Origin: Serinicoccus hydrothermalis | GTDB taxonomy: Bacteria > Actinomycetota > Actinomycetes > Actinomycetales > Dermatophilaceae | Assembly (NCBI RefSeq): GCF_001685415.1 | Contig: NZ_CP014989.1 | Span: 744,001-808,000, forward strand | Direction: 5' to 3' | DNA length: 64,000 bases | Part shown: positions 1 to 64,000 of the stretch, in pieces | Numbering within the stretch: position 1 is the stretch's first letter | Layout of the letters: each line of letters opens with the position of its first letter | The notes under the pieces: model-generated | Database searches by the model: none | Told to the model about the DNA's origin: nothing | What the model saw: only the letters and a program-made list of their open reading frames with translations | Translations under genes and position numbers: made by a program

Positions 1-1116
1 GAGGAAGGTGAAGAAGCCCAGCGTCTGCGCCGAGGAGACCTGCACGAACCACTCGCTGATGATGATCGACAGCCCCGTGGCGCTCATCATGCCGATGATC
101 CCGGCGTAGAGCGGGTACTGCAGCAGCACCTCGCCGACCGTCGAGCCGCCCGCCCGGATGAGCGCCGCGAGCTCGCGCGCGTTGCCGACGAGCAGCAGGA
201 TCAGCGCGAGGAAGGTCCAGTTGACGATGTCGAGGTTGAGGACGAAGCCGTTGCGCAGGAAGAAGATGACGAGGTAGGCCGAGAGCAGCACCCCGGCCAG
301 CACCGTCACCCCACGGAAGCCGTCGATGCGGTCGGCGGGCACCGGGGTGGCCGTCTCGGCGGCGGTGTCCGCGCCCTTGGCCGGGTTGCCGCGCTTCGGC
401 GACCTCGCGGCCTTCGTGCCCCCGGAGCCGGAGTCGCCGAAGACCTCGTCCGGGGCGAGCACGATCTCGTCGTGCTGGCGCGGGGCGAGCAGCATCATCG
501 CGCCGACGACCACGACCAGGGTGACGACGACGGCGATGATGTTCCACGAGGAGAACGTGGTCCGGGTGACCTCGACCAGGCCGCCGGGCAGATCGGTGTA
601 GGCGCCGCCCTCGGTGGCGGCGTTGAGCGGCCCGGAGCCGGAGTAGCCCATGTGCCAGACGACGAAGCCGGAGTAGCCCGAGGCCACGAGCAGCGGGTAG
701 TGCAGCTTGGTCCCGCGGTCGCGGAAGACGCGGGCGACCTCGACGGCCATGACCCCGGCGACGATGAGGCCGAGGCCGAAGCTGATGAGCGAGGCGATCC
801 CGCCCATGAGCGCGACGAAGCCGTAGGCCTGCCGCGGCCCGCGCGGGAGGGAGGCGACCCGGACGAGCAGGCGGTGCACCGGCGGCACGTTGGCCAGCGT
901 GTAGCCCAGCAGGAGCACGAGGGCGACCTGGGTCATGAACGCCAGCAGCCCGGTCAGCCCGTCGCCCCACGCGAGGATGACGTCGGCCAGGCCGGTGTCG
1001 GTCATCGTCAGCGCCATCGTGCCGACCACGAGGGTCAGCAGGATCGCGAGGGCGAACGAGCCGGGCAGCCAGCGTTCGACGAAGCGGGCCAGCGGGCGGG
1101 AGAGGGTCGAGAGCAT
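1..1116 (-). CDS. atoE: Short-chain fatty acid permease, AtoE family (3' end cut by window edge)
   Basis: The 372 codons in view start at ATG 1116-1114 behind a GGAGGAGC ribosome site and run off the left edge. The protein begins MLSTLSRPLARFVERWLP and continues through at least seven hydrophobic segments with Trp-Gly-Asp-Gly and Gly-Gly-Ile-Ala-Ser-Leu turns. This matches the AtoE/SCFA transporter family, which carries acetoacetate, butyrate and related short-chain acids across the inner membrane. A charged Gly/Ala/Lys linker near residues 230-260 separates two membrane halves. The gene lies 68 bp after the phosphotransferase gene on the same strand and is probably the last member of the acyl-CoA operon. 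It would then bring in the acid that the upstream ligase activates. Substrate is inferred from family and context. Confidence 0.82.
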   Translation of the reverse strand, partial: MLSTLSRPLARFVERWLPGSFALAILLTLVVGTMALTMTDTGLADVILAWGDGLTGLLAFMTQVALVLLLGYTLANVPPVHRLLVRVASLPRGPRQAYGFVALMGGIASLISFGLGLIVAGVMAVEVARVFRDRGTKLHYPLLVASGYSGFVVWHMGYSGSGPLNAATEGGAYTDLPGGLVEVTRTTFSSWNIIAVVVTLVVVVGAMMLLAPRQHDEIVLAPDEVFGDSGSGGTKAARSPKRGNPAKGADTAAETATPVPADRIDGFRGVTVLAGVLLSAYLVIFFLRNGFVLNLDIVNWTFLALILLLVGNARELAALIRAGGSTVGEVLLQYPLYAGIIGMMSATGLSIIISEWFVQVSSAQTLGFFTFL

Positions 1117-1184
1117 CGTTGCTCCTCCGTGTGTGTTCTGGTGGTGCGGGTGGTGGTGGGTGGACGGGTCGGGGTGGCTGCGCC

Positions 1185-2282
1185 TCAGAGCTGGCGCGAG
1201 TGCTCCTGGGCCTGGCGCAGCAGCTCGGGGACGCCCTCCTCGAGCATCGGGGCGAAGCGCTGGTCGCCGGGACGCTCCCCCCGCAGCCAGCGGGTGCGGA
1301 TCGCCTCGCAGAAGACCGCGGCCTTCCACAGCGCCAGCGCGCGGTACCACGGCAGGTGGGAGATGTCGGCGCCGGTGGCGGCGGCATACCGCTGAGCCAG
1401 CTCGTCGCGGTCCCACCACCCCTCCTGCACGGTCACCGGGCTGTGGTCCATGACGGTGGCGGGCCAGGCGCCGTGCCGGTCGCTCCAGGTCGCGGTGAGG
1501 TAGCCGAGGTCGGCGAGCGGGTCGCCGAGGGTGGCCATCTCCCAGTCGAGGATCGCTACGACCCGGCCCGGGTGGGTCGGGTCGAGCATGAGGTTGCCCA
1601 GCCGGAAGTCGCCGTGCACGACCGCGTGCGCGCTGCGCGTCGGGCGGTGCTCGTCGAGCCACGTGGCGAGCGGGTCGAACCCGGGCAGCTCGCGGGTCGA
1701 CACCTGGGGCCAGAGGTCGGTGAACCGTCGCACCTGCCGCTCGAGGTAGCCCTCGGGCCGGCCGAGCGCGGCCACGTCCTCGGCGGACACGTCGACGGTA
1801 TGCAGGGAGACCAGCGTGTCGACGACGCCGGCCGACGCGGCGGCCCGCGCGGCGGGGTCGTCGGCGAGCGCGCCGGGCTGGGTGTCGGTGACGACCTCGG
1901 CGTCGAGGTGCTCCATGACGTAGAAGGGGACGCCGAGGACGTCGGTGCCCTCCTCCACGGCGAGGATCCGCGGCACCCGTACGTCGTGCGCGCCGAGCAC
2001 CTGCTGGATGCGGGCCTCGCGCACCATGTCGTGGGTCGAGGGGGGCAGCGGCGGTCGGGGGCCGCGACGCAGGACGAGCCGGCGCTCACCGCGGCGCAGC
2101 AGGAAGGTGACGTTGGACTGGCCGTCGCCGATGCGCTCCCAGGAGAGCGGCCCCTCCCCCAGCCCGCGGACGTCGAGCCACGCGGTGACCGGGTCGAGGA
2201 CCAGCAGCGGCGGGTGCTCCAGCTCTTGCGCCTCCTCGGGCGTGACGACGACGTCGGACCCGTCCGGCGTGCTCGTGCTCAC
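1185..2282 (-). CDS. Aminoglycoside-kinase-like phosphotransferase (ACAD10/11- and LvaA-type)
   Basis: A 365-residue APH-fold kinase. Visible motifs are the Brenner loop VVHGDFRLGNLML near residues 219-231 and the metal-binding ILDWEMATLGDP near 242-253, both typical of the phosphotransferase family found next to or fused with acyl-CoA dehydrogenases. Relatives (the kinase domains of ACAD10/11, and LvaA in Pseudomonas putida) phosphorylate the hydroxyl of 4-hydroxyacyl-CoA so that it can be eliminated. The GTG start at 2282 is chosen because it gives a GTGA overlap with the acyl-CoA dehydrogenase stop (2279-2282). That overlap implies translational coupling with the dehydrogenase. Substrate is inferred from context; an unrelated small-molecule kinase role cannot be excluded. 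Confidence 0.8.
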   Translation of the reverse strand: MSTSTPDGSDVVVTPEEAQELEHPPLLVLDPVTAWLDVRGLGEGPLSWERIGDGQSNVTFLLRRGERRLVLRRGPRPPLPPSTHDMVREARIQQVLGAHDVRVPRILAVEEGTDVLGVPFYVMEHLDAEVVTDTQPGALADDPAARAAASAGVVDTLVSLHTVDVSAEDVAALGRPEGYLERQVRRFTDLWPQVSTRELPGFDPLATWLDEHRPTRSAHAVVHGDFRLGNLMLDPTHPGRVVAILDWEMATLGDPLADLGYLTATWSDRHGAWPATVMDHSPVTVQEGWWDRDELAQRYAAATGADISHLPWYRALALWKAAVFCEAIRTRWLRGERPGDQRFAPMLEEGVPELLRQAQEHSRQL

Positions 2283-3550
2283 GCGCGCCCACCGCCGTGC
2301 TCGGCACCGTCGTCGGTCCCGTCGACGAGGTCCAGCCGCGGTGTGCCCGCCTCGACCTCGCGCCGGCGGTCCGAGCTCGCCCGGCGCGCGATGGCCCACC
2401 GGTGGGTCTCGCTGGAGCCGTCGTAGATGCGGAACGGGCGGACCTCGAGGAGGTACTGCACCAGCGGCAGCTCCTCGGAGACGCCATCGCCGCCGCACAG
2501 CTGGATGCTGCGGTCGATGACGCGCTGGATGGCCTCGGCGCAGTGCACCTTGGCGACCGACGACATCCGCGAGCCGGCGCGCGGGTCGGACTCGAGCAGC
2601 CGGGCGGTGCGGTCGATGATCGCGTCCGAGGTCTCCAGGTCGATGACCGAGTCGGCGACAAGGCCTTGCGCGAGCCCGAGGTCGCGCATCGGCTGCCCGA
2701 AGAGCTCGCGGTGCTCGAGCCGGTCCAGGGCGACGTCCAGGGCGCGGCGGGCCAGGCCGAGCCAGCGCATGCAGTGGGTGAGGCGCGCCGGGCCGAGCCG
2801 CACCTGGGCATACCGGAAGCCCTCCCCCACCTCGCCGAGCACGGCCGAGGTCGGGACCCGCAGCCCCTCGAGGTGGACGTAGGGGTGGCCGCCGGCGATC
2901 GCGCGCTCGGTCGTGCGGATCTGCCGGCCGACGCGCCAGCCGGGGGCGTCGGTGCGGGTGAGGAACATCGTCGCGCCCTCGGGTCGCTCCTGCCCGTCGG
3001 GCAGCCGGACGGCGGGGGTGCGCGCCATGACGATCGCGATGTCGGCGTCGTTGGCGCCGCTGATGAACCGCTTGCGCCCCTCGATCACCCAGGTGTCGCC
3101 GTCGAGGTATGCCGTCGTCGACAGGGCCGAGGGGTCGGACCCGGCGCCCGGGTGCGGCTCGGTCATCGCGAAGCAGGAGCGGGCCTCGCCGCGGACGAGC
3201 GGGGCGAGGAACTCCTGCTGCTGCTCGGGGGTGGCGATGAGGGAGAGCATGTGCATGTTGCCCTCGTCCGGCGCCATGCAGTGCAGGACCGCCGGCCCGA
3301 TGGGCGAGTAGCCGGCCTCCTGCAGCACCGGCGACCAAGCCGGCAGCGGCAGGCCGAGCCCGCCGAAGTCGGCGCTGGAGACCGGCGCCCACACGCCCGC
3401 CTCCTTCGCCAGGGAACGCAGCCGGCTCAGCTCCTGCGGCGCGAGGGCCTCGCCCGTGGGCGGCTCGGCGGGCACGACGACCTCGCGGACGAAGTCGCGC
3501 GTGCGCGCCACCACGTCAGCGAGCTCGGGGGTCAGGGCGTCGGGCCTCAT
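2279..3550 (-). CDS. Acyl-CoA dehydrogenase family protein (ACAD10/11-like)
   Basis: A 423-residue flavoprotein with the normal acyl-CoA dehydrogenase layout. It has an N-terminal helical domain, the FAD/substrate segment FAMTEPHPGAGSDP near residue 127, and a C-terminal helical domain ending in IYDGSSETHRWAIARR near 374-389. Where short- and medium-chain enzymes carry a Glu base in YEG, this protein has Asp (YDG), as in ACAD10/11-type and some long-chain members. It overlaps the SDR gene by ATGA upstream and the phosphotransferase by GTGA downstream. That makes a kinase-dehydrogenase pair resembling the two halves of mammalian ACAD10/11. Likely role: turning the phosphorylated 4-hydroxyacyl-CoA into an enoyl-CoA for beta-oxidation. 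The family is certain; the exact substrate is inferred. Confidence 0.85.
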   Translation of the reverse strand: MRPDALTPELADVVARTRDFVREVVVPAEPPTGEALAPQELSRLRSLAKEAGVWAPVSSADFGGLGLPLPAWSPVLQEAGYSPIGPAVLHCMAPDEGNMHMLSLIATPEQQQEFLAPLVRGEARSCFAMTEPHPGAGSDPSALSTTAYLDGDTWVIEGRKRFISGANDADIAIVMARTPAVRLPDGQERPEGATMFLTRTDAPGWRVGRQIRTTERAIAGGHPYVHLEGLRVPTSAVLGEVGEGFRYAQVRLGPARLTHCMRWLGLARRALDVALDRLEHRELFGQPMRDLGLAQGLVADSVIDLETSDAIIDRTARLLESDPRAGSRMSSVAKVHCAEAIQRVIDRSIQLCGGDGVSEELPLVQYLLEVRPFRIYDGSSETHRWAIARRASSDRRREVEAGTPRLDLVDGTDDGAEHGGGRA

Positions 3551-4311
3551 GCGCTGCCCCCGGCCACCAGGAGACCGCCGTCGAGGTCGAGCACCTGACC
3601 CGTGATCCACGCGGACTGGTCGGTGACGAGGAAGGCGACGGCCTGCGCGACGTCGTCCGGCTCCCCCAGGCGCCCGAGCGGGTAGTCGGCGGCGACCTCC
3701 TCCTCGCGGCCCTCGTAGAGCGCCTTGGAGAACTGGGTCTTGATCACCGCGGGGGCCACGGCGTTGACCCGGACCTCCGGCCCGAGCTCGACCGCCAGGG
3801 TGCGGGTGAGCTGGTTGACCGCCGCCTTGGAGATGCCGTAGAGGCCGATCCCCTCGCTCGGGACGGCGCCGCTGACGGAGGAGACGTTGACCACGCGCCC
3901 CCCGTGGGAGCGGAAGCCGAGGCCCTCGTGGGCGAGGACGAGCTGGACCCAGGCGAGTGTGGAGACGACGTTGACCTCGAAGGTCTTGCGGGCGACGCCG
4001 AGGTCGAGCTCGACGAGCGGGCCGTAGGCGGGGTTGATGCCCGCGTTGTTGACGAGGATGTCGAGGCGCCCGTGCTGCTGCGCGATGGTGTCCAGCACCT
4101 GCTCGCGGTGCTCGGGGTCGTCGGCCTTGCCGGCGATGCCGCTCGCCCGTTCGCCGATGCCGGCGGCGGCCTCGTCCAGCGCCTCCTGGCCGCGGGCGGT
4201 GAGGACGACGCTGGCGCCCAGGTCGTGCAGCTGCTGGGCGACGGCCAGGCCGATCCCCCGGCTGCCGCCGGTCACCAGGGCCACCTGGCCGTCGAGCTCG
4301 AGGGTGGTCAT
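3547..4311 (-). CDS. Short-chain dehydrogenase/reductase (FabG/LvaD-like)
   Basis: A classical SDR of 254 residues. It has the NAD(P) motif TGGSRGIG at about residues 14-21, NNAG near 89, the catalytic Ser in NVSSVSG near 143, YGISK near 157-161 and a C-terminal ITGQVLDLDGG segment. It probably interconverts a keto and a hydroxy group on an acyl-CoA; in an lva-like pathway it would reduce the 4-oxo group. It overlaps the ligase stop by four bases (4308-4311) and the acyl-CoA dehydrogenase start by four bases (3547-3550), so it sits inside a single transcript. FabG-type 3-oxoacyl reductase activity is the main alternative. Confidence 0.85.
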   Translation of the reverse strand: MTTLELDGQVALVTGGSRGIGLAVAQQLHDLGASVVLTARGQEALDEAAAGIGERASGIAGKADDPEHREQVLDTIAQQHGRLDILVNNAGINPAYGPLVELDLGVARKTFEVNVVSTLAWVQLVLAHEGLGFRSHGGRVVNVSSVSGAVPSEGIGLYGISKAAVNQLTRTLAVELGPEVRVNAVAPAVIKTQFSKALYEGREEEVAADYPLGRLGEPDDVAQAVAFLVTDQSAWITGQVLDLDGGLLVAGGSA

Positions 4312-5987
4312 GGGGTCTCCTTGGCGTCGGGGTCGATGTCGGTGTCGGTCTTGTCCATGTGCGGGTCGGTGTCGGTGACCGGATCCGTGTCGGCCTCGGG
4401 GTCGGCGCCGCTCTCACGGAGCTCGCGCCGACGGATCTTGCCGGTCGGGGTCTTGGGCAGCTCGGGGATGAGGTGGACCTGGCGCGGCACCTTGTATGCC
4501 GCCAGCTCGCCCCGCGCGTGCTCGCGCAGCTCCTCGGCGGTGATTGAGGGGACGTCGCCGTCCCCGCCGGTGAGGACGGCATACGCCACCACCGCCTCCC
4601 CGCGGTAGTCGTCCGGGACGCCGACGACGGCGCACTCGTGCACGGCCGGGTGGGCGAGCAGGACGTCCTCGACCTCGCGCGGCCACACCTTGTAGCCGGA
4701 GGTGTTGATCTGGTCCTTGAGCCGGTCGACGATGTAGACCCAGCCGTCCTCGTCCATCAGCGCGCCGTCGCCGGTGCGCAGGGCGCCCTCGACGAAGGTG
4801 TCGGCCGTCGCGTCGGGGTTGTCCCAGTAGCCGGGGACGACGCTGGGGCCGGAGATCTCCAGCTCCCCGGGCTCGCCGGGGGCCAGCGTCGCGCCGTCGG
4901 GGGACACGATCCGGACGTCGGTGCCGGGCAGGGGCAGCCCGATCGCCAGGGCGCCGGTGGCGGCGTCGACCGGCGCCTCGACGCCGGGCGGCACCCCGAT
5001 GCAGGCGGAGCTGGTCTCGGTCATGCCGTAGATGTTGTGGATGTAGTGGCCGTAGGTGTCGCGGAACCGGGTGACCGTGGTCGCAGGGACCGGGGCGCCG
5101 CCGGAGAAGAGGTGCCGGACGTGCGGGAAGTCGTCCGAGGAGAGGTCGTCGAGCCGGGCGAGCCCGTTGAAGACGGTGATGGAGCCGGTGGTGGAGGTCA
5201 CTCCGTCGTGGGCGAAGGCGTGGGCGACGGCCTCCGGGGTGGTCCGGCCGATGAGGACGACGCAGGAGCCGGCGAGGAGCGGGGCCATGAGGGTGATGAC
5301 GGCGCCGGTGATGTGGAAGATCGGGGCGACGCAGAGCACGCGGTCCTCGGGACCGAGATCCATCCAGGACGCCGTGGCCTGCGCGGCGGCCAGCACGTTG
5401 CCGTGCGTGTTCATCGCACCCTTGGGCGGGCCGGTCGTGCCGGAGGTGTAGGTGAGCAGCGCGACGTCGTCGGGGGCCGCATCGGGACTGGCGGTCCCCT
5501 CGCTCTCCGCCGTGCCCGCCGCCGACGTCGGGAGGTCCCCGTCGGACCAGATGGCCTCGACCTGGGTGTCCTCGGCCGCTGCTGCGGCGACGTCGGCGAG
5601 CTCGGGGTCGATGACGAGAATCCGGGCCCCCGAGTCGGCCAGGAGGTGGTGCAGCTCGCGCCCGTGGTACATCGGGTTGAGCAGCGGCACGATCGCCCCG
5701 CAGCGCCAGGCGGCGAGCAGGGTGACGACGGCGGTGGGGACGTTCTGGAGCAGGATGCCCACCCGGTCGCCGGGTCCGATGCCCGCCTCGCGGAGAGCGG
5801 CGGCCAGGGCGTCGGCCGCCTCGTCGAGCTCGCGCGCGGACCACACGCGGCCGTCGTGGAGCAGCGCGTCACCGTCCGGGTCCCGCTCGACCCGCGCCCG
5901 CCACGCCGAGGTGAGGTCGGGCGCGACGTCGGGCAGCGCCGTCGGCATACCGGGCGGGTAGTGCTGCAGCCACGGTCTGGTCGTCAT
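4308..5987 (-). CDS. Acyl-CoA synthetase (AMP-forming), with an acidic Asp/Thr-rich tail
   Basis: A 559-residue member of the AMP-binding superfamily and first gene of the operon. The P-loop YTSGTTGPPKG lies near residues 179-189, YGMTETSS near 315, the hinge RTGDGALMDEDGWVYIVDR near 400-420 and the catalytic-lysine region LPKTPTGKIRRREL near 510-523. It would convert a carboxylic acid, ATP and CoA into acyl-CoA. The start at 5987 follows GGAGGTGG. After the normal C-terminus comes an unusual tail of about 30 residues built from DTD/DPD repeats, encoded by a repetitive GTCGGTGTCGGT-like stretch around 4320-4410. The operator palindrome lies 13 bp upstream of the start codon, so the TetR protein encoded divergently probably controls it. 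Confidence 0.88.
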   Translation of the reverse strand: MTTRPWLQHYPPGMPTALPDVAPDLTSAWRARVERDPDGDALLHDGRVWSARELDEAADALAAALREAGIGPGDRVGILLQNVPTAVVTLLAAWRCGAIVPLLNPMYHGRELHHLLADSGARILVIDPELADVAAAAAEDTQVEAIWSDGDLPTSAAGTAESEGTASPDAAPDDVALLTYTSGTTGPPKGAMNTHGNVLAAAQATASWMDLGPEDRVLCVAPIFHITGAVITLMAPLLAGSCVVLIGRTTPEAVAHAFAHDGVTSTTGSITVFNGLARLDDLSSDDFPHVRHLFSGGAPVPATTVTRFRDTYGHYIHNIYGMTETSSACIGVPPGVEAPVDAATGALAIGLPLPGTDVRIVSPDGATLAPGEPGELEISGPSVVPGYWDNPDATADTFVEGALRTGDGALMDEDGWVYIVDRLKDQINTSGYKVWPREVEDVLLAHPAVHECAVVGVPDDYRGEAVVAYAVLTGGDGDVPSITAEELREHARGELAAYKVPRQVHLIPELPKTPTGKIRRRELRESGADPEADTDPVTDTDPHMDKTDTDIDPDAKETP

Positions 5988-6000
5988 CGTCCACCTCCGT

Positions 6001-6022
6001 CGACCGAGCGATCGCTCGGTCG
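6001..6022. promoter_or_regulatory. Perfect 22-bp palindrome, TetR-type operator
   Basis: Half-site CGACCGAGCGA is followed directly by its exact reverse complement. It sits between the divergent ligase and TetR genes, 13 bp before the ligase ATG. Size and symmetry suit a TetR-family dimer or dimer pair. The most likely binder is the adjacent TetR protein. Confidence 0.75.
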
Positions 6023-6040
6023 GGTGTACGGTAGCAGCCC

Positions 6041-6081
6041 CACCCCGCGCGCGGCTGGCACCACCCACCTCGCGCGGGGTG
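6041..6081. promoter_or_regulatory. Inverted repeat in the TetR gene leader
   Basis: CACCCCGCGCG at 6041-6051 is repeated as its exact reverse complement at 6071-6081, with a 19-base spacer. It lies between the palindrome and the TetR start codon. It could be a leader hairpin or a second regulator site; the sequence does not decide between them. Confidence 0.45.
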
Positions 6082-6110
6082 CCTGCCATCGACGAGGACG
6101 AGGAGCCCGC

Positions 6111-6728
6111 GTGACCCCCGGGGACTGGCGCACCTACGAGCAGGACGACCTCTCCGGGATCCTGGAGGCGGCCCTCGGTTGCTTCGTCGCGCAGGGCTAC
6201 CACGGCACGTCGATCCGCGAGATCGCGACGCGGGCGGGACTCTCGGTGCCGGGGCTCTACCACCACTTCCCCTCCAAGCAGGCGATGCTCGTGGCGGTCA
6301 TGCAGCACGCGATGGCCGACCTGTGGTGGCGCAGCGAGGCGGCCGCGGCCGGGACCGGCCCGGGGTCGTGGGACCAGCTGGCCGCGCAGGTGGAGTGCCT
6401 CGTGCTCTTCCACTGCCGCCGGCAGGACCTGGCCTTCATCGCCTGGAGCGAGATCCGCAGCCTCACCCCTGAGCACCGCAGCGAGCACATCGCCCGGCGG
6501 GACCGCCAGCAGCGGGTGCTGGACCGCATCGTCGAGCAGGGCGTGGCCGACGGGACGTTGCGGGCCGCCCGCCCGCGCGAGGCCAGCCGCGCGGTGACGA
6601 CGCTGTGCACCGCCGTCGCCCAGTGGTACCGCGAGGACGGGCCGCTCACCCCGGAGGAACTCGCGGCGGAGTACGTCGCCCTCGCCGGCGCCATGCTGGG
6701 GCACGAGGTCCCGGTCCGACACGTCTGA
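6111..6728 (+). CDS. TetR/AcrR family regulator of the acyl-CoA operon
   Basis: A 205-residue regulator starting at GTG 6111 behind a GAGGAG ribosome site. The N-terminal helix-turn-helix spans roughly residues 17-62 and includes GTSIREIATRAGLSVPGLYH and HFPSKQAML. The rest is a helical ligand-binding domain. It is divergent from the acyl-CoA ligase and shares its 123-bp control region, which contains a perfect palindrome. By analogy with FadR/PaaR-type TetR proteins, it likely represses the operon until an acyl-CoA accumulates. The stop codon is also the first unit of a 12-bp tandem repeat array that runs into the following intergenic region. Confidence 0.85.
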   Translation: MTPGDWRTYEQDDLSGILEAALGCFVAQGYHGTSIREIATRAGLSVPGLYHHFPSKQAMLVAVMQHAMADLWWRSEAAAAGTGPGSWDQLAAQVECLVLFHCRRQDLAFIAWSEIRSLTPEHRSEHIARRDRQQRVLDRIVEQGVADGTLRAARPREASRAVTTLCTAVAQWYREDGPLTPEELAAEYVALAGAMLGHEVPVRHV

Positions 6729-6845
6729 GGTCGTGCCCAAGGCTGTGGCTGACGCCGCGGCTGAGGTCGTGCCGGACGTCGTGCCTGACGCCGCAGCGAA
6801 GGTCGTGGCCGAGGTGGTACCTGAGGTCGTGCCTGAGCAGTTGCC
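6726..6845. repeat. Degenerate 12-bp tandem repeat, about ten units
   Basis: Reading from the TetR stop codon, ten 12-base units follow one another. The consensus is TGAGGTCGTGCC; three units match it exactly (6726, 6762, 6822) and the others differ by one to six bases. The array fills most of the gap between two convergent genes. No hairpin or gene is evident in it. It looks like a minisatellite that may vary in copy number. Confidence 0.75.
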
Positions 6846-6889
6846 TGCAGGCCGGAGCCCTCGGCCGGTGGGGGCCGAGGTGCGGGGCG

Positions 6890-8158
6890 TCACCCTCGCA
6901 GCTTCCATCGCACACCCGTGGGGTCCACGTCTGCCGTGGCACCTCGCTGGTGGACCCAGGTGTGGTGGCGTGGGCAGAGCAAGGCGTAGTTCGACAGGTC
7001 CGACCGGCCACCGTGGGCCCAGTGCACCACGTGGTGCGCGTCGCACCAGGTCGCGGGCACACTGCACCCCGGGAACGTGCACCCCTGGTCGCGGTGGGCC
7101 AGCGCCCTTCGTTGACCCGGCGTGACCAGGCGTCGGGCCTGACCCAGGTCCAGGATCTCCCCCTGGCTGCCGAGCACGGCGGGGATGAGGTCGGCCTCGC
7201 AGGCCAGTTGCCGCACCTGCCCGGCCGAGAGGAACCCGCCGTGGACCGTGCGCCCCGCATCTGCCCCACTCCCAGCATCAGCACCAGAGTCGTTGGCGGC
7301 CTGCCCGAGGGCCTCTTTCAGCGCGTCCAGCGGGACGGTGACCATGACCTGGGCCTTGGGTGTGGTCGGCTGCCCCTGGGTGCCGGCCACACCACGCCGC
7401 AGCGTGGTCAGGAACGCGTCGTAGCGCCGCTGGCCCGCGGTCCGCGTGTCGACCTCGCCGGTCGCGTCCTGCTCCTTCCGGCTCGCGGGCGCGGCCAGCG
7501 GAGACATGAGGATCGCCCTGATCGTCTCCAGGTCGGTGTCGTCACCGACGGTGAGCACGAAGCGGCGCACCGAGCCGTCCGCGAGGGAGGACTCGTGCAA
7601 GTCGCGCAGCTGGTGCCGGCTGCGCTCGTCCTCGTCCTGGTCCCGCTGGGAGGTGCACACCGCGACCAGGCGGCGGCACACCCGCTCCAGGTCCTTCTCG
7701 GTGAACCCCTCTTTGGCCGCGGCCCGGGCCAGCAACGCGACAGCCGCGGCGTACTCCTCGGCGGGCACTGCACTGCGCACCCGGTCCAGCGCCCGCACGA
7801 TGCGCGCCGCCCTCGCCAGGGGGATCCTCCCGTCCTCGACCGCGCTGACCAGCGGCTCGTGCACCGGCCGCTGCCCGGCCTGAGCCACCACCGCCACCTC
7901 GATCGCGTCCCGCCGCGACAGCCCCGGCGCGAGCAGGCATACCCAGTCCGGCACCGAGAACCCGGCCTCCACGTGCAACCCACGACCCACGCCCTCACGC
8001 ACCAGCCTCACCAGGCGCGCCCGCGACGCGGCGATCACCTCCCCCAGCTCCCCCACCGCCCGGGTCAGCTCGGCCTCCTGCAGGCGGGCGGGATCCTCGC
8101 CGGGCGTGCCGCCCGACGGATCGTCCGAGCCCCCGAAGGCCCCCGCCAACCTCTTCAT
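6890..8158 (-). CDS. DUF222 (13E12-type) protein with C-terminal HNH nuclease
   Basis: A 422-residue protein. The N-terminal two thirds are a DUF222 helical domain, with the characteristic LSRRDAIEV and GRIPLARAARIVRAL segments near residues 75-125. The C-terminus holds an HNH motif, CTFPGCSVPATWCDAHHV near residue 355 followed by NYALLCPRHHTWVH, with paired cysteines for zinc. This family is abundant in actinobacteria and is the REP13E12 family of mycobacteria. The ATG at 8158 is taken as start; an upstream ATG at 8188 would add ten residues. A LexA-like box sits directly before the chosen start, which suggests DNA-damage control. The nuclease target is unknown. Confidence 0.85.
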   Translation of the reverse strand: MKRLAGAFGGSDDPSGGTPGEDPARLQEAELTRAVGELGEVIAASRARLVRLVREGVGRGLHVEAGFSVPDWVCLLAPGLSRRDAIEVAVVAQAGQRPVHEPLVSAVEDGRIPLARAARIVRALDRVRSAVPAEEYAAAVALLARAAAKEGFTEKDLERVCRRLVAVCTSQRDQDEDERSRHQLRDLHESSLADGSVRRFVLTVGDDTDLETIRAILMSPLAAPASRKEQDATGEVDTRTAGQRRYDAFLTTLRRGVAGTQGQPTTPKAQVMVTVPLDALKEALGQAANDSGADAGSGADAGRTVHGGFLSAGQVRQLACEADLIPAVLGSQGEILDLGQARRLVTPGQRRALAHRDQGCTFPGCSVPATWCDAHHVVHWAHGGRSDLSNYALLCPRHHTWVHQRGATADVDPTGVRWKLRG

Positions 8159-8159
8159 A

Positions 8160-8173
8160 CGAACAACTGTACG
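8160..8173. promoter_or_regulatory. Candidate LexA (SOS) box
   Basis: CGAACAACTGTACG matches the actinobacterial LexA consensus CGAAC-N4-GTTCG at every fixed position except one (GTACG for GTTCG). It lies one base upstream of the DUF222-HNH start codon. Members of this family in Mycobacterium tuberculosis are known LexA targets, which supports the call. No binding evidence is available here. Confidence 0.5.
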
Positions 8174-8214
8174 AGTAGCCACCGACATACCCTGCCGCCA
8201 CGCGTCGGTGCAGG

Positions 8215-8808
8215 TCAGCGGCCCAGCAACCGTGCCTTCGCCGCGGCGAACTCGCCGTCCGTGAGCGCCCCGCTGCGGTGCAGACGCGCCACGGACTCGA
8301 GCTCGGCGACCAGCGGGTGCCGGCCACCCTCGGGCGGCACGGGTTCGTCCGCGGGCGGCGGCTCCGCGCCGGGCCGACCCAGCGTCGGGATGACCGGCAG
8401 CCGCGGCCCATCGCTCCGCGCCCACGCCTCGTCGAGACCGTTGAACGTCTCCGGGGTGTAGTCGAGGGTGCCGAGCCCGACGGGCCCGTCGTCCGTCAGC
8501 GCGGTGACCCGACCCATGCTGAAGGTCTTGACTCGCTCGACCTGCAGCTCGGTGACGACGCTGCGCGGCACGTCGTCGACGACCGGGAGCCCGGCGCTCG
8601 GGTCGCCCAGGGTCAGCAGCCGCCGGTCGGTGACGACGAGCAGGCTGATGCTGCGGCGGATCCGCCAGCTGACGAAGAAGCCCTGCACCTCCTCGCCCGG
8701 CTGCAGCGCGAGCGCGAGGGAGCGACGGGCCGCGCGCAGGGTGCGCTTGCTGACCTTCTTGTCGCGGTATGCCGTGCCCTCGTCCGGCAGCGGCGGGTAA
8801 TCGCTCAC
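8215..8808 (-). CDS. Hypothetical protein with C-terminal SHOCT domain
   Basis: A 197-residue protein. The central part (about residues 40-110, LALQPGEEVQGFFV then SLLVVTDRRLLTLG) looks like a bacterial PH/YokE-type beta domain. A proline-rich linker follows. The last 35 residues (HPLVAELESVARLHRSGAL then TDGEFAAAKARLLGR) form a clear SHOCT motif, a short C-terminal helix pair often found on membrane- or stress-linked proteins. GTG 8808 is chosen because GGGGAG lies five bases upstream; an ATG at 8826 would add six residues. Function is unknown. Confidence 0.7.
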   Translation of the reverse strand: MSDYPPLPDEGTAYRDKKVSKRTLRAARRSLALALQPGEEVQGFFVSWRIRRSISLLVVTDRRLLTLGDPSAGLPVVDDVPRSVVTELQVERVKTFSMGRVTALTDDGPVGLGTLDYTPETFNGLDEAWARSDGPRLPVIPTLGRPGAEPPPADEPVPPEGGRHPLVAELESVARLHRSGALTDGEFAAAKARLLGR

Positions 8809-8836
8809 CCTCGCTCCCCTCGCCACGCGTGACCCA

Positions 8837-9178
8837 TCAGGAGCGGAGGACCTTCTCCATCGGCCGACCCTTGGCGAGCTCGTCGACGAGCTTGTCGAGG
8901 AAGCGGATCTGCTGCATGAGCGGGTCCTCGACCTCCTGGACCTTGACCCCGCAGACCGACCCGGTGATCTGGTCGACGTTGGGGTTGATCTCCGCGGCGG
9001 CGAAGAAGTCCTCGAACGTCGTCCCGTCCTCGAGGTGCTTGGTCAGGGTGGCGTCGTCGAAGCCGGTCAGCCACTCGATGACCTCGCGCACCTCTCCCTC
9101 GGTGCGTCCCTTGCGCTCGGCCTTGGTGACGTAGTGCGGGTAGACCGAGGCGATGCTGGAGGTGAAGATGCGGCTCAT
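8837..9178 (-). CDS. DUF2200 family protein
   Basis: A 113-residue soluble protein beginning [20 protein letters not shown] and containing [16 protein letters not shown] and [20 protein letters not shown]. This pattern is typical of the small conserved DUF2200 family. No catalytic motif is obvious and the cellular role is unknown. It follows a short acidic reading frame on the same strand, 13 bp upstream, so the two may be cotranscribed. Confidence 0.8.
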
Positions 9179-9191
9179 GGCCCGATCGTAG

Positions 9192-9365
9192 TCAGCGGGC
9201 AGTGTCGCCGTCCGGGTCGTCCTCGGCCGAAGCGTCGTCGGTGCCCGTGTCGTTGGTGTCGGGCGTCTCGGGCACGGCGTCGGCACCACCGTCGGCGGTC
9301 TCGCGGTTCAGCGCGCCCGAGCCACCCTCGGAGACGGTGCCGCCCTGGTCGGTGTCGTGAGTCAT
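9192..9365 (-). CDS. Small acidic hypothetical protein
   Basis: A 57-residue frame starting [17 protein letters not shown] and ending DDPDGDTAR. It is rich in Asp, Glu, Gly and Thr and is predicted to be disordered. The frame is open and keeps G/C at most third positions. There is no strong ribosome site, so the call rests on composition, on the ATG facing the Fic gene and on placement directly before DUF2200. It may be a non-functional open frame. Confidence 0.45.
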
Positions 9366-9414
9366 ACCGTCAAATGTATGTCGCCGCGTGCCTCCGGTAA
9401 TGTCGAACCCTCGT

Positions 9415-9444
9415 TCTTACCATTCATGACCACAAACGGTAAGA
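9415..9444. promoter_or_regulatory. Inverted repeat before the Fic gene
   Basis: TCTTACC at 9415-9421 is mirrored by GGTAAGA at 9438-9444 with a 16-base AT-rich spacer. It ends seven bases before the Fic start codon at 9452 and lies in one of the most AT-rich patches of the window. It could be an operator, perhaps for the wHTH domain of the Fic protein itself. Confidence 0.45.
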
Positions 9445-9451
9445 TAAGTGC

Positions 9452-10648
9452 ATGGTCGACGCCGGATGGCCGCGCACGGGACTCGAGTCCCTCCCGTGGG
9501 GGCCGTCCACGGGAGCGGTCGGGCTGACCCGGCGCGAGCGAGCCGCGGCGGCCAAGGACCGGTATGACGCGGCCCTCGTCCCCGAGATCGCCCACCTCGA
9601 TCCCCGGTTGTCGCGCGAGGCGGAGGTCGAGTCCGAGGACGCCGTCACCGAGGTGGCGCGCTTCGACGCGCGCATGGGCCACGAGGTCCTGCCCTTCGCC
9701 GGCGTCCTTCTCCGCGGAGAGTCGATCGCCTCGTCGGACATCGAGCACATCACCTCTTCCGCGCGCAACATCGCCCTGGCCGAGGCGACGGGCGGGGTCG
9801 GGGGCAACGCCGCGCTCGTGGCGCGCAACGTGCACGCGATGGTCCGCGCCATCGACCGGACCACCGGGGTCGATCGCGACGGCATCCTGTCCCTGCACGC
9901 CGAGCTCATGGAGGGAGACCCGCGGCACGCGGCCGGCGTCCTGCGGCAGGAGCCGGTGTGGATCGGCGGGTTCGCCTCGACACCCGTCGGCGCCCACTTC
10001 GTCGCGCCGCACCACTCGCGGGTGCCGGCGGCGCTGGACGACCTCCTGCGCTTCTCGCGCCGCCCCGACCTGCCGCGAATCAGCCAGCTCGCGATCGCCC
10101 ACGCCCAGTTCGAGACGATCCACCCCTTCACCGACGGCAACGGACGCGTCGGGCGCGCGCTCATGCACGTCATGCTGCGCGAGAGCGGTCTGGTGCAGCA
10201 GGGGCTCGTGCCGATCTCCGCCGGTCTCCTCACGGACACCAGCAGCTATCACCGCGCGCTGGACGCCTACCGCGAAGGTGAGCCCGAGCCCATCGTCCGC
10301 CTGTTCACCACGAGCGCGCTGCTCGCCGTGAGCAACGGCACCCGTCTCGTGGAGACGGTGCGGACGATCCGGCTCTCCTGGGACGACCGGCTCCGCGTCC
10401 GTCGCGGGGCGAACGCCTGGCGCGTCGCGGACCTGCTGCTCCGCCGGCCGTTGCTGACCGCACGGTTGCTGGAGTCCGAGCTGGGCCTCTCCCCCACGCA
10501 CGCGCCCCGTGTCATGGCGCCGCTCCTCGATGCCGGCATCGTGCGAGCCGGGCGGCACCACTCCTCGCGCGCCGCCTACTGGTGGTCTCCCGAGCTGACC
10601 GACGCGGTGGACGACTTCGCGGTCAGGGCGGGGCGACGGCGGCTCTGA
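9452..10648 (+). CDS. Fic family protein with C-terminal winged helix
   Basis: A 398-residue Fic protein. The active-site motif HPFTDGNGRVGR lies near residues 224-235, after the Fic core helix IAHAQFETI. Fic enzymes usually transfer AMP from ATP to a hydroxyl on a target protein. The N-terminal segment near residues 91-97 reads SIASSDIEH, equivalent to the autoinhibitory S/T-x-x-x-E-G/N helix but with His in the last position. The C-terminal 90 residues look like a winged-helix DNA-binding domain, a common Fic architecture linked to self-regulation. The start is ATG 9452. The target protein is unknown; the gene may be a solitary toxin-like or regulatory enzyme. Confidence 0.85.
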   Translation: MVDAGWPRTGLESLPWGPSTGAVGLTRRERAAAAKDRYDAALVPEIAHLDPRLSREAEVESEDAVTEVARFDARMGHEVLPFAGVLLRGESIASSDIEHITSSARNIALAEATGGVGGNAALVARNVHAMVRAIDRTTGVDRDGILSLHAELMEGDPRHAAGVLRQEPVWIGGFASTPVGAHFVAPHHSRVPAALDDLLRFSRRPDLPRISQLAIAHAQFETIHPFTDGNGRVGRALMHVMLRESGLVQQGLVPISAGLLTDTSSYHRALDAYREGEPEPIVRLFTTSALLAVSNGTRLVETVRTIRLSWDDRLRVRRGANAWRVADLLLRRPLLTARLLESELGLSPTHAPRVMAPLLDAGIVRAGRHHSSRAAYWWSPELTDAVDDFAVRAGRRRL

Positions 10649-10695
10649 CCCCGGCCGGGCAGCCCGCAGGCATACCGCGTGGGACGATACCAGCC

Positions 10696-11454
10696 ATGTT
10701 CGTCGGCATCGACCTGGCCTGGAACGACCGGGCGCGCACCGGCCTCGCCGCGGTCGACGACGAGGGTCGGCTCCTCGGCTCGGCGACCTGCCGCTCGGAC
10801 GAGGAGATCGACGAATGGCTGCGGGCATACCCGAGCCCTGACGTGGTCGCGATCGACGCGCCGCTCATCGTGCACAACCCGACCGGCCAGCGCCCCTGCG
10901 AGCGCATGGTCACCTCGGCGTTCGGACGCTTCGACGCGGGCTGCCACGCGAGCAACACGAGCAAGGCGTACATGAACCCGCCGCGCGCGGCCCGACTCGC
11001 GCAGCGCCAGGGCTGGGCACCCAACCCCTCTGCGACCGGACCCGGCGTCTGCCTGGAGGTCTACCCCCACCCGGCGATGGTCGGGCTGTTCGGCCTCGGC
11101 CGGATCCTCCCCTACAAGGGCAAGCGCGGCCGCAGCCTCGACGTCCGCCGCGCCGCGATGGTCGAGCTGCTCGACCGGATCGAGGGGCTGGGCGATCTCG
11201 ACCTCAGCGGCAGCGTGCGCTGGCGCGAGATCAGGTATGCCGTCGAGCACGCCACGCGCCCCATGCACCTGGAGCACGTCGAGGACGAGATCGACGCGAT
11301 CTTCTGCGCCCACCTCGCCCGGGTATGGCGTCACTCGCCGGGTGCGCTGCAGGTCTACGGGGACGTCGAGAGCGGCTACATCGTCGCCCCGCCGGCACCG
11401 TCGCACGCGGCGACGCCACGGCCAGGACGCGTGAGTCGAACCTCCGCCGGCTGA
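10696..11454 (+). CDS. DUF429 family protein
   Basis: A 252-residue protein opening MFVGIDLAWNDRARTGLAAV, with VVAIDAPLIVHNPTGQRPCE near residues 49-68, RFDAGCHASNTSKA near 77-90 and EVYPHPAMVGLFGL near 117-130. This is the conserved DUF429 pattern, an RNase-H-like fold with acidic residues suggestive of a nuclease or phosphotransferase. No substrate is established. It lies 47 bp after the Fic gene on the same strand and may be cotranscribed with it. ATG 10696 matches the usual family start. Confidence 0.75.
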   Translation: MFVGIDLAWNDRARTGLAAVDDEGRLLGSATCRSDEEIDEWLRAYPSPDVVAIDAPLIVHNPTGQRPCERMVTSAFGRFDAGCHASNTSKAYMNPPRAARLAQRQGWAPNPSATGPGVCLEVYPHPAMVGLFGLGRILPYKGKRGRSLDVRRAAMVELLDRIEGLGDLDLSGSVRWREIRYAVEHATRPMHLEHVEDEIDAIFCAHLARVWRHSPGALQVYGDVESGYIVAPPAPSHAATPRPGRVSRTSAG

Positions 11455-11482
11455 CGAGAGCGAACGTCGATCTGGACTCGCT

Positions 11483-12034
11483 TCAGGAACCTTCGGACAG
11501 GTCTCGCAGGGTCAGCAGCTGCTTGCGCATCATGAGCAGGTCACCCCACGCCATGACCCACCGACGGGTGGCGTCGAGACGGGTCCCCGACGAGGCGAAC
11601 CGGAGCACCGCGACAAGTCGGCATCCGCGGTCGGCCGGGGTCACGGCATACGTCACGCGGACGGCGCCGAAGAGCGCCCGACCCGGACGCGAGGTCATGC
11701 TGATCGTCACGGAACGGCCCGGCTCGACGGAGTCGACCTCGAAGATGGTCATGACCCGTTGCCCCGGGGCCAGGTCGCCGAGATGCGTGAGCAGGCGGCG
11801 GGGCGAGCGGCGCCCGAAGTTGTCGAACCAGTCGTAGGAGTACGGCGCCGCCCGCAGGTTGCCGAGCCACGCGAAGACGGTCCCAGGCTCGGCGCCCACG
11901 GAGACGGCACGGACGAGCCGGTCGCCGTGCATGCCCTCGTCGCACGGATACCGCCGGTCGACCTCGTCAGGGGTGGCACCCCACACCGTCGGCAGCCGCG
12001 AGAACGGCGCCTGGACGAACGTGCGCCTCACCAT
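11483..12034 (-). CDS. SRPBCC-fold (polyketide cyclase/START-like) protein
   Basis: A 183-residue soluble protein. The region VRAVSVGAEPGTVFAWLGNL, then APYSYDWFDNFGRRSP and VTYAVTPADRGCRLVAVLRF, has the beta-strand and cavity pattern of SRPBCC proteins, which bind small hydrophobic molecules or act as cyclases. No operon partner is evident; it converges on the DUF429 gene with a 28-bp gap. Function is unknown. ATG 12034 is the first start of the frame that keeps the conserved N-terminus. Confidence 0.65.
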   Translation of the reverse strand: MVRRTFVQAPFSRLPTVWGATPDEVDRRYPCDEGMHGDRLVRAVSVGAEPGTVFAWLGNLRAAPYSYDWFDNFGRRSPRRLLTHLGDLAPGQRVMTIFEVDSVEPGRSVTISMTSRPGRALFGAVRVTYAVTPADRGCRLVAVLRFASSGTRLDATRRWVMAWGDLLMMRKQLLTLRDLSEGS

Positions 12035-12270
12035 GGCTCCACATGTTCGCATGCGCGAGAGCCGGCCAACCGGACATGGTCGCTGGCCGAGGTGGGCAGT
12101 GTGCCCACCTGGTACTGGCAGGCGCTCGAGAGTGGGCATGTCGGTCGTCACTGGCACGTTGATCGCACGGGCTCCGCGACGGAGCCGCGAGGGAGGGAAC
12201 GACATGACACGGACATCAGCCGCAACACTGCCAGTCGAGCGAAGAGCCAGGGGCAAGATGCCGAGCAGCA

Positions 12271-12284
12271 TGCATGCGCATGCA
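12271..12284. promoter_or_regulatory. Palindromic operator before the toxin-antitoxin genes
   Basis: TGCATGCGCATGCA is a perfect 14-bp palindrome ending at the AGGAG ribosome site (12284-12288) of the antitoxin. Ribbon-helix-helix antitoxins usually bind such a site to repress their own operon, so the adjacent antitoxin is the likely binder. Confidence 0.6.
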
Positions 12285-12298
12285 GGAGATGTACGCTC

Positions 12299-12562
12299 AT
12301 GACTGTGAGTACGAACCTGCAGATCCGCTCCGTGGACGAGTCTCTGGCTGCGGCGGCGAAGGCCGAGGCCGCACGCCGCCGGTTGAGCCTGTCTGACTAC
12401 CTCAAGGAACTCATCGAGAAGGACCTCCAGGCGAACAGCATCACTGCCCGGCGGGAACGCCTCTTCGCTGAGATCAGGGCCAATCCCCCCATCGTCGGCC
12501 TCACAGCGGAAGACACCGCAGCGGCGGTGGCTCAGGCACGCGAGGAGATGGGGCTCTCGTGA
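12299..12562 (+). CDS. Ribbon-helix-helix antitoxin (FitA/VapB-like)
   Basis: An 87-residue protein. The N-terminal strand VSTNLQIRSVDESLAAAA is followed by RRRLSLSDYLKELIEKDL, the expected beta-helix-helix DNA-binding fold. The C-terminal part (ANPPIVGLTAEDTAAAVAQA) is the toxin-masking tail. The ATG at 12299 follows AGGAG, and the gene overlaps the PIN toxin start by GTGA at 12559-12562. It should neutralise the PIN toxin and repress the operon through the palindrome just upstream. Confidence 0.82.
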   Translation: MTVSTNLQIRSVDESLAAAAKAEAARRRLSLSDYLKELIEKDLQANSITARRERLFAEIRANPPIVGLTAEDTAAAVAQAREEMGLS

Positions 12563-12945
12563 TCGTGCTCGACGCCTCCGCCTGGGTGGACATGGTGACC
12601 GGACTGGTCCCGCCCTTCGAGCCGGTCGATGACGTCGTGGTGCCACCTCACTTCGACGCCGAGGTCGTGGGTGCTCTTCGCGCCATCGAGCAACGTCGTG
12701 CCCTCCCAGCCGATGTCGCCAGACATCTGCTGGAGCACCACCTACGGGCTGGCTTCGCCGTCGAGCACGACCCGGCCGACGTGCGTCGTGCATGGGGCTG
12801 GCGCGACAGCATGTCCATCACCGATGCCTGGTATGCCGCCATGGCACTGCGCCACGCAGGCACCTGGGTCACGCGCGATGGGCGCGCGGCACGCACCGCG
12901 CGCAGACACGGCGTCCAGGTCCATGTACCAGAGGCACGCGCCTGA
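12559..12945 (+). CDS. PIN-domain RNase toxin (VapC family)
   Basis: A 128-residue PIN protein. Acidic metal-binding residues appear in MIVLDASAWVDM (Asp5), in FDAEVVGALRAI (Glu near 35) and in MSITDAWYAAMAL (Asp near 89), with a final Asp in TWVTRDGRAART. VapC toxins cleave tRNA or rRNA when freed from their antitoxin. GTG 12559 is used as start because of the four-base overlap with the antitoxin stop. The RNA target cannot be read from sequence. Confidence 0.85.
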   Translation: MIVLDASAWVDMVTGLVPPFEPVDDVVVPPHFDAEVVGALRAIEQRRALPADVARHLLEHHLRAGFAVEHDPADVRRAWGWRDSMSITDAWYAAMALRHAGTWVTRDGRAARTARRHGVQVHVPEARA

Positions 12946-12964
12946 AACGGCATACCATGAAGCC

Positions 12965-13912
12965 GTGCCGGATGACTTCCTCATCGCCCACAACCCTGAG
13001 GACGGCTCGCGGCTGCCGTACCTGTTGCGCATCCCCCTCGGGCCGGACGGCGTCGTGCTGAAGGCACGGGAGACCTGGCCGCGGACCGGCAAGGTCTACT
13101 GCCACCGCGCCACCGGCTGGCCCGCCGACCCGGACCTGGTCGAGGTCGTGCCCACCCGCTCCTGCGTCCGGCGCGGCGCCAGCATCGACCTCGTCCTCGA
13201 CCGGGGCCGGGAGAACCGCTCGCAGTTCGTCCTGACCCGAGCCCGCGGCCGCGAGGCGGTCTTCTGGCAGACCGCGCGCACCGCCAAGCAGGCCCGCCCC
13301 GCGGTGAGCCTCCCGACGGCGCGCGGCTCGGGCATACCCACCCTCGAGATCGTCGTCGACAGCCACGAGCGGTATGCCTGGTCCTTCGACCACCAGCAGG
13401 TCACCACCCGACGCGACGGGCTGCCGGCGGGGGACTACGCGGTCGAGGTCGCCGGCCGGGTGCTCGCGTCGGTCGAGCGCAAGAGCCTCGTCGACCTCGT
13501 CTCCACCCTGACCACCGGCAAGATGCGCTACCTGCTCGCCGACCTCTCCTCCCTGCCCACCGCGGCCGTCGTCGTCGAGGACCGCTACTCCGCCGTCTTC
13601 AAGCTCGACCGCGTCCGCCCCGCCGTCGTCGCCGACGCGCTCGGCGAGTGCCAGGCCCGCTTCCCCACCGTCCCGATCGTCTTCTGCGAGACCCGGGCCC
13701 TCGCCCAGGAGTGGACCTACCGCTTCCTCGCCGCCGCGCTCGCCCACGCCGGCGAGGAGACCCACGTCAAGACCGAGGCCACACCGCTCACCTCCGCGCG
13801 TGCCGCCAGCCCCGGCGAGGTGCGCAAGTGGGCGCGCGAGCACGGGTATACCCTCGCCGACCGCGGGCGCATCCCCCGCGAGGTGCGCGAGGCATTCGAC
13901 GCACGGCGGTAG
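12965..13912 (+). CDS. ERCC4-domain nuclease fused to an Lsr2-type DNA-binding tail
   Basis: A 315-residue protein starting at GTG 12965. The central ERCC4/XPF-like nuclease core is recognisable from IVVDSHERYAW near residue 131, GLPAGDYAVEV near 153-163 and VERKSLVDLVSTL near 173-185, which give the GD...ERK...D active site. The last 35 residues (ASPGEVRKWAREHGYTLADR, then GRIPREVREAFDARR) match the C-terminal DNA-binding domain of the xenogeneic silencer Lsr2. The N-terminal 130 residues are unassigned. The architecture suggests a structure-specific nuclease that recruits itself to AT-rich DNA. It follows the toxin-antitoxin pair by 19 bp on the same strand. Confidence 0.78.
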   Translation: MPDDFLIAHNPEDGSRLPYLLRIPLGPDGVVLKARETWPRTGKVYCHRATGWPADPDLVEVVPTRSCVRRGASIDLVLDRGRENRSQFVLTRARGREAVFWQTARTAKQARPAVSLPTARGSGIPTLEIVVDSHERYAWSFDHQQVTTRRDGLPAGDYAVEVAGRVLASVERKSLVDLVSTLTTGKMRYLLADLSSLPTAAVVVEDRYSAVFKLDRVRPAVVADALGECQARFPTVPIVFCETRALAQEWTYRFLAAALAHAGEETHVKTEATPLTSARAASPGEVRKWAREHGYTLADRGRIPREVREAFDARR

Positions 13913-14027
13913 GACGGCACGCCCGTCCCCGGTGCCGCGGCGCCTATGCTGCGGAGGCGGCTGCACCAGGGGCCGGAGACGCCAGCACAGACCGGCCACG
14001 ACGGCATCTCGACACGACAGGAGCACC

Positions 14028-15416
14028 ATGCCCAACCACGACCTGCCCGACGAGGCGCGCGCGGTCGCCGCGCTCGGGGTCACCCCCGAAGCGCCCGCGG
14101 ACCAGCCCGGGCACCGACCTCCGACCGTTCCCGGCGCCTCCACCCGCCCCTCGGGCACGCCCGAGCCGACCACCAACGTCGGCACCGACCGGATGCGGGT
14201 CATCGGCGACGGATTCACCTTCGTCACCGCCTGGGCACTCCGCGGCATCATCGTCGCGGGCGCGCTCTGGCTCGCCTGGTGGGTCCTGGACCGTGTCTGG
14301 TTCGGCGTCCTCCCGATCCTGCTCGCGCTCATCGTCGCGACCCTGCTCTCCCCCGTGGTCGCCCTCGGCCGACGGATCGGGCTGCACCCCACGCTCGCGA
14401 CGGTCCTCACCCTCCTGCTGTCCGTGGGTCTGTTGGTGGGCGTCTTCGCCGCCCTCGCCCCGTCGATCACCTCGCAGTCCCGCGAGATCTTCGAGCAGGC
14501 CAGAGGCGGGGTCGACGAGGTGCGAGCCTGGATCAGCGGGCCGCCGCTCAACCTCGACAACGCGCAGATCGACGAATACCTGGGCACCGCCATCACCTGG
14601 CTGCAGGAGCGCAGCAGCGTGGCCGCCGGTGCAGTCGCCTCCGGCCTGGGCGTCGTCGGCTCCGCCCTGGTGACCCTCGGTCTCATGGTCGTGCTGCTGT
14701 TCTTCTTCCTCAAGGACGGGCCGAGCTTCCTGCCCTGGCTGCGACGCACCACCGGCCGCAGCACCGGCCGCCACCTCACCGAGGCGCTCACCCGCATGTG
14801 GACGACCCTCGGCGGCTTCATCCGCACCCAGGCGATCGTCAGTGCCGTGGACGCCGTGCTCATCGGCATCGGCCTGCTCATCCTTCAGGTGCCGCTCGCC
14901 CTCACCCTGGCCGTGCTCACCTTCTTCGGCGGCTTCATCCCCATCGTGGGCGCGGTCGTCGCGGGCGGCATCGCCGTGCTGGTGGCGCTGGTGACGCAGG
15001 GGCTGACCCAGGCGCTGATCGTGTTGGCGATCGTCATCGCGGTGCAGCAGATCGAGGGCAACGTCCTGCAGCCGGCCCTCCAGGGCCGCAGCATGCAGAT
15101 GCACCCCGGCATCATCCTGCTCGCGGTCGCCGGCGGCAGCACCCTCTTCGGAGTCATCGGCGCCTTCCTGGCCGTCCCCTTCGCCGCCACCTTCGTGGTG
15201 CTGCTGCGCTACCTCAGCGAGCAGGTCGACCTGCGCAGCGGTGACATCGACGTCGAGCACGTCGCCTTCGCGACGCCGGAGGGGCGCGTCGCCGGGGCGC
15301 GGACGCAGTACCTCGGCGAGGTCGAGCGGTCCGAGCGCGCCGGCTCGCGCGACGACACGGCACCTGCGCAGTCCGCCCGTCCGGGCCTGCTCTCCTGGCT
15401 CTTCGGCCGGCACTGA
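14028..15416 (+). CDS. AI-2E family transporter
   Basis: A 462-residue membrane protein with about eight hydrophobic segments between residues 65 and 400. Family signatures include LLALIVATLLSPVVALGRRI, FFGGFIPIVGAVVAGG near 300 and QQIEGNVLQPALQGR near 342-356. The N-terminal 55 residues and the C-terminal 50 are polar and probably cytoplasmic. The family (PerM/YdiK/TqsA) exports small molecules or acts as a sodium/proton antiporter; the substrate here is unknown. The start follows ACAGGAGCACC. A GC-rich hairpin just after the stop is a likely terminator. Confidence 0.85.
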   Translation: MPNHDLPDEARAVAALGVTPEAPADQPGHRPPTVPGASTRPSGTPEPTTNVGTDRMRVIGDGFTFVTAWALRGIIVAGALWLAWWVLDRVWFGVLPILLALIVATLLSPVVALGRRIGLHPTLATVLTLLLSVGLLVGVFAALAPSITSQSREIFEQARGGVDEVRAWISGPPLNLDNAQIDEYLGTAITWLQERSSVAAGAVASGLGVVGSALVTLGLMVVLLFFFLKDGPSFLPWLRRTTGRSTGRHLTEALTRMWTTLGGFIRTQAIVSAVDAVLIGIGLLILQVPLALTLAVLTFFGGFIPIVGAVVAGGIAVLVALVTQGLTQALIVLAIVIAVQQIEGNVLQPALQGRSMQMHPGIILLAVAGGSTLFGVIGAFLAVPFAATFVVLLRYLSEQVDLRSGDIDVEHVAFATPEGRVAGARTQYLGEVERSERAGSRDDTAPAQSARPGLLSWLFGRH

Positions 15417-15428
15417 CCCCGCCTCGGC

Positions 15429-15451
15429 GGTCCCGTCCTGCGACGGGGACC
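15429..15451 (+). terminator. Hairpin after the AI-2E gene
   Basis: GGTCCCGTC at 15429-15437 pairs with GACGGGGACC at 15442-15451 with one bulge and a four-base loop. It begins 13 bp after the stop codon. There is no U-tract, as is usual for high-GC actinobacterial terminators. Confidence 0.5.
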
Positions 15452-15494
15452 GACCGGCATGGCGACGCGGCGGATCGGCTGTCACGCTGGTGCG

Positions 15495-16016
15495 ATGGAG
15501 ACGCTCCTCGACGCCGCACGCGACATGGTGACCCCCGAGACCGGTTGGAGCGCCGAGCTGTTGCTGCGCACCGTGCTGACGACCGTGGTGATGTTCCTGG
15601 CGATCGTGCTGCTGGCGCGCCTGTTCGGCACGCGCACCTTCGCCTCCTTCACCACCTACGACTTCCTCACCAACGTCGCCGCCGGCTCGCTCGTCGCCAG
15701 CGCCATCCTCAGCGACCGGATGGTCGAGGCGACCGTCGGTCTCGTCGTCCTCGTGGTGCTGCAGTATGCCGTGTCCGGCGCGGCCGCACGCTCCCGCGCG
15801 GCCCGGGACGCGGCGGACAACGACCCGGTGGTGCTCGTGCAGGACGGCCAGGTCCTCGAGCGCCCGATGCGTCGCGCGCGCGTCTCGCACGCCATCCTCG
15901 ACCAGCACCTCCGGGCCTCGGGCCTCACCCGGGTCGACGAGGTCGGTCTCGCCGTGCTCGAGTCAGGCGGCTCGATCAGCGTCCTGCGTCGTGGCGCGGG
16001 CCGAGACCGCCGCTAG
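15495..16016 (+). CDS. DUF421 (YetF-like) membrane protein
   Basis: A 173-residue protein with about three N-terminal hydrophobic segments (residues 22-45, 52-75 and 80-98) and a small soluble C-terminal domain. FGTRTFASFTTYDFLTNVAA and GSLVASAILSD are typical of YetF/DUF421 proteins. The C-terminal part (DNDPVVLVQDGQVLERPMRR) fits the short alpha/beta domain of the family. ATG 15495 is preferred; ATG 15459 would add twelve residues. Its stop shares CTAG with the stop of the convergent peptidase gene. The family is linked to spore or membrane functions in Bacillus, but no activity is known. Confidence 0.75.
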   Translation: METLLDAARDMVTPETGWSAELLLRTVLTTVVMFLAIVLLARLFGTRTFASFTTYDFLTNVAAGSLVASAILSDRMVEATVGLVVLVVLQYAVSGAAARSRAARDAADNDPVVLVQDGQVLERPMRRARVSHAILDQHLRASGLTRVDEVGLAVLESGGSISVLRRGAGRDRR

Positions 16017-17179
16017 GCGGGGATGATCCCGCCCCAGTCGGTGAAGTACTGCAGCACCGGTGTGCCGGGGATCTCGTCGTCCCAGATCTGCGGGTCCACG
16101 TCGAAGACCTCGCCGGTCGCCAGCCCGTCCAGCCACGCCGTGAGGCCGAGCACGTTCTGCTTGACCATCTTGCCGCGGGCCTTGTGGCCGATGTTGCCGT
16201 CGCGGGTGTTGCCCGAGGTCTCGAAGAACACCGCTGGGTTGCTGTGCCCGGTCGGGTTGAGGCCGTTGTAGTCGAGCCCGAGCATCATCGCCGACACCAC
16301 GCCGCCGCGGATGTCGATGACCGTGCCGTAGCCCACGTCGTACTTGTCCGTGCTGATGAAGCCGCGGTTGAGCGTCTCCAGCCACACGTGGCCCTGCATC
16401 TGCCGGGTGACGACGTCGTACTCCCCGCCCTCGATGCCCGGCAGCGTCGGCCCACCGGGGGCCAGCGAGATGCCGAGGGAGAACGTGATGGCCTCGCCCG
16501 TCTCCCGGTCGGTCTTCAGGCCCTGGTGGTGGATGTCGAGGGCATACGCCGGCTTGACCATCGTCCAGTACTCGTACCACGCCAGCGACTCGCGCGCGAC
16601 GAAGGCGTCCGGCGCCCAGTCCCGGTTGAGGTCGACCAGCTGCTCGTTGCCGTCGGCGTCCAGCCGCGGCGCGTCAGCCTCCCGGTCCCACAGGATCGTC
16701 TGCCGGATGTTGCCCTCGGAGCCGTCCGGGTTGTAGCAGGGGATGACGTGGACGGTGAACTCCTCGCGGATCGCCCGCCACTCCTTCGCCCCGCTCGTGG
16801 CCAGGCGCTTGAGCACGGTCAGCGAGGAGTCGAGGCCGTAGGGCTCGTTGCCGTGGATCCGGCCCTGCACCCACACCGGCGTGTCCCCGGTGCCGACGGT
16901 CGCGACGTACAGCTCGCGCCCCTGCTCGGTGAGGCTCTCGGCGGTCCCGATCTCGGACAGCGTCCGCACCGTCACCGGGTAGCGGCTGCTCCGCTCCAGC
17001 TTGCGCAGCTGGTCCACCATGTCGCCGTAGGTGCGGATCGCCGCCAGCGGCGTGTCCTTGCCGGGGTCGGGGAAGTTCGGCGCGGCCGAGGCGACTCCCG
17101 GCCCGGCGACCGAGCCGCCGATCGCGACCAGGCTCCCCCATCCGAGCAGCGTACGTCGCGAGATCTGGGCAGGGGACAT
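16013..17179 (-). CDS. Secreted M14-family zinc carboxypeptidase-like protein (Tat signal)
   Basis: A 388-residue protein with a twin-arginine signal, SRRTLLGWGSLVAIGG at residues 7-22, and probable cleavage after ASA near 33. Zinc ligands are visible in GRIHGNEPYG (His and Glu near 108 and 111) and in ALDIHHQG (near 214). AVFFETSGN near 318 holds the likely catalytic Glu, as in M14 carboxypeptidases. It probably acts outside the cell on peptides or cell-wall fragments. ATG 17179 follows GGAGG six bases upstream. The gene overlaps the convergent DUF421 gene by four bases. Confidence 0.8.
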   Translation of the reverse strand: MSPAQISRRTLLGWGSLVAIGGSVAGPGVASAAPNFPDPGKDTPLAAIRTYGDMVDQLRKLERSSRYPVTVRTLSEIGTAESLTEQGRELYVATVGTGDTPVWVQGRIHGNEPYGLDSSLTVLKRLATSGAKEWRAIREEFTVHVIPCYNPDGSEGNIRQTILWDREADAPRLDADGNEQLVDLNRDWAPDAFVARESLAWYEYWTMVKPAYALDIHHQGLKTDRETGEAITFSLGISLAPGGPTLPGIEGGEYDVVTRQMQGHVWLETLNRGFISTDKYDVGYGTVIDIRGGVVSAMMLGLDYNGLNPTGHSNPAVFFETSGNTRDGNIGHKARGKMVKQNVLGLTAWLDGLATGEVFDVDPQIWDDEIPGTPVLQYFTDWGGIIPA

Positions 17180-17434
17180 TTGAACCTCCAGGGGGTCGTC
17201 AGGGTGGCCACACGCTAGGGCGGTGATGGTCAAGCCCGGGTATGCCGTCGGTCAAGAGTTGATCAAGACGCGACGTCAAAGGGCCGCCGCCGACCGTCGA
17301 AAGCATGCCCCGGCGCGAATTCGACGGTCACCACCGCCGTGTCGACAAGGCGCGACCAGGGAAGTGCTGCCGGGGCGGGACAACGACGGTCACCGGCGCG
17401 AAACCACTGAGACGACTGGTCCACCCAGGGCGTC
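17180..17434. other. Non-coding gap with no gene found
   Basis: This stretch holds the promoter side of the M14 peptidase gene and one copy of the GGTATGCC motif (17239-17246). An 11-base direct repeat, CGACGGTCACC, occurs twice about 60 bp apart. No convincing start, hairpin or RNA gene was seen. Confidence 0.4.
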
Positions 17435-17720
17435 TCAGCTGTCCACCCGGATGATCTCCTCCTGGTAGGGCGCGATGACGTCACCGGAGATGCGGCAGTC
17501 GAGCACGAGGAACCGGCGCGACTCCTCCGGCTCGGCGGCCCAGGCCTCGAGCCGGTCCAGGTCCGCCGGCGTCCGCACGACGACTCCCTCGGCCCCGACG
17601 CCGCCGGCCAGGGCGGCGAAGTCGGCCTCGGGGATCAGCATCGGTCCGCGCGCCAAGCCCTGCAGCCCGTAGAGGTTGACCTCGGCGCCGTAGGCCGCGT
17701 CGTTCCAGACCACGGCCAGG
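17435..17720 (-). pseudogene. 3' remnant of a ThDP-dependent decarboxylase gene
   Basis: This frame encodes only the last 95 or so residues of a ThDP enzyme, from AVVWNDAAYGAEVNLYGLQG to APYQEEIIRVDS. It is about three quarters identical to the end of the intact gene at 20772-22424. Similarity stops abruptly near 17720, so the PYR domain, the central domain and the GDG motif are missing. It reads as a diverged paralogue that lost its 5' part, not as a recent copy. It could be mistaken for a small gene because a GTG lies at 17713. Confidence 0.8.
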
Positions 17721-17730
17721 CCGCGGCGGC

Positions 17731-17868
17731 CGCGACCGGTATGCCCGGCTCGAGGTGCACCTCGTCGACGGCGGGCAGGACGACGTCATGGGGTTCACCC
17801 GCGCGCAGGTCATCCACGACTGTCTCGACGCCTACGAGGCGCACCTGGACTTCCTGCGCACCGTGTGA
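17731..17868 (+). pseudogene. 3' remnant of an unidentified gene
   Basis: An open frame without a start encodes about 46 residues, including LEVHLVDGGQDDVMGFTRAQ and IHDCLDAYEAHLDFLRTV, then TGA at 17866. Composition and codon use look like a real protein C-terminus. It abuts the truncated ThDP remnant on the opposite strand. One deletion across a divergent promoter region would explain both truncations. The family is not recognised. Confidence 0.45.
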
Positions 17869-17890
17869 GGCGCCGGGGCCGGTGCCGGTC

Positions 17891-17896
17891 TAGGAT
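17891..17896 (+). promoter_or_regulatory. Possible -10 element of a leaderless promoter
   Basis: TAGGAT lies seven bases upstream of GTG 17904. This spacing is common for leaderless actinobacterial transcripts that begin at the start codon, and it supports 17904 as the start of the FAD oxidase. No clear -35 was seen. Confidence 0.35.
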
Positions 17897-17903
17897 GACG
17901 GGC

Positions 17904-20756
17904 GTGCCGCGGACGACCCTGGAGATCCCCTGGAGCCGGCTCGAGAGCGCGCTTGGCGAGCAGCTGGGAGACGGCGCGGTCAGTCGGCGGCCGATGGACC
18001 TGCACGCGCTCGCGCACGACGCGTCGCACTACCTGCTGACGCCCGAGCTGCTCGTCCGCCCCACGTCCGCGAGCCAGGTGGCCGCGGTGATGGCCGCCTG
18101 CGACCGCGTGGGCGCGCCCATCACCTTCCGTTCCGGCGGCACCAGCCTCTCCGGGCAGTCCGTCACCGACGCGGTGCTGGTCGACACCCGCCGGCACTTC
18201 ACCGATGTCGAGGTGCTCGACGGCGGGGCCCGTGTCCGGGTCCAGCCGGGGGTGACGGTGCGTGCGGTGAACGCCCGGCTCGCGCCCTACCACCGCAAGC
18301 TCGGGCCGGATCCGGCCAGCGAGGGCGCCTGCACGCTCGGCGGCGTCATCGCCAACAACTCGAGCGGCATGCACTGCGGCACCGAGCTCAACACCTACGC
18401 CACGCTCGAGTCGCTGACCTTCGTGCTGCCCTCGGGCACCGTCATCGACTCGGGCGCCCCGGACGCCGAGGCGGAGCTGGCCGCCAGGGAGCCCGAGCTG
18501 GTCGCCGGGCTGCTGGCCCTGCGCCGGCAGGTGCTCGCCGACCCGGACTCGGTCGCGACGATCCGGCGGCTGTTCTCGATGAAGAACACCATGGGCTACG
18601 GCATCAACGCGCTGCTCGACTACGAGCGGCCGCTCGACATGCTCGTGCACCTCATGGTGGGCAGCGAGGGCACGCTCGGCTTCGTCGCCTCCGCCGTCCT
18701 GGCGACCGTGCCCGTCCACCCCGAGGTAGCCACCGGTCTCCTCGTCCTCGACACCATCGCCGAGTCCACCGGCGCAGTCCCCGCGCTGGCCGGGACCGAC
18801 GTCGCCACCGCCGAGCTGCTCGACGCCGCGTCGCTGCGGGTGGCCCAGCAGGACCCGGCCTGCCCTCCCCAGATCGCCTCCCTCGCCATCGAGGAGCACG
18901 CCGCGCTGCTGGTCGAGTGGCAGGGCGACACCCCCGCCGAGCTGGACGCCACGTTGGCGTCGGCGGCCGCCACCCTCGACGGGCTGGCGCTGACCGAGCC
19001 TGCCCGGCTCACCCGGGACGCCCGGGAGCGCGCCGCGCTGTGGAGGGTCCGCAAGGGTCTGTTCTCCGCCGTCGCCGAGGCCCGCCCCGCCGGCACCAAC
19101 GCGCTGCTCGAGGATGTCGTCGTCGGCGTCGACGTGCTCGGGGAGACCTGCGTCGCGCTGACCGAGCTCTTCGACGCACACCGCTACGAGCAGTCGGTCA
19201 TCTTCGGGCACGCCCGCGACGGCAACGTCCACTTCCTGCTCAACGAGCGCTTCGACGACCCCGATGCGATGCGCCGCTACGCCGCCTTCACCGAGGACAT
19301 GGTCGACCTGGTGCTGGGCCAGGGCGGCTCGCTCAAGGCCGAGCACGGGACCGGCCGCATCATGGCCCCCTTCGTCCGGCGGCAGTACGGCGACGAGCTC
19401 TACGACGTCATGTGGCAGCTCAAGCGGCTCGTCGACCCACGTGGACTGCTCAACCCGGCGGCCGTCCTCTCCGACGAGCCCACGTCATACCTGCAGGACC
19501 TCAAGACCGCGCCGCCGGTCGAGGAGGAGGTCGACCGGTGCGTCGAGTGCGGCTACTGCGAGCCGGTCTGCCCGTCCAAGGACCTCACGCTCACCCCGCG
19601 CCAGCGGATCGTGGTGCGCCGCGACATCCAGACCGCGCGCGCCGCCGGCGACCACGCGCTCGCCGACTCCCTCGAGCGCGACTACGACTACGACGGCAAC
19701 CAGACCTGTGCCGTCGACGGGATGTGCCAGAGCGCGTGCCCGGTCCGCATCGACACCGGCGCCCTCACCCGACGGCTGCGCCGGGAGTCCGTCACCCGCA
19801 CGGCGCAGGCGGCCTGGGCAGGGGCGGCGAGGGCCTGGGGCACGGTCGCGCCCCTGGGAGGGCTGGCGCTGAGTGCGGCCCGCCTGGTGCCCTCCGGCGT
19901 CCCGGTGGCTGCCACGCGGGTGGTGCGCGCGGTGGCCGGCGCCGACGCCGTGCCGCTCTACGACGCGCGCCTGCCGCGCGGTGGCCGGCGCCGCCGTGAG
20001 CTCGACCCCGCCTCCCCCGCCGCCGTGCTCTTCAGCACCTGCATCGGCGAGATGTTCGGGACCGAGCCGGGCGGCCACCGCGGCGACCTGGGCTCCGGGG
20101 CGACCGGCGCACTCGTCGACCTGTGCGTGCGCGCCGACGTCCCGCTGCGCACGCCGGCCGGCATCCGCGACCTGTGCTGCGGCACCCCGTGGAAGTCCAA
20201 GGGGCTGGACGACGGGTATGCCGTCATGGCCGACCGGGTCGTCCCGGCCCTGCGGGAGGCCACCGAGGGTGGCCGGCTGCCGGTGGTGGTCGAGGCGTCC
20301 TCCTGCGCCGAGGGCCTCGTCGTGATGCTCGCCGAGCGCGCACCGGAGCTGCGGGTGGTGGACGCCGTCGACTTCGTCCGGGACACCGTGCTCCCCCGGC
20401 TCGCCGTGCGTCGCACCGACCGCACCGTCGTCGTGCACCCCACCTGCTCCTCCGAGCGGTCCGGCAGCACCGAGGCCCTGGTGGCCCTGGCTCGTGCGGT
20501 CTCGACCGACGTGGTGGTGCCGGTGTCCTGGGGCTGCTGTGCCTTCGCCGGGGACCGTGGTCTGCTGCACCCCGAGCTCACCGCCTCGGCCACCGCGGCG
20601 GAGGCCGCCGAGGTCGCCCTCGTCGTGACCCGGGACACCTCTCGAAAGCCGGGTTTCGTCTCGTGCAACCGCACCTGCGAGATCGGCATGACCAGGGCCA
20701 CCGGCCACCCTTACCGGCACGTGCTCGAGCTGCTCGAGGAGGCGAGCCGCCTGTGA
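17904..20756 (+). CDS. FAD-linked oxidase with Fe-S and CCG domains (D-lactate/2-hydroxyacid dehydrogenase type)
   Basis: A 950-residue three-part enzyme. Residues 1-200 form a PCMH FAD-binding domain (FRSGGTSLSGQSVTDAVLVD and GGVIANNSSGMHCGT). Residues 230-520 form the GlcD-type C-terminal domain, including GHARDGNVHFLL and LKAEHGTGRIMAPFVRRQYG. Two 4Fe-4S motifs follow (CVECGYCEPVCPSKD near 542-556 and CAVDGMCQSACPV near 597-609). The last 250 residues carry CCG-type cysteine clusters (DLCCGTPWKSKG, SWGCCAFAGDRG, SCNRTCEIGM). Such proteins oxidise D-2-hydroxy acids and pass electrons to quinone or cytochrome. The neighbouring ThDP enzyme suggests an aromatic hydroxy acid such as mandelate, but D-lactate is equally possible. 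ATG 17895 is an alternative start. Confidence 0.82.
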   Translation: MPRTTLEIPWSRLESALGEQLGDGAVSRRPMDLHALAHDASHYLLTPELLVRPTSASQVAAVMAACDRVGAPITFRSGGTSLSGQSVTDAVLVDTRRHFTDVEVLDGGARVRVQPGVTVRAVNARLAPYHRKLGPDPASEGACTLGGVIANNSSGMHCGTELNTYATLESLTFVLPSGTVIDSGAPDAEAELAAREPELVAGLLALRRQVLADPDSVATIRRLFSMKNTMGYGINALLDYERPLDMLVHLMVGSEGTLGFVASAVLATVPVHPEVATGLLVLDTIAESTGAVPALAGTDVATAELLDAASLRVAQQDPACPPQIASLAIEEHAALLVEWQGDTPAELDATLASAAATLDGLALTEPARLTRDARERAALWRVRKGLFSAVAEARPAGTNALLEDVVVGVDVLGETCVALTELFDAHRYEQSVIFGHARDGNVHFLLNERFDDPDAMRRYAAFTEDMVDLVLGQGGSLKAEHGTGRIMAPFVRRQYGDELYDVMWQLKRLVDPRGLLNPAAVLSDEPTSYLQDLKTAPPVEEEVDRCVECGYCEPVCPSKDLTLTPRQRIVVRRDIQTARAAGDHALADSLERDYDYDGNQTCAVDGMCQSACPVRIDTGALTRRLRRESVTRTAQAAWAGAARAWGTVAPLGGLALSAARLVPSGVPVAATRVVRAVAGADAVPLYDARLPRGGRRRRELDPASPAAVLFSTCIGEMFGTEPGGHRGDLGSGATGALVDLCVRADVPLRTPAGIRDLCCGTPWKSKGLDDGYAVMADRVVPALREATEGGRLPVVVEASSCAEGLVVMLAERAPELRVVDAVDFVRDTVLPRLAVRRTDRTVVVHPTCSSERSGSTEALVALARAVSTDVVVPVSWGCCAFAGDRGLLHPELTASATAAEAAEVALVVTRDTSRKPGFVSCNRTCEIGMTRATGHPYRHVLELLEEASRL

Positions 20757-20771
20757 GCGACATCCGTGGTG

Positions 20772-22424
20772 TCAGCTGTTCACCCGGATGATCTCCTCCT
20801 GGTAGGGCGCGACGACGTCACGGGACACCCGGCAGTCGAGGACGAGGAACGAGCGCTCGTCGGCCGGCTGCGCCGCCCAGTCGGCGAGCTGGTCGAGGTC
20901 CTCCAGGCTCCGCACGACGACACCTCGGGCACCCACACCGGAGGCCAGCGCGGCGAAGTCGACCTCCGGGATGAGCATCGGCGCGAGCGCCAGCCCCTGC
21001 AGCCCGTAGAGGTTGACCTCGGCGCCGTAGGCCCCATCGTTCCACACCACGGCCATCCCTGACCCGCCGGCGACGCGCACCGCCGACTCCAGGTCGGCCA
21101 GGGCCATGAGCCCGCCGCCGTCCCCGGTGGTGAGCACGACCGTCGCGTCCGGGCGGGCCAGCGCGGCGCCGACCACCGAGGGCCAGCCCAGGCCGATCGA
21201 CTGGAAGGCGGTGCCCACCATGATCATCCGGTCGGGCGCCGCCACCGGCCAGTACATGTTCGCCCACCCGATGAAGTGCCCACCGTCGGAGACGACGACC
21301 CGGTCCTGCGGCAGCAGCTCGCCGATCCGGACGGCGACCGACCGCGGGTCCAGCCGGCCGTCGGGCGCGAGGTCCTCCCCGGGGTGGTAGGCGCGCAGCT
21401 CGGCGACGGGGACGGACTCGCGCCAGGCGCCGGGCGCGTGGCCGAGCTCGCCGAGCTGCGCGGTGACCGCCCTGGCCACGATGGCCGCATCACCCTGGAC
21501 GTAGCCCCCGACGTGAGGGTGGGTGGCCGCCGGCGCGACGTCGACCTGGAAGATGCGGGTGCCGGGCGCCAGCAGCGCTCCGAAGCGCATCGTGAACTGG
21601 TTGAGCGAGGCGCCGAAGACGACCGCCACGTCGGCCTCGCGCACGAGCTCCATCGCCCCCTCGGCACCCCAACCGCCGGCCACCCCCAGGTCGTACTCCG
21701 CCCGGGGGAAGATGTTGCGCCCCAGCGAGGTGGTGGCGGTCACCGCGCCGGTGGCGTCGGCGAGGTCCCCCAACGTCTCCCCCGCGCCGGCCAGCCACGC
21801 CCCACGCCCGGCGAGCAGCAGCGGCCGCTGCGCCCCGGCCAGGGCGGTGGCGATCTCCGTGATGGAGCCGGCGGCGAAGTCGCCGACGGGCTCACGGGGC
21901 GCCGGCGTCAGCGGGGCGGGCACCTCGGGCACCGGGCCGGCGTCGAGCTTGGCGACGTCGTAGGGCACTGCGAGCACGGTCGGCACCCGGTAGGTCAGCG
22001 CGTGCTCGATCGCGATGACCGTGGTCGCCGCCGCGTCGGTGCGACCGACGGTATACGTCCGCGCCCCCACCGCGGAGGCCAGCGCGATCTGGTCGACGTC
22101 CCAGGGGCGGGGGCCGGAGGTCGGGCCGTCGCCGACGACGAGGACGAGCGGCACCTTGGCCTGCACCGCCTCGGCCAGCGCCGTGAGCGTGTTGGTGAAG
22201 CCGGCGCCGTAGGTCGAGGTCGCCGCGGCGATCCGCCCGCTGGCACGCTGGTGGGCGTCCGCCGCCACGACTCCCCCGGCCTCGTGGCGGACCGCGGTGA
22301 ACTGCACGTCGCTCGAGCGCTCGAGGGCGTCGAGGACGTGCGCGTTGCCGTTGCCCATGACCCCGAAGACGTGGTCGACGTGGCGGGCCAGGGTGCGGGC
22401 GACGTGGGCGGAGACGCTGGGCAT
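20772..22424 (-). CDS. ThDP-dependent decarboxylase-like enzyme (benzoylformate/phenylpyruvate type)
   Basis: A 550-residue ThDP enzyme. The N-terminal PYR domain has the conserved Glu in AVRHEAGGVVAADA near residue 46, a central domain follows near 190-330, and the PP domain begins near 355. The cofactor motif is GDGGGLMALADLE near 431, ending in WND instead of the usual NN. The protein lacks the FAD-type middle domain hallmarks of acetolactate synthase, so a 2-oxo acid decarboxylase is most likely. ATG 22424 follows AGAGGA; an ATG at 22449 would add eight residues. It converges on the FAD oxidase gene. Oxidase plus decarboxylase could turn a 2-hydroxy acid into an aldehyde, which is inference only. 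A truncated paralogue lies at 17435-17720. Confidence 0.75.
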   Translation of the reverse strand: MPSVSAHVARTLARHVDHVFGVMGNGNAHVLDALERSSDVQFTAVRHEAGGVVAADAHQRASGRIAAATSTYGAGFTNTLTALAEAVQAKVPLVLVVGDGPTSGPRPWDVDQIALASAVGARTYTVGRTDAAATTVIAIEHALTYRVPTVLAVPYDVAKLDAGPVPEVPAPLTPAPREPVGDFAAGSITEIATALAGAQRPLLLAGRGAWLAGAGETLGDLADATGAVTATTSLGRNIFPRAEYDLGVAGGWGAEGAMELVREADVAVVFGASLNQFTMRFGALLAPGTRIFQVDVAPAATHPHVGGYVQGDAAIVARAVTAQLGELGHAPGAWRESVPVAELRAYHPGEDLAPDGRLDPRSVAVRIGELLPQDRVVVSDGGHFIGWANMYWPVAAPDRMIMVGTAFQSIGLGWPSVVGAALARPDATVVLTTGDGGGLMALADLESAVRVAGGSGMAVVWNDGAYGAEVNLYGLQGLALAPMLIPEVDFAALASGVGARGVVVRSLEDLDQLADWAAQPADERSFLVLDCRVSRDVVAPYQEEIIRVNS

Positions 22425-22493
22425 ACGAGTTTCCTCTGCTGGAGACATGACGGGATCGAGGCCGTATGTGTCTCCCGCGCCGGGCGCGGCTCC

Positions 22494-22512
22494 GTGCTCC
22501 TTTTTCGAGCAC
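22494..22512 (-). promoter_or_regulatory. Short hairpin in the leader of the ThDP gene
   Basis: GTGCTC at 22494-22499 pairs with GAGCAC at 22507-22512 around a seven-base loop containing five T on the plus strand. It lies in the 142-bp gap between the aldolase stop and the ThDP enzyme start. It could be a terminator or a regulator site. Evidence is weak. Confidence 0.3.
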
Positions 22513-22566
22513 CGGCGCGCAGCGGCACCGGACCCCTCGACTATAGGTGCTGGCGGGGGCGGGCCG

Positions 22567-23367
22567 TCAGGACCGGTCGGTGTCCTCTCCCCCGGAGCCG
22601 ATGAAGCGCGCCGCCAGCGCCTCCGACCCGCGGGCGAGCAGCGCCACGTCGGCACCGACCAGGACGAAGGAGGCACCCTGCTCGAGGTAGGCGTCCGCCA
22701 CGGCGGGGTCGAAGGCGTTGACGCCCACGGGGGTCCCCGCCGCCCGCACCGCGTCGAAGGTCCGGAGCACGGCGGCCCGCACGTCCGGGTGCGTCTGCTG
22801 CCCCAGCACGCCCATGGACGCCGCCAGGTCGCTGGGCCCGACGAAGACCCCGTCGACGCCGTCGACCGCCCCGATCTCGGCCGACGCCTCGACGGCGGCC
22901 TCGGACTCGATCTGCACGAGCAGCGAGACGTGCTCCTCGGCCTGCTGGAGGTAGCCCTCGACGCGGTTCCACCGCGCCGAGCGGCCGAGGGCCGAGCCCA
23001 CGCCCCGCCTGCCGCGGGGCGGGTAGCGGACCGCCGCGACGGCGTCGGCGGCCTCCTGCGCGCTGTCGACCATGGGCACGAGGATGGTCTGCGCGCCGAG
23101 GTCGAGCACCTGCTTGAGGAGGACCGGGTCGGCGGAGGGGACGCGGACGACCGGCAGGACGGGGTATGCCGCCACCGCCTGCAGCTGCGCGAGCACCGAC
23201 TCCAGGCCGTTGGGGGCGTGCTCCATGTCGATGAGCAGCCAGTCCAGACCGGAGCCGGCGGCGATCTCGGCGACCAGCGGTGAGCCCGAGCTGAGCCACA
23301 TGCCGACCATCGGCCGGTCCTTGGAGCCCAGCACGTCGCGGAAGGTCGGCGTCAGACGAAGCGGCAC
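22567..23367 (-). CDS. hpaI: 4-hydroxy-2-oxoheptanedioate aldolase (HpaI/HpcH family)
   Basis: A 266-residue class II aldolase. The catalytic His lies in LLIDMEHAPN near residue 47. The metal-binding Glu is in LVQIESEAAVEA and the Asp in GVFVGPSDLAASMG. HpaI cleaves 4-hydroxy-2-oxo-heptane-1,7-dioate to pyruvate and succinic semialdehyde in the last step of homoprotocatechuate meta-cleavage. GTG 23367 starts the conserved VPLRLTPTFRDVL and overlaps the hydratase end by 16 bases, supporting cotranslation. Gene order (hydratase then aldolase) matches the pathway. Confidence 0.88.
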   Translation of the reverse strand: MPLRLTPTFRDVLGSKDRPMVGMWLSSGSPLVAEIAAGSGLDWLLIDMEHAPNGLESVLAQLQAVAAYPVLPVVRVPSADPVLLKQVLDLGAQTILVPMVDSAQEAADAVAAVRYPPRGRRGVGSALGRSARWNRVEGYLQQAEEHVSLLVQIESEAAVEASAEIGAVDGVDGVFVGPSDLAASMGVLGQQTHPDVRAAVLRTFDAVRAAGTPVGVNAFDPAVADAYLEQGASFVLVGADVALLARGSEALAARFIGSGGEDTDRS

Positions 23368-24137
23368 GTGACGGTCCCCATCTCGCGGTAGTCGCAGTGC
23401 ACGTCGTCCCCGCGGGACACCCACATCGGCCGGGTGAACGACCCGGCCAGGATGATCTCGCCGGCTTCCAGCCGGGCGCCGTGCTGGTGGAACTTGTTGG
23501 CCAGCCAGGCCACCCCGGTCGCGGGGTGCCCGAGGACACCGGCGGCCACGCCGGTCTCCTCGACCTCCCCGTTGCGGGACAGCACCCCGGGGACCCAGCG
23601 CAGGTCGATCTCGTCCGGGCGCCGGCGCTCGTCACCGAGCACCATCGCACCGTAGGCGGCGTTGTCGCTGATGGTGTCGACGATGGTGCGGCCCTCGAGC
23701 TCGATGTGCGAGTTGAGGACCTCCAGCGCCGGGACGGCGTAGTCGATGGCGTCCAGGGTCTGCTCAAGGGTGCAGTCCGGCCCGGACAGCGGCCGAGCCA
23801 GCACGAAGGCGAGCTCGACCTCGATGCGGACATTGGAGAAGTGGTCGACCGGGATCTCGGCGCCCGAGGCGTGGACGGTGTCGTCGAACATCACGCCGTA
23901 GTCCGGCTCGGTGATCCCTGTGGCCTGCTGCATCGCCTTGGAGGTCAACCCGATCTTGCGGCCCACCAGTCGGCGACCGGCGGCGAGGTTCTGGTCACGC
24001 CACACGCCCTGGATGGCGTAGGAGTCCTCGATGGTCGCCTCGGGGTAGCGCGCCGTGATCCGGGGCACCACCGAGTGCGTCCGGTCCGCCTCGGCCAGCT
24101 CCTCGGCGATCGTGGCGATCTGCTCGGGTGTCAGCAT
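23352..24137 (-). CDS. hpaH: 2-oxo-hept-4-ene-1,7-dioate hydratase
   Basis: A 261-residue member of the HpaH/MhpD hydratase family of the FAH superfamily. Signature stretches include VGRKIGLTSKAMQQATGITE near residues 58-77, VRIEVELAFVLARPL near 103-117 and a DNAAYGAMVLGDERR loop near 158-172. It hydrates the dienoic acid formed after isomerisation in homoprotocatechuate degradation and feeds the HpaI aldolase encoded next. It lies 16 bp after hpaD on the same strand. The related hydratases MhpD and DmpE are alternatives, but the hpa neighbours favour HpaH. Confidence 0.88.
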   Translation of the reverse strand: MLTPEQIATIAEELAEADRTHSVVPRITARYPEATIEDSYAIQGVWRDQNLAAGRRLVGRKIGLTSKAMQQATGITEPDYGVMFDDTVHASGAEIPVDHFSNVRIEVELAFVLARPLSGPDCTLEQTLDAIDYAVPALEVLNSHIELEGRTIVDTISDNAAYGAMVLGDERRRPDEIDLRWVPGVLSRNGEVEETGVAAGVLGHPATGVAWLANKFHQHGARLEAGEIILAGSFTRPMWVSRGDDVHCDYREMGTVTCRFV

Positions 24138-24153
24138 CCGTGGTCATCCCTCG

Positions 24154-25344
24154 TCACAGCTGGTGCCCCAGCTTGTACTCGCCCTTCTTCCACTCGGGCA
24201 TCTCCTCGTCCTCGTCCCGGCGGGTGTAGGAGAAGCCGTCGGCCCCGATGGTCACGCCCATCTCGGAGTCGTCGGTCCGCTCCCGCACCGGCTGCGGGTT
24301 GCCGTCGAGGTCGAGCACGAGGGAGGCCTCGGTGTACCAGCTCGGCACCACCGGGTTGCCCCACCAGTCGCGGCGCTGGTTGTCGTGCACGTCCCAGGTG
24401 ATGACGGGGTTGTCCGGGTCGCCGGTGTAGTAGTCCTGGGTGTAGATCTCGACGCGGTGGCCGTCCGGGTCGCGCAGGTAGAGGTAGAAGGCGTTGGAGA
24501 CGCCGTGCCGGCCCGGCCCGCGCTCGATGGCGTCCGAGCGGCGCAGCGCGCCGAGCTTGTCGCAGATCGCCAGGATGTTGTGCTTCTCGTGCGTGGAGAA
24601 GGCGACGTGGTGCATCCGCGGCCCGTCGCCGCCGGTCATCGCGGTGTCGTGCACGGTCGGCTTGCGCCGCATCCACGCGGCATACACCGTGCCCGCGTCG
24701 TCCTGGATGTCCTCGGTGACCCGGAAGCCGAGGTCCTGCATGAACCTCGTGGCCCGCGGGACGTCCGGGGTGACCTGGTTGAAGTGGTCCAGGCGCACCA
24801 GGGCGCCCGGGGTGTAGAGGTCGTAGCGCCACGCGAGCCGCTCGACGTGCTCCACGTCGTAGAAGAACTCGTAGGGGAACCCGAGCGGGTCGGTGACCCG
24901 CACCGAGTCGCCGATGCCCTTCGTGAAGCCCTCGGCCCGGCGCTCCACCCGGCAGCCGAGCTCGGTGTAGAAGTCGACCGCCCGGTCCAGCTCCTGCGGG
25001 CTGCGCACGCGGTAGGAGAAGGCCGCGACCGCGGCGACCGGGCCCTGGCGCAGCACGAGGTTGTGGTGGATGAACTCCTCGATGGAGCGCAGGTAGACGA
25101 CCTCGTCGTCCTCCTCGGTGACGGTGAGCCCGAGGACGTCGACGTAGAACTCCCGCGAGGCGGCGAGGTCGGTGACGACGATCTCCATGTATGCGCAACG
25201 CAGGATGTCCGGCGGTGGCACGGAGGGCGTGGGGATGGGGTCGTCGGTCCGGATCGGCGCCTCCTGGGAGACGTAGTAGCCCGAGGACGTGAGGACCTTG
25301 CCGTCGTGGTTGCCGGCGTCGTTGCCGTCGTCGTGCGTGCTCAT
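24154..25344 (-). CDS. hpaD: 3,4-dihydroxyphenylacetate 2,3-dioxygenase (extradiol, VOC family)
   Basis: A 396-residue extradiol dioxygenase of the Brevibacterium/Arthrobacter HPCD-MndD type. It has two vicinal-oxygen-chelate modules. Likely metal ligands are His near 186 (LDHFNQV), His near 243 (MHHVAFSTHE) and Glu near 297 (RVEIYTQDYY). The long acidic and aromatic C-terminal tail is also typical. The enzyme opens the ring of homoprotocatechuate to 5-carboxymethyl-2-hydroxymuconate semialdehyde in the cytosol. It overlaps the hpaE stop by four bases (25341-25344), so the two are translationally coupled and the product passes directly to HpaE. Confidence 0.9.
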   Translation of the reverse strand: MSTHDDGNDAGNHDGKVLTSSGYYVSQEAPIRTDDPIPTPSVPPPDILRCAYMEIVVTDLAASREFYVDVLGLTVTEEDDEVVYLRSIEEFIHHNLVLRQGPVAAVAAFSYRVRSPQELDRAVDFYTELGCRVERRAEGFTKGIGDSVRVTDPLGFPYEFFYDVEHVERLAWRYDLYTPGALVRLDHFNQVTPDVPRATRFMQDLGFRVTEDIQDDAGTVYAAWMRRKPTVHDTAMTGGDGPRMHHVAFSTHEKHNILAICDKLGALRRSDAIERGPGRHGVSNAFYLYLRDPDGHRVEIYTQDYYTGDPDNPVITWDVHDNQRRDWWGNPVVPSWYTEASLVLDLDGNPQPVRERTDDSEMGVTIGADGFSYTRRDEDEEMPEWKKGEYKLGHQL

Positions 25345-26864
25345 CGGTCGGCCTTCCCGAAGATGGGGTTGTGGGCCGCGCCGAGGGTGATGTGCACGGC
25401 CTGCTGGTCGGTGTAGAAGTCGATCGAACGGTAGCCGCCCTCGTGGCCGAGCCCGGAGGCCTTGACCCCGCCGAAGGGGGTGCGCAGGTCGCGCACGTTG
25501 TTGGAGTTGAGCCAGACCATCCCGGCCTCCACCGACTGGGCGAAGGTGTGGGCCCGGCGCAGGTCGTTGGTCCAGATGTAGGCCGCGAGCCCGTACCGCA
25601 CGCCGTTGGCCAGCTCGAGCGCCTCCTCCTCGGTGTCGAAGGGGGTGATGGCGACGACGGGACCGAAGATCTCCTCCTGGAAGATCCGGGCGTCCGGCGG
25701 GACGTCGGCGAAGACGGTCGGGGCCACGAAGTTGCCGGTCTCGAAGCCCTCGGGGCGTCCTCCACCTGCGACCAGGCGACCCTCGGTCCTGCCGATCTCG
25801 ACGTAGCTCATGACCTTGTCGAAGTGCTCGGGGTGGACCAGTGCACCGACCTCGGTGCGCTCGTCGTGCGGGTAGCCGACGACCACCCGCTCGGCCTGCG
25901 CGGCATACCGCTCGACGAACTCGTCGTAGACCTCGCGCTGCACGAGGATCCGGCTGCCGGCGGTGCAGCGCTCGCCGTTGAGCGAGAAGACCCCGAAGAC
26001 CGTCGCGTTGATCGCGGCCTCGAGGTCGGCGTCGGCGAAGACGACCGCGGGCGACTTGCCGCCGAGCTCCATCGACAGGCCCTTGAGGTAGGGAGCGGCG
26101 TTGGCGAAGATGAGCTCGCCGGTGCGGCTCTCCCCGGTGAAGGAGATGAGGGGCACGTCCGGGTGCTTGACCAGCGCGTCGCCGGCCTCCTCCCCCAGCC
26201 CGTTGACGAGGTTGAAGACACCTTGCGGCAGCCCGGCCTCCTCGAAGATCCCCGCCCACAGGGAGGCGGACAGGGGCGTGAACTCGGCCGGCTTGAGCAC
26301 GACCGTGTTGCCGGTGGCGAGCGCCGGACCCAGCTTCCACGACTCGAGCATGAAGGGCGTGTTCCAGGGGGTGATGAGCCCGGCGACACCGATCGGCTTG
26401 CGGTTGACGTAGTTGATCTGGCGCCCGGGCACCTTGTAGGTGTCGTCCGCCTGGGCGACGACGAGGTCGGCGAAGAAGCGGAAGTTCTCCGCCGCCCGAC
26501 GCGCCTGCCCGAGGGCCTGGGTGATGGGCAGACCGGAGTCGAAGGACTCCAGCTCGGCCAGCCGGGCGTCCTGGGACTCGACGAGGTCGGCGATCCTGTG
26601 CAGCACCCTGCTGCGCTCGCGGGGCAGCATCCAGGGCCAGGGCCCGTCGGTGAAGGCCCGCCGCGCGGCGGCCACGGCCAGGTCGATGTCGGCCTTCTTC
26701 CCCGCGGCGGCGCGCAGGTAGGTCTCGTTGGAGACGGGGTCGAGCACCTCGAAGGTGCCGCCGTCCACGGAGTCGACCAGCTCGCCGTCGATGTAGTGCT
26801 GGATGTGCTCGGGCAGGTCGGCGGGCAGGTGCCGCTGCTCCTCGCGGGTGGCCGTGTCGCTCAT
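25341..26864 (-). CDS. hpaE: 5-carboxymethyl-2-hydroxymuconate semialdehyde dehydrogenase
   Basis: A 507-residue aldehyde dehydrogenase. NAD-binding and active-site motifs are present: GLITPWNTPFMLESWKLGPA near residues 157-176, FTGESRTGE near 240, SMELGGKSPAVVFADAD (general-base Glu near 266) and NGERCTAGSRILVQREVYD (nucleophilic Cys near 300). Length and sequence agree with HpaE, which oxidises the ring-cleavage aldehyde to the tricarboxylic product. It lies three bases after the GntR stop and overlaps hpaD, so the whole hpa set reads as one transcript. Confidence 0.88.
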   Translation of the reverse strand: MSDTATREEQRHLPADLPEHIQHYIDGELVDSVDGGTFEVLDPVSNETYLRAAAGKKADIDLAVAAARRAFTDGPWPWMLPRERSRVLHRIADLVESQDARLAELESFDSGLPITQALGQARRAAENFRFFADLVVAQADDTYKVPGRQINYVNRKPIGVAGLITPWNTPFMLESWKLGPALATGNTVVLKPAEFTPLSASLWAGIFEEAGLPQGVFNLVNGLGEEAGDALVKHPDVPLISFTGESRTGELIFANAAPYLKGLSMELGGKSPAVVFADADLEAAINATVFGVFSLNGERCTAGSRILVQREVYDEFVERYAAQAERVVVGYPHDERTEVGALVHPEHFDKVMSYVEIGRTEGRLVAGGGRPEGFETGNFVAPTVFADVPPDARIFQEEIFGPVVAITPFDTEEEALELANGVRYGLAAYIWTNDLRRAHTFAQSVEAGMVWLNSNNVRDLRTPFGGVKASGLGHEGGYRSIDFYTDQQAVHITLGAAHNPIFGKADR

Positions 26865-26867
26865 CGG

Positions 26868-27590
26868 TCAGTCCTCCTGGGTGCTCGGGTCGGGGTGCGG
26901 GGAGGCCAGGGCCTCGGGGTGCTCGTGGACGAGGTAGGCGTCGAGGGTGGCGCAGCGGTGCCGCCGGGCGGCCGCCTCGACCTGGGCCGGGGACGCCCCG
27001 CGCTCGAGGAGCTCGAGGATCTCCTCGTGCTCGTGCACCGAATCCTGGGCGCGGCCGGGCACGAAGCTGAAGGTGGAGTCGCGCAGGTGGGCCAGCCGGG
27101 ACCACTCGGCCTCGACCAGCTCGACCAGCCGCGGGTTGGGGCACCGCCCGAACAGCGTGGCGTGGAACTCCTGGTTGAGCCGGGTGAAGTCGTGCGGGTC
27201 GAAGTCGTCGAGGATGCGGATCAGCAGCGCGTTGACGTCCCGCGCCGCGCGGACGTCGCGCGCTGTGAGGTGGGGCGCGGCGAGCGCGGTCGCGGCGCCC
27301 TCGAGGATCGCCAGGGTCTCCATGCTGTGGCGGTATCCCGAGTCGTCGACCATCGACACGCGGGCACCGACGTTGCGCTCGAAGGTCACCAGCCCCTCGG
27401 CCTCCAGCCGGCGGATGGCCTCGCGCACCGGCACCACGCTCATGTCCAGCTCGCCGGCGATCGAGCCGAGCACCAGGCGGTATCCGGGGGCGAGCTCCTG
27501 GCGGGCGATGCCCGCCTTGATCCAGCGGTATGCCTGCTGCGACTTGCTGAGGCCGGCCGCCTCGGCGTCGCTCAGGCCTGTCGCCGCCAC
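26868..27590 (-). CDS. GntR family regulator (FCD-type)
   Basis: A regulator of about 240 residues. The winged helix spans roughly residues 20-80, with SIAGELDMSVVPVREAIRRL and EAEGLVTFERNVGARV. The C-terminal part is an all-helical FCD ligand domain, with possible metal-binding His in RLNQEFHATLFG near 140. GTG 27590 is chosen because a GAGG site precedes it; GTG 27611 would add seven residues. Either start overlaps the hpaG end. It probably controls the hpa operon and the divergent hydroxylase gene by binding near 29100, with a pathway intermediate as ligand. Confidence 0.8.
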   Translation of the reverse strand: MAATGLSDAEAAGLSKSQQAYRWIKAGIARQELAPGYRLVLGSIAGELDMSVVPVREAIRRLEAEGLVTFERNVGARVSMVDDSGYRHSMETLAILEGAATALAAPHLTARDVRAARDVNALLIRILDDFDPHDFTRLNQEFHATLFGRCPNPRLVELVEAEWSRLAHLRDSTFSFVPGRAQDSVHEHEEILELLERGASPAQVEAAARRHRCATLDAYLVHEHPEALASPHPDPSTQED

Positions 27591-29071
27591 GCGTCGTACC
27601 TCGCTCTCCACTCGGCGTTCATCGGGAAGAGCCCGTCGACCTTGTGACCCTCGGCCACCCGCTCGGCGATCCAGGCGTCCTCGGCCTCCTTGGCGAGCGC
27701 CGCGTCGGCGACCTCCTCCGCCATACCCGGCGGGATGACGACCACCCCGTCGGCGTCGCCGACGATGACGTCCCCCGGCTGCACGGCGGTGCCGCCGCAG
27801 GCGATGGTCAGGTCGACGTCCCAGGGGACGTGCCGCCGGCCGAGGACCGCCGGGTGGGCCCCGGCGCTGTAGACGGGGATGCCGACCTCGGCGACGGCGT
27901 CGTGGTCGCGCACGCCCCCGTCGGTGACGATGCCGGCGGCTCCCCCCGCGTGGGCGCGGATGGCCAGGATGTCGCCGAGCGTGCCGGAGCCGGTCTCGCC
28001 GCGCGCCTCGATGACGATGACCTCACCCTCGCCGACGGCGTCGAAGGCCCGCTTCTGGGCGTTGTAGCCGCCGCCGTGGCTGGCGAAGAGGTCCTCGCGG
28101 TGCGGGACGAAGCGCAGCGTGCGGGCGAGCCCGACGAGCTTGGCCCCCGGGTGCATCGGGCGCACCCCGTCGATGGTGACGTTGTCGAGGCCGCGCTGGC
28201 GCAGCTGCTGCGACAGCCCGGCGACGGGCACCTGCTCCAGCTTGGCCCGCAGGTCGGGGTCCAGCCCCGGGGTCTTCTCCTGCGCCGGGAGGCCGGCCGC
28301 CTCGCGCGACCCCCAGGCCTCGCCCCGCTGGGTGTCGTCGACCGAGGGCAGCGCCCCCAGCTCCGCGTCGAAGGGCTGCTCCCCCTCGACGATCTTCGTG
28401 ACCAGGCGTCCGCTCGACGGTGCGCCCGGCGCGGACGGTGCGTCGACCTCGACCTCGACCACGTCGCCGGGACCGATGACCGAGGACCCGGCGGGGGTGC
28501 CGGTGAGGATCACGTCGCCGCGCTCCAGGGTGAGGTGCTGCGCGAGGTCGGCGACGATCTGGGCGAGGCCGAAGAGCAGGCCCGCCGTCGTGTCCTCCTG
28601 GACCAGCTCGCCGTCGACCCACGTCCGCACCCGCAGTGCGTCGGGGTCCACGGACGCGGCGTCGATGAGCTGGGGGCCGACCGGGGTATACCCGTCGCGC
28701 CCCTTGGAGCGGACGTTGGAGCCCTTGTCGTTGGCGCGCAGGTCGTAGACCCCGAGGTCGTTGGCGGCCGTGATCCAGCCGACGTGCGACCACGCGTCCT
28801 CGGCGCCCACCCGGTGCGCCGGGGTCCCGATGACCAGGGCGATCTCGCCCTCGAAGGCCAGCAGCTCGGTGCCCGCCGGCCGCTCGACGCTCGCGCCGGA
28901 CGCGGCGACCGAGCTGGACGGCTTGAGGAAGTAGGACGGATGCTCCGGGCGGCGTCCGCGCTGGTCCGCCCGGGAGGTGTAGCTGAGGTGGACGGCGATG
29001 ATCTTGCCCGGCCGCTCGGGGAGCCCCGAGAAGCGGGGGTCGGCGTCGGGCGTGGCTGCTGGCTCGGTCAT
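27572..29071 (-). CDS. hpaG: HpaG-type isomerase/decarboxylase fused to an RraA-like domain
   Basis: A 499-residue two-domain protein. Residues 1-255 are a fumarylacetoacetase-type (HpaG) domain with metal ligands Glu74, Glu76 (FEGEIALV) and Asp105 (TAANDLGVYD). Residues about 285-499 match the RraA/HMG-aldolase fold, with GTLGDILAIRAHAGGAAGIV and the Arg-Asp pair of DGGVRDHDAV near 387. Canonical HpaG has two FAH-type halves for decarboxylation and isomerisation; here the second half is replaced by an RraA-like one. RraA-fold enzymes include oxaloacetate decarboxylases, so the second domain may carry the decarboxylase step. ATG 29071 opens MTEPAATPDADPRF. It is the first gene of the hpa transcript. 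Confidence 0.82.
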   Translation of the reverse strand: MTEPAATPDADPRFSGLPERPGKIIAVHLSYTSRADQRGRRPEHPSYFLKPSSSVAASGASVERPAGTELLAFEGEIALVIGTPAHRVGAEDAWSHVGWITAANDLGVYDLRANDKGSNVRSKGRDGYTPVGPQLIDAASVDPDALRVRTWVDGELVQEDTTAGLLFGLAQIVADLAQHLTLERGDVILTGTPAGSSVIGPGDVVEVEVDAPSAPGAPSSGRLVTKIVEGEQPFDAELGALPSVDDTQRGEAWGSREAAGLPAQEKTPGLDPDLRAKLEQVPVAGLSQQLRQRGLDNVTIDGVRPMHPGAKLVGLARTLRFVPHREDLFASHGGGYNAQKRAFDAVGEGEVIVIEARGETGSGTLGDILAIRAHAGGAAGIVTDGGVRDHDAVAEVGIPVYSAGAHPAVLGRRHVPWDVDLTIACGGTAVQPGDVIVGDADGVVVIPPGMAEEVADAALAKEAEDAWIAERVAEGHKVDGLFPMNAEWRARYDAWRRQA

Positions 29072-29099
29072 CGGGTCCTCTCGCTCGGCGGGTACCGGG

Positions 29100-29111
29100 A
29101 TTGTATATGAT
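29100..29111. promoter_or_regulatory. Candidate GntR operator between hpaG and the hydroxylase gene
   Basis: ATTGTATATGAT is a near-palindrome close to the ATTGTATACAAT form that FCD-type GntR regulators often bind. It is the only AT-rich patch in this 97-bp divergent promoter region. The GntR protein encoded in the operon is the likely binder. Confidence 0.5.
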
Positions 29112-29168
29112 CGGGGCGTGAGCGGCACCTGACCACCCTCCCGCACGGTCGACGAAGGAGTCACCCCC

Positions 29169-31070
29169 ATGCAGTTCCACCACCACGGCTACGTCTCCGG
29201 CGACCCGCGGGTCGAGGACGCGGCGGGCACGGGCGTGGACCGCCCCACCGAGCTCCCCGAGGAGACCGACGTCCTCATCGTCGGCTCCGGTCCGGCGGGG
29301 ATGCTGCTGGCGGCGCAGCTCTCGCAGTTCCCGCAGCTGACCACCCGCCTCGTGGAGCGGCGCGAGGGCCGCCTCGAGCTCGGGCAGGCCGACGGCATAC
29401 AACCGCGCAGCGTGGAGACCTTCCAGGCGTTCGGCTTCGCGGAGCGCATCACCGCCGAGGCCTACAACATCGCCTACATGAACTTCTGGGGTCCCGACCC
29501 CGACGAGCCCGGCAACATCGTGCGGACCGCGCGGACCGAGGACTACGGCTTCAAGATCAGCGAGTTCCCGCACCTCATCGTCAACCAGGCGCGGGTGCTC
29601 GACTACTTCGCCGAGGCCGCCCGCCACGGCCCGGGGCGCATCGTGCCCGACTACGGCATCGAGTTCGTCGGCCTCACCGTCCACGACGAGGGCGAGCACC
29701 CGGTGGAGGTGCGCTTGCGGCACGTCGCCGGCGAGCGCGAGGGCGAGGAGGTCACCGTCCGCGCGAAGTACGTCGCTGGGTGCGACGGGGCGCGCAGCCG
29801 GGTGCGGGAGGCGATCGGGCGGCGCCACGTCGGCCAGCTCGCCGCGCACGCCTGGGGCGTCATGGACGTGCTGGTCAACACCGACTTCCCGGACTGGCGG
29901 ACCAAGTGCGCGATCAACGCCGCCGCCGGCAACATCCTGCACATCCCCCGTGAGGGCGGCTACCTCTGCCGGATGTACATCGACCTCGGCGAGTCGCCCG
30001 AGGACCCGGACCACGCCATCCGCAAGACCCCGATCGAGGAGATCATCCGCCGGGCCAACGAGATCCTCCACCCCTACACGATCGACGTGCAGGAGGTCGC
30101 CTGGCACAGCGTCTACGAGGTCGGGCACCGGGTCACGGACAAGTTCGACGACGTGCCCGAGGGGTCGGACCGCACGCCGCGCGTCTTCCTCACCGGCGAC
30201 GCCTGCCACACCCACAGCGCCAAGGCCGGCCAGGGCATGAACGTGTCGATGCAGGACGGCTTCAACCTCGGGTGGAAGCTCGGGCACGTCCTCACCGGGC
30301 TGAGCCCCGCCTCGCTGCTCTCGACCTACTCCGCGGAGCGGCAGCCGGTGGCGCAGGAGCTCATCGACTTCGACCGGGAGTGGTCCTCGCTCATGGCGCG
30401 CAAGCCGGAGGACATCACCGACCCCTCCGAGCTCGCCACCTTCTACCTCGGCACCGCCGAGTTCCCCTCCGGCTTCATGACGCAGTATGCCGCCTCCACC
30501 CTGGTCGCGGACGGCGAGCACCAGGGCCTCGCCGAGGGCTTCCCGCTGGGCAAGCGCTTCAAGTCCGTCGAGGTGGTCCGGGTGTGCGACGGCAACGCCG
30601 TGCACCTCGGTCACCACGCCCGTGCCGACGGCCGCTGGCGGGTCTACGCCTTCGCCGACGCCCCCGCCGCGGGCGAGCCCTCCGCGCTCGCCGACTGGGC
30701 CGACTGGGTGACCTCGCCCGACTCCCCCGTGCGCCGGCATACCCCGGACGGCGCCGACCCCGATGCCGTCTTCGACGTCAAGGTCGTCTACCAGCAGGGC
30801 TACGAGGACGTCGAGCTCGCGCAGGTCCCCGAGGTCTTCCGGCCCCGCAGCGGCCCGCTTGGGCTCATGGACTGGGAGAAGGTCTTCGCCGCCGCGCCGA
30901 ACGCGTGGACCGAGGTCGACATCTTCGACGAGCGCTCCGTCTCGCGCGAGGGCGCCGTCGTCGTGGTCCGGCCGGACCAGTACGTCTCCGCGATCTTCCC
31001 GCTCTCCGCCCACGATGAGCTGGCCGCCTACTTCGACGGGCTCATGACCGGCGCGCCCGCGCAGGGCTGA
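29169..31070 (+). CDS. FAD-dependent aromatic hydroxylase, 3-hydroxybenzoate 4-monooxygenase (MobA) type
   Basis: A 633-residue flavoprotein. Its N-terminus, MQFHHHGYVSGDPRVEDAAG, is the characteristic opening of the Comamonas-type 3-hydroxybenzoate 4-hydroxylase family. Visible motifs are the FAD-binding VGSGPAGM near 38-45, the DG motif AGCDGARSRVREAIG near 204-218 and the GD motif FLTGDACHTHSAKAGQGMN near 340-358. A C-terminal thioredoxin-like domain, as in phenol hydroxylases, also fits. MobA makes protocatechuate, yet this gene stands divergent to a homoprotocatechuate cluster with no HpaBC hydroxylase in view. It may therefore act on a hydroxyphenylacetate. The substrate is unproven. 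Confidence 0.8.
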   Translation: MQFHHHGYVSGDPRVEDAAGTGVDRPTELPEETDVLIVGSGPAGMLLAAQLSQFPQLTTRLVERREGRLELGQADGIQPRSVETFQAFGFAERITAEAYNIAYMNFWGPDPDEPGNIVRTARTEDYGFKISEFPHLIVNQARVLDYFAEAARHGPGRIVPDYGIEFVGLTVHDEGEHPVEVRLRHVAGEREGEEVTVRAKYVAGCDGARSRVREAIGRRHVGQLAAHAWGVMDVLVNTDFPDWRTKCAINAAAGNILHIPREGGYLCRMYIDLGESPEDPDHAIRKTPIEEIIRRANEILHPYTIDVQEVAWHSVYEVGHRVTDKFDDVPEGSDRTPRVFLTGDACHTHSAKAGQGMNVSMQDGFNLGWKLGHVLTGLSPASLLSTYSAERQPVAQELIDFDREWSSLMARKPEDITDPSELATFYLGTAEFPSGFMTQYAASTLVADGEHQGLAEGFPLGKRFKSVEVVRVCDGNAVHLGHHARADGRWRVYAFADAPAAGEPSALADWADWVTSPDSPVRRHTPDGADPDAVFDVKVVYQQGYEDVELAQVPEVFRPRSGPLGLMDWEKVFAAAPNAWTEVDIFDERSVSREGAVVVVRPDQYVSAIFPLSAHDELAAYFDGLMTGAPAQG

Positions 31071-31089
31071 CCCCGGGCGCTCCCCTCGC

Positions 31090-31671
31090 TCAGACCGGGC
31101 GTCCCCACCCCAGCGCGGACCGCGCCACCTCGGCGCCCACGCGCGCCGGGTCCTGCGGAGCGCCGCGCAGGAGGCTGGCGAGGACGCCGTTGTAGACGAG
31201 CAGGACGGTGTCGACGATCTCCTCGACCCGCTCCGGGTCGGCCTCGGCGGCCAGCTCGCGCAGCCGGGTGACGAGCCCGGCGGTGTCCGCCGCGACCAGG
31301 TCGACGGCGGGGTCGGCTTCCTCCCCCGGCGTCGCCGGGCGCTCCGAGGCGGTCGCCAGGAAGGAGCACCACTGGGACGGCGAGGAGCGGTCCCGGTATG
31401 CCGTGAGCGCGTCGAAGACGGCGAGCACCCGCTCCTGCGGACCCGGTGCGGCGTCGACGCGCTCCTGCCAGACGGACTGCCAGTCGTCGAGGCGACGCCG
31501 CAGCACCTGCGCCAGCAGGCCGTCCTTGCTGCCCATGTGGGCATAGAGGGTGACGACCGAGACCCCGGCCTGCGAGGCCACCCGGTCCACCCCGGTCACC
31601 GCGATGCCCTCGGTGAAGAACAACGACTCGGCCGCGTCGAGGATCCGGGTGCGGGTCTGCTCCTTCGCCAT
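31090..31671 (-). CDS. TetR/AcrR family regulator
   Basis: A 193-residue regulator. The helix-turn-helix runs over residues 8-55 (TRILDAAESLFFTEGIAVTG, then VASQAGVSVVTLYAHMGSKD). The C-terminal domain has the TetR_C helical pattern. It is divergent from an MFS transporter gene; the 26-bp gap and the first codons of that gene hold a 27-bp palindrome that is the obvious operator. This is the usual layout for drug- or metabolite-responsive control of an efflux pump. The ligand is unknown. Confidence 0.85.
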   Translation of the reverse strand: MAKEQTRTRILDAAESLFFTEGIAVTGVDRVASQAGVSVVTLYAHMGSKDGLLAQVLRRRLDDWQSVWQERVDAAPGPQERVLAVFDALTAYRDRSSPSQWCSFLATASERPATPGEEADPAVDLVAADTAGLVTRLRELAAEADPERVEEIVDTVLLVYNGVLASLLRGAPQDPARVGAEVARSALGWGRPV

Positions 31672-31683
31672 GCTCCTAGTGTC

Positions 31684-31710
31684 ACGTTCGTTTCATTATG
31701 AAACGAACGT
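31684..31710. promoter_or_regulatory. 27-bp palindromic TetR operator overlapping the MFS start
   Basis: ACGTTCGTTTCAT, one central T and then the exact reverse complement of the first arm. It lies 13 bp before the TetR start and includes the MFS start codon at 31698. The adjacent TetR protein should bind it and block both genes. Confidence 0.8.
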
Positions 31711-32758
31711 TACAGTTTGCTGCCGCTCCACCGTCGCCGTCGCCGCTGGCCCTGGTGCTGGCCGGCGTGGTGCTCATCGCGGGCACCTACGGCATGGCGC
31801 GGTTCGGCGTCGGTCTGCTGCACCCCCAGATGGTCGCCGCCCGGCCCGGTCTGGAGGGGGCGCTGCGACCCGCGGGCACGGCACAGTTCGCGTCCTACTG
31901 CCTCGCCGTCCTCGTGGGAGGCCGGTTGGCCGGGACCCGGGCGCGTGAGGTCGCGCTCGCCGCGGGGGTGGTCGCCAGGGTCGGGGCGCTCGGGCTCATG
32001 CTCGCGCAGACCCCGGCCGTCTTCACCGCCGCCGCCTTCGTCGCCGGCGCCGGGGCGGGCCTCGCCTCGCCCGCCCTGGTCGCGCTCCTGGACCGCGCCG
32101 TGCCCGCGCAGCGCTCCGGCCTGACGCAGACCGCGGTGAACTCCGGGACCGCCGTCGGCCTGGTCGTCGTCGGCACGGTGGTGCTGCTGACCAGCGCCGT
32201 GGTGACCCCTTGGGTCCTGGTCGCCCTCGTGTGCGTCGGCTCCGGGTGGATGGTCCGTGCGCTGGCTCCGCCGGTCCCCGACCTTGAGCCCCGGTCCACG
32301 CGCGGCGACGGCACCGTCCGCAGCATGACCGCTCCCTGGCTGCTCGCCGCGGCGGCCGGCGCCGTCTCGGCCTACGTCTGGACCTACGGCCCCTCCGTGG
32401 TGGTGCGCGACACCGGCCTCGGCACCGACCGGATCGGCTGGCTCTGGGTCGTCGTCGGCGCCGGTGGGCTCATCGGGGTCCTCGCGGCCCGCCTGGTCGA
32501 CCTCACCAGCCCGCTCAAGGCCTTCCTCGCCTGCTCCGCCCGATCCTGCTCGCCACCACCGTCGTGTCCGCGGCCACCCAGCTGTGGCCCGCCGTGCTGG
32601 CCCTGGCCCTCTTCGGCGCCGCCTACATGGCGCTGACGGGGACCCTCATCCTCTGGGGCCGGGTGCTACGGCCGCAGGATGCCGAGCAGGCGACGGCGTG
32701 GTTGTTCCTCGCCGTCTCGGTCGGCCAGGCGGTGGGCACCGCCCTCGTCGGCCCGTGA
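31698..32758 (+). pseudogene. MFS transporter with a frameshift
   Basis: The N-terminal frame gives about ten hydrophobic segments of a YbfB/YjiJ-like MFS protein, beginning MKRTLQFAAAPPSPSPLALV and including YGMARFGVGLLHPQM. Near 32530-32545 the frame loses membrane character and turns Cys/Pro/Ser-rich. The expected continuation, LLRPILLATTVVSAATQLWP and onward to AVSVGQAVGTALVGP at 32758, lies in another frame. A single missing base in the run around 32535 restores a normal transporter. It is either a recent inactivation or a sequencing error. Substrate is unknown; TetR control suggests efflux. Confidence 0.75.
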
Positions 32759-32786
32759 CCGCTTGCCTCGCGAGCACCCCTCCAGG

Positions 32787-33953
32787 TCAGGAGGCCAGCT
32801 CGGCGCAGACCTGCGCCAGATCGGACTTCCCCTCGAAGCCGATGCCGGGGAGCTCGGGCATCGTGACGAAGCCGTCCTCGACGGCCACGCCGTCGGGGAA
32901 GCCGCCGAAGGGCTGGAACAGGTCGGGGTAGGACTCGTTCCCCCCGAGCCCGAGCCCGGCCGCGATGTTGAGGGACATCTGGTGCCCGCCGTGCGGGATG
33001 AACCGCTCCGGCGCCCACCCCAGCGGCGCCAGGGCGTCGAGGGTGCGGAGGTACTCGACCAGCCCGTAGCTGAGGGCGCAGTCGAACTGCAGGTAGTCCT
33101 TCGCCGGGTCGAGACCGCCGTAGCGGGCGAGGTTGAGGGCGTCGAGGTGGGAGAAGAGGTTCTCGCCGGTGGCGAGCGGGACCGTGGTGCGCCGCTCGGC
33201 GACCTGGCGCAGCCCGTCGTAGTCCAGCGGGTCGGTCGGCTCCTCGTACCAGTGGAGGTCGTACTCCTCCAGGGCGTCGAGGTATGCCGTCGCCTCCTGC
33301 GCGTCGAACCGCCCGTTGGCGTCGACCATGAGCCGCTGCCCGGGCCCGAGCACGGACAGGGCCGCCTCGATCCGGCGCCGGTCCTCGACGAGCGGGGCGC
33401 CGCCGATCTTCATCTTCACCACGGTGTAGCCACGGTCGAGGTAGCTGCGCAGCTCCTCCTGCAGACCGGCGTCCCCCTTGCCGGGGTGGTAGTAGCCGCC
33501 CGCCGCGTAGACGAAGACCCGCCGGTCCGCCGTGCCGCTGCCGTGCCGTTCGGCGATGAGGTCGTAGAGCGGACGCTCTTCCAGCTTGGCGCGCAGGTCC
33601 CAGAGGGCCATGTCGAGCACACCGACGGCGACCGAGCGCTCCCCGTGCCCACCGGGCTTCTCGTTGGTCATCATGACGTCCCAGGCACGGTGCGGGTCGA
33701 TCTGGCCGGTGACGTCGAGCAGGGCCTCGGGGTCGGCCCCGGTGAGGCGTGGCACGAAGCGCTCCCGCATGAGCGACCCCTGGCCGTAGCGCCCGTTGCT
33801 GTTGAAGCCGAAGCCCACCAACGGTCGCCCGTCGCGCACCTCGTCGGTGACCACCGCGGCCAGGCTCAGGGTCATCTGGGAGAAGTCGACGACCGCGTTG
33901 CGGATCGGGCTGCTGATGGGGAAGGTGTGCTCGCGCACCTCGAGGATCCTCAC
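32787..33953 (-). CDS. tarD: D-tartrate dehydratase (enolase superfamily)
   Basis: A 388-residue enolase-superfamily enzyme that closely follows the Bradyrhizobium TarD pattern. Matching stretches are PISSPIRNAVVDFSQM, FGFNSNGRYGQG, MTNEKPGGHGERSVAVG, FVYAAGGYYHPGKG, VVKMKIGGAP (catalytic Lys near 181), FIPHGGHQMSLNIAAG (catalytic His near 322) and LPGIGFEGKSDL. TarD dehydrates D-tartrate to enol-oxaloacetate in the cytosol. GTG 33953 overlaps the stop of the upstream dehydrogenase gene by four bases. Together with a tripartite transporter and two tartrate-dehydrogenase-like enzymes it forms a tartrate-use module. Confidence 0.88.
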   Translation of the reverse strand: MRILEVREHTFPISSPIRNAVVDFSQMTLSLAAVVTDEVRDGRPLVGFGFNSNGRYGQGSLMRERFVPRLTGADPEALLDVTGQIDPHRAWDVMMTNEKPGGHGERSVAVGVLDMALWDLRAKLEERPLYDLIAERHGSGTADRRVFVYAAGGYYHPGKGDAGLQEELRSYLDRGYTVVKMKIGGAPLVEDRRRIEAALSVLGPGQRLMVDANGRFDAQEATAYLDALEEYDLHWYEEPTDPLDYDGLRQVAERRTTVPLATGENLFSHLDALNLARYGGLDPAKDYLQFDCALSYGLVEYLRTLDALAPLGWAPERFIPHGGHQMSLNIAAGLGLGGNESYPDLFQPFGGFPDGVAVEDGFVTMPELPGIGFEGKSDLAQVCAELAS

Positions 33954-35041
33954 GCGTCGGCCTCCTGGTCGCGGACGTGCTGGCGGACGGCCTCGGCGAC
34001 CTCGGTGGTCGTCGCGCTCCCGCCCAGGTCGGGGGTGCGTATGCCGGCGGCCAGGCTGGCCTCGACCGCCGCGACGAGCTCGCCCGCGGCCCGCGGGTGG
34101 CCCAGGTGGTCGAGCATCATCGACGCGGCCCAGATCTGGCCGAGCGGGTTGGCGATGCCCTGGCCGGCGATGTCGGGCGCCGATCCGTGCACCGGCTCGA
34201 ACATCGAGGGGTGCTCGCCCTCGGGGTTGAGGTTGGCGGACGGGGCGATGCCGATGCTGCCGATGATCGCCGCACCGAGGTCGGTGAGGATGTCGCCGAA
34301 GAGGTTGGAGGCGACGACGACGTCGAAGCGGCCGGGGTCGAGCACGAAGAGCGCCGACAGCGCGTCGATGTGGTAGTCCCGCACCTCCACGCCCGGGAAG
34401 TCCTGGGCGGTCTGGTGCACGACCTCGTCCCAGAACGGCATGGTGTGCACGATCCCGTTGGACTTCGTGGCCGAGGCCAGGGAGCCGGACCGGTCCGCGG
34501 CGAGCTGCAGGGCATACCGGGCGGCCCGCTCGACCCCGCGACGGGTGAAGACGGACTCCTGGACCGCGAACTCGTCGGGGGTGCCGCGGTACATCCGCCC
34601 GCCGACCTCGGAGTACTCGCCCTCGTTGTTCTCCCGGACCACGAGGAAGTCGATGTCCGTGCCGTCCCGCAGCCGAAGCGGGCACTCGATCCCGGGCATG
34701 AGCCGGACCGGGCGCAGGTTGATGTACTGCTTGAACGCGCGGCGGATGGGGATGAGCAGCCCCCAGAGCGAGACGTGGTCCGGCACGCCGGGGAAGCCCA
34801 CCGCGCCGAGGAGGATCTGGTCGGCCTCGGCGAGCTGGTCCAGCCCGTCCTCGGGCATCATCCGGCCGGTCCTGGTGTAGTGCTCGCAGCTCCAGTCGTG
34901 GTGCTGCCAGGCGAACTCCAGGCCGTGCTTCTCCCCCACCGTCTCGAGGATCCCGAGGGTGGGTTCCATCACCTCGGTGCCGATCCCGTCACCGGGGATG
35001 ACGGCGACCTTGACCTGCTGCGTGGACTGTGCGGATGACAC
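33950..35041 (-). CDS. ttuC: Tartrate/D-malate dehydrogenase (decarboxylating), first copy
   Basis: A 363-residue member of the isocitrate/isopropylmalate dehydrogenase family. Its opening VAVIPGDGIGTEVMEPT, substrate loop SLWGLLIPIRRAF, VVRENNEGEYS near 133-143, DALSALFVLDPGRFDVVVAS and FEPVHGSAPDIAGQGIANP agree with the TtuC/DmlA group. These enzymes oxidise and decarboxylate tartrate or D-malate using NAD and a divalent metal. GTG 35041 starts immediately after the tctB stop and is preceded by GGAGG. It overlaps tarD downstream. The choice between tartrate, D-malate and 3-isopropylmalate cannot be made from sequence; context favours tartrate. Confidence 0.85.
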   Translation of the reverse strand: MSSAQSTQQVKVAVIPGDGIGTEVMEPTLGILETVGEKHGLEFAWQHHDWSCEHYTRTGRMMPEDGLDQLAEADQILLGAVGFPGVPDHVSLWGLLIPIRRAFKQYINLRPVRLMPGIECPLRLRDGTDIDFLVVRENNEGEYSEVGGRMYRGTPDEFAVQESVFTRRGVERAARYALQLAADRSGSLASATKSNGIVHTMPFWDEVVHQTAQDFPGVEVRDYHIDALSALFVLDPGRFDVVVASNLFGDILTDLGAAIIGSIGIAPSANLNPEGEHPSMFEPVHGSAPDIAGQGIANPLGQIWAASMMLDHLGHPRAAGELVAAVEASLAAGIRTPDLGGSATTTEVAEAVRQHVRDQEADA

Positions 35042-35482
35042 CTACATACCTCCAAGTTGGGGAAGACGGACGTAGAGGACCTGGGTGAAGGCAAGATAGA
35101 CCAGCAGCACGACCGCTGCGTTCACGGCCGTGTCCAGCAGGACCTGCCGGACGGTGGGACGCCCGGTCCTCATGCTGAGGGAGACGACCGTGCCGCCCAC
35201 GATGCCCGCCAGGACGAAGCCGAGCCAGGGCAGCGCGACGACCCAGGCCGCCAGCAGCAGGACCGCCCGCCCGAGGTCGGCCCAGGTCAGAGCCTCCTCC
35301 TCGTGCTCCTCCGGGTCCTGTCTCGTGCGCCACCCGCTCACGAGGAGCCACACGCTGAGCACCGCGAGCACCACCATGACGGCGTCCGGCAGCAGGTTGG
35401 TGTGCGGGAAGCGGTATGCCCGTTGCACCCAGAAGGAGGCCACCAGGGCCAGCAGCAGCACGCCGGTGATGAGGTTCTTCAC
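35042..35482 (-). CDS. tctB: Tripartite tricarboxylate transporter small membrane subunit
   Basis: A 146-residue protein with four hydrophobic segments (residues 4-19, 32-50, 70-95 and 112-135) and a charged loop EEHEEEALTWADLGRA between the second and third. This fits TctB, the poorly conserved small subunit that pairs with TctA. It overlaps the tctA stop by four bases and directly abuts the dehydrogenase gene. Identification rests mainly on size, topology and position. Confidence 0.85.
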   Translation of the reverse strand: MKNLITGVLLLALVASFWVQRAYRFPHTNLLPDAVMVVLAVLSVWLLVSGWRTRQDPEEHEEEALTWADLGRAVLLLAAWVVALPWLGFVLAGIVGGTVVSLSMRTGRPTVRQVLLDTAVNAAVVLLVYLAFTQVLYVRLPQLGGM

Positions 35483-37014
35483 GAGCGGTCCCCCTCGGAC
35501 TGCTTGACCATGTCCTCGGTGGCCGCACCCTTGCGGTTCTGCCAGAGGGGCCAGAGGAACCCGACCAGGGTCATGAGGATGAGCACGATGCTGAGCGGTC
35601 GGGTGAAGAACGTCAGCCAGGGCATCGCCTGGTCCGTGGAGGTGAGCAGACCCTGCACGAGCCCGCGCTCGGCGATCGGTCCCAGCACCAGGCCGAGCAC
35701 GATCGGCGCCGCCCCGATGCCGGCCCGGCCGAGGAAGTAGGCCAGCACGCCGAGGACGAGCATGATGACGACGTCGACGACCGAGCTGCGGATGGCGTAG
35801 GCACCGACGATGGACATCACCGTGATCGCCGGCGCGAGGTAGCGAGCCGGGAGCCGCACCACCCCACGTTGCAGGGCACGGCCCCCGATGAGTCCCACCG
35901 GGGCCATCATGAGTGCGGAGAGCGCGAGGGCGAAGGCGAAGGTGTAGACCAGGTCACCGGACTGGGTGAACAGGTCGGCACCCGGCCGCAGACCCTGGAG
36001 CAGCAGCACGCCCAGCACGATCGCGTCCGGCGGGGTCCCGGGGACCCCGAGCGTGAGCGTCGGGATGAAACCGCCACCGACGGTGCCGTTGTTGGCGGAC
36101 TCCGCCGCCACCACCCCTTCGGCGCTCCCGCGACCGTACTCGTGCCGGGCCTTCGACGTGCGCTTCGCCTCGTTGTAGGCCACGAGGTTGGCGACGCTGC
36201 CGCCCGCCCCCGGAAGGATGCCGATGAGCGATCCGATGACCGAGGAGCGCAGCACGTTGACGGGACGCCGGACGAGGTCGAAGGCCATGCGCAGCGGCGA
36301 GCGAGACTCCTGGGTGCTGCCCTGCTGGACGTCGTACTCCCGCGTACGTCGCGCGACGAGCTTGATGACCTCCGGGATGGTGAACAGGCCGATGAGAGCC
36401 GGCACGAGCGGCACCCCGCCCTGCAGGCTCGGCTCGCCGAAGGTGAAGCGGACGTCCCCGCCGACCGGCGAGATGCCCACCGTGCCGAGAAGGACCCCGA
36501 GAGCGCCACCGATGAGTCCCTTGACGACCGAGCCGGTGCTCATGCCGACGATGATCGTGAGCCCGAAGATCGCCACCCAGAAGTACTCCTGCGGCCCGAA
36601 GCGCAGCGAGAAGTCCGCCAGCGGAGGGGCGAGGAAGATGAGGAAGACCACCCCCACCAGTCCGCCGACGACGGACCCGACGGTGGCGGCGACGATGGCC
36701 TCCTCGCTCCGCCCCTGCTTCGTCATCCGGTAGCCCTCGAAGGCCGTCGCGATGGAGCTGGGCGTGCCAGGGGCGTTGACGAGGATCGCGGTGAACGACC
36801 CACCGTAGATCGCTCCCATGTAGAAGGCACCGAGCAGCACCAGACCGGGACCGGGGTCCATGGCGAAGGTGAAGGGCACGAGCAGGGCCAGCCCCATGGT
36901 GGCGCTCAGCCCGGGCATGGCGCCGATGGCCATGCCGGCCACCGTGCCGACCAGGACGAGCAGCAGGGTCAGCGGGCTGACCAGTGCGACGAGGCCGGCG
37001 AGGGCATCACTCAT
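35479..37014 (-). CDS. tctA: Tripartite tricarboxylate transporter large permease
   Basis: A 511-residue permease with about twelve hydrophobic segments. Hallmarks of TctA are GAMPGLSATMGLALLVPFTF near 32-51, GAFYMGAIYGGSFTAILVN and PGTPSSIATAFEGY near 80-100, and GILPGAGGSVANLVAYNEAK near 265-284. Together with TctB and the TctC binding protein it imports di- or tricarboxylates using the ion gradient. It overlaps tctC by eight bases and tctB by four. Tartrate is the likely cargo given the neighbouring enzymes. Confidence 0.9.
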   Translation of the reverse strand: MSDALAGLVALVSPLTLLLVLVGTVAGMAIGAMPGLSATMGLALLVPFTFAMDPGPGLVLLGAFYMGAIYGGSFTAILVNAPGTPSSIATAFEGYRMTKQGRSEEAIVAATVGSVVGGLVGVVFLIFLAPPLADFSLRFGPQEYFWVAIFGLTIIVGMSTGSVVKGLIGGALGVLLGTVGISPVGGDVRFTFGEPSLQGGVPLVPALIGLFTIPEVIKLVARRTREYDVQQGSTQESRSPLRMAFDLVRRPVNVLRSSVIGSLIGILPGAGGSVANLVAYNEAKRTSKARHEYGRGSAEGVVAAESANNGTVGGGFIPTLTLGVPGTPPDAIVLGVLLLQGLRPGADLFTQSGDLVYTFAFALALSALMMAPVGLIGGRALQRGVVRLPARYLAPAITVMSIVGAYAIRSSVVDVVIMLVLGVLAYFLGRAGIGAAPIVLGLVLGPIAERGLVQGLLTSTDQAMPWLTFFTRPLSIVLILMTLVGFLWPLWQNRKGAATEDMVKQSEGDRS

Positions 37015-37981
37015 CGAGCATCCCCAGCGAGCCGAGCAGCTCCTCGTACTCCGCCGTGCGGCTCTCGATCAGCTCGACGGACTCCTGCGGCCCGTAGTTC
37101 TCGAGGACGAACGCCTGCTCGCGGAAGTCCTCGACGAGGTCAGGGTCCTCGTTGACGGAGGCGAAGGTCTCCGCGAGGGAGTCGACGATCTCCTGCGGGG
37201 TGTCCTCCTGGACGCAGACGCCGCGGTAGGCGCCGTCGGCCATGTCGATCCCCTGCTCCGTGAAGGTGGGGACGTCCAGGCCGTCCATGCGCTCCTCGGA
37301 CGCGACGGCCAGGGCCTTCACCTGGTCGCCCAGCTGGTCGATCTGCGGCGTGTAGCTCATGAGCGCGTCGACGTGACCACCCAGGAGCGCGGGCACCGCG
37401 GCCCCGGTCCCGTCGAAGGGGGTGTAGGAGACCTCGATGCCGGCCGCGTCGGCGAACTGCAGCGTGCCGATGTGGTTGGCGCTGAAGTCTCCGCTGCCAC
37501 CGACGGACAGGCCGCCCGGGTCCTCCTTGGCCGCCGCCACGAAGTCGTCGACGGTCTCCATCTCGCTGTCGGCCGAGACGAGCAGGGCGTTCGGCGTGCT
37601 CTGGAAGAAGTAGACCGGCTTGATCTGCTCGGTCTCGTAGCCGGCGTCGTCGCGCAGCATGGGCTGCAGGATGATGTGGGGGATGTTGCAGCCCATCACC
37701 GTATAGCCGTCGGGGCGGGACCGGGTGAGCTCGGACCAGCCGAGCGCGCCACCGGCCCCGGGCTGGTAGGAGATCGAGACGCTCTGGCCCAGCGCCTCCT
37801 CCAACGGCTCCTGCTGGAGACGCGCGGTGATGTCGGACTCGCCACCAGGGTCGAAGGGCAGCACGTAGTCGATGCGCTTGGTGGGGTAGTCGGCAGCGGG
37901 ATCTCCCCCACCTCCGCAGGCCGACAGGGTGAGGGCAAGGGCGGGCAGCACGGCCAGGGCCGTCGTGCGGGTGCGAATCAT
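37007..37981 (-). CDS. tctC: Tripartite tricarboxylate transporter substrate-binding lipoprotein
   Basis: A 324-residue binding protein. The signal ends in the lipobox LSAC (Cys near 21), so it should be anchored to the outer face of the membrane. The mature part shows the TctC/Bug family signatures RIDYVLPFDPGGESDITARL, YQPGAGGALGWSEL and GGSGDFSANHIGTLQFADAA. ATG 37981 follows GGAGGAGAG. It delivers the substrate to TctAB. It starts 29 bp after the second dehydrogenase gene, so the operon likely runs from that gene through tctCAB to tarD. Confidence 0.9.
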   Translation of the reverse strand: MIRTRTTALAVLPALALTLSACGGGGDPAADYPTKRIDYVLPFDPGGESDITARLQQEPLEEALGQSVSISYQPGAGGALGWSELTRSRPDGYTVMGCNIPHIILQPMLRDDAGYETEQIKPVYFFQSTPNALLVSADSEMETVDDFVAAAKEDPGGLSVGGSGDFSANHIGTLQFADAAGIEVSYTPFDGTGAAVPALLGGHVDALMSYTPQIDQLGDQVKALAVASEERMDGLDVPTFTEQGIDMADGAYRGVCVQEDTPQEIVDSLAETFASVNEDPDLVEDFREQAFVLENYGPQESVELIESRTAEYEELLGSLGMLDE

Positions 37982-38010
37982 CGTTGACTCTCCTCCATGG
38001 GTGGGTGGGA

Positions 38011-39078
38011 CTACAGGGCTGCGGTCACGGCCTCCACGACGTCACGCGTGGTGGCACCGCCACCGATGTCACGGGTGCGGACGTCGGCGGCGAGGGCCTT
38101 GTCGACGGCCTCGCGCAGTCGACCCGCCTCGTCGGGATGTCCGAGGTGGTCGAGCATGAGGGCCGCGGACAGGAAGGTGCCGACGGGGTTGGCGACGCCC
38201 TGGCCCGCGATGTCCGGTGCGGATCCGTGGACCGGCTCGAACATGGAGGGGGAACGGCGCTCGGGGTTGAGGTTGGCACTGCTGGCGAGCCCCAGGCTTC
38301 CTGCCATCGCACTGCCGAGGTCGGAGAGGATGTCGGCGTGCAGGTTGCTCGCGACGACGACCGACAAGTCCTCCGGACGCAGCACGAACTTGGCGGCCAT
38401 CGCGTCCACGAGCACCTTCTCGGTCTCGACGTCGGGGTAGTCGGCGGCGACCCGGGCGAAGACGTCGTCCCAGAGCACCATGCCGTACTGCTGGGCGTTG
38501 CTCTTGGTCACGCAGGAGACCTTCCGCCGGTCGCGGGTACGCGCCAGGTCGAAGGCGAACCGCATGATGCGTTCGCAGCCCGCCTCGGTGAAGACGGCAC
38601 TCTGCACCGCCACCTCGCCGGCACCCTCGCGACCGGCGAAGTTCCGCCCGCCGAACCCGGAGTACTCCCCCTCGCTGTTCTCCCGCACCACGACCCAGTC
38701 CAGCTCGCGCTCGTGGGCGTCGACGATCGGGGAGGGGACTCCGGGGTGGAAGGTGACCGGACGGACGTTGGCCCACTGGTCCAGGCCCTGGCAGACCGCC
38801 AACCGCAGACCCCAGAGGGTGATGTGGTCCGGGACGGTCGGCCACCCGACCGCGCCGAAGAGGATCGCATCCATGGTGCGGAGCTCGTCGAGGCCCTCCT
38901 CGGGCATCATCCGGCCGTGCTGCTCGTAGTAGGCCGTCCCCCAGTCGAAGTCGTGCCACTCCAGCTCGAAGGTCGGGTGGCGCTCCTGCAGCGCGGAGAG
39001 GACCTGCTTGGTCGCCTCGACGACCTCGGTGCCGACCCCGTCCGCCGGGATCGCTGCGATCTTGTGGAGCTTCGTCAT
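38011..39078 (-). CDS. Tartrate/D-malate dehydrogenase (decarboxylating), second copy
   Basis: A 355-residue paralogue of the enzyme at 33950-35041. It shares IPADGVGTEVVEATKQVL, LWGLRLAVCQGLDQWANVRP, VVRENSEGEYSGFGG and FEPVHGSAPDIAGQGVANP. Substrate-loop residues differ between the copies (SLWGLLIPIRR against TLWGLRLAVCQ), so they may prefer different isomers. ATG 39078 opens MTKLHKIAAIP. It is the first gene after the LysR gene and probably the first of the tartrate transcript. Family membership is firm; substrate is inferred. Confidence 0.83.
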   Translation of the reverse strand: MTKLHKIAAIPADGVGTEVVEATKQVLSALQERHPTFELEWHDFDWGTAYYEQHGRMMPEEGLDELRTMDAILFGAVGWPTVPDHITLWGLRLAVCQGLDQWANVRPVTFHPGVPSPIVDAHERELDWVVVRENSEGEYSGFGGRNFAGREGAGEVAVQSAVFTEAGCERIMRFAFDLARTRDRRKVSCVTKSNAQQYGMVLWDDVFARVAADYPDVETEKVLVDAMAAKFVLRPEDLSVVVASNLHADILSDLGSAMAGSLGLASSANLNPERRSPSMFEPVHGSAPDIAGQGVANPVGTFLSAALMLDHLGHPDEAGRLREAVDKALAADVRTRDIGGGATTRDVVEAVTAAL

Positions 39079-39123
39079 GTCCAGCGACGCTAGGTTCGCC
39101 GGGTACCGGCCGTCCAAGACCAG

Positions 39124-39133
39124 TTATCGATAA
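39124..39133. promoter_or_regulatory. TTATCGATAA palindrome in the promoter gap of the tartrate operon
   Basis: A 10-bp palindrome in an AT-richer patch, 46 bp before the dehydrogenase start. It overlaps the LysR stop codon. It could be a LysR recognition half or chance; the gap is only 45 bp, so control elements are likely packed here. Confidence 0.3.
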
Positions 39134-40038
39134 GACCCATCCATGACGCTTATATCTCCTGGCCACGGCCCCTTCTCCACCAGGGTCAGGAGTGCCTGGG
39201 CCGCCGGGGTCAGCCGCGTCGGCCGATGGATGACGTCCACCTGCAGCTGCATCGGGTCGGCGAGGCGACAGACCCGCGCCCCGGCCTCGCGCGCCAGGGA
39301 CTCCCAGGCGGAGGAGAGCACCGCGACCCCCACCCCGGCGAGGACCAGCGGCAGGATCGCCGAGCGGTGGGCGGTCTCGACCACGACCGTCATGGTGCTC
39401 CCGCCCATGAGCCGGTCGGCCATCTGTCGCATCACGCTCCCGGGAGGGGACACCACGATCCGCTGCCCGTCGAGGTCCCGGGCCGTCAGCGGCCGGTCCC
39501 CCGGCAGCGGGGAGTCCTCGGGCACCACGAGCACCATCTCCTGGTGCCCCAGGGTGTGCACCTCGATCCCGGCGGGGTACGGGGTCGCCAGGGCGCCGAC
39601 CAGACCCATCTCGCACGTCCCGGTCCGCACCAGCTCGATCGCCTCGTCCCGGACGAACGACGCATGCGCGTTGACGATCAGCCTCGGGTGGACCGCGACC
39701 AGCCGGCGCATGACGGAGGCGAAGGGCTCCACCCCCTGGGAGGGCATGAGTGCCAGGTCGATCTGCCCCGTGAGCTCCTCCCCCACGGCACGCGTGGCCG
39801 CCCGTGCGGCATCGAGCTCCCTCAGCACCTGGCGGGCATGGGGCACCAGTGCGCGCCCGGCGTCGGTCAGCCTCACCCCGCTCGGGACGCGGTGCAGCAG
39901 CGGCACGCCGAGATCACGCTCGAGCGCGGCGACCGACTGCGACAGGGCCGGTTGGCTGACGTGCAGCTGGCTCGCGGCCCGTCCGAAACCGCCGTGCGTG
40001 ACGACCCCGAGGAAGTAGGTCAGCTGTCGTACGTCCAT
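39124..40038 (-). CDS. LysR family regulator of the tartrate operon
   Basis: A 304-residue LysR regulator. The N-terminal winged helix (MDVRQLTYFLGVVTHGGFGR, then ASQLHVSQPALSQSVAALER) spans residues 1-60. A periplasmic-binding-like effector domain follows from about residue 90. ATG 40038 follows GGAGGGG. It is in the same orientation as the tartrate genes and 45 bp upstream of them, so it may autoregulate and activate them with a dicarboxylate as inducer. The effector is inferred. Confidence 0.85.
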   Translation of the reverse strand: MDVRQLTYFLGVVTHGGFGRAASQLHVSQPALSQSVAALERDLGVPLLHRVPSGVRLTDAGRALVPHARQVLRELDAARAATRAVGEELTGQIDLALMPSQGVEPFASVMRRLVAVHPRLIVNAHASFVRDEAIELVRTGTCEMGLVGALATPYPAGIEVHTLGHQEMVLVVPEDSPLPGDRPLTARDLDGQRIVVSPPGSVMRQMADRLMGGSTMTVVVETAHRSAILPLVLAGVGVAVLSSAWESLAREAGARVCRLADPMQLQVDVIHRPTRLTPAAQALLTLVEKGPWPGDISVMDGSYR

Positions 40039-40146
40039 CACCCCTCCTTCCACGGCGCGACGTCGCTTCCACACTCTCCGGTAAAGACACCGTCAAGGTC
40101 TGTCCAAGATCTTCCCAAGTTCCTGGTGGACCCCTGAACGCGGGGC

Positions 40147-40152
40147 TAGCGT
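40147..40152 (+). promoter_or_regulatory. Possible -10 element of the LVIVD-DUF305 gene
   Basis: TAGCGT fits the actinobacterial TAnnnT -10 pattern and lies 43 bp before the start codon. The upstream 60 bp are AT-richer than the surroundings. No certain -35 was identified. Confidence 0.35.
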
Positions 40153-40195
40153 CGGGAGCACTTCCCTGTGACCGAACGAACGAAGGTGTTCCCCT

Positions 40196-42202
40196 ATGAA
40201 ACGTCACGCGGTCTCCACCCGGCGACAGGTGCGGGGGTGGCTCGGTGCCCTCGTCGCCCTGATCATGACGGTCGCCCTGCTGCCCGGCGCGGTCCAGGCC
40301 GATCCGGACGACATCCAGATCAGCGACAACATGCGTCACGTGGACAACACGCCGAAGCGGTCCCCGCTGACGTCCACCAACTCCGACATCGCCTTCTGGG
40401 GCGACTACGCCTTCCAGGGCAACTACAACGGCTTCACGATCTGGGACATCTCCACGCCGCGGAACCCGCAGATCGTCAGCCAGGTGCTCTGCCCCGGCGG
40501 CCAGGGTGACATCTCGGTGACCAACGACGGCTCGCTGCTCTTCTTCTCGGTGGACTACGCGCGCACCAGCGACTCGTGCTCCAGCGAGGCCACCAACAGC
40601 GGCGACCCGGACGGCTGGGAGGGCATGCGCGTCTTCGACATCAGCAACCTGCGCAACCCCGACTACGTCGGCGCGGTGGCGACCGAGTGCGGTTCGCACA
40701 CGCACACCTACGTCCCGGACCCCGAGGGTGAGAACGCCTACCTCTACGTCTCGTCCTACGGCCCGAACGACGCCTTCCCCAACTGCCAGCCCCCGCACGA
40801 CAGCATCTCGATCGTCGAGGTGCCGCTGGACGACCCGGGTTCGGCCTCGGTCGTCGCGGAGCCGGTCCTCTTCCCGGGCGGCGGTGCCCCGGGCACCAGC
40901 GGGTGCCACGACATCACCGTGGCCCCCGAGCGTGAGCTGGCCGCCGGCGCCTGCATGGGCAACGGCATCCTCATGGACATCTCCGACCCGGTGGACCCGC
41001 AGGTCATCGACCGGGTGCGGGACCGCAACTTCGCGTTCTGGCACTCGGCGACGTTCAACAACCACGGCACCAAGGTCGTCTTCACCGACGAGCTCGGCGG
41101 CGGTGGCGCGGCCACCTGCAACGAAGAGGTCGGCCCGAACCGCGGTGCCAACGCGATCTTCGACATCGCCGGCGCCGGGAGCTCGCGCGACCTGATGTTC
41201 CGCAGCTACTACAAGATCCCCCGGCACCAGACCGACAACGAGAACTGCGTGGCCCACAACGGCTCGCTGGTCCCGGTCACCGGCGGGGACGTCATGGTCC
41301 AGGCGTGGTACCAGGGTGGTGTCTCGGTCTACGACTTCACCAACTCCTCCGAGCCCGAGGAGATCGGCTACTTCGACCGTGGGGCGCTCTCCGACGAGTT
41401 CCTCACCCTCGGTGGCTCGTGGTCCGCGTACTACTACAACGGCTACATCTACTCCAGCGACATCCAGCAGGGTCTGGACGTGCTGCGCATCAACGGCACG
41501 CAGGGCGACCGTCGGGTCACCTTCGACGTGCTCAACGCGCAGACGCAGTACCAGTACGCCGAGGGTCGTTCACGCAACGGTATGCCGCGCATGACCGCCC
41601 AGGGCGACACCGAGGCCGCTCCGGTCATCGTCCCGGGGTCGCCCGGGGAGAAGTCCCGGACCCTCGAGGCCGGCCAGGCCGACCGCATGATGGCGCAGAG
41701 CGACTCGATGGAGACGGCCGAGGCGAACGACGCCGACGAGATGTTCATGCACATGATGGCCCCGCACCACCACCAGGCGGTCCTCATGAGCAGGATGGCT
41801 CCGTCGCGCGCCAGCGACCCGCAGGTCAAGGCGCTCGCGGACCGGATCCTCGTCGAGCAGGGCCTGGAGATCGACGCCATGCAGGGCTGGCAGGCCCGCA
41901 ACGGCCTCCCGGTCACCAACGAGAAGAAGGCCTACCGCGAGATGCTGAAGGACCCGGAGATGGTCGAGATGATGGGCATGGCGACCAAGCAGGAGATGCG
42001 CGCCCTGCGCAACTCCGACGGCGCCGACTTCGACGCCCTCTTCCTCGACCTGATGATCCCGCACCACGAGGGCGCGATCGACATGGCCGTGGACGTGAGC
42101 GTCAACGGCACGGACTCCTTCGTCCGGCAGTTCGCCTCCGACCTCATGGTCACCCAGGAGGCGCAGATCTACGAGATGGAGCAGCTCCGCCAGGCGGTCT
42201 GA
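40196..42202 (+). CDS. Secreted LVIVD-repeat protein fused to a DUF305 domain
   Basis: A 668-residue exported protein. The signal segment is WLGALVALIMTVALLPGAVQA, with cleavage expected near residue 37. Residues 50-450 contain LVIVD-type beta-propeller repeats such as FTIWDISTPRNPQIVSQVLC, MRVFDISNLRNPDYVGAV and VSVYDFTNSSEPEEIGYF. Residues 513-668 form a DUF305 domain of two ferritin-like halves, each with a metal-type cluster (MFMHMMAPHHHQAVLM and LMIPHHEGAIDMA). DUF305 proteins are often linked to copper or other metal handling outside the cell. The fusion suggests a cell-surface scaffold that binds metal. Start ATG 40196. A strong hairpin follows the gene. Confidence 0.82.
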   Translation: MKRHAVSTRRQVRGWLGALVALIMTVALLPGAVQADPDDIQISDNMRHVDNTPKRSPLTSTNSDIAFWGDYAFQGNYNGFTIWDISTPRNPQIVSQVLCPGGQGDISVTNDGSLLFFSVDYARTSDSCSSEATNSGDPDGWEGMRVFDISNLRNPDYVGAVATECGSHTHTYVPDPEGENAYLYVSSYGPNDAFPNCQPPHDSISIVEVPLDDPGSASVVAEPVLFPGGGAPGTSGCHDITVAPERELAAGACMGNGILMDISDPVDPQVIDRVRDRNFAFWHSATFNNHGTKVVFTDELGGGGAATCNEEVGPNRGANAIFDIAGAGSSRDLMFRSYYKIPRHQTDNENCVAHNGSLVPVTGGDVMVQAWYQGGVSVYDFTNSSEPEEIGYFDRGALSDEFLTLGGSWSAYYYNGYIYSSDIQQGLDVLRINGTQGDRRVTFDVLNAQTQYQYAEGRSRNGMPRMTAQGDTEAAPVIVPGSPGEKSRTLEAGQADRMMAQSDSMETAEANDADEMFMHMMAPHHHQAVLMSRMAPSRASDPQVKALADRILVEQGLEIDAMQGWQARNGLPVTNEKKAYREMLKDPEMVEMMGMATKQEMRALRNSDGADFDALFLDLMIPHHEGAIDMAVDVSVNGTDSFVRQFASDLMVTQEAQIYEMEQLRQAV

Positions 42203-42218
42203 CCCACCTCACGACGAC

Positions 42219-42253
42219 GCCCGGCGCGCCTGCATCCCGCAGGCACGCCGGGC
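42219..42253 (+). terminator. Strong GC-rich hairpin terminator
   Basis: Fifteen bases from GCCCGGCGCGCCTGC pair with GCAGGCACGCCGGGC around a five-base loop with a single mismatch. The hairpin starts 17 bp after the stop of the LVIVD-DUF305 gene and also lies 36 bp beyond the convergent gene's stop, so it may serve both sides. Confidence 0.7.
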
Positions 42254-42288
42254 GCCGGCGAGTCCGGGCCGGGCAGGTATGCCCGTGC

Positions 42289-42612
42289 TCACCGGTCGAG
42301 CCGGTCCAGCTCCTCCAGCGCGTCGCGCCAGCGGCGCCGGCGCTCCTGCGGCGTCTGCTCCCACCAGGGATCACCCCGCTCCCCCAGACCGTGCTTGGCC
42401 AGGTCCACCCGTCGGCGGGCCGGTGCCGGGTCCTCGCCGCGGCGTCGGTGCGCCCGCACCGCAGAACGGCCGCGTCCCAGGTGGGACAGCAGCCGGGCGG
42501 CGGCCTCCTCGGGGATCTCGGGGTCCGCCCGGCGCCAGCGGCGTCCGTCGACGACCAGCCACCGCACGTCGTCCGTCGACCCGTCGCCCGCGCCTGCGTC
42601 GGCGTCGCTCAC
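42289..42612 (-). CDS. Small basic conserved hypothetical protein
   Basis: A 107-residue protein from GTG 42612. It opens with an acidic stretch, then VRWLVVDGRRWRRADPEIPE, a helix with RLLSHLGRGRSAVRAHRRR, and KHGLGERGDPWWEQTPQERR at the C-terminus. The WLVVDGRRWR and LGERGxPWW pattern recurs in actinobacterial proteins sometimes named Tol-like without evidence. No function is known. It lies 10 bp after the reductase gene on the same strand and may be cotranscribed. Confidence 0.65.
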   Translation of the reverse strand: MSDADAGAGDGSTDDVRWLVVDGRRWRRADPEIPEEAAARLLSHLGRGRSAVRAHRRRGEDPAPARRRVDLAKHGLGERGDPWWEQTPQERRRRWRDALEELDRLDR

Positions 42613-42622
42613 CCGTCCGCGC

Positions 42623-43909
42623 TCACCCGTCCGCGCTGCCCCGGCCGGCCGACCCCAGCTCACGGACGTCGAGCGTGAAGCCCTGGGCGCGCAGCGCCTC
42701 GACGAGGTCGTCGCCGAGCGCGACCGCGGGGGTGAGCACCCCGCCCCGGCGCCCGCTCTCGCCCCGCGTGGCGAGCAGCACCAGGCCGGACTGCCCGAGC
42801 TCGACGGAGGTCGCGGCATACCCCGGGTCGCCCAGGGCGGCGACCGTGGCGGCGTAGCGCCGGCCGGTCTCGGTCGTCGTGATCGTCTCGGTGCGGAAGC
42901 GCCCCGCCTCCTGCTGCTCCCGGCTCGGGCCCTCCCCCGGTGAGGGCAGCACCCGGTCCACGAGCGAGCGCAGCCCGGGGACCATCATCGACCCGGCGAG
43001 CGCGGCCATCCCGGTCGCGACGAGCCGCGCCCGCACGGCGCCCTGCCAGCCGCGGCCGGTGGAGACGAGCTCGCGGTAGCGGAACCGGGGCCCGTAGGCG
43101 CCGTCGAGCAGCGCGTCCGAGCGGCGCACCACGCGCGTGTTGTAGGACGCCATGAGGAAGGGCGCGACCCAGCGCCCGCTGTCCTCCTCGACGAAGGGCC
43201 GCATGACGTCGCGCTGCCCGGGCGCGCCGCTCCGGCCGCCGCTCAGCGCGAACGGGTCGGCGACCACGCGCCGCAGCGAGGGATCCTCCCCCATCCGGCG
43301 CAGCTGGATCCGGATCGAGTCGACGGTCCCGCCGCTGAAACCGCCCTTGGCCTCGCGGACCCACATCGTGGTGTCGGTCAGCCCACCGGCCCCGTCGGCC
43401 TCCGACGCCCGGTGCAGCAGGTGCACCCCCAGGTCGGAGGGCACCGAGTCGAAGCCGCAGGACACGACGACCCGTGCACCCGTCCCCTCGGCCACGGTGT
43501 GCGCCTGCTCGATGGCGTCCCGCACGAAGAGCACCTCCCCGGTGAGGTCGGCGTAGTCGCTGCCCGCCTCGGCGCAGGCCCGCACGAGCGGGAGGCCGTG
43601 CACCTGGTAGGGGCCGACCGTGCTGACGACCACGCGGGAGCGCTCCGCCAGCGCGCGCAGGCTCGCGTCGTCGGAGGAGTCCGCGACGACCAGCGGCCAG
43701 TCCCCCGCCCGGTCCCCCAGCCCGTCGCGGACCGCGCGCAGCCGCTCCTGCGACCGCCCCGCCAGCGCGACCACCGTGCCCTCGGGCGCGGCACCGAGGA
43801 GGTGCTCGGCCACGAGCGCGCCGACGAAGCCGGTCGCGCCGAAGACCGCGATGTCGACGTCGCGGCCCTCGTCGGAGGGTCCGCCGGCCGTCCGTTCCGG
43901 CTCGGTCAC
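42623..43909 (-). CDS. Saccharopine-dehydrogenase-like (trans-acting enoyl reductase type) protein
   Basis: A 428-residue protein with an N-terminal Rossmann motif, IAVFGATGFVGALVAEHLL near residues 17-35. YADLTGEVLFVRDAIEQAHT near 125-144 and VSCGFDSVPSDLGVHLLH near 155-172 are typical of the saccharopine-dehydrogenase-like family. That family includes mycobacterial trans-acting enoyl reductases and uncharacterised oxidoreductases. GTG 43909 overlaps the stop of the upstream small gene by four bases. NAD(P)-dependent reductase activity is likely; the substrate is not known. Confidence 0.8.
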   Translation of the reverse strand: MTEPERTAGGPSDEGRDVDIAVFGATGFVGALVAEHLLGAAPEGTVVALAGRSQERLRAVRDGLGDRAGDWPLVVADSSDDASLRALAERSRVVVSTVGPYQVHGLPLVRACAEAGSDYADLTGEVLFVRDAIEQAHTVAEGTGARVVVSCGFDSVPSDLGVHLLHRASEADGAGGLTDTTMWVREAKGGFSGGTVDSIRIQLRRMGEDPSLRRVVADPFALSGGRSGAPGQRDVMRPFVEEDSGRWVAPFLMASYNTRVVRRSDALLDGAYGPRFRYRELVSTGRGWQGAVRARLVATGMAALAGSMMVPGLRSLVDRVLPSPGEGPSREQQEAGRFRTETITTTETGRRYAATVAALGDPGYAATSVELGQSGLVLLATRGESGRRGGVLTPAVALGDDLVEALRAQGFTLDVRELGSAGRGSADG

Positions 43910-44247
43910 CGGTCGTCCTGCGGGGACGCGTCGTCCGCGTCCCCGCTCTCCTGGCGACGCCCGGCGGGGTGCGCCCGGATCGACTGCTCGATCTCGTGCC
44001 AGGCCTCCTCCAGCCCGCGCACCTCCCGGTCCGGGACGAAGACGTCCTCCTCCCCACCCGCGGCGTCCCGGCGCAGGATGTAGAGCCCCGCGGGCCGCGT
44101 CTCCCCGTCGACCTCGTGCCGCCAGGGGAGGTAGATCACCGTGGCCTCCTCCCCCTCGATCTCGGTGGTGCGGCTCTCCGGCCGCCGGCCCACCGGCAGC
44201 CGGACGACCTCGGCATACTCCGACCCGTTGTCCTGGGACTCGTCCAT
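43906..44247 (-). CDS. Hypothetical protein coupled to the reductase gene
   Basis: A 113-residue acidic protein. The middle part, EATVIYLPWRHEVDGETRPA and GLYILRRD, suggests a small beta domain, and the last 20 residues are Asp/Ser-rich. No family is recognised. It overlaps the saccharopine-dehydrogenase-like gene by GTGA, so the two products are probably made together. ATG 44247 is the only good start. Confidence 0.6.
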   Translation of the reverse strand: MDESQDNGSEYAEVVRLPVGRRPESRTTEIEGEEATVIYLPWRHEVDGETRPAGLYILRRDAAGGEEDVFVPDREVRGLEEAWHEIEQSIRAHPAGRRQESGDADDASPQDDR

Positions 44248-44293
44248 GCGTCGAGTCTGTCACCGCCGGGTGCCGCCGTCACCCCGGGTGCCC

Positions 44294-44968
44294 TCAGCCC
44301 TCGGCGAGCGCCCGGGCCAGGGCGGGCAGGTCCTCCACGGTGAGGTCGGGGGCACTGAGGTGGCCGGGGTAGCCACCACCGCCACGGGCCACCCAGGCGG
44401 TGCCCAGGCCCGCGCGGTGGGCGCCGTGGACGTCCCACGGGTGCACCGCGACCAGCATGGCCCGCTCGGCCGCCACCCCGCAGACGTCCAGCGCGTGCCG
44501 GTATGCCTCGGGCGCCGGCTTCCAGCGCGGCGCGTCCTCGACGCTCAGCAGCCGCTCCACCAGGTCCGCGGCGCCGGCACGCTCGAGCAGCCCCTGCGCG
44601 ACCGCCGTGGAGCCGTTGCTCAGGGTCACCACCCGGAGCCCGGCCTCCCGCAGCGCGCGCAGACCAGGGACCACGTCGTCGTGCAGCGCGAGGTCACCGA
44701 AGCCGTCCATGACGTGGTCCACCGCTGCGGGGACGTCCTCGACCGAGCCGGCGAGGAACCCCGGCAGCAGCTCCCGGCCGACCTGCGCGAAGTCGGGGTT
44801 GTCGCCGGTGACGGTGAGCGCGAAGCCGTCCCGCAGGAGGGAGGCGAACCACGTCCCGGCCCACTCCTGCGGCACCCCGAGGTCGGCGAACCTGCGGCGC
44901 AGCGGCGACATGTCGGACAACGTCTCGTTGACGTCCAGGACCACCAGCTCGGGTCGGTGCGCGGCCAC
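44294..44968 (-). CDS. HAD-superfamily haloacid-dehalogenase type II-like hydrolase
   Basis: A 224-residue HAD hydrolase. The nucleophile motif is LVVLDVNETLSD near residues 8-19, motif II VVTLSNGSTAV near 118, and the Lys of RWKPAPEAYRHAL near 153. The final acidic motif is replaced by VAVHPWDVHGAHRAGLGTAW, as in L-2-haloacid dehalogenases. It could act on a halogenated acid or a phosphoester. GTG 44968 is chosen with GAGG at a seven-base distance. It is divergent from the flavodoxin-family gene; no pathway partner is visible. Confidence 0.78.
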   Translation of the reverse strand: MAAHRPELVVLDVNETLSDMSPLRRRFADLGVPQEWAGTWFASLLRDGFALTVTGDNPDFAQVGRELLPGFLAGSVEDVPAAVDHVMDGFGDLALHDDVVPGLRALREAGLRVVTLSNGSTAVAQGLLERAGAADLVERLLSVEDAPRWKPAPEAYRHALDVCGVAAERAMLVAVHPWDVHGAHRAGLGTAWVARGGGGYPGHLSAPDLTVEDLPALARALAEG

Positions 44969-45063
44969 GGCATACCTCGAATTCTCGGGGGGAAGGGTGG
45001 GCCTGCACGCTACCGCGCCCCGTGGCACGCTGGTCGTCCCCGACGACGCCCAGGAGGCCACCC

Positions 45064-45798
45064 ATGGACGCACCCCGCTACGACTCGCTCACCGCGCTGC
45101 TCGTCAACTGCTCCCTGACCCCGCAGGAGGAGGCCTCGCACACCGGCCGGCTGCTCGATGCGGTCGACCACCTCATGACCGGCGCCGGGGTGACGGTGGA
45201 CCGGCTGCACGCGGTGAACCACGACATCGCGCCGGGGGTGCAGCCGGACATGCGCGAGCACGGCTGGGACAGCGACGAGTGGCCCGACCTGTGGCCCCGG
45301 GTCATGGCCGCCGACATCCTCGTGCTGGGCACGCCGCTGTGGCTGGGCGAGGAGTCCTCGGTGTGCCGCACCGTCATCGAGCGGCTCTACGCCATGTCCG
45401 GCGAGCTCAACGACGCCGGCCAGTCGATCTTCTACGGCAAGGTGGGCGGTGCGGTCATCACGGGCAACGAGGACGGCGTCAAGCACGCCTCGATGTCCCT
45501 CCTCTTCGCCCTGCAGCACCTCGGGCTGGTGATCCCGCCCCAGGCCGACTGCGGCTGGATCGGGGAGATCGGGCCGGGACCCTCCTACGGCGACCCGCGC
45601 GAGGGTCAGGACCCGGTGGGCCTGGACAGCGACTTCACCCGGCAGAACGCCACCATCATGAGCTGGAACCTCATGCACCTCGCGGGGATGCTGCGCTCCG
45701 CCGGAGGGCTGCCGACCTACGGCAACGACCGCAACGCGCTGGCCGACGGCGAGCGCTTCGGGTATGCCGCGCCCGGGCCGGTGGCCGACGCAGGCTGA
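45064..45798 (+). CDS. Flavodoxin-family NAD(P)H-dependent oxidoreductase
   Basis: A 244-residue flavodoxin-fold protein. FMN-contact segments are ALLVNCSLTPQEEASHTGRL near 10-30, ADILVLGTPLWLGEESSVCR near 82-101 and FYGKVGGAVITGNEDGVKHA near 122-141. These indicate an NADPH-dependent FMN reductase or quinone reductase of the WrbA/ArsH group. ATG 45064 follows AGGAGG. It stands alone, divergent from the HAD gene. The acceptor is unknown. Confidence 0.82.
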   Translation: MDAPRYDSLTALLVNCSLTPQEEASHTGRLLDAVDHLMTGAGVTVDRLHAVNHDIAPGVQPDMREHGWDSDEWPDLWPRVMAADILVLGTPLWLGEESSVCRTVIERLYAMSGELNDAGQSIFYGKVGGAVITGNEDGVKHASMSLLFALQHLGLVIPPQADCGWIGEIGPGPSYGDPREGQDPVGLDSDFTRQNATIMSWNLMHLAGMLRSAGGLPTYGNDRNALADGERFGYAAPGPVADAG

Positions 45799-45825
45799 GC
45801 CGGGCCCTGGGGTCGGCGGGCGACC

Positions 45826-47556
45826 TCAGCCGTCCGAGACCAGCGTCTCCTTGATCTTGGCGATCGCGAAGCCCCAGGCCTGGTCCACCGACGGCTTGCC
45901 CGGCACCGCGATCTCCTGCGGGTTGGTCACGGCGTCGAGCAGGGCGGGCCCGTCGTGGTCGAGCACCGAGGCGACCGCGGCGTCCACGTCGGCCGGGTTC
46001 TCGACCCGCTCCGCGTGCCAGCCCATCGACCGGGCCACGGCGGCCAGGTCCGGGTTGTCCAGCCGGGTGCCGAACTCCACGAGCCCGGCCTGCTCCATCT
46101 CCAGCTTGACCATGCCCAGCCGGCCGTTGTTGAACACCACGACCTTGATCGGCAGCTCGTAGGTCACGGCGGTCATGAGGTCGCCGAGCAGCATCGTCAG
46201 CCCGCCGTCGCCGCTGAAGGAGATGACCTGCCGACCGGGGTAGAGCGTCTGCGCGCCCAAGGCCTGCGGCATCGCGTTGGCCATCGACCCCAGGTTGTAG
46301 GACCCGATGAGCCGCTGCTCGGCGCGGAGGCGGACCAGCCGGGAGAGCCACACCGTCGACATACCGGTGTCGGAGGTGTAGACCGCGTCGGCGGCGGCGT
46401 GCGCGTCGACCGCGGCCGCGACCTGCTCGGGCCGGATCTGGTCGTCCGGGTTGTCCACCTTCTTGCGCAGGATGCCGAAGCGCTTGCTGTCGTAGTCGGG
46501 GCGCGCGAGCCGCTGCTGACCCTCCAGCCACTCCTCGTAGACCGTCCGGGCCCGGGACAGGTGCTTGCCCGCCTTCTTGCCCTTGGCCTTGACCGCCCCG
46601 GACAGCACCTTGGCGGTGGCCGCCGCGTCCCCGACGAGGGCGCAGTCCACCGGCGTGCGCCGGCCGAGGTGGCTCCCGGTGTCGTCCACCTGGACGACCG
46701 TGACCCCGGTCGGGTACCAGTCGCGGTAGGGGAAGTCGGTGCCGAGCATGAGGAGCAGGTCGCAGGTCTCCAGCGCCAGCTGGGCACCGGGGTTGCCGAT
46801 GAGCCCGGACTGACCGACGTCGAAGGGGTTGTCGTGCTCGAGCTGCTCCTTGGCCTTGAGCGTGAGCACCATCGGCGCACGCAGCTTTCGGGCCAGGGCC
46901 AGGACCTCCTCCCGTCCGTCCAGCGCCCCGCGGCCGACGAGCATCGTCACCCGCTGCGCCCCGTCGAGCAGCCCGACGGCCTCGTCCACCAGGTCCGGTG
47001 CGGGGACGGTGCGCGGCTGCGGGCGGGCGAAGCTGCGCTCCTCGACGTCCTCGGGCAGCTCGAGGTCGCCGATGTCACCCGGGATCGTCAGCACCGAGAC
47101 GCCGCGAGCGGTCAGCGCCGAGTTCACCGCCTGCTCCAGCAGGAAGGGGAAGTGCTGCGCGTTGGTGACGGTCCGGGTGAAGACGGAGACGTCGGCGAAG
47201 AGGACGTCGTTGTCGACCTCCTGGAACATCTCGGTGCCCATCTCGGAGGTGGGCACCTGCCCGCAGATCGCCAGCACCGGCGCGTGCGACTTCTTCGCGT
47301 CGTAGAGGCCGTTGAGCAGGTGGATGCTGCCCGGTCCCACGGTGCCCATGCAGACGCCCAGGGTGCCGGACAGCTGGGCCTGGGCCGACGCGGCGAAGGC
47401 GCCGGCCTCCTCGTGGCGCACCCCGACCCAGTCGATGCGTCCGCTGCGGCGGATCGCGTCGGTGATGGGGTTGAGCGCGTCACCGACCACCCCCCAGACG
47501 GTGCGCACGCCCTGGTCGGCGAGACGGTGGATGAGCAGGTCGGCCACGGTGGTCAT
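45826..47556 (-). CDS. poxB: Pyruvate oxidase/pyruvate:quinone oxidoreductase-like ThDP enzyme
   Basis: A 576-residue ThDP- and FAD-type enzyme. The PYR-domain Glu is in GVRHEEAGAFAASAQAQLSG near residue 50. The middle domain carries LVGRGALDGREEVLALARKL and SGLIGNPGAQLALETCDLLL, and the PP-domain motif is SFSGDGGLTMLLGDLMTAV near 435, ending in FNNG. Length and motifs match PoxB-type enzymes that convert pyruvate to acetate and CO2 with electrons passed to quinone. It overlaps the FMN glutamate-synthase-like gene by four bases, an unexplained but clear coupling. Acetolactate-synthase-like activity is less likely. Confidence 0.82.
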   Translation of the reverse strand: MTTVADLLIHRLADQGVRTVWGVVGDALNPITDAIRRSGRIDWVGVRHEEAGAFAASAQAQLSGTLGVCMGTVGPGSIHLLNGLYDAKKSHAPVLAICGQVPTSEMGTEMFQEVDNDVLFADVSVFTRTVTNAQHFPFLLEQAVNSALTARGVSVLTIPGDIGDLELPEDVEERSFARPQPRTVPAPDLVDEAVGLLDGAQRVTMLVGRGALDGREEVLALARKLRAPMVLTLKAKEQLEHDNPFDVGQSGLIGNPGAQLALETCDLLLMLGTDFPYRDWYPTGVTVVQVDDTGSHLGRRTPVDCALVGDAAATAKVLSGAVKAKGKKAGKHLSRARTVYEEWLEGQQRLARPDYDSKRFGILRKKVDNPDDQIRPEQVAAAVDAHAAADAVYTSDTGMSTVWLSRLVRLRAEQRLIGSYNLGSMANAMPQALGAQTLYPGRQVISFSGDGGLTMLLGDLMTAVTYELPIKVVVFNNGRLGMVKLEMEQAGLVEFGTRLDNPDLAAVARSMGWHAERVENPADVDAAVASVLDHDGPALLDAVTNPQEIAVPGKPSVDQAWGFAIAKIKETLVSDG

Positions 47557-49172
47557 GCGATGGTTCCTCCTTGGTGCGGCCGTGCCGCGGTCCCGGTGCT
47601 GGTCCCGGCACCGCTGTGCCGGTGGGGTCGGTGCGTCGGCGAGCGGAAGTGCTCGGGGTCGGCGCGCTCGAAGTCGCGGGCCCAGATCTCGTCCTCGCTG
47701 CCCTCGAGCAGCTCACCCTCCTCGAGCCAGGTGAAGAGCTCCTCGTAGGTCATCGACCGGGCGGGGTCGATGCGCCGGACCACGTGCTGCGGGCCGAGGT
47801 CGGAGAAGGACTTCAGACCCATCGAGGCCAGCAGCCGCATCGCCGACTTGACCGTGGCCTCCTGGTAGCGCTGCACCCGCGGGCCCTTGTCCGACACCAC
47901 GACGGCGCGCGCCCGCCGGGGGTCCTGCGTCGCGACCCCGACCGGGCAGGTGTTGGTGTTGCACGTCTGCGCCTGGATGCAGCCGGTCGCCATCATCATC
48001 GCCCGCGCCGAGTTGCAGAAGTCCGCGCCCAGGGCGATCCGGCGGACGATGTCGTTGCCGCCGCTGATCTTGCCCGCGCAGCCGATGCGCACCTTGTCCC
48101 GCAGTCCGGTGCCGACCAGGGCGTTGTGCACGACGACCAGACCCTCGGTCAGCGGCGTCCCGACGTGGTCCACGAACTCCAGCGGGGCGGCGCCGGTGCC
48201 GCCCTCGGCGCCGTCGACGGTGATCCAGTCGGGGGTGATGCCGGTCTGGATCATGGCCTTGCACATCGCCAGCACCTCCACCCGGTCGCCGACGCACATC
48301 TTGAACCCGATGGGCTTGCCGTCGGAGAGCTCGCGCAGCCGCCGGACGAACTGCATGAGCTCGATCGGCGTGGAGAAGGCGGAGTGCGCCGCGGGGCTGA
48401 CGCAGTCCTCCCTCTCCGGCACGTCGCGGGCGCTGGCGATCTCCGCCGTGACCTTGGACCCCGGCAGCACGCCGCCGATGCCCGGCTTGGCACCCTGGCT
48501 CAGCTTGATGAGGATTCCCTTGACCTCGGGCTTGGCGGCCTTCTCGGCGAAGGTGTCGGCGTCGAAGCCGCCGTCCTCGGTGCGGCAGCCGAAGTAGCCG
48601 GACCCGAACTCCCAGATGATGTCGGCGCCGTGCGCCAGGTGGTACTTGCTCAGGCCGCCCTCACCGGTCTCCTGCGCGAAGCCGCCGTGCCGCGCGCCGT
48701 AGTTCATCGCCATGATGGCGTTGCCGGACAGGGCGCCGAAGCTCATCGAGGAGACGTTGAGAAGAGCGATGTCGTAGGGCCGCGTGCAGTCCGGCCCGCC
48801 CAGGCGCACCCGCGGAGGGTCCGACATCGGCTCCAGCGGGTTGGCCGTGTGCAGCAGGTGGTCGTAGCCCGCCTGCATGATGTCCCGCTCGGTGCCGAAG
48901 GCCTCCTCGCTGGTCAGGCCCTTGGCCCGCTGGTAGATCATCGTCCGGGTGTCCCGGTCGAAGGGGCGCCCGTCGTAGTTCCGCTCGATGAAGTACTGCT
49001 GGATCTCCGGACGGATCGCCTCCAGGGCGTAGCGGGCGTGCCCGATGACCGGGTAGTTGCGCAGGATGGAGTGCTTGCGCTGCAGCAGGTCGCGCGCGGC
49101 GAGCGCCGCGACGGCCGCCCCGGTGGCGGCCAGCGCCGTGCCCGCCCGACCCAGGGCTCGTCCCTCGCTCAT
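47553..49172 (-). CDS. FMN-binding glutamate-synthase-family protein (GltB central-domain-like)
   Basis: A 539-residue protein. An N-terminal hydrophobic segment (GTALAATGAAVAALAARDLL) could anchor it in the membrane. The core is the FMN and Fe-S part of glutamate synthase: SSMSFGALSGNAIMAMNYGA near 139-158, GGFAQETGEGGLSKYHL, LIKLSQGAKPGIGGVLPG and ITVDGAEGGTGAAPLEF near 310. A cysteine cluster, CIQAQTCNTNTCPVGVATQD near 396-415, follows. It has no glutaminase domain, so it is not a complete glutamate synthase. Its overlap with poxB suggests a shared redox role. The acceptor and donor are unknown. Confidence 0.82.
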   Translation of the reverse strand: MSEGRALGRAGTALAATGAAVAALAARDLLQRKHSILRNYPVIGHARYALEAIRPEIQQYFIERNYDGRPFDRDTRTMIYQRAKGLTSEEAFGTERDIMQAGYDHLLHTANPLEPMSDPPRVRLGGPDCTRPYDIALLNVSSMSFGALSGNAIMAMNYGARHGGFAQETGEGGLSKYHLAHGADIIWEFGSGYFGCRTEDGGFDADTFAEKAAKPEVKGILIKLSQGAKPGIGGVLPGSKVTAEIASARDVPEREDCVSPAAHSAFSTPIELMQFVRRLRELSDGKPIGFKMCVGDRVEVLAMCKAMIQTGITPDWITVDGAEGGTGAAPLEFVDHVGTPLTEGLVVVHNALVGTGLRDKVRIGCAGKISGGNDIVRRIALGADFCNSARAMMMATGCIQAQTCNTNTCPVGVATQDPRRARAVVVSDKGPRVQRYQEATVKSAMRLLASMGLKSFSDLGPQHVVRRIDPARSMTYEELFTWLEEGELLEGSEDEIWARDFERADPEHFRSPTHRPHRHSGAGTSTGTAARPHQGGTIA

Positions 49173-49288
49173 TCCTCACCACGTCCTTCCGGGTCGTCGG
49201 TGGCGCCGGGCCACCAGACGAACGTAGGACCTCGGGGGTCGGGCCGCGCGTCGAACCACCGGCATGCGTCGGCGGGGCCGCCGTCCGC

Positions 49289-50227
49289 TCACGACGAGGT
49301 CGGCACCCGCAGCGTCCACCCCTGGTCCAGCAGCCGCCAGGAGCGCCGCGTCACCCGCTCCTGCTCGACCTCGCCGTCGGTGTTGACCCGGAAGGCGTCC
49401 TCGTCGGCGACCGCCTCCACGACGATCTCCCGTCCGGAGGTGAGCGTGACGTCCTCCCGCCGGGTATGCCTGCCCTTGCGCAGGTCCAGCGCGAAGCCCA
49501 CCCGTGCGCGGGGCGAGACGCCGTGGGCCACGAGCACCTCCACCTGGCCGTCGTTCGGCCGAGCGTGTGGGGCGACAGGGGTCCCGCCGCCGACCGAGGT
49601 CCCGAGCGCGAGCGTGACCATGAACTCGGGACGGTCGTCGTCCGCGGTGCCCTCCCCGTCGACCGTGACGTGCAGGTGCCACCCCTTGCTGGTGAGGCCC
49701 GCCCGCAGCGCACCCCAGGCGTAGGCCGCCTTGCCGAGCACGCCCTTGACGTCACCGGCGTGGGCGGTCGCCTCCGCGGCGACCCCGGCGTGCACGACGT
49801 TGACGACCACCGCACCGGTGTCGTCGACCACGAGGCCGCGCTCGAGCGTGCTGCCCGTGAGCGCCACCCGCGCCGCCTCGCGCGCGTCCAGCGGTATGCC
49901 CGCACCCCGCGCCAGGTCGTTGCCGGTGCCGAGCGGCACCACCCCCACCGGGCCGATGCGTCCCAGGAGGTCCTGGTCGTGCACTGACTTCAGGAAGCGG
50001 TGGATCGACCCGTCGCCGCCAAGGACCACGACGTCGCGGCCCACCGCCGAGGCGACGGCGGCGGCATACTCCTCCTCCGACCCCGGCGTCCGGTGGTCGA
50101 GCCGGCGCGAGGAGCAGGACTCCAGCTCGCGGCAGACCTGCGCGACGACGTCCCCCTCGGCGCTGCCCGCGCCGGAGTTGGACAGCACGAGGACGTCGCC
50201 GGTCGCGTCGCCCGCCTCGTCGGTCAT
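49289..50227 (-). CDS. Diacylglycerol/lipid kinase family protein
   Basis: A 312-residue DAGK-catalytic-domain protein. The ATP-binding motif VVVLGGDGSIHRFL lies near residues 66-79, and GVVPLGTGNDLARGAGIPLD near 95-114. The C-terminal beta-sandwich (residues 170-310) is normal for YegS/DgkB-type kinases that phosphorylate diacylglycerol or other lipids. It overlaps the stop-start of the M20 amidohydrolase gene upstream by four bases (50224-50227). The lipid substrate is not known. Confidence 0.85.
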   Translation of the reverse strand: MTDEAGDATGDVLVLSNSGAGSAEGDVVAQVCRELESCSSRRLDHRTPGSEEEYAAAVASAVGRDVVVLGGDGSIHRFLKSVHDQDLLGRIGPVGVVPLGTGNDLARGAGIPLDAREAARVALTGSTLERGLVVDDTGAVVVNVVHAGVAAEATAHAGDVKGVLGKAAYAWGALRAGLTSKGWHLHVTVDGEGTADDDRPEFMVTLALGTSVGGGTPVAPHARPNDGQVEVLVAHGVSPRARVGFALDLRKGRHTRREDVTLTSGREIVVEAVADEDAFRVNTDGEVEQERVTRRSWRLLDQGWTLRVPTSS

Positions 50228-51459
50228 GCGCGGGGCGCGAGACGTGCGGTGAGCACGGCGTGGGCCGCGGTCACGCCCACGCCCAGCGTCGGCTCGAGCT
50301 GCGGCCCGAAGTGGGGCGAGTGGTTGGTGACCGTCGGACCCTCGCCCTCGACCTCCTCGCGGGTCAGGCCACCGAAGAACCAGTAGACGCCGGGGACCTC
50401 GATCGCGTCCGGGAGGGCACCGAAGTCCTCGCTGCCCATGACGGCAGGGATCTCGTGGACCTCCTCCTCGCCGAGGGCCCCGCGCAGCACCTCGAGCACC
50501 GTGGCCGTCTCGTCCTCGTCGTTGACGAGGAGCGGGAAGGTGTAGATCTCCTCGATCTCCGGCTCCGGCGCGTCCGAGGCCATCGCCTCGGCGAGGATGA
50601 CCCGGCGCAGCCCGGCGAGCAGGTGGTCGCGGACGTCGGCGTCGAGGTTGCGCATGTTGATCGTGAACTCCGCCGTCGCCGGGATGATGTTCTCCTTGAG
50701 CCCGGCATGGATGGTGGCGACGGTGATGACGGCGGCCTTCTGCGCCGCGACCTCACGGCTCTTGAGGCTCTGGATCCGTACGATCATGTGCGCGGCGAGC
50801 ACCACCGGGTCGATGGTCGACTCGGGCTGCGAGCCGTGCCCGCCCCGGCCCCTGACCGTCACCCTCCAGGCGTCGGAGTAGGTCATCGCCGGGCCGGGTG
50901 TGAGGTCGATCGTGCCGGTGACCCCGGGCCACACGTGCTGGCCGTAGATCACCTCGGGTCGCTCCGCGCGGTCCCACAGCCCGTCCGCCAGCATGGCCGC
51001 GGCGCCCTGCGCCGTCTCCTCCCCGGGCTGGAAGAGGAAGACCACGGTGCCTGACCACGCGTCCCGGTCCCCCGCCAGGAGGGTCGCCGCGCCGATCGCG
51101 GCGGTGACGTGCATGTCGTGACCGCACGCGTGCATCACCGGGACGTCGCTGCCGTCCGGGAGGGTGCCGCGGGCCGTCGAGGCGTAGTCCAGGCCGGTGT
51201 CCTCCTCCACCGGGAGGGCGTCGGTGTCGGCCCGGAAGCCGACGACCGGGCCCTCGCCGTTGCGCAGGGTCGCGACCACACCGGTCCCGCCGCAGCGGAA
51301 GACCTCGTAGCCCAGGTCGCTCATCCGCTCCTCGATGAGCGAGGCGGTCGCCTCCTCCTGCATCGACAGCTCGGGGTGGCTGTGCAGATGCCGGTAGAGG
51401 TCGTGCAGCGACGCGCGCAGGTCGGGGTGCTCGTCCAGGATCGTCGTGGTCTCGGGCAT
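50224..51459 (-). CDS. M20-family amidohydrolase (hippurate/IAA-amino-acid hydrolase type)
   Basis: A 411-residue metallo-amidohydrolase. Motifs are FRADTDALPVEEDTGL near 75-90, MHACGHDMHVTAAIGAA near 107-123 (metal Cys and His), FLFQPGEETAQGAAAML near 141-157 and GRGGHGSQPESTIDP near 203-217, in the order usual for HipO/IlrB-like enzymes. They hydrolyse N-acylated amino acids in the cytosol. Its ATG at 51459 lies only 11 bp from the start of a divergent M20 gene, and the first codon sits inside a GGCATAC motif. The substrate is not known. Confidence 0.85.
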   Translation of the reverse strand: MPETTTILDEHPDLRASLHDLYRHLHSHPELSMQEEATASLIEERMSDLGYEVFRCGGTGVVATLRNGEGPVVGFRADTDALPVEEDTGLDYASTARGTLPDGSDVPVMHACGHDMHVTAAIGAATLLAGDRDAWSGTVVFLFQPGEETAQGAAAMLADGLWDRAERPEVIYGQHVWPGVTGTIDLTPGPAMTYSDAWRVTVRGRGGHGSQPESTIDPVVLAAHMIVRIQSLKSREVAAQKAAVITVATIHAGLKENIIPATAEFTINMRNLDADVRDHLLAGLRRVILAEAMASDAPEPEIEEIYTFPLLVNDEDETATVLEVLRGALGEEEVHEIPAVMGSEDFGALPDAIEVPGVYWFFGGLTREEVEGEGPTVTNHSPHFGPQLEPTLGVGVTAAHAVLTARLAPRA

Positions 51460-51475
51460 ACGGTGAGGGTATGCC
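51455..51475. promoter_or_regulatory. Head-to-head start codons carrying opposing copies of the iterated motif
   Basis: GGCATAC at 51455-51461 contains the start codon of the minus-strand M20 gene, and GGTATGCC at 51468-51475 contains that of the plus-strand M20 gene. Eleven bases separate the two ATGs. There is no space for ordinary promoters, so either the transcripts start inside the opposite gene or an annotated start is wrong. Confidence 0.55.
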
Positions 51476-52628
51476 GACCACCCACGCGGCCGCCGTCCGG
51501 GACCTCGTCACCGCCCGCCTCGACGAGGTGCTCGACGACCTCGCCCTCCTCGTGGCGCTGGAGACGCCGAGCCACCGCCGCGACCTGCTGCAGGCCGCGC
51601 TGCCGCGGATCGAGGCCTACCTCGTGCAGCGGCTGGGCGAGCCGGAGCGGCGCGTGCAGCACGACGGAGGGGAGCACGGCGACGTGCTCGACCTGGTCTG
51701 GGCGGGCTCGGGGATCGAGGGCGAGGTGGTGTCGCTGGCGCACTACGACACGGTGTGGCCCGAGGGGACCCTCGCCGACTGGCCGCTGCGCCGGGACGGC
51801 GACGTGCTCACCGGGCCGGGCGTGCTGGACATGAAGGTGGGCATCGTCCAGACGGTGTGGGCGCTGCTGGCGCTGCGCGAGCTCGGCGCGCCGCACCCGG
51901 ACCTGCGGCTCGTGCTCACCGCGGACGAGGAGATCGGCTCCCGCGCCGGGCGCCCGCACCTGGAGGCGGCGGCGCGGGACGCGCTCGCCACCCTCATCAC
52001 CGAGCCGAGCGCCGAGGGGGCGGTGAAGACGCGGCGCAAGGGGATGGTCTTCGCCGACCTCACCGTGCACGGCGTGGAGTCGCACGCGGGCCTGGACCCG
52101 GACGCCGGCGCCAGCGCGGTGCACGAGCTCGCCCGGCTGGTGCCCGCGGTCGTCGCGCTCGCCGACCGGGAGAGGCAGACCACGGTCAACGTCGGCACCA
52201 TCTCAGGCGGGACCGGGCGCAACGTCGTCGCCGGACGGGCCACCTGCGCGGTCGACATCCGCATCCAGGACCCGGCCGAGGAGGACCGGGTCGTCGCCGC
52301 GCTGGAGGCGCTGCGGCCCACCGACGAGCGCTGCCGGCTCGAGGTGGCGATCGACCGCAACCGTCCCCCGATGAACCCCGGCGAGCACACCGACCGGCTG
52401 CTCGGGCTGGCTCGTGCGGCCGGCGCGGACCTGGGGGTCGAGGTGGACGACGTCGCGGTCGGGGGCGCCAGCGACGGAAACTTCGTCGCGGGCCTGGGGC
52501 TGCCGGTGCTCGACGGCCTCGGCGGGATCGGCGCCGGCCCGCACGCCCGGCACGAGCACGTGCTCGTGAGCGGCATACCCCGTCAGACCGCGCTCCTGGC
52601 CGGCCTCGTCGAGCAGCTGGGCCGCTGA
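51471..52628 (+). CDS. M20-family peptidase (glutamate carboxypeptidase/ArgE-DapE type)
   Basis: A 385-residue metallopeptidase. Metal-binding motifs are SLAHYDTVWPEGTL near 88-101 and GPGVLDMKVGIVQTVWAL near 115-132. The catalytic Glu pair is in VLTADEEIGSRAGRPHL near 145-161, with the dimerisation loop HGVESHAGLDPDAGAS near 203-218 and GIGAGPHARHEHVL near 360. This agrees with CPG2-like glutamate carboxypeptidases. It is divergent from another M20 gene by 11 bp. A perfect hairpin just after the stop ends the transcript. Substrate not known. Confidence 0.85.
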   Translation: MPTTHAAAVRDLVTARLDEVLDDLALLVALETPSHRRDLLQAALPRIEAYLVQRLGEPERRVQHDGGEHGDVLDLVWAGSGIEGEVVSLAHYDTVWPEGTLADWPLRRDGDVLTGPGVLDMKVGIVQTVWALLALRELGAPHPDLRLVLTADEEIGSRAGRPHLEAAARDALATLITEPSAEGAVKTRRKGMVFADLTVHGVESHAGLDPDAGASAVHELARLVPAVVALADRERQTTVNVGTISGGTGRNVVAGRATCAVDIRIQDPAEEDRVVAALEALRPTDERCRLEVAIDRNRPPMNPGEHTDRLLGLARAAGADLGVEVDDVAVGGASDGNFVAGLGLPVLDGLGGIGAGPHARHEHVLVSGIPRQTALLAGLVEQLGR

Positions 52629-52631
52629 CGC

Positions 52632-52651
52632 GGGCGGGTACGGCCCCGCCC
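52632..52651 (+). terminator. Perfect hairpin after the M20 peptidase gene
   Basis: GGGCGGG pairs exactly with CCCGCCC around a six-base loop, four bases after the stop codon. No U-tract. Confidence 0.65.
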
Positions 52652-52704
52652 ACGGCCGCCGCCGTCCCCTCGCTGCCCCGCTGCTCTTGCCGCGCACCAG
52701 GGGA

Positions 52705-52744
52705 ACCTGTGCACGCCACACCAGCCCCACCCATACCTGTGCAC
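52705..52744. repeat. Direct repeat ACCTGTGCAC, two copies 30 bp apart
   Basis: Identical 10-base copies at 52705-52714 and 52735-52744 lie in the 266-bp gap before the PPOX gene. Three helical turns of spacing would suit a regulator. No gene was seen in this gap. Confidence 0.35.
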
Positions 52745-52894
52745 CGTTGCTGGAGCAGGGCTGCAGAAATATCCTCAGCTCCGCCCCAACAAGCGTGCCC
52801 AGACTGGGATGCCCCGTACGGACGGGGTCCCTGGTCGGGTCTCGCGGGCCACCCGTCCCACCCCGGTATGCCGATCGGTGACACAGTGGGGACC

Positions 52895-53362
52895 ATGCCT
52901 CGCTCCATGGCCACGAACACCGACGTCGACCTGCAGGGCCTGCTGGACTTCGTCCGGGACCGCCACAACCTGGTGCTCATCACCAGCCGCAAGGACGGAC
53001 GTCCGCAGGCCTCGCCCGTCAGCGGCGGCGTCGACGAGGAGGGCCGGATCGTCATCTCGACCTACCCCGAGCGCGCCAAGACGCACAACGCGCGGCGCGA
53101 CGCCGACGTGAGCGTGCTCGTGACCTCCGACGAGTTCGACGACGCCTGGGTCCAGGTCGACGGGACCTGCGAGGTGCTGGACGGCGAGGAGGCGATCGAG
53201 CCCCTGGTCGACTACTTCCGGAGCATCTCCGGCGAGCACCCGGACTGGGAGGAGTACCGCCAGGCGATGCGGGACCAGGGCAAGTCCCTGCTGCGCATCA
53301 CCCCGAGCCGGTGGTCCCCGATCGCGACCGGCGGCTTCCCCCCTCGCCTCGCCGACGACTGA
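52895..53362 (+). CDS. PPOX-class F420-dependent oxidoreductase
   Basis: A 155-residue split-barrel flavin-fold protein. The opening DVDLQGLLDFVRDRHNLVLI, TSRKDGRPQASPVSGGVDEE and GRIVISTYPERAKTHNARRD are the typical strands of the F420/FMN PPOX family. ATG 52895 follows TGGGGA; ATG 52907 is an alternative. These proteins reduce diverse substrates with F420H2 in actinobacteria. No substrate is suggested by the neighbours. Confidence 0.82.
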   Translation: MPRSMATNTDVDLQGLLDFVRDRHNLVLITSRKDGRPQASPVSGGVDEEGRIVISTYPERAKTHNARRDADVSVLVTSDEFDDAWVQVDGTCEVLDGEEAIEPLVDYFRSISGEHPDWEEYRQAMRDQGKSLLRITPSRWSPIATGGFPPRLADD

Positions 53363-53393
53363 GCGGCACGACCGACCTGTCCGGTCGGCACAC

Positions 53394-54884
53394 CTAGCGG
53401 CCCAGCCAGGGCGCGGCGGCGTCCCGGTGCGACTGCTGCTTGTCCTGCGCCATCCCGTCCCAGGTGCGCACGGCGAAGTTCGAGCGGCTGTTGGCCTCGA
53501 AGACCGAGCGGTGGTCCTCGACGAAGGTCCAGTAGAGCCCGTCCCAGGCCTCCCGCCAGTCCCCCGGCCCGAGGTCCGACATCTTCTTCAGGTAGTTGCT
53601 GCCCGAGACGTAGGGCTTGGTGGTGATGGCCTCGCCGGCCGCGAACTGGCTCATGGCATACACGTTGGGCACCATCACCCAGTCGTAGGCGTCCACGAAG
53701 AGCGACATGAACCAGCGGTAGACCTCGTCCGGGTGCACCCGCAGCAGGCACAGGGCGTTGCCGAGCACCATGAGCCGCTCGATGTGGTGTGCCCAGCCGC
53801 GCTCCAGCACCCGCCGGATGACGAGGTCCACCGGCTCCAGACCGGTCTCGCCGGTCCACCACGACTCGTCCAGCCCCCGCCCGTGCTCCAGCACGTTGCT
53901 CGTGCGCATCCGCCGCCCCCACAGCCGGTAGGTCGCCCGCATGTACTCCCGCCACCCGATGAGCTGGCGCACGAAGCCCTCCAGGCTCGGCAGGTCGACG
54001 TCGTGCTCGTCCGCCGCGGCGAGCGCACGCTCGAGCACCTGGTCGGGGTCGACGAGGCCGCAGTTGAGCGCCGGGGTGAGCGCCGCGTGGAAGATCACCG
54101 GGTGCTCGGCGCTGATCGCGTCCTCGTAGGGACCGAACTGGGTGAACCGCTCGTCGAGGAACCGGCGCAGCGCCGCGTCCGCCTCGCCCGGTGACGTGGC
54201 CCAGCAGAACGTCTCCGGGTCGCCCGGGGCGTCGGGGAAGTGCTCCCCCACCCAGTCGATCGCCTCGGTGACCCGGGTATGCCGTCGCGCCGGTCCGAGC
54301 GCAGGGTCCGGCACGGGGTGCCCGGCGGGCAGCTTCTTGCGGTTCTCCGGGTCGAAGGACCAGCGGCCGCCCACCGGCTGGTCGCCGTCCATGAGCACGT
54401 CCAGCCGCCGGCGCTGCCAGGAGTAGAAGTGCTGCATGCGGGCCCCGCCGGAGGCGAAGTGCTCGCGGATCTGCTCCCGGGTCGTGAGGAAGGCCGGGGT
54501 GTCGAGCACGTCCTCCGCGCGCAGCTCGTAGCCGCCCTCACGCAGCTGGTCGCGGCAGTGCCGCCCGAGCCAGTCGTCCGCCACGTCCAGCACGCTCACC
54601 CGGCCGGGCGAGAACTTCTCCACGAGCTCCACCAGGCCCCGGCCGCTGGACCGGTCCGGCGAGCTCTCGACGACCTCGACGTCCAGCCCCTGCTCCCGGG
54701 CGCGGTCGACGAAGCGGCGGGTCGCCGCCCGGTGCAGCACGAGCTTGTGCGCGTGGAACGGGTACTGCCGGTAGAGCAGGTCGTCCTCGACGACGACGAG
54801 CACCGTCCCGTCGGGCACGCGCAGCTGCTCCGCGTGCAGCTGGTGCGGGTAGACCAGCCGCACGTGGGTCCGGCCGCCGCTCAC
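53394..54884 (-). CDS. Cryptochrome/photolyase family protein (FeS-BCP type) lacking the Fe-S cysteine loop
   Basis: A 496-residue flavoprotein of the PhrB/CryPro type. The N-terminal DPRP domain is seen in HVRLVYPHQLHAEQLRV and ARMQHFYSWQRRRLDVLMDG. The FAD domain has EGFVRQLIGWREYMRATYRL near 312, ERGWAHHIERLMVLGNALCL near 366 and DAYDWVMVPNVYAMSQFAAG near 405-424. In FeS-BCP enzymes a Cys-rich loop follows KPYVSGSNYLKKMSDY; here it continues LGPGDWREAWDGLYWTF, with the cysteines gone and the loop shortened. It may repair DNA lesions or act as a light sensor without the cluster. GTG 54884 overlaps the upstream gene by four bases. Confidence 0.82.
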   Translation of the reverse strand: MSGGRTHVRLVYPHQLHAEQLRVPDGTVLVVVEDDLLYRQYPFHAHKLVLHRAATRRFVDRAREQGLDVEVVESSPDRSSGRGLVELVEKFSPGRVSVLDVADDWLGRHCRDQLREGGYELRAEDVLDTPAFLTTREQIREHFASGGARMQHFYSWQRRRLDVLMDGDQPVGGRWSFDPENRKKLPAGHPVPDPALGPARRHTRVTEAIDWVGEHFPDAPGDPETFCWATSPGEADAALRRFLDERFTQFGPYEDAISAEHPVIFHAALTPALNCGLVDPDQVLERALAAADEHDVDLPSLEGFVRQLIGWREYMRATYRLWGRRMRTSNVLEHGRGLDESWWTGETGLEPVDLVIRRVLERGWAHHIERLMVLGNALCLLRVHPDEVYRWFMSLFVDAYDWVMVPNVYAMSQFAAGEAITTKPYVSGSNYLKKMSDLGPGDWREAWDGLYWTFVEDHRSVFEANSRSNFAVRTWDGMAQDKQQSHRDAAAPWLGR

Positions 54885-55423
54885 GCCGCCGCCCCCGCCA
54901 CGCGCGCGACCACCTCGTGCTCGGGGTCCCACCAGCGCAGGCCGCGGACCGTCAGGGTGTCCGGTCGCCGCGCGTCCTCCTCCCGTTCCGCGGCCGCGGC
55001 GAGCACCTCCAGCGCCTCCCCGGCCTGCGCGACGGTCAGGAGCGTCGCGAGGGTGACGTGCGGGATCCAGGGCCGCTCGTCCGCGTCGTCCCAGGCGTCG
55101 GTGACGCGGGCCTGGGCGACCCGCGCCGCCAGCGGCGCGGCGACGAGGTCCGCGACGCTCAACCTGCGGCCGCCGAGCAGCACCAGGCCGTCGACCGGCA
55201 GGGACAGCGGCAGCAGCGGCGCCCAGACCTCGTGCGCGACCCGCAGCACGTCCTTGCCCGGGGCGACGTGCGAGCTCGCGACGGTCAGGTGCGGCCGGTG
55301 GGTGCGTCCGTGGTGCCGCGCGAGGGAGGCGATCCCGCCCTGCTCCAGCGCCTGCCAGCGGGCACGCACCCGCACGTCGTCCTCCGCGGTCAGCACCAGC
55401 TCCAGGGCGTGCGCCCGGCTCAC
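54881..55423 (-). CDS. 2'-5' RNA ligase/2H phosphoesterase family protein
   Basis: A 180-residue protein of the 2H phosphoesterase fold. The two active-site HxT motifs are HRPHLTVASS near residues 42-51 and PWIPHVTLATLL near 118-129. The family includes RNA ligase-like enzymes and cyclic phosphodiesterases acting on RNA ends. It starts at GTG 55423 in a GTGA overlap with the oxygenase gene and itself overlaps the photolyase-like gene, so three products are translationally coupled. The RNA or nucleotide substrate is unknown. Confidence 0.75.
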   Translation of the reverse strand: MSRAHALELVLTAEDDVRVRARWQALEQGGIASLARHHGRTHRPHLTVASSHVAPGKDVLRVAHEVWAPLLPLSLPVDGLVLLGGRRLSVADLVAAPLAARVAQARVTDAWDDADERPWIPHVTLATLLTVAQAGEALEVLAAAAEREEDARRPDTLTVRGLRWWDPEHEVVARVAGAAA

Positions 55424-56304
55424 GCGGCCCGCTCCGGGTCGCGCCCCGCACCGGCCATGGCCCAGCGCACGGTGGAGGTGCTCGCCCGGCCCAGCGGCCG
55501 CAGCACCCCGCGCGACAGGGTGGGCGAGGCCGGCAGCCCGAGCTCGGCGCGGGCCCAGTCCGGCAGGAGCGCGACACCACCTGCGGCGATGGCCCAGTAG
55601 CCGGGGCGCGAGACGACCGGCAGCGGGGGCTCGACCAGCAGGAAGCGGGCGGCCTCCCGGGCCTGCGTGGTCGCCTCCAGCTCGGGCCGGTATGCCCGCA
55701 GCTCCTCCTCCAACGCCCGCGCCGAGCGGGGCGGGTCGAGCACTCCGAGGTGGGCGGCGGACACGCCCGCCTGGGCGACGTAGGTGTCGGCCTCGGCGGG
55801 CGTCAGGGGACGCTGCGCGAAGGTCTGGTAGGCGCCGAGGAAGGACCACGCCTCCGCCACGTGGACCCACCGCAGCAGGTGCGGGTCGGAGGCGCGGTAG
55901 GGCCGGCCGAAGGCATCCTTGCCGCGGACCCGCTCGTGGATCGACCGCACGTGCCCGATGGTCTCCAGGGCGTGCTCGACGGTCCCGAAGGTCGTGGCCG
56001 CCAGGTAGGTGCTGGTGCGCTGCAGCCGGCCCCAGGGGTCGCCCTTGTAGCCCGAGTGCCCGGCGACGCCCGCCATGGCCATGGGGTGCAGCATCTGCAG
56101 CAGGAGCGCAGCCACCCCACCGGGGAACATCGCGGCGTCGGCGTGCACCCGCCATACCGGGTCCTCGTCGGTGAACCAGCGTTCCCCCGGCGAGTCCCAG
56201 ATGCGCGCGGCCCGGTCGGCGGCGTCCTCGCCCGCGACCCGGGCGCGCAGCGCCGACCCCAGGGCGCTCTGCAGCCGGCCGAGAGCCACGGGCACCTCAC
56301 CCAC
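55420..56304 (-). CDS. MpaB/DUF2236 family oxygenase-like protein
   Basis: A protein of about 294 residues. ALLLQMLHPMAMAGVAGHSG near 65-84, TFGTVEHALETIGHVRSIHE near 105-124 and LLRWVHVAEAWSFLGAYQTF near 144-163 are typical DUF2236 sites. The conserved His, Tyr and Arg bind heme in latex-clearing protein and mycophenolic-acid pathway enzymes. Function in bacteria is mostly unknown. The first GTG at 56304 is used; an internal GTG at 56295 is possible. It is the first gene of a coupled set with the 2H phosphoesterase and the photolyase-like gene. Confidence 0.75.
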   Translation of the reverse strand: MGEVPVALGRLQSALGSALRARVAGEDAADRAARIWDSPGERWFTDEDPVWRVHADAAMFPGGVAALLLQMLHPMAMAGVAGHSGYKGDPWGRLQRTSTYLAATTFGTVEHALETIGHVRSIHERVRGKDAFGRPYRASDPHLLRWVHVAEAWSFLGAYQTFAQRPLTPAEADTYVAQAGVSAAHLGVLDPPRSARALEEELRAYRPELEATTQAREAARFLLVEPPLPVVSRPGYWAIAAGGVALLPDWARAELGLPASPTLSRGVLRPLGRASTSTVRWAMAGAGRDPERAA

Positions 56305-56410
56305 CTACGACAGACGCTGGACAAACTTGTGACACCCTCACTGTCCCACGGGCCACCGGCCCCGTCCACGCCAGGCTGCCCGACGTCCGGGGCGCGGGTA
56401 CGGTCGAGTC

Positions 56411-57355
56411 ATGTCTACCCCCACCTTCCCCGGCACCGACCGCACCTTCGCCCCGATCAACCTCGGGGGCAACCCGTTCGGCTGGACCGCCGACGCGGAC
56501 GCCAGCTTCGCCGTCCTCGACGCCTTCCTCGCGGCGGGCGGCTCCTTCGTCGACACCGCCGACGCCTACTCCGCGTGGGCCGAGGGGCACGAGGGCGGGG
56601 AGTCCGAGGACATCATCGGGCGCTGGATGGAGGACCGCGGCAACCGCAACCAGGTGCTCGTCGCCACCAAGGTGGGCAAGAAGCCCGGGCGGGAGGGCCT
56701 GGGGCGGGACTCGGTGCTCGCCGCGCTGGACGAGTCGCTGGCCCGGCTGCGGACCGACCACCTCGACCTCTACTACGCGCACGCCGACGACGAGGACGTC
56801 GACATCGCCGACCAGGTGGCCACCTTCGACGAGGTCGTCCGCAGCGGCAAGGTGCGGGCGGTCGGCCTGTCGAACTACTCCCCCGACCGGCTGCGCGCCT
56901 TCCTCGAGACGGCGAAGGACCAGGGCGCCACCGTGCCGACCGCGATCCAGCCCCGCTACAGCCTCGTCTCGCGCGCCGACTACGAGCGCGACCTCGCCCC
57001 GCTCGTCGCGGACTTCGACCTCGCGGTCTTCTGCTACCCCGCCCTCGCCTCCGGCTTCCTCACCGGGAAGTACCGCACCGAGGAGGACTTCGCGGGGAAC
57101 GCACGGGGTGGCGCCGCCCGCCGGTATGCCGAGGCCGGCGGCCTCGCGGTGGTCGACGTGCTGGTCGACGTGGCAGGGCGGCACGACGTGCAGCCCGCGA
57201 GCGTGGCCCTGGCCTGGCTGCTGGCCAAGGGGGTCACCGCACCGATCGCGTCCGCCTCCCGCCCCGAGCAGCTGGAGCCGCTCATGGCCGCGGTCACGCT
57301 GCGGCTGACCGAGGACGAGGTGGCCGAGCTGGACGAGGCGTCCTCCGGCTTCTGA
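56411..57355 (+). CDS. Aldo/keto reductase
   Basis: A 314-residue AKR. It has NLGGNPFGWTADADASFAVL near 17-36, the catalytic Asp and Tyr in FVDTADAYSAWAEGHEGGES near 46-65, Lys in VLVATKVGKKPGREG near 83 and His in HLDLYYAHADDEDVD near 117-131. These enzymes reduce aldehydes and ketones with NADPH. ATG 56411 opens the family-typical first strand. It is divergent from the oxygenase gene with a 106-bp promoter gap. Substrate not known. Confidence 0.85.
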   Translation: MSTPTFPGTDRTFAPINLGGNPFGWTADADASFAVLDAFLAAGGSFVDTADAYSAWAEGHEGGESEDIIGRWMEDRGNRNQVLVATKVGKKPGREGLGRDSVLAALDESLARLRTDHLDLYYAHADDEDVDIADQVATFDEVVRSGKVRAVGLSNYSPDRLRAFLETAKDQGATVPTAIQPRYSLVSRADYERDLAPLVADFDLAVFCYPALASGFLTGKYRTEEDFAGNARGGAARRYAEAGGLAVVDVLVDVAGRHDVQPASVALAWLLAKGVTAPIASASRPEQLEPLMAAVTLRLTEDEVAELDEASSGF

Positions 57356-57458
57356 CCCGGGCGACGCCCACCCGTCCGCGTCGCACCATGGCCCTCCCGG
57401 GGGCCGGTCGCTATGCTGATCGGCGTCCGGGTCGGCATACGGGGAGGGACGGTCGCAG

Positions 57459-57986
57459 GTGGTCGGAGGAGAGCCAGCCGAGCTGAGGCGGTGCGGTCGC
57501 GACCTCGCGGCCGTCTCCGGGACCCTCGGGGCCGGGCGGAGCCGTCTGCTCGCCGGTGGAGGTATGCCCGCTCCCGGGCTCGGCCTCGCCTCGCAGGACA
57601 CCCAGGTGGCCGCGGCCTACGACAGGGTGCTGCGCGCGGTCGAGCTCGCCGCCGGCCACCTGCAGCGGACGCTGCTGCACGACGCCGGCCACCTGGAGCA
57701 GGCGGCGGGCGACCTCGAGGCCTCGCCGTCGCCGCGGGAGATCCGACCGGAGCCGGGAGAGGATCGCGGCCCCGTGCTCGGCCGCGCCGAGCCGTACGGG
57801 CCGGGGCGCCGGCTGCCCGTCGACCGGGACGAGCTCCGCGACCTGCCCCGCGCCGCGCCCTACCGCACCGGCCCGGCGCTGGTCACCGACGAGCCGGACC
57901 GTCCCGACCTGCGCGATCTTCCCCGCGCGGAGCCCTACCGGCGCGGCCCCGCCCTGGACACCGAGGACCCGGGGACCGTCTCGTGA
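57459..57986 (+). CDS. Helical hypothetical protein with PYR-GPAL repeats
   Basis: A 175-residue protein. The first 85 residues are a helical hairpin (LRRCGRDLAAVSGTLGAGRS and VAAAYDRVLRAVELAAGHLQ) resembling WXG100/ESX-type small proteins. The tail carries tandem repeats of LRDLPRAxPYRxGPALxT near 125-170 and a related RAEPYGPGRRLPV unit. GTG 57459 follows GGGAGGGA. It overlaps the next gene by GTGA, so the two form one unit. No homologous function is recognised; a type VII secretion-linked or toxin-immunity role is only a possibility. Confidence 0.6.
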   Translation: MVGGEPAELRRCGRDLAAVSGTLGAGRSRLLAGGGMPAPGLGLASQDTQVAAAYDRVLRAVELAAGHLQRTLLHDAGHLEQAAGDLEASPSPREIRPEPGEDRGPVLGRAEPYGPGRRLPVDRDELRDLPRAAPYRTGPALVTDEPDRPDLRDLPRAEPYRRGPALDTEDPGTVS

Positions 57987-58663
57987 TCACCCTCACGAGA
58001 CCGGACGTGTGGCACCTGCGGGCGCAGACCTCGTGCCTGCAGGAGGCCATCGACGCCTGGCGCGGCCTGCGGGACGCCGGCGGCCACGCCGGCGCCGACA
58101 GCGCGGACGTCACGGCGCGGCTGGCCCGGGCCTGGGAGGGCAACCGGGCGGACTCCTACCTCGACTACGCCCCGAGGCTGACCCAGGGGCTGGAGCTCGT
58201 GCACGGCATGGCGCAGGCGGTCCTCACCCAGCTGCACGCCCTGCACGACCTCACCGCGTCCACGCAGCGCGACCTCGACGCCTCCTTCTCCCGGGCCAGT
58301 GCCGTGGCGGCCTCGGTGCGCCGGCTCGAGGACGTCGAGCAGGTGCGCTTCGAGCTGGACGACGAGGACGACGTCGAGGAGGTCGAGCGGGAGCACGACC
58401 GGGCGCGGGACCTCCTCGAGGCGGCCCGCCTCGAGATCGCCGAACGCTCGCGGGCGCTCGAGGCGACGGCGGCCGACGCCGACACCCTCGCCGCCGCCTG
58501 GGCCGGCCCGGCGGACGGCATACCGCTCTGGGACACCCCGCTGCGGGGAGCCCTGGGGCCCGGCGTGCGTCCCCTGCCGGAGCGGCCCGGGCCGCGCGGT
58601 GTCGAGCACCCGCCGGTCGAGGGCGCCGACGGCGGCCCGACCTACGACCCGCAGGCGCGCTGA
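57983..58663 (+). CDS. Helical hypothetical protein, partner of the preceding gene
   Basis: A 226-residue, almost wholly helical protein with a coiled-coil-like acidic and basic stretch around FELDDEDDVEEVEREHDRAR near 121-140. The helical N-terminal part ends in DSYLDYAPRLTQGLELVHGM; it recalls WXG100/LXG helical domains but lacks a clear WXG. The C-terminal 40 residues are Pro/Gly-rich. GTG 57983 is fixed by overlap with the previous stop. It ends 15 bp before the stop of the convergent molybdenum hydroxylase gene. Function unknown. Confidence 0.6.
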   Translation: MITLTRPDVWHLRAQTSCLQEAIDAWRGLRDAGGHAGADSADVTARLARAWEGNRADSYLDYAPRLTQGLELVHGMAQAVLTQLHALHDLTASTQRDLDASFSRASAVAASVRRLEDVEQVRFELDDEDDVEEVEREHDRARDLLEAARLEIAERSRALEATAADADTLAAAWAGPADGIPLWDTPLRGALGPGVRPLPERPGPRGVEHPPVEGADGGPTYDPQAR

Positions 58664-58678
58664 GCCGCGACCGGCGGG

Positions 58679-61060
58679 TCAGACCTCGACGTCGTCGACG
58701 GTGGCGAGGTCTGGCAGGTCCTCGAAGATCGCGGGCGGCTCGCGCCACGGCTCGTGCTCGCCCCGCGCCGCCTCCTGGATCGCGGTCAGCACCCGCTCCG
58801 GCGTGCACGGGAGGTCGACGTGCCGCACCCCTAGGTGGGCGACCGCGTCGACGACGGCGTTCTGCACCGCCGGCGTCGACCCCACCGTCGCCGCCTCCCC
58901 GATCCCCTTGGCGCCCAACGGGTTCCGGTCGGTCGGGGTCGTCGTGAGGCTGGTCTCCAGCTGCACCAGGTCGCCGGCCGTGGGCAGCGTGTAGTCCGCC
59001 AGGCTGGCCGTGACCGGGTTTCCCTGCTCGTCGTAGCAGAACTCCTCCCACAGCGCCTGCGAGATCCCCTGCGCGCACCCCCCGTGCTGCTGGCCGCGCA
59101 CGAGCAGCGGGTTGACCACGGTGCCGCAGTCGTCGACCGCGACGTGCCGCAGCAGCCGGACCGCCCCGGTCTCGACGTCGACCTCCACGACGCTGACGTG
59201 CGTGCCGAAGGGGAAGGTAGAGCCGTCCTGGGAGAAGTCGTGGTCCACGCGCAGGCCCTCCCCCTCCTCGTGCGCCCGGCGCGCCACCTCCTCCCAGGTC
59301 ACCGAGGCACCCGGGACCCCCTTGACCTCGAACCGGCCGTCGGCCAGCTCCACGTCCGCCTCGGCCGTCTCCAGCAGGTCGGCCGCCAGCCGGAGCGCCT
59401 GCTCCCGCAGCTCCTGCGCCGCCTCCAGCACCGCGCTGCCGCCCAGCTGCAACGACCTCGCCCCGCCGGTGCCCCCGCCCGTCCGCACCCGGACCGTGTC
59501 GGACTGGACGTACTCCACCCGCTCCAGCGGCAGTCCGAGCGCGTCGGCCACGAGCATGGAGAAGGCGGTCGCGTGGCCCTGCCCGTGGGCGGACGTGCCC
59601 GCCATGACGAGGACCGAGCCGTCCTCGGCGACCCGGATCCCGGCATACTCCGAGCCGCCGAAACCGGTGATCTCGACGTAGCTGGCGATGCCGATCCCGA
59701 GCTGCCAGGACGCGCCCCGCTCCCGCCGGGCCCGCTGCTCGGCCCGCAGGTCCTCGACCCCGGCCGCGTCCAGCGCGGCCTGCAGGGTGGCGGCGTAGTC
59801 GCCGGTGTCGTAGCTCGCCCCGAACTTCGTCCCGTGCGGGAAGTCCTGCCCGGCGAGGAAGTTGCGCCGCCGGAACTCCTCGGGCTCCAGGCCCGCGGTC
59901 CGCGCCGCGTGGTCCATCACCCGTTCCAGCATGGCCGCGGCCTCCGGCCGGCCGGCGCCGCGGAAGGCACCGGTCGGCGCCGTGTTGGTCAGGACCGAGA
60001 CCGCGTCGTAGCGCAGGCGAGGGATCCGGTACGCCCCCTCGGACATCGTGCGCGTCGACCCGCTCGCGAAGGAGCCGCCGAAGCCGGCGTACGCCCCGCA
60101 GTCGCCGACCATCCGTGCCCGCATCCCGGTGATGAGGCCCTCCTCGTCGAGCCCGACCTCGACGTACTGCACCTGGCCCCGGCTGCTCATCGAGAGCATG
60201 GTCTCGCTGCGCGTCTCCACCCACCGGACCGGTCGGCGCAGGAGGCACGCCGCCCGGACGACCGCCGCGTGCTCGGGGATGATCCCCGCCTTGCCGCCGA
60301 AGGCCCCGCCCACGTGCGGCGCCCGCACCCGGACCGCGTCGGCGGGCAGCCCGCTCCAGCGCACGAGGAGGCGCTGGGCCAGGTGCGGGTGCTGGGTGGC
60401 CAGGGTCACGTCCAGCCCGGTGACGGTCCCGTCGTCGTCGACCACTGGGCGGACGAGGATCCCGTGCCCCTCGATCGGGCTCGTCGCCATCCGGTTGTTC
60501 TCCATGCGCAGCCGCGCCACCCGGTGCGCACCGGCGAGCACGTCCGGCTCCCCCTCGGGGTCCTTGACCGCGAGCACGACGTTGGTGCCGAGGCCGGGGA
60601 ACTGCCTGGGGGCGTCGTCGGCGAGCGCCTGCTCCATGTCGACCACCGCGGGCAGCTCCTCCTCGTCGACGTCGACGAGGTCGCCGGCGTCGACGGCGGC
60701 GGCCCGCCCGGTGGCGACGACCAGCGCGACCGGGTCGCCGACGTAGCGCACCCGGTCGGTCGCCAGGGCGGTGCGGGCGACGTCGTCGTGGATCTGCGCG
60801 AAGGGCGGCACCGGGTCGTCGCCGAGCTCGGCCGCCGTGAAGACCCCCACGACCCCGGGCGCCTGCGCCGCCGCAGCGGTGTCGATGCCGTGGACCAGCG
60901 CGTGCGGCGTCGGGCTGCGCACGAAGTCGGCGTGGAGTACCTCGGGGTCGTCGAGGTCGGCGTCCCCGACGAAGGTGCCCCGGCCGCGCAGCAGGTCGGG
61001 GTCCTCGACGCGGCGCACCTCGGTGCCCAGGATGGAGGTCCCTCGGGTGGGTGTCGGCAT
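58679..61060 (-). CDS. Xanthine dehydrogenase/aldehyde oxidase family large subunit (molybdenum hydroxylase)
   Basis: A 793-residue MoCo-binding subunit. MoCo loops include THPHVGG-like RAPHVGGAFGGKAGIIPEHA near 240, GAFRGAGRPEAAAMLERVMD near 362 and GTSAHGQGHATAFSMLVADA near 490. The catalytic Glu is in AKGIGEAATVGSTPAVQNA near 719. The AFRGAGR form matches the 'form II' CoxL group, not carbon-monoxide dehydrogenase form I (which has the AYXCSFR loop). Such enzymes need a 2Fe-2S and an FAD subunit; neither gene is in the window. ATG 61060 lies in a GGCATACC motif. The substrate is unknown. Confidence 0.85.
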   Translation of the reverse strand: MPTPTRGTSILGTEVRRVEDPDLLRGRGTFVGDADLDDPEVLHADFVRSPTPHALVHGIDTAAAAQAPGVVGVFTAAELGDDPVPPFAQIHDDVARTALATDRVRYVGDPVALVVATGRAAAVDAGDLVDVDEEELPAVVDMEQALADDAPRQFPGLGTNVVLAVKDPEGEPDVLAGAHRVARLRMENNRMATSPIEGHGILVRPVVDDDGTVTGLDVTLATQHPHLAQRLLVRWSGLPADAVRVRAPHVGGAFGGKAGIIPEHAAVVRAACLLRRPVRWVETRSETMLSMSSRGQVQYVEVGLDEEGLITGMRARMVGDCGAYAGFGGSFASGSTRTMSEGAYRIPRLRYDAVSVLTNTAPTGAFRGAGRPEAAAMLERVMDHAARTAGLEPEEFRRRNFLAGQDFPHGTKFGASYDTGDYAATLQAALDAAGVEDLRAEQRARRERGASWQLGIGIASYVEITGFGGSEYAGIRVAEDGSVLVMAGTSAHGQGHATAFSMLVADALGLPLERVEYVQSDTVRVRTGGGTGGARSLQLGGSAVLEAAQELREQALRLAADLLETAEADVELADGRFEVKGVPGASVTWEEVARRAHEEGEGLRVDHDFSQDGSTFPFGTHVSVVEVDVETGAVRLLRHVAVDDCGTVVNPLLVRGQQHGGCAQGISQALWEEFCYDEQGNPVTASLADYTLPTAGDLVQLETSLTTTPTDRNPLGAKGIGEAATVGSTPAVQNAVVDAVAHLGVRHVDLPCTPERVLTAIQEAARGEHEPWREPPAIFEDLPDLATVDDVEV

Positions 61061-61111
61061 ACCCCCATCCTGCCTCGCGACCGCTGCGGCGGCGACCGGC
61101 ATGATGGGGGT

Positions 61112-62287
61112 ATGCCTCCCACCTCGCCCGACCTGCTGGACCTGGACTCGCTGCTCACCGAGGACGAGCGCGCGGTGCGCGCCTCCGTGCGCCGGGCCTG
61201 CGAGGAGCACGTGCTCCCGCACGTCGCGGGGTGGTACGAGCGCGGCGAGGTGCCGCACGACCAGGTCCGTGAGCTGGCCCGCGAGTTCGGCTCGCTCGGG
61301 CTGCTCGGGATGCACCTGGAGGGCTACGGCTGCGCCGGGATGAGCGCGGTCGACTACGGCGTCGCGAGCACCGAGCTGGAGGCCGCCGACTCCGGCGTAC
61401 GGTCGCTGGTCTCGGTGCAGGGGTCGCTGGCCATGCAGGCGCTGCACGCCTTCGGCAGCGAGGAGCAGAAGCAGGAGTGGCTGCCCCCGATGGCGGCCGG
61501 CGAGGCGATCGGCTGCTTCGGGCTCACCGAGCCCGACCACGGCTCGGACCCCGGCTCGATGACCACCCGGGCGGAGCGCGACGGGCAGGACTGGGTGCTC
61601 CGTGGCACCAAGACGTGGATCACCAGCGCCCCGCTCGCGGACGTCGCGGTGGTCTGGGCGCGCACCGGGGACGGGGTGCGCGGCTTCGTCGTGCCGACCG
61701 CGACCCCGGGCGTCAGCACCCCCACGATCCGGCACAAGATGTCGCTGCGCGCCTCCGTCACCGGGCAGGTCGTGCTCGAGGACGTGCGGCTGCCGGCGGA
61801 CGCGGTGCTGCCCGGGGTGCGCGGGCTCAAGGGGCCATTGTCCTGCCTGTCGGAGGCGCGCTACGGGATCGTCTGGGGCTCGATGGGTGCCGCCCGCACG
61901 GCGCTGGAGACGGCGCTGTCGTATGCCGCGGAGCGCGAGCAGTTCGGGCGCCCGATCAGCGCCTTCCAGCTCACCCAGGCCAAGCTCGCCCGGATGCACC
62001 AGGCGTGGGCGACCGGCACCCTGCTCGCGCTGCACCTGGGCCGGCTCAAGGACAGCACCGGCCTGCGGCCCGAGCAGGTGAGCGTGGGCAAGCTCAACAA
62101 CGTCACCGCCGCGCTGGAGATCTGCAGGACGGCGCGCACCATCCTCGGCGCCAACGGCGTCTCCGGCGAGTACCCGATCATGCGGCACGCCAACAACCTG
62201 GAGTCGGTGCTCACCTACGAGGGGACCGAGGAGATGCACACCCTGGTCGTCGGGCAGGCGCTCACCGGCCAGCAGGCCTACCGCTGA
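61112..62287 (+). CDS. Acyl-CoA dehydrogenase, glutaryl-CoA dehydrogenase-like
   Basis: A 391-residue acyl-CoA dehydrogenase. The GCDH-like stretch SGVRSLVSVQGSLAMQALHA lies near 92-111, FGLTEPDHGSDPGSMTTRAE near 136-155 and the C-terminal NNLESVLTYEGTEEMHTLVV near 362-381. Catalytic Glu is near 370 (TYEGT). This C-terminus closely resembles glutaryl-CoA dehydrogenases, which oxidise and decarboxylate glutaryl-CoA to crotonyl-CoA. ATG 61112 lies in a GGTATGCC motif and is divergent from the molybdenum hydroxylase by 51 bp. The gene overlaps the convergent acyltransferase end by ten bases. Glutaryl-CoA specificity is likely but not proven. Confidence 0.8.
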   Translation: MPPTSPDLLDLDSLLTEDERAVRASVRRACEEHVLPHVAGWYERGEVPHDQVRELAREFGSLGLLGMHLEGYGCAGMSAVDYGVASTELEAADSGVRSLVSVQGSLAMQALHAFGSEEQKQEWLPPMAAGEAIGCFGLTEPDHGSDPGSMTTRAERDGQDWVLRGTKTWITSAPLADVAVVWARTGDGVRGFVVPTATPGVSTPTIRHKMSLRASVTGQVVLEDVRLPADAVLPGVRGLKGPLSCLSEARYGIVWGSMGAARTALETALSYAAEREQFGRPISAFQLTQAKLARMHQAWATGTLLALHLGRLKDSTGLRPEQVSVGKLNNVTAALEICRTARTILGANGVSGEYPIMRHANNLESVLTYEGTEEMHTLVVGQALTGQQAYR

Positions 62288-64000
62288 CCGCCGGCCCCGC
62301 GCGGGGCGCCCACGCCCAGGTCCTCGAAGGCCGCCAGCAGCCGGGCCTCCAGCACCGGGGCGAGCGAACGGGCATACGTGTCGGTGATGTGGCTGCCCTG
62401 GCGGTAGACGAGCACGCCGCCGACCACCGGCGGGCACCGGTCCTGGCCGGGGCACACCCAGTCGTTCATCGTGACGAAGGTCGAGGTCGGCACCTGCGCC
62501 ACCGCCCGCAGCAGCGGGCCGGTCCCGCTGCCCTCGTTGTAGTCGATGCGGCACCGGTCCAGGCCGTCGCGGTGGTCGGCGACGCAGGCGTAGACCTGGG
62601 TGTCCCCGGGCTGCACGGTGTCGGCCAGCGCGACGACCGGCACCCCCTCCTCGCCGAGCGTCCGCCACCGCTGCGCCATCCCCGCGGCGAGCGCCTCGCC
62701 GGACAGCTCGCCATCCTCCCCGACCCCCTGCGACTTCACCGATGAGGTGAGCACGACGTCCGGGGGGTCCTCGCGCAGCTCCTCGCCGACCTGGTCCCCC
62801 CACTCCCGGCAGGCCTGCGCTCGGGTCGGGTCGTCGAAGTGCACGAGGGTCGTGCTCCACGGGCAGGCGGAGCGGTAGTAGAGGTCCAGGCGCCAGCCCT
62901 GCTCCCGGCCCACCAGGTCGAGGGCACCGACCCACTGGGCGATCTTGGAGTCCCCGACGACGGCCACGTGCAGCCCCCCGTCGGCCTCCCCGTAGGTGCA
63001 CCGCACCACTTCCTCCCCCGTGCTGTCGCACCCGTCGTCGTAGAGCGGCGGCACGTCCTGGATCGCCTCCAGGGGGTCGGGGGTGATGGAGGCGGCGTCG
63101 AGCACGAGGTCGTCGAGCTGCGGCGGCGGCGCCCCCTCGGTGCCTGTGGCGACCGGGGTATGCCGTTGCCCCTCTTCGGCCGCCTCGGACCCGGGCCCGT
63201 CGTCGGCGGCACCGAGCTCGGCCCCGGCGCGCCTCCCGACGGAGGCGTCGGCCGTCCCGGACGGCGGCGCACCGGTGCTCGCGGCGTCCCCCCGCAGCGC
63301 GCCCGCCCCCTGCGCCGAGGACCCTGCCACCTGGTTGGCGCGGACCTGCCGGTCCACCTCCCGGACCAGCAGGCCCCCCGCGGTGGCGGCCACGACGGTG
63401 CAGGCCAGGCCGAGCGCGAGGGCGGCGCGCGGCGCGGAGAGCCGGCCGCGGGCATACCGGACCGGCTGCTCGACGAGGAGGTAGCCGAGCACGGCGGGCA
63501 CGACGGCGAGCGCGACCACGCCCAGCCCCGCCCACACGCCCAGCTCCCCGAAGCGCGCCTCCACCAGCACGAGCACGGGCCAGTGCCAGAGGTAGAGCGA
63601 GTAGGACAGGGCGCCGGTCCACTGCACCACGGGCCACGCGTAGAGGCGTGCGGGGCCGAACCTCGCCGAGGCGCGCACACCGCCGACCAGCATGGCGGCC
63701 ACCCCGAGCGTCGGCACGAGGGTGGCCCAGCCGGGCCAGGCCGTGCCCGCCCCCAGCAGCACCCCACCGGCGAGCACGGCCACCGGCCCGACCCAGGCCA
63801 GCCCGGTGGCGAGCCGCACGGGGACCCGGTGCCACCAGACGGCTCCGAGCGCCACCAGCGCCCCCGCACCCAGCTGCCACAGCCGGGTGGTCGTGACGAA
63901 GTAGGCCTGCGGCGGGCTCGTGGCGCTGAGGTGTACGGCCCAGACGAAGGAGGGCAGCACGACCAGCACGGTCAGGAGCACCGCCACGGTGCGGACGACG
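62278..64000 (-). CDS. OafA-type acyltransferase with C-terminal SGNH domain (5' end outside window)
   Basis: The window holds the 3' 574 codons. The visible N-terminal part has about five hydrophobic segments of an Acyl_transf_3 membrane domain, including LSATSPPQAYFVTTTRLWQL, WTGALSYSLYLWHWPVLVLV and LGYLLVEQPVRYAR. A disordered Ala/Gly/Glu linker of about 80 residues follows (near residues 215-290). The last 280 residues form an SGNH hydrolase-like domain with HVAVVGDSKIAQWVGALDLV and RQGSHITDTYARSLAPVLEA (His-Asp-type end). Such proteins O-acetylate cell-surface polysaccharides. The 5' end lies beyond 64000. It overlaps the dehydrogenase gene by ten bases at 62278-62287. Confidence 0.82.
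   Translation of the reverse strand, partial: VVRTVAVLLTVLVVLPSFVWAVHLSATSPPQAYFVTTTRLWQLGAGALVALGAVWWHRVPVRLATGLAWVGPVAVLAGGVLLGAGTAWPGWATLVPTLGVAAMLVGGVRASARFGPARLYAWPVVQWTGALSYSLYLWHWPVLVLVEARFGELGVWAGLGVVALAVVPAVLGYLLVEQPVRYARGRLSAPRAALALGLACTVVAATAGGLLVREVDRQVRANQVAGSSAQGAGALRGDAASTGAPPSGTADASVGRRAGAELGAADDGPGSEAAEEGQRHTPVATGTEGAPPPQLDDLVLDAASITPDPLEAIQDVPPLYDDGCDSTGEEVVRCTYGEADGGLHVAVVGDSKIAQWVGALDLVGREQGWRLDLYYRSACPWSTTLVHFDDPTRAQACREWGDQVGEELREDPPDVVLTSSVKSQGVGEDGELSGEALAAGMAQRWRTLGEEGVPVVALADTVQPGDTQVYACVADHRDGLDRCRIDYNEGSGTGPLLRAVAQVPTSTFVTMNDWVCPGQDRCPPVVGGVLVYRQGSHITDTYARSLAPVLEARLLAAFEDLGVGAPRGAGGQR

Follow-up and report, generated by a model that had tools for sequence, protein, structure and literature searches.

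Chi sites (E. coli GCTGGTGG, the Proteobacterial variants, and those of B. subtilis and S. aureus) are short, asymmetric, over-represented words, more so in the core genome than in recently acquired DNA, and leading-strand polarity is their usual property. Excerpts of one report give the density of E. coli Chi as one per 5 kb and describe, in Proteobacteria, lineage variants that lie one or two letters apart (PMC8022716). HIP1 (GCGATCGC) and its alternates, words repeated at high density both within genes and between them, are described in part of another report as palindromes tied to methyltransferases; there, Elhai proposes that HIP sites serving mismatch repair occur about once in every 1000 bases (PMC4390886). 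The uptake sequences (DUS/USS) of Neisseriaceae and Pasteurellaceae number on the order of 1000-2000 copies per genome on both strands, come in dialects, and form hairpins as inverted pairs; uptake by H. influenzae is reported, in the excerpt available, to be orientation-independent (PMC1939737). The actinobacterial motif GTATGCC/GGCATAC, extended as GGTATGCC, resembles each of these. It shares with Chi its asymmetry, its over-representation, dialects one or two letters apart between lineages and a dependence on orientation, but it is about three times denser than Chi of E. coli, leading-strand bias was not seen, and RecC does not track it; Chi also alters, in one orientation, an enzyme of the RecBCD, AddAB or AdnAB type, for which the candidate here, an AdnAB-like pair, is known from its genes. 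Like the HIPs, it is iterated in coding and intergenic DNA and replaced by alternates in some lineages; unlike them, it is not a palindrome, as GGTATGCC reads GGCATACC on the opposite strand. It matches uptake sequences in copy number, presence on both strands, dialects and inverted pairs, and departs from them in its strand-specific spacing, its presence in some phages and the lack of a link to the competence genes tested.

Within the window, the whole 64,000-nt stretch that was analysed (C1:744001-808000), we found 62 copies of the heptamer, 32 on the plus strand and 30 on the minus strand, of which 44 extended to the octamer (27 plus, 17 minus; Table 1). These counts reproduce those of the earlier note, and the motif was present at 12 of the 12 places where that note had located a copy. 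Its estimate of about six heptamers by chance agrees with a third-order Markov model of the window (6.0 heptamers, 2.1 octamers), while dinucleotide shuffles gave only 2.39 GTATGCC against the 62 observed. The note had proposed a genome-wide count as a challenge to the motif, and this count came out against chance: the 3.6-Mb genome holds 2180 copies of GGTATGCC (1065 plus, 1115 minus) and 11 of the reversed control (4 plus, 7 minus). In a 464-kb sample, 321 copies were seen where a third-order Markov model, with motif copies masked from the background, expected 2.7 (5.1 and 11.6 at orders 2 and 4, likewise masked); the palindromes GGTATACC and GGCATGCC reached both-strand counts of only 6 and 12 (3 and 6 sites) in the same 464 kb. 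A codon-aware, three-periodic model of the source genome, labelled G000 in gene and codon comparisons, expected 7.8 copies where 256 were observed across all six frames. For G000, these shuffle, Markov, reversed-control and codon-aware counts rule out chance, GC content and codon usage. An artefact of base composition or codon usage, which would fit the clustering of GGATGCCG copies in certain frames in Microbacterium, therefore has next to no chance of explaining the abundance, the more so as copies are also intergenic. We conclude that GGTATGCC is confirmed as a short asymmetric word that is strongly over-represented, its heptamer occurring about once per 2 kb per strand. Two apparent patterns dissolved: a depletion of GGTATGCT disappeared when the background was taken with motif copies masked, and an avoidance of A at position 9 was the background itself (A follows ATGCC in 3%).

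The motif had been proposed to act at the level of DNA, and this claim held. Copies occupy all six reading frames, 76% of ATA codons and 68% of TAT codons fall inside the motif, and in aligned near relatives (alignments of at least 200 bases) third-position A/T was retained at 81% inside the motif vs 19% outside. Outside genes lay 55 of 343 octamers, the non-coding share of the sample being 12% (script-made gene calls). Conserved amino acids as the cause, the alternative that the note itself had raised, are ruled out by frame use, codon shares and third-position retention, and fail to account for the intergenic octamers. Together, these results strongly support the conclusion that the motif is a highly iterated, DNA-level element, conserved as such between near relatives. 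Gene calling found no gene at the two copies described as intergenic. Of the start codons within motif copies, the ATG at 51471 and, on the reverse strand, those at 51459 and 61060 match gene calls; at the 61109 copy no gene was called.

Table 1. Copies of the motif in the window (GTATGCC, plus strand; GGCATAC, minus strand), with inverted pairs and the genes that start in one of them
Feature	Position	Strand	Remark
Inverted pair	51455..51461, 51469..51475	-, +	GGCATAC, GTATGCC; carries called starts of two divergent genes
Divergent genes at this pair	50224-51459, 51471-52628	-, +	gene calls
Inverted pair	61056..61062, 61110..61116	-, +	extended complementary arms; called start 61060 in reverse-strand copy
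Inverted pair	13331..13337, 13372..13378	-, +	41 bp apart
Copy	17240..17246	+	no gene called
Copy	42277..42283	+	no gene called
Copy	1383..1389	-	
Copy	2807..2813	-	
Copy	3107..3113	+	
Copy	4494..4500	+	
Copy	4578..4584	-	
Copy	5944..5950	-	
Copy	7936..7942	-	
Copy	8767..8773	+	
Copy	10669..10675	-	
Copy	10824..10830	-	
Copy	11235..11241	+	
Copy	11645..11651	-	
Copy	12831..12837	+	
Copy	12949..12955	-	
Copy	15764..15770	+	
Copy	16541..16547	-	
Copy	17739..17745	+	
Copy	20216..20222	+	
Copy	22420..22426	-	
Copy	23164..23170	+	
Copy	24679..24685	-	
Copy	25902..25908	-	
Copy	27528..27534	+	
Copy	29394..29400	-	
Copy	30485..30491	+	
Copy	30736..30742	-	
Copy	31396..31402	+	
Copy	33282..33288	+	
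Copy	34039..34045	+	
Copy	34511..34517	-	
Copy	35414..35420	+	
Copy	41580..41586	+	
Copy	42815..42821	-	
Copy	44212..44218	-	
Copy	44501..44507	+	
Copy	44969..44975	-	
Copy	45762..45768	+	
Copy	49464..49470	+	
Copy	49894..49900	+	
Copy	50063..50069	-	
Copy	52572..52578	-	
Copy	52866..52872	+	
Copy	53655..53661	-	
Copy	54277..54283	+	
Copy	55690..55696	+	
Copy	57124..57130	+	
Copy	57434..57440	-	
Copy	57562..57568	+	
Copy	58517..58523	-	
Copy	59642..59648	-	
Copy	61921..61927	+	
Copy	62371..62377	-	
Copy	63158..63164	+	
Copy	63451..63457	-	

Copies on the same strand avoid one another. In 504 kb of G000, no same-strand pair lay within 100 bp, where 23 were expected; such pairs stood at 0.35-0.66 of expectation at 100-500 bp, at 0.78-0.96 at 500-1000 bp and at about 1 or more farther apart, the avoidance reaching about 0.6 kb. 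Opposite-strand pairs stood at 0.87-1.86 of expectation: copies on opposite strands are placed independently. Among neighbours up to 1200 bp apart, 245 were inverted vs 86 in the same orientation; across 2000 orientation shuffles, inverted neighbours averaged 165 and peaked at 196, so that none (0/2000) attained the observed number. Two abundant control words of the same genome were flat (same : opposite, 101 : 90 for GGTCACC and 273 : 290 for GACCTCG), and none of four rarer ones (5:7, 4:1, 25:14 and 8:3) showed an opposite-pair excess like that of the motif.

Same-strand pairs were at 0.00-0.52 of expectation up to 1 kb in genus g39 and at 0.43-0.53 up to 600 bp in 15 stretches from 14 other genera, chosen for carrying the motif. 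Adjacent pairs in Nocardioidaceae were 66 same vs 130 opposite, and those of the control word GATCGNCG there 115 vs 55. Exclusion was weak in Microbacterium (90 same : 118 opposite). Five Ornithinimicrobium relatives gave a mixed picture, with same-strand pairs at 0.28 of expectation below 200 bp, near 1 between 200 and 600 bp, and at 0.47-0.75 between 600 and 1000 bp. In a turnover test for compensation, on alignments of at least 200 bases, genome-private sites lay near a relative's private sites about equally on the same and the opposite strand, except below 300 bp (20 same vs 8 opposite). Forward and reverse copies numbered 83/84 and 76/78 in two sampled chromosome arms, inferred solely from noisy GC skew; in these arms we saw neither leading-strand bias or replication polarity nor the orientation by replichore that marks FtsK-orienting (KOPS-like) sequences. 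As regards replication, and to the extent examined, the earlier statement that the motif is not a polarity signal stands; locally, orientation does matter.

The motif is one of a set of lineage dialects that share the pattern GKAYGNCG. Many Dermatophilaceae use GTATGCCG or GTATGNCG, Microbacteriaceae use GGATGCCG and Nocardioidaceae use GTACGNCG. Between dialects the 8-mer changes in one or two letters; switches occur within one family, and some lineages have lost the motif. Genome G106 uses GTACGNCG though classed as GGTATGCC-poor, a class of 17 genomes defined by GGTATGCC counts alone, with other dialects sampled in only some of them, which limits the gene-presence comparisons that use this class. 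Among the relatives' stretches, 4/20 and 6/20 regions of two sets do not exist, some others are shorter than intended, and that of G041 is all N and contributes nothing to the dialect sampling.

Some phages carry the motif as well. Four small Microbacterium phages (17 kb), all of one family and with polymerase and exonuclease genes unannotated, hold the host dialect on both strands at 5.2-9.0 times expectation; some other words are over-represented still more in them. In four larger Microbacterium phages, three of which have an annotated polymerase and exonuclease, the host dialect is at 0.9-2.0 times expectation, and the large phage Min1, in which neither gene is annotated, is unenriched. This contrast between small and large phages is expected if the site benefits unprotected linear DNA. 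Among 48 more distant contigs of at least 7,000 bases, 2 exceeded the cut-off and 7 more had 5-7 copies vs 1.1-1.7 expected, and none of those scanned that are distant relatives of the small phages had clearly adopted another dialect.

The reading that we favour, at a probability of roughly 0.4, is that GGTATGCC acts, in the manner of Chi, as a directional site in the processing of DNA ends, with the helicase-nuclease AdnAB as candidate reader; we infer both that an end-processing enzyme is the reader and which enzyme it is. GGTATGCC would be the form taken in this genome by an asymmetric site that depends on direction and is kept, in dialects, by several actinobacterial lineages, and an enzyme travelling along DNA from an end would read it in one orientation and then alter its behaviour. 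Under such one-way reading, each strand would need copies close enough to be reached, and a further same-strand copy nearby would serve no purpose. An AdnA/AdnB-like pair aligned in 20/20 loci examined, which represent 20 genomes out of 27 searched (some of these locus regions were shorter than intended); AdnAB-like genes also occur in G009 and G145, where no motif was found. The AdnA and AdnB trees, taken by themselves, are unsorted by dialect: G106 (GTACGNCG) groups with its congeners G107 and G108, and G161 (GGATGCCG) adjoins G065 and G155 (GTATGCCG), away from Microbacterium. These trees contradict an exchange of AdnAB together with the dialect. RecC was found in 11/22 motif-rich vs 11/17 GGTATGCC-poor genomes; because its presence does not track the motif, RecBCD was rejected as the sole reader. 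No described recognition site for AdnAB was found in the open-licence literature searched. As no leading-strand bias was seen, we leave the motif unclassified as Chi.

Biased uptake during natural transformation would favour motif-bearing DNA, so that copies accumulate and each lineage acquires its dialect. The density, strand balance and dialects resemble the uptake sequences of Neisseria and Haemophilus, inverted motif pairs make hairpins in relatives, over-representation is without polarity on both strands (1065/1115, and in the GC-skew arms), and ComEC is present in 149/150 family genomes and DprA in 41/41. The sole genome lacking a ComEC match, G152, is a fragmented, motif-rich assembly; the match in G009 lies close to a contig end and is uninformative. 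ComEC and DprA are, however, just as present in GGTATGCC-poor genomes, and PilM (type IV pili) occurs in 6/150 genomes and not in G000; presence of none of the three tracks the motif, and they were rejected as its determinant. Exclusion restricted to the same strand is unexpected if uptake ignores orientation, and the motif is also in phages; we regard uptake as unlikely. Slightly less probable is a role in strand discrimination, in which the oriented motif would serve a system resembling mismatch repair: a nickase or mark specific to one strand would act at the motif, and each strand would require a copy within a repair range of about 1 kb. Actinobacteria are not known to carry MutS/MutL. Per-strand spacing at the scale of about 1-2 kb fits this proposal, as does the figure that Elhai advanced for HIP sites in mismatch repair, about one in 1000 bases (in part of PMC4390886), but no corresponding enzyme or mark was found here, and the presence of two methyltransferase families (PF01555 and PF02384) does not follow that of the motif.

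The same families bear on a HIP1-like reading, a methyltransferase site whose copies would build up by mutation bias or by repair that depends on methylation. The likeness to HIP1 drawn in the earlier note is borne out by density and by replacement by alternates in some lineages, with loss in others, as the part of PMC4390886 available describes for HIPs; it breaks down in that the motif is asymmetric and its orientation affects spacing. In the two families covered, no matching methyltransferase emerged: PF01555 is in 7/22 motif-rich vs 6/17 GGTATGCC-poor genomes and absent from G000, PF02384 is in 14/22 vs 13/17, and both families were rejected as the determinant. Such a site is improbable, and equally so a site bound by an abundant nucleoid or regulatory protein, which even genome-wide placement in coding and intergenic DNA would suit; chromosome packing hardly explains why copies exclude one another within a strand but are placed independently between strands, and no candidate protein was identified.

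Returning to the Chi-like reading in its wider form, we tentatively, and with a shade less assurance, propose that GKAYGNCG is an oriented signal with separate regular spacing on each strand, common to several Actinomycetes families, which may serve an actinobacterial DNA-repair enzyme (candidate AdnAB) as its Chi-like or strand-discrimination site and may have been adopted by some phages in the host dialect. The open-licence literature searched yielded, among the papers listed, no description of such an oriented actinobacterial signal. As a functional fingerprint, strand-specific spacing tells directional signals apart from sites that are palindromic or serve packing, and it can be measured in any genome. 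If the motif is a repair or uptake signal, it would reveal an actinobacterial route of mismatch repair or gene exchange undescribed in that literature; should the motif instead prove to control an enzyme of the AdnAB type, these helicase-nucleases would gain a recognition site, together with natural variants for testing.

We found that the heptamer GTATGCC/GGCATAC, described in the earlier note as highly iterated, occurs 62 times in the window (32 forward, 30 reverse), where shuffles give 2.39 and a third-order Markov model predicts 6.0. The octamer GGTATGCC occurs 44 times against 2.1 expected. The predicted over-representation also held beyond the window: in 464 kb of the Serinicoccus hydrothermalis genome (G000), comprising the window and 20 spread stretches, we counted 321 octamers where a third-order model, its background purged of motif copies, gave 2.7 (5.1 at order 2, 11.6 at order 4). 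The genome, a single contig of 3,597,394 bases in which the window spans C1:744001-808000, has 1065 + 1115 octamers and 4 + 7 copies of the reversed control word. Its core protein RlmN has its best named match in Ornithinimicrobium cerasi (88%), followed by a MAG titled Acidobacteria (87%) and an Ornithinimicrobium MAG (85%), from which we assigned G000 to Ornithinimicrobium in the family Dermatophilaceae. In the 464-kb sample the leading G is favoured and dispensable (AGTATGCC 25, CGTATGCC 59, TGTATGCC 42), and the two neighbouring palindromes, GGTATACC and GGCATGCC, occur at just 3 and 6 sites (6 and 12 when both strands are counted). A second, weaker excess word there is GGAGTAC/GTACTCC (79 versus 14 expected; 16 versus 2.8 in the window), despite which GTAC itself is depleted; CTAG (204 versus 1028) and GCATGC (120 versus 409) are strongly depleted, both words being counted on both strands of the window plus L009-L028.

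With genes called by a purpose-built codon model, 274 of 343 octamers in 504 kb fell within genes, 55 fell between them and 14 straddled a boundary; 12.0% of the sequence is non-coding. The coding copies used six of six frames with no clear sense-strand preference (124 sense, 150 antisense). The heptamer accounts for 56 of 74 ATA and 190 of 281 TAT codons. The proposal that the motif is a DNA-level element was borne out: where the amino acid was unchanged, A/T third codon positions were kept in 418/513 cases inside the motif versus 1920/10356 outside, across 20 ordered, non-independent pairs of five genomes. Similarly, in a 60-kb region that G000 shares with four relatives (83-88% identity), a larger fraction of motif copies than of permuted same-letter words was intact in every comparison, and distant comparisons showed no standout conservation of G000 octamers. 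One distant record, L030 (titled Acidobacteria MAG), has an rlmN locus 87% identical to the actinobacterial query (GC 0.74), and that of L064 (titled Sporosarcina) is 64% identical (GC 0.66); both are likely mislabelled or mixed assemblies.

Intact motif copies and comparison words in close (first four) and distant comparisons
Comparison	Motif intact	Permuted (close) or control (distant) words intact
G003 to G000	17/20	120/299
G012 to G000	28/35	186/423
G000 to G015	21/31	197/378
G000 to G019	14/27	113/334
G000 to G006, G009 and G030 together	0/4	
G000 to G018	2/5	23/94
G000 to O. cerasi	0/2	
G000 to L030	3/7	37/81
G000 to L031	1/8	21/107

The earlier note held that the motif is not a polarity signal. 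This stands for the replication arms, located by noisy GC skew, where we found no orientation bias (83/84 and 76/78 forward/reverse), and fails locally: neighbours at most 1200 bp apart formed 245 inverted and 86 same-way pairs (33 and 8 in the window alone), against a mean of 165 and a maximum of 196 inverted pairs in 2000 orientation shuffles. Beyond 1200 bp the counts were 67 and 64. Pair correlation revealed no same-strand pairs below 100 bp (23 expected), then 8, 12, 9, 15 and 18 per 100-bp bin to 600 bp (about 23 expected), with ratios of 0.96 and 0.78 up to 1 kb and 1.00 and 1.43 up to 1.5 kb; opposite-strand ratios ranged from 0.87 to 1.86. Inverted neighbours are thus in excess because same-strand copies are depleted and opposite-strand ones are not, indicating an exclusion zone on each strand that is blind to the other. 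Two abundant control words from the same genome showed neither effect, and four rarer ones gave same : opposite pairs of 5:7, 4:1, 25:14 and 8:3. Inverted pairs in L165, L138 and L135 form long terminator-like hairpins, a likeness to uptake sequences, where such hairpins are known.

Same-strand exclusion recurs in other lineages to varying degrees. Genus g39 gave observed/expected same-strand pairs of 0/8.0, 4/7.9, 4/7.9, 3/7.8 and 4/7.7 per 200-bp bin to 1 kb, and 14 other genera (15 stretches, chosen because motif-bearing) gave 10/18.9, 8/18.7, 9/18.5, 13/18.3 and 16/18.1. Nocardioidaceae had 66 same and 130 opposite pairs within 1 kb (control word 115 and 55), a count that omits overlaps up to 8 bp and to which the palindromic middle of GTACG may contribute. 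Exclusion was weak in Microbacterium (90 same, 118 opposite) and mixed in five Ornithinimicrobium relatives (ratio 0.28 below 200 bp, then 1.03, 0.94, 0.47 and 0.75).

In the genus of G000, 30 of 31 genomes carry 285-2180 copies of GGTATGCC, and G009 only 38 (control 7). Across the family (163 genomes, 48 genera) counts ran from 6 to 2180; entire genera lie near background (for example g24, g33, g35 and g41), and a single genus contains both G106 with 11 copies and G107 with 1694. The maximum among 359 genomes sampled from 16 other families of the order was 136, in a search blind to other dialects, as we call the lineage-specific variants. We surveyed these in stretches of 48 further genomes, and a codon-aware three-periodic model confirmed the picture (256 versus 7.8 in G000). 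G000 uses GGTATGCC with its final G not required. Most motif-rich genera use GTATGCCG, g8 and g46 use GGATGCCG, and g3 and G106 use GTACGNCG; in g36 and g19 the first letter is preferably C, and g13, g34 and g43 tolerate other letters at position 6. Outside the family the same model gave GGATGCCG in Microbacterium (261 versus 39.8) and other Microbacteriaceae (56 versus 12.7), and GTACGNCG in Nocardioidaceae (237 versus 60.0). Each motif-rich genome has one preferred form, with minor secondary excesses such as GGATGNCG in Nocardioidaceae (100 versus 60.5); Janibacter also has a GGATGNCG excess (35 versus 17.0).

Whole-genome counts of GGATGCCG/reversed control were 4147/172 in M. aerolatum. 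Three further Microbacterium gave 4483/235, 3816/220 and 3002/214, and G045, G046 and G161 gave 3816/392, 3838/439 and 3949/289; Microbacterium sp. 8M deviates (774/234). The other 23 of 31 genomes had ratios from 1.1 (G000, 481/420) to 4.3, with 10 in Pseudoclavibacter (627/63), and from the low ratios we take the control-word baseline to be about 2. GKAYGNCG is the pattern common to the dialects; the open-licence papers searched gave no description of this motif family, and no motif of this kind was found in G009 (77 kb coding) or G145 (83 kb coding). A GGACGNCG excess in Actinomadura was too weak to convince as a further dialect (177 versus 123.5). Unrelated words are also iterated: CGAAGGGG in g24 and g33 (45 versus 5.7, 48 versus 10.3), with a partial same-strand deficit, and CGAAGGGGG/CCCCCTTCG in G079 (L125-L127; 42 in 60 kb versus 1.8), G115 (L128-L132; 45 in 100 kb versus 3.4) and Janibacter (L035, L036), in several frames with partial same-strand exclusion. 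The latter is possibly the counterpart signal of these genera.

We counted the host-dialect word in eight Microbacterium phages. The small Orlajensenviridae carry it in excess on both strands (Efeko 13/1.8 expected, Naby 7/1.4, JaimeB 14/1.7, VitulaEligans 15/1.7), and other words are even more over-represented in them; the larger phages gave 5/5.4 (Min1), 7/3.5 (Lahqtemish), 7/3.6 (Kenzers) and 5/3.7 (Franklin22), and chromosomes under the same model 287 versus 32.8. A DNA polymerase and an exonuclease are annotated in Lahqtemish, Kenzers and Franklin22, and neither in Min1. Among 12 Efeko relatives in IMG/VR, some being the named phages again, 9 had at least 5 copies versus 0.9-1.6 expected and 3 had 0-3; among 48 more distant contigs, 2 exceeded the cut-off and 7 more had 5-7 copies versus 1.1-1.7. 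The palindrome GACATGTC is abundant in the small phages (L272-L274; both-strand 16 and 18 versus 0.3 in JaimeB and VitulaEligans, 12 versus 0.2 in Naby), perhaps as repressor or replication sites, and the HIP1 word GCGATCGC in Franklin22 (L275; both-strand 32 versus 6.5).

Several candidate driver genes did not track the motif: ComEC (149/150 genomes; the exception, G152, is motif-rich and its assembly is fragmented), PilM (6/150, G000 lacking it) and DprA (41/41, regardless of group). Of these 41 genomes, 22 are rich in the motif and 17 poor in GGTATGCC, and the two that use GGATGCCG were assigned to neither group. RecC occurred in 11/22 rich and 11/17 poor genomes, and the methyltransferase families PF01555 in 7/22 and 6/17 and PF02384 in 14/22 and 13/17, none of the three tracking the motif. 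Since the poor group was defined solely by its GGTATGCC counts, some of its members may use another dialect, as G106 does with GTACGNCG. PF12705 matched in 27/27 genomes searched. In 20 fetched loci, one per genome, two large adjoining frames align with the G000 pair, which by domain and arrangement, rather than by a dedicated model, we take to be AdnA and AdnB. The AdnA-like and AdnB-like trees do not sort by dialect. A second, divergent PF12705 pair in AdnAB arrangement is present in G032, G046, G151 and G155.

An oriented 8-mer under DNA-level selection or drive, counted per strand and changing dialect slowly, fits a directional reader. Accumulation as a DNA uptake sequence is unlikely: it would require orientation-dependent import and leaves the motif in phages unexplained. 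Strand discrimination in repair would account well for the per-strand spacing and has no known actor, and we consider it quite improbable; a methyl mark, which has no need of orientation, is very doubtful. We withhold the label Chi, because leading-strand bias is missing and the motif is lost in genomes that keep AdnAB-like genes. Even so, Chi-like control of DNA-end processing would be the best account of the orientation, the style of the dialects and most of the phage contrast.
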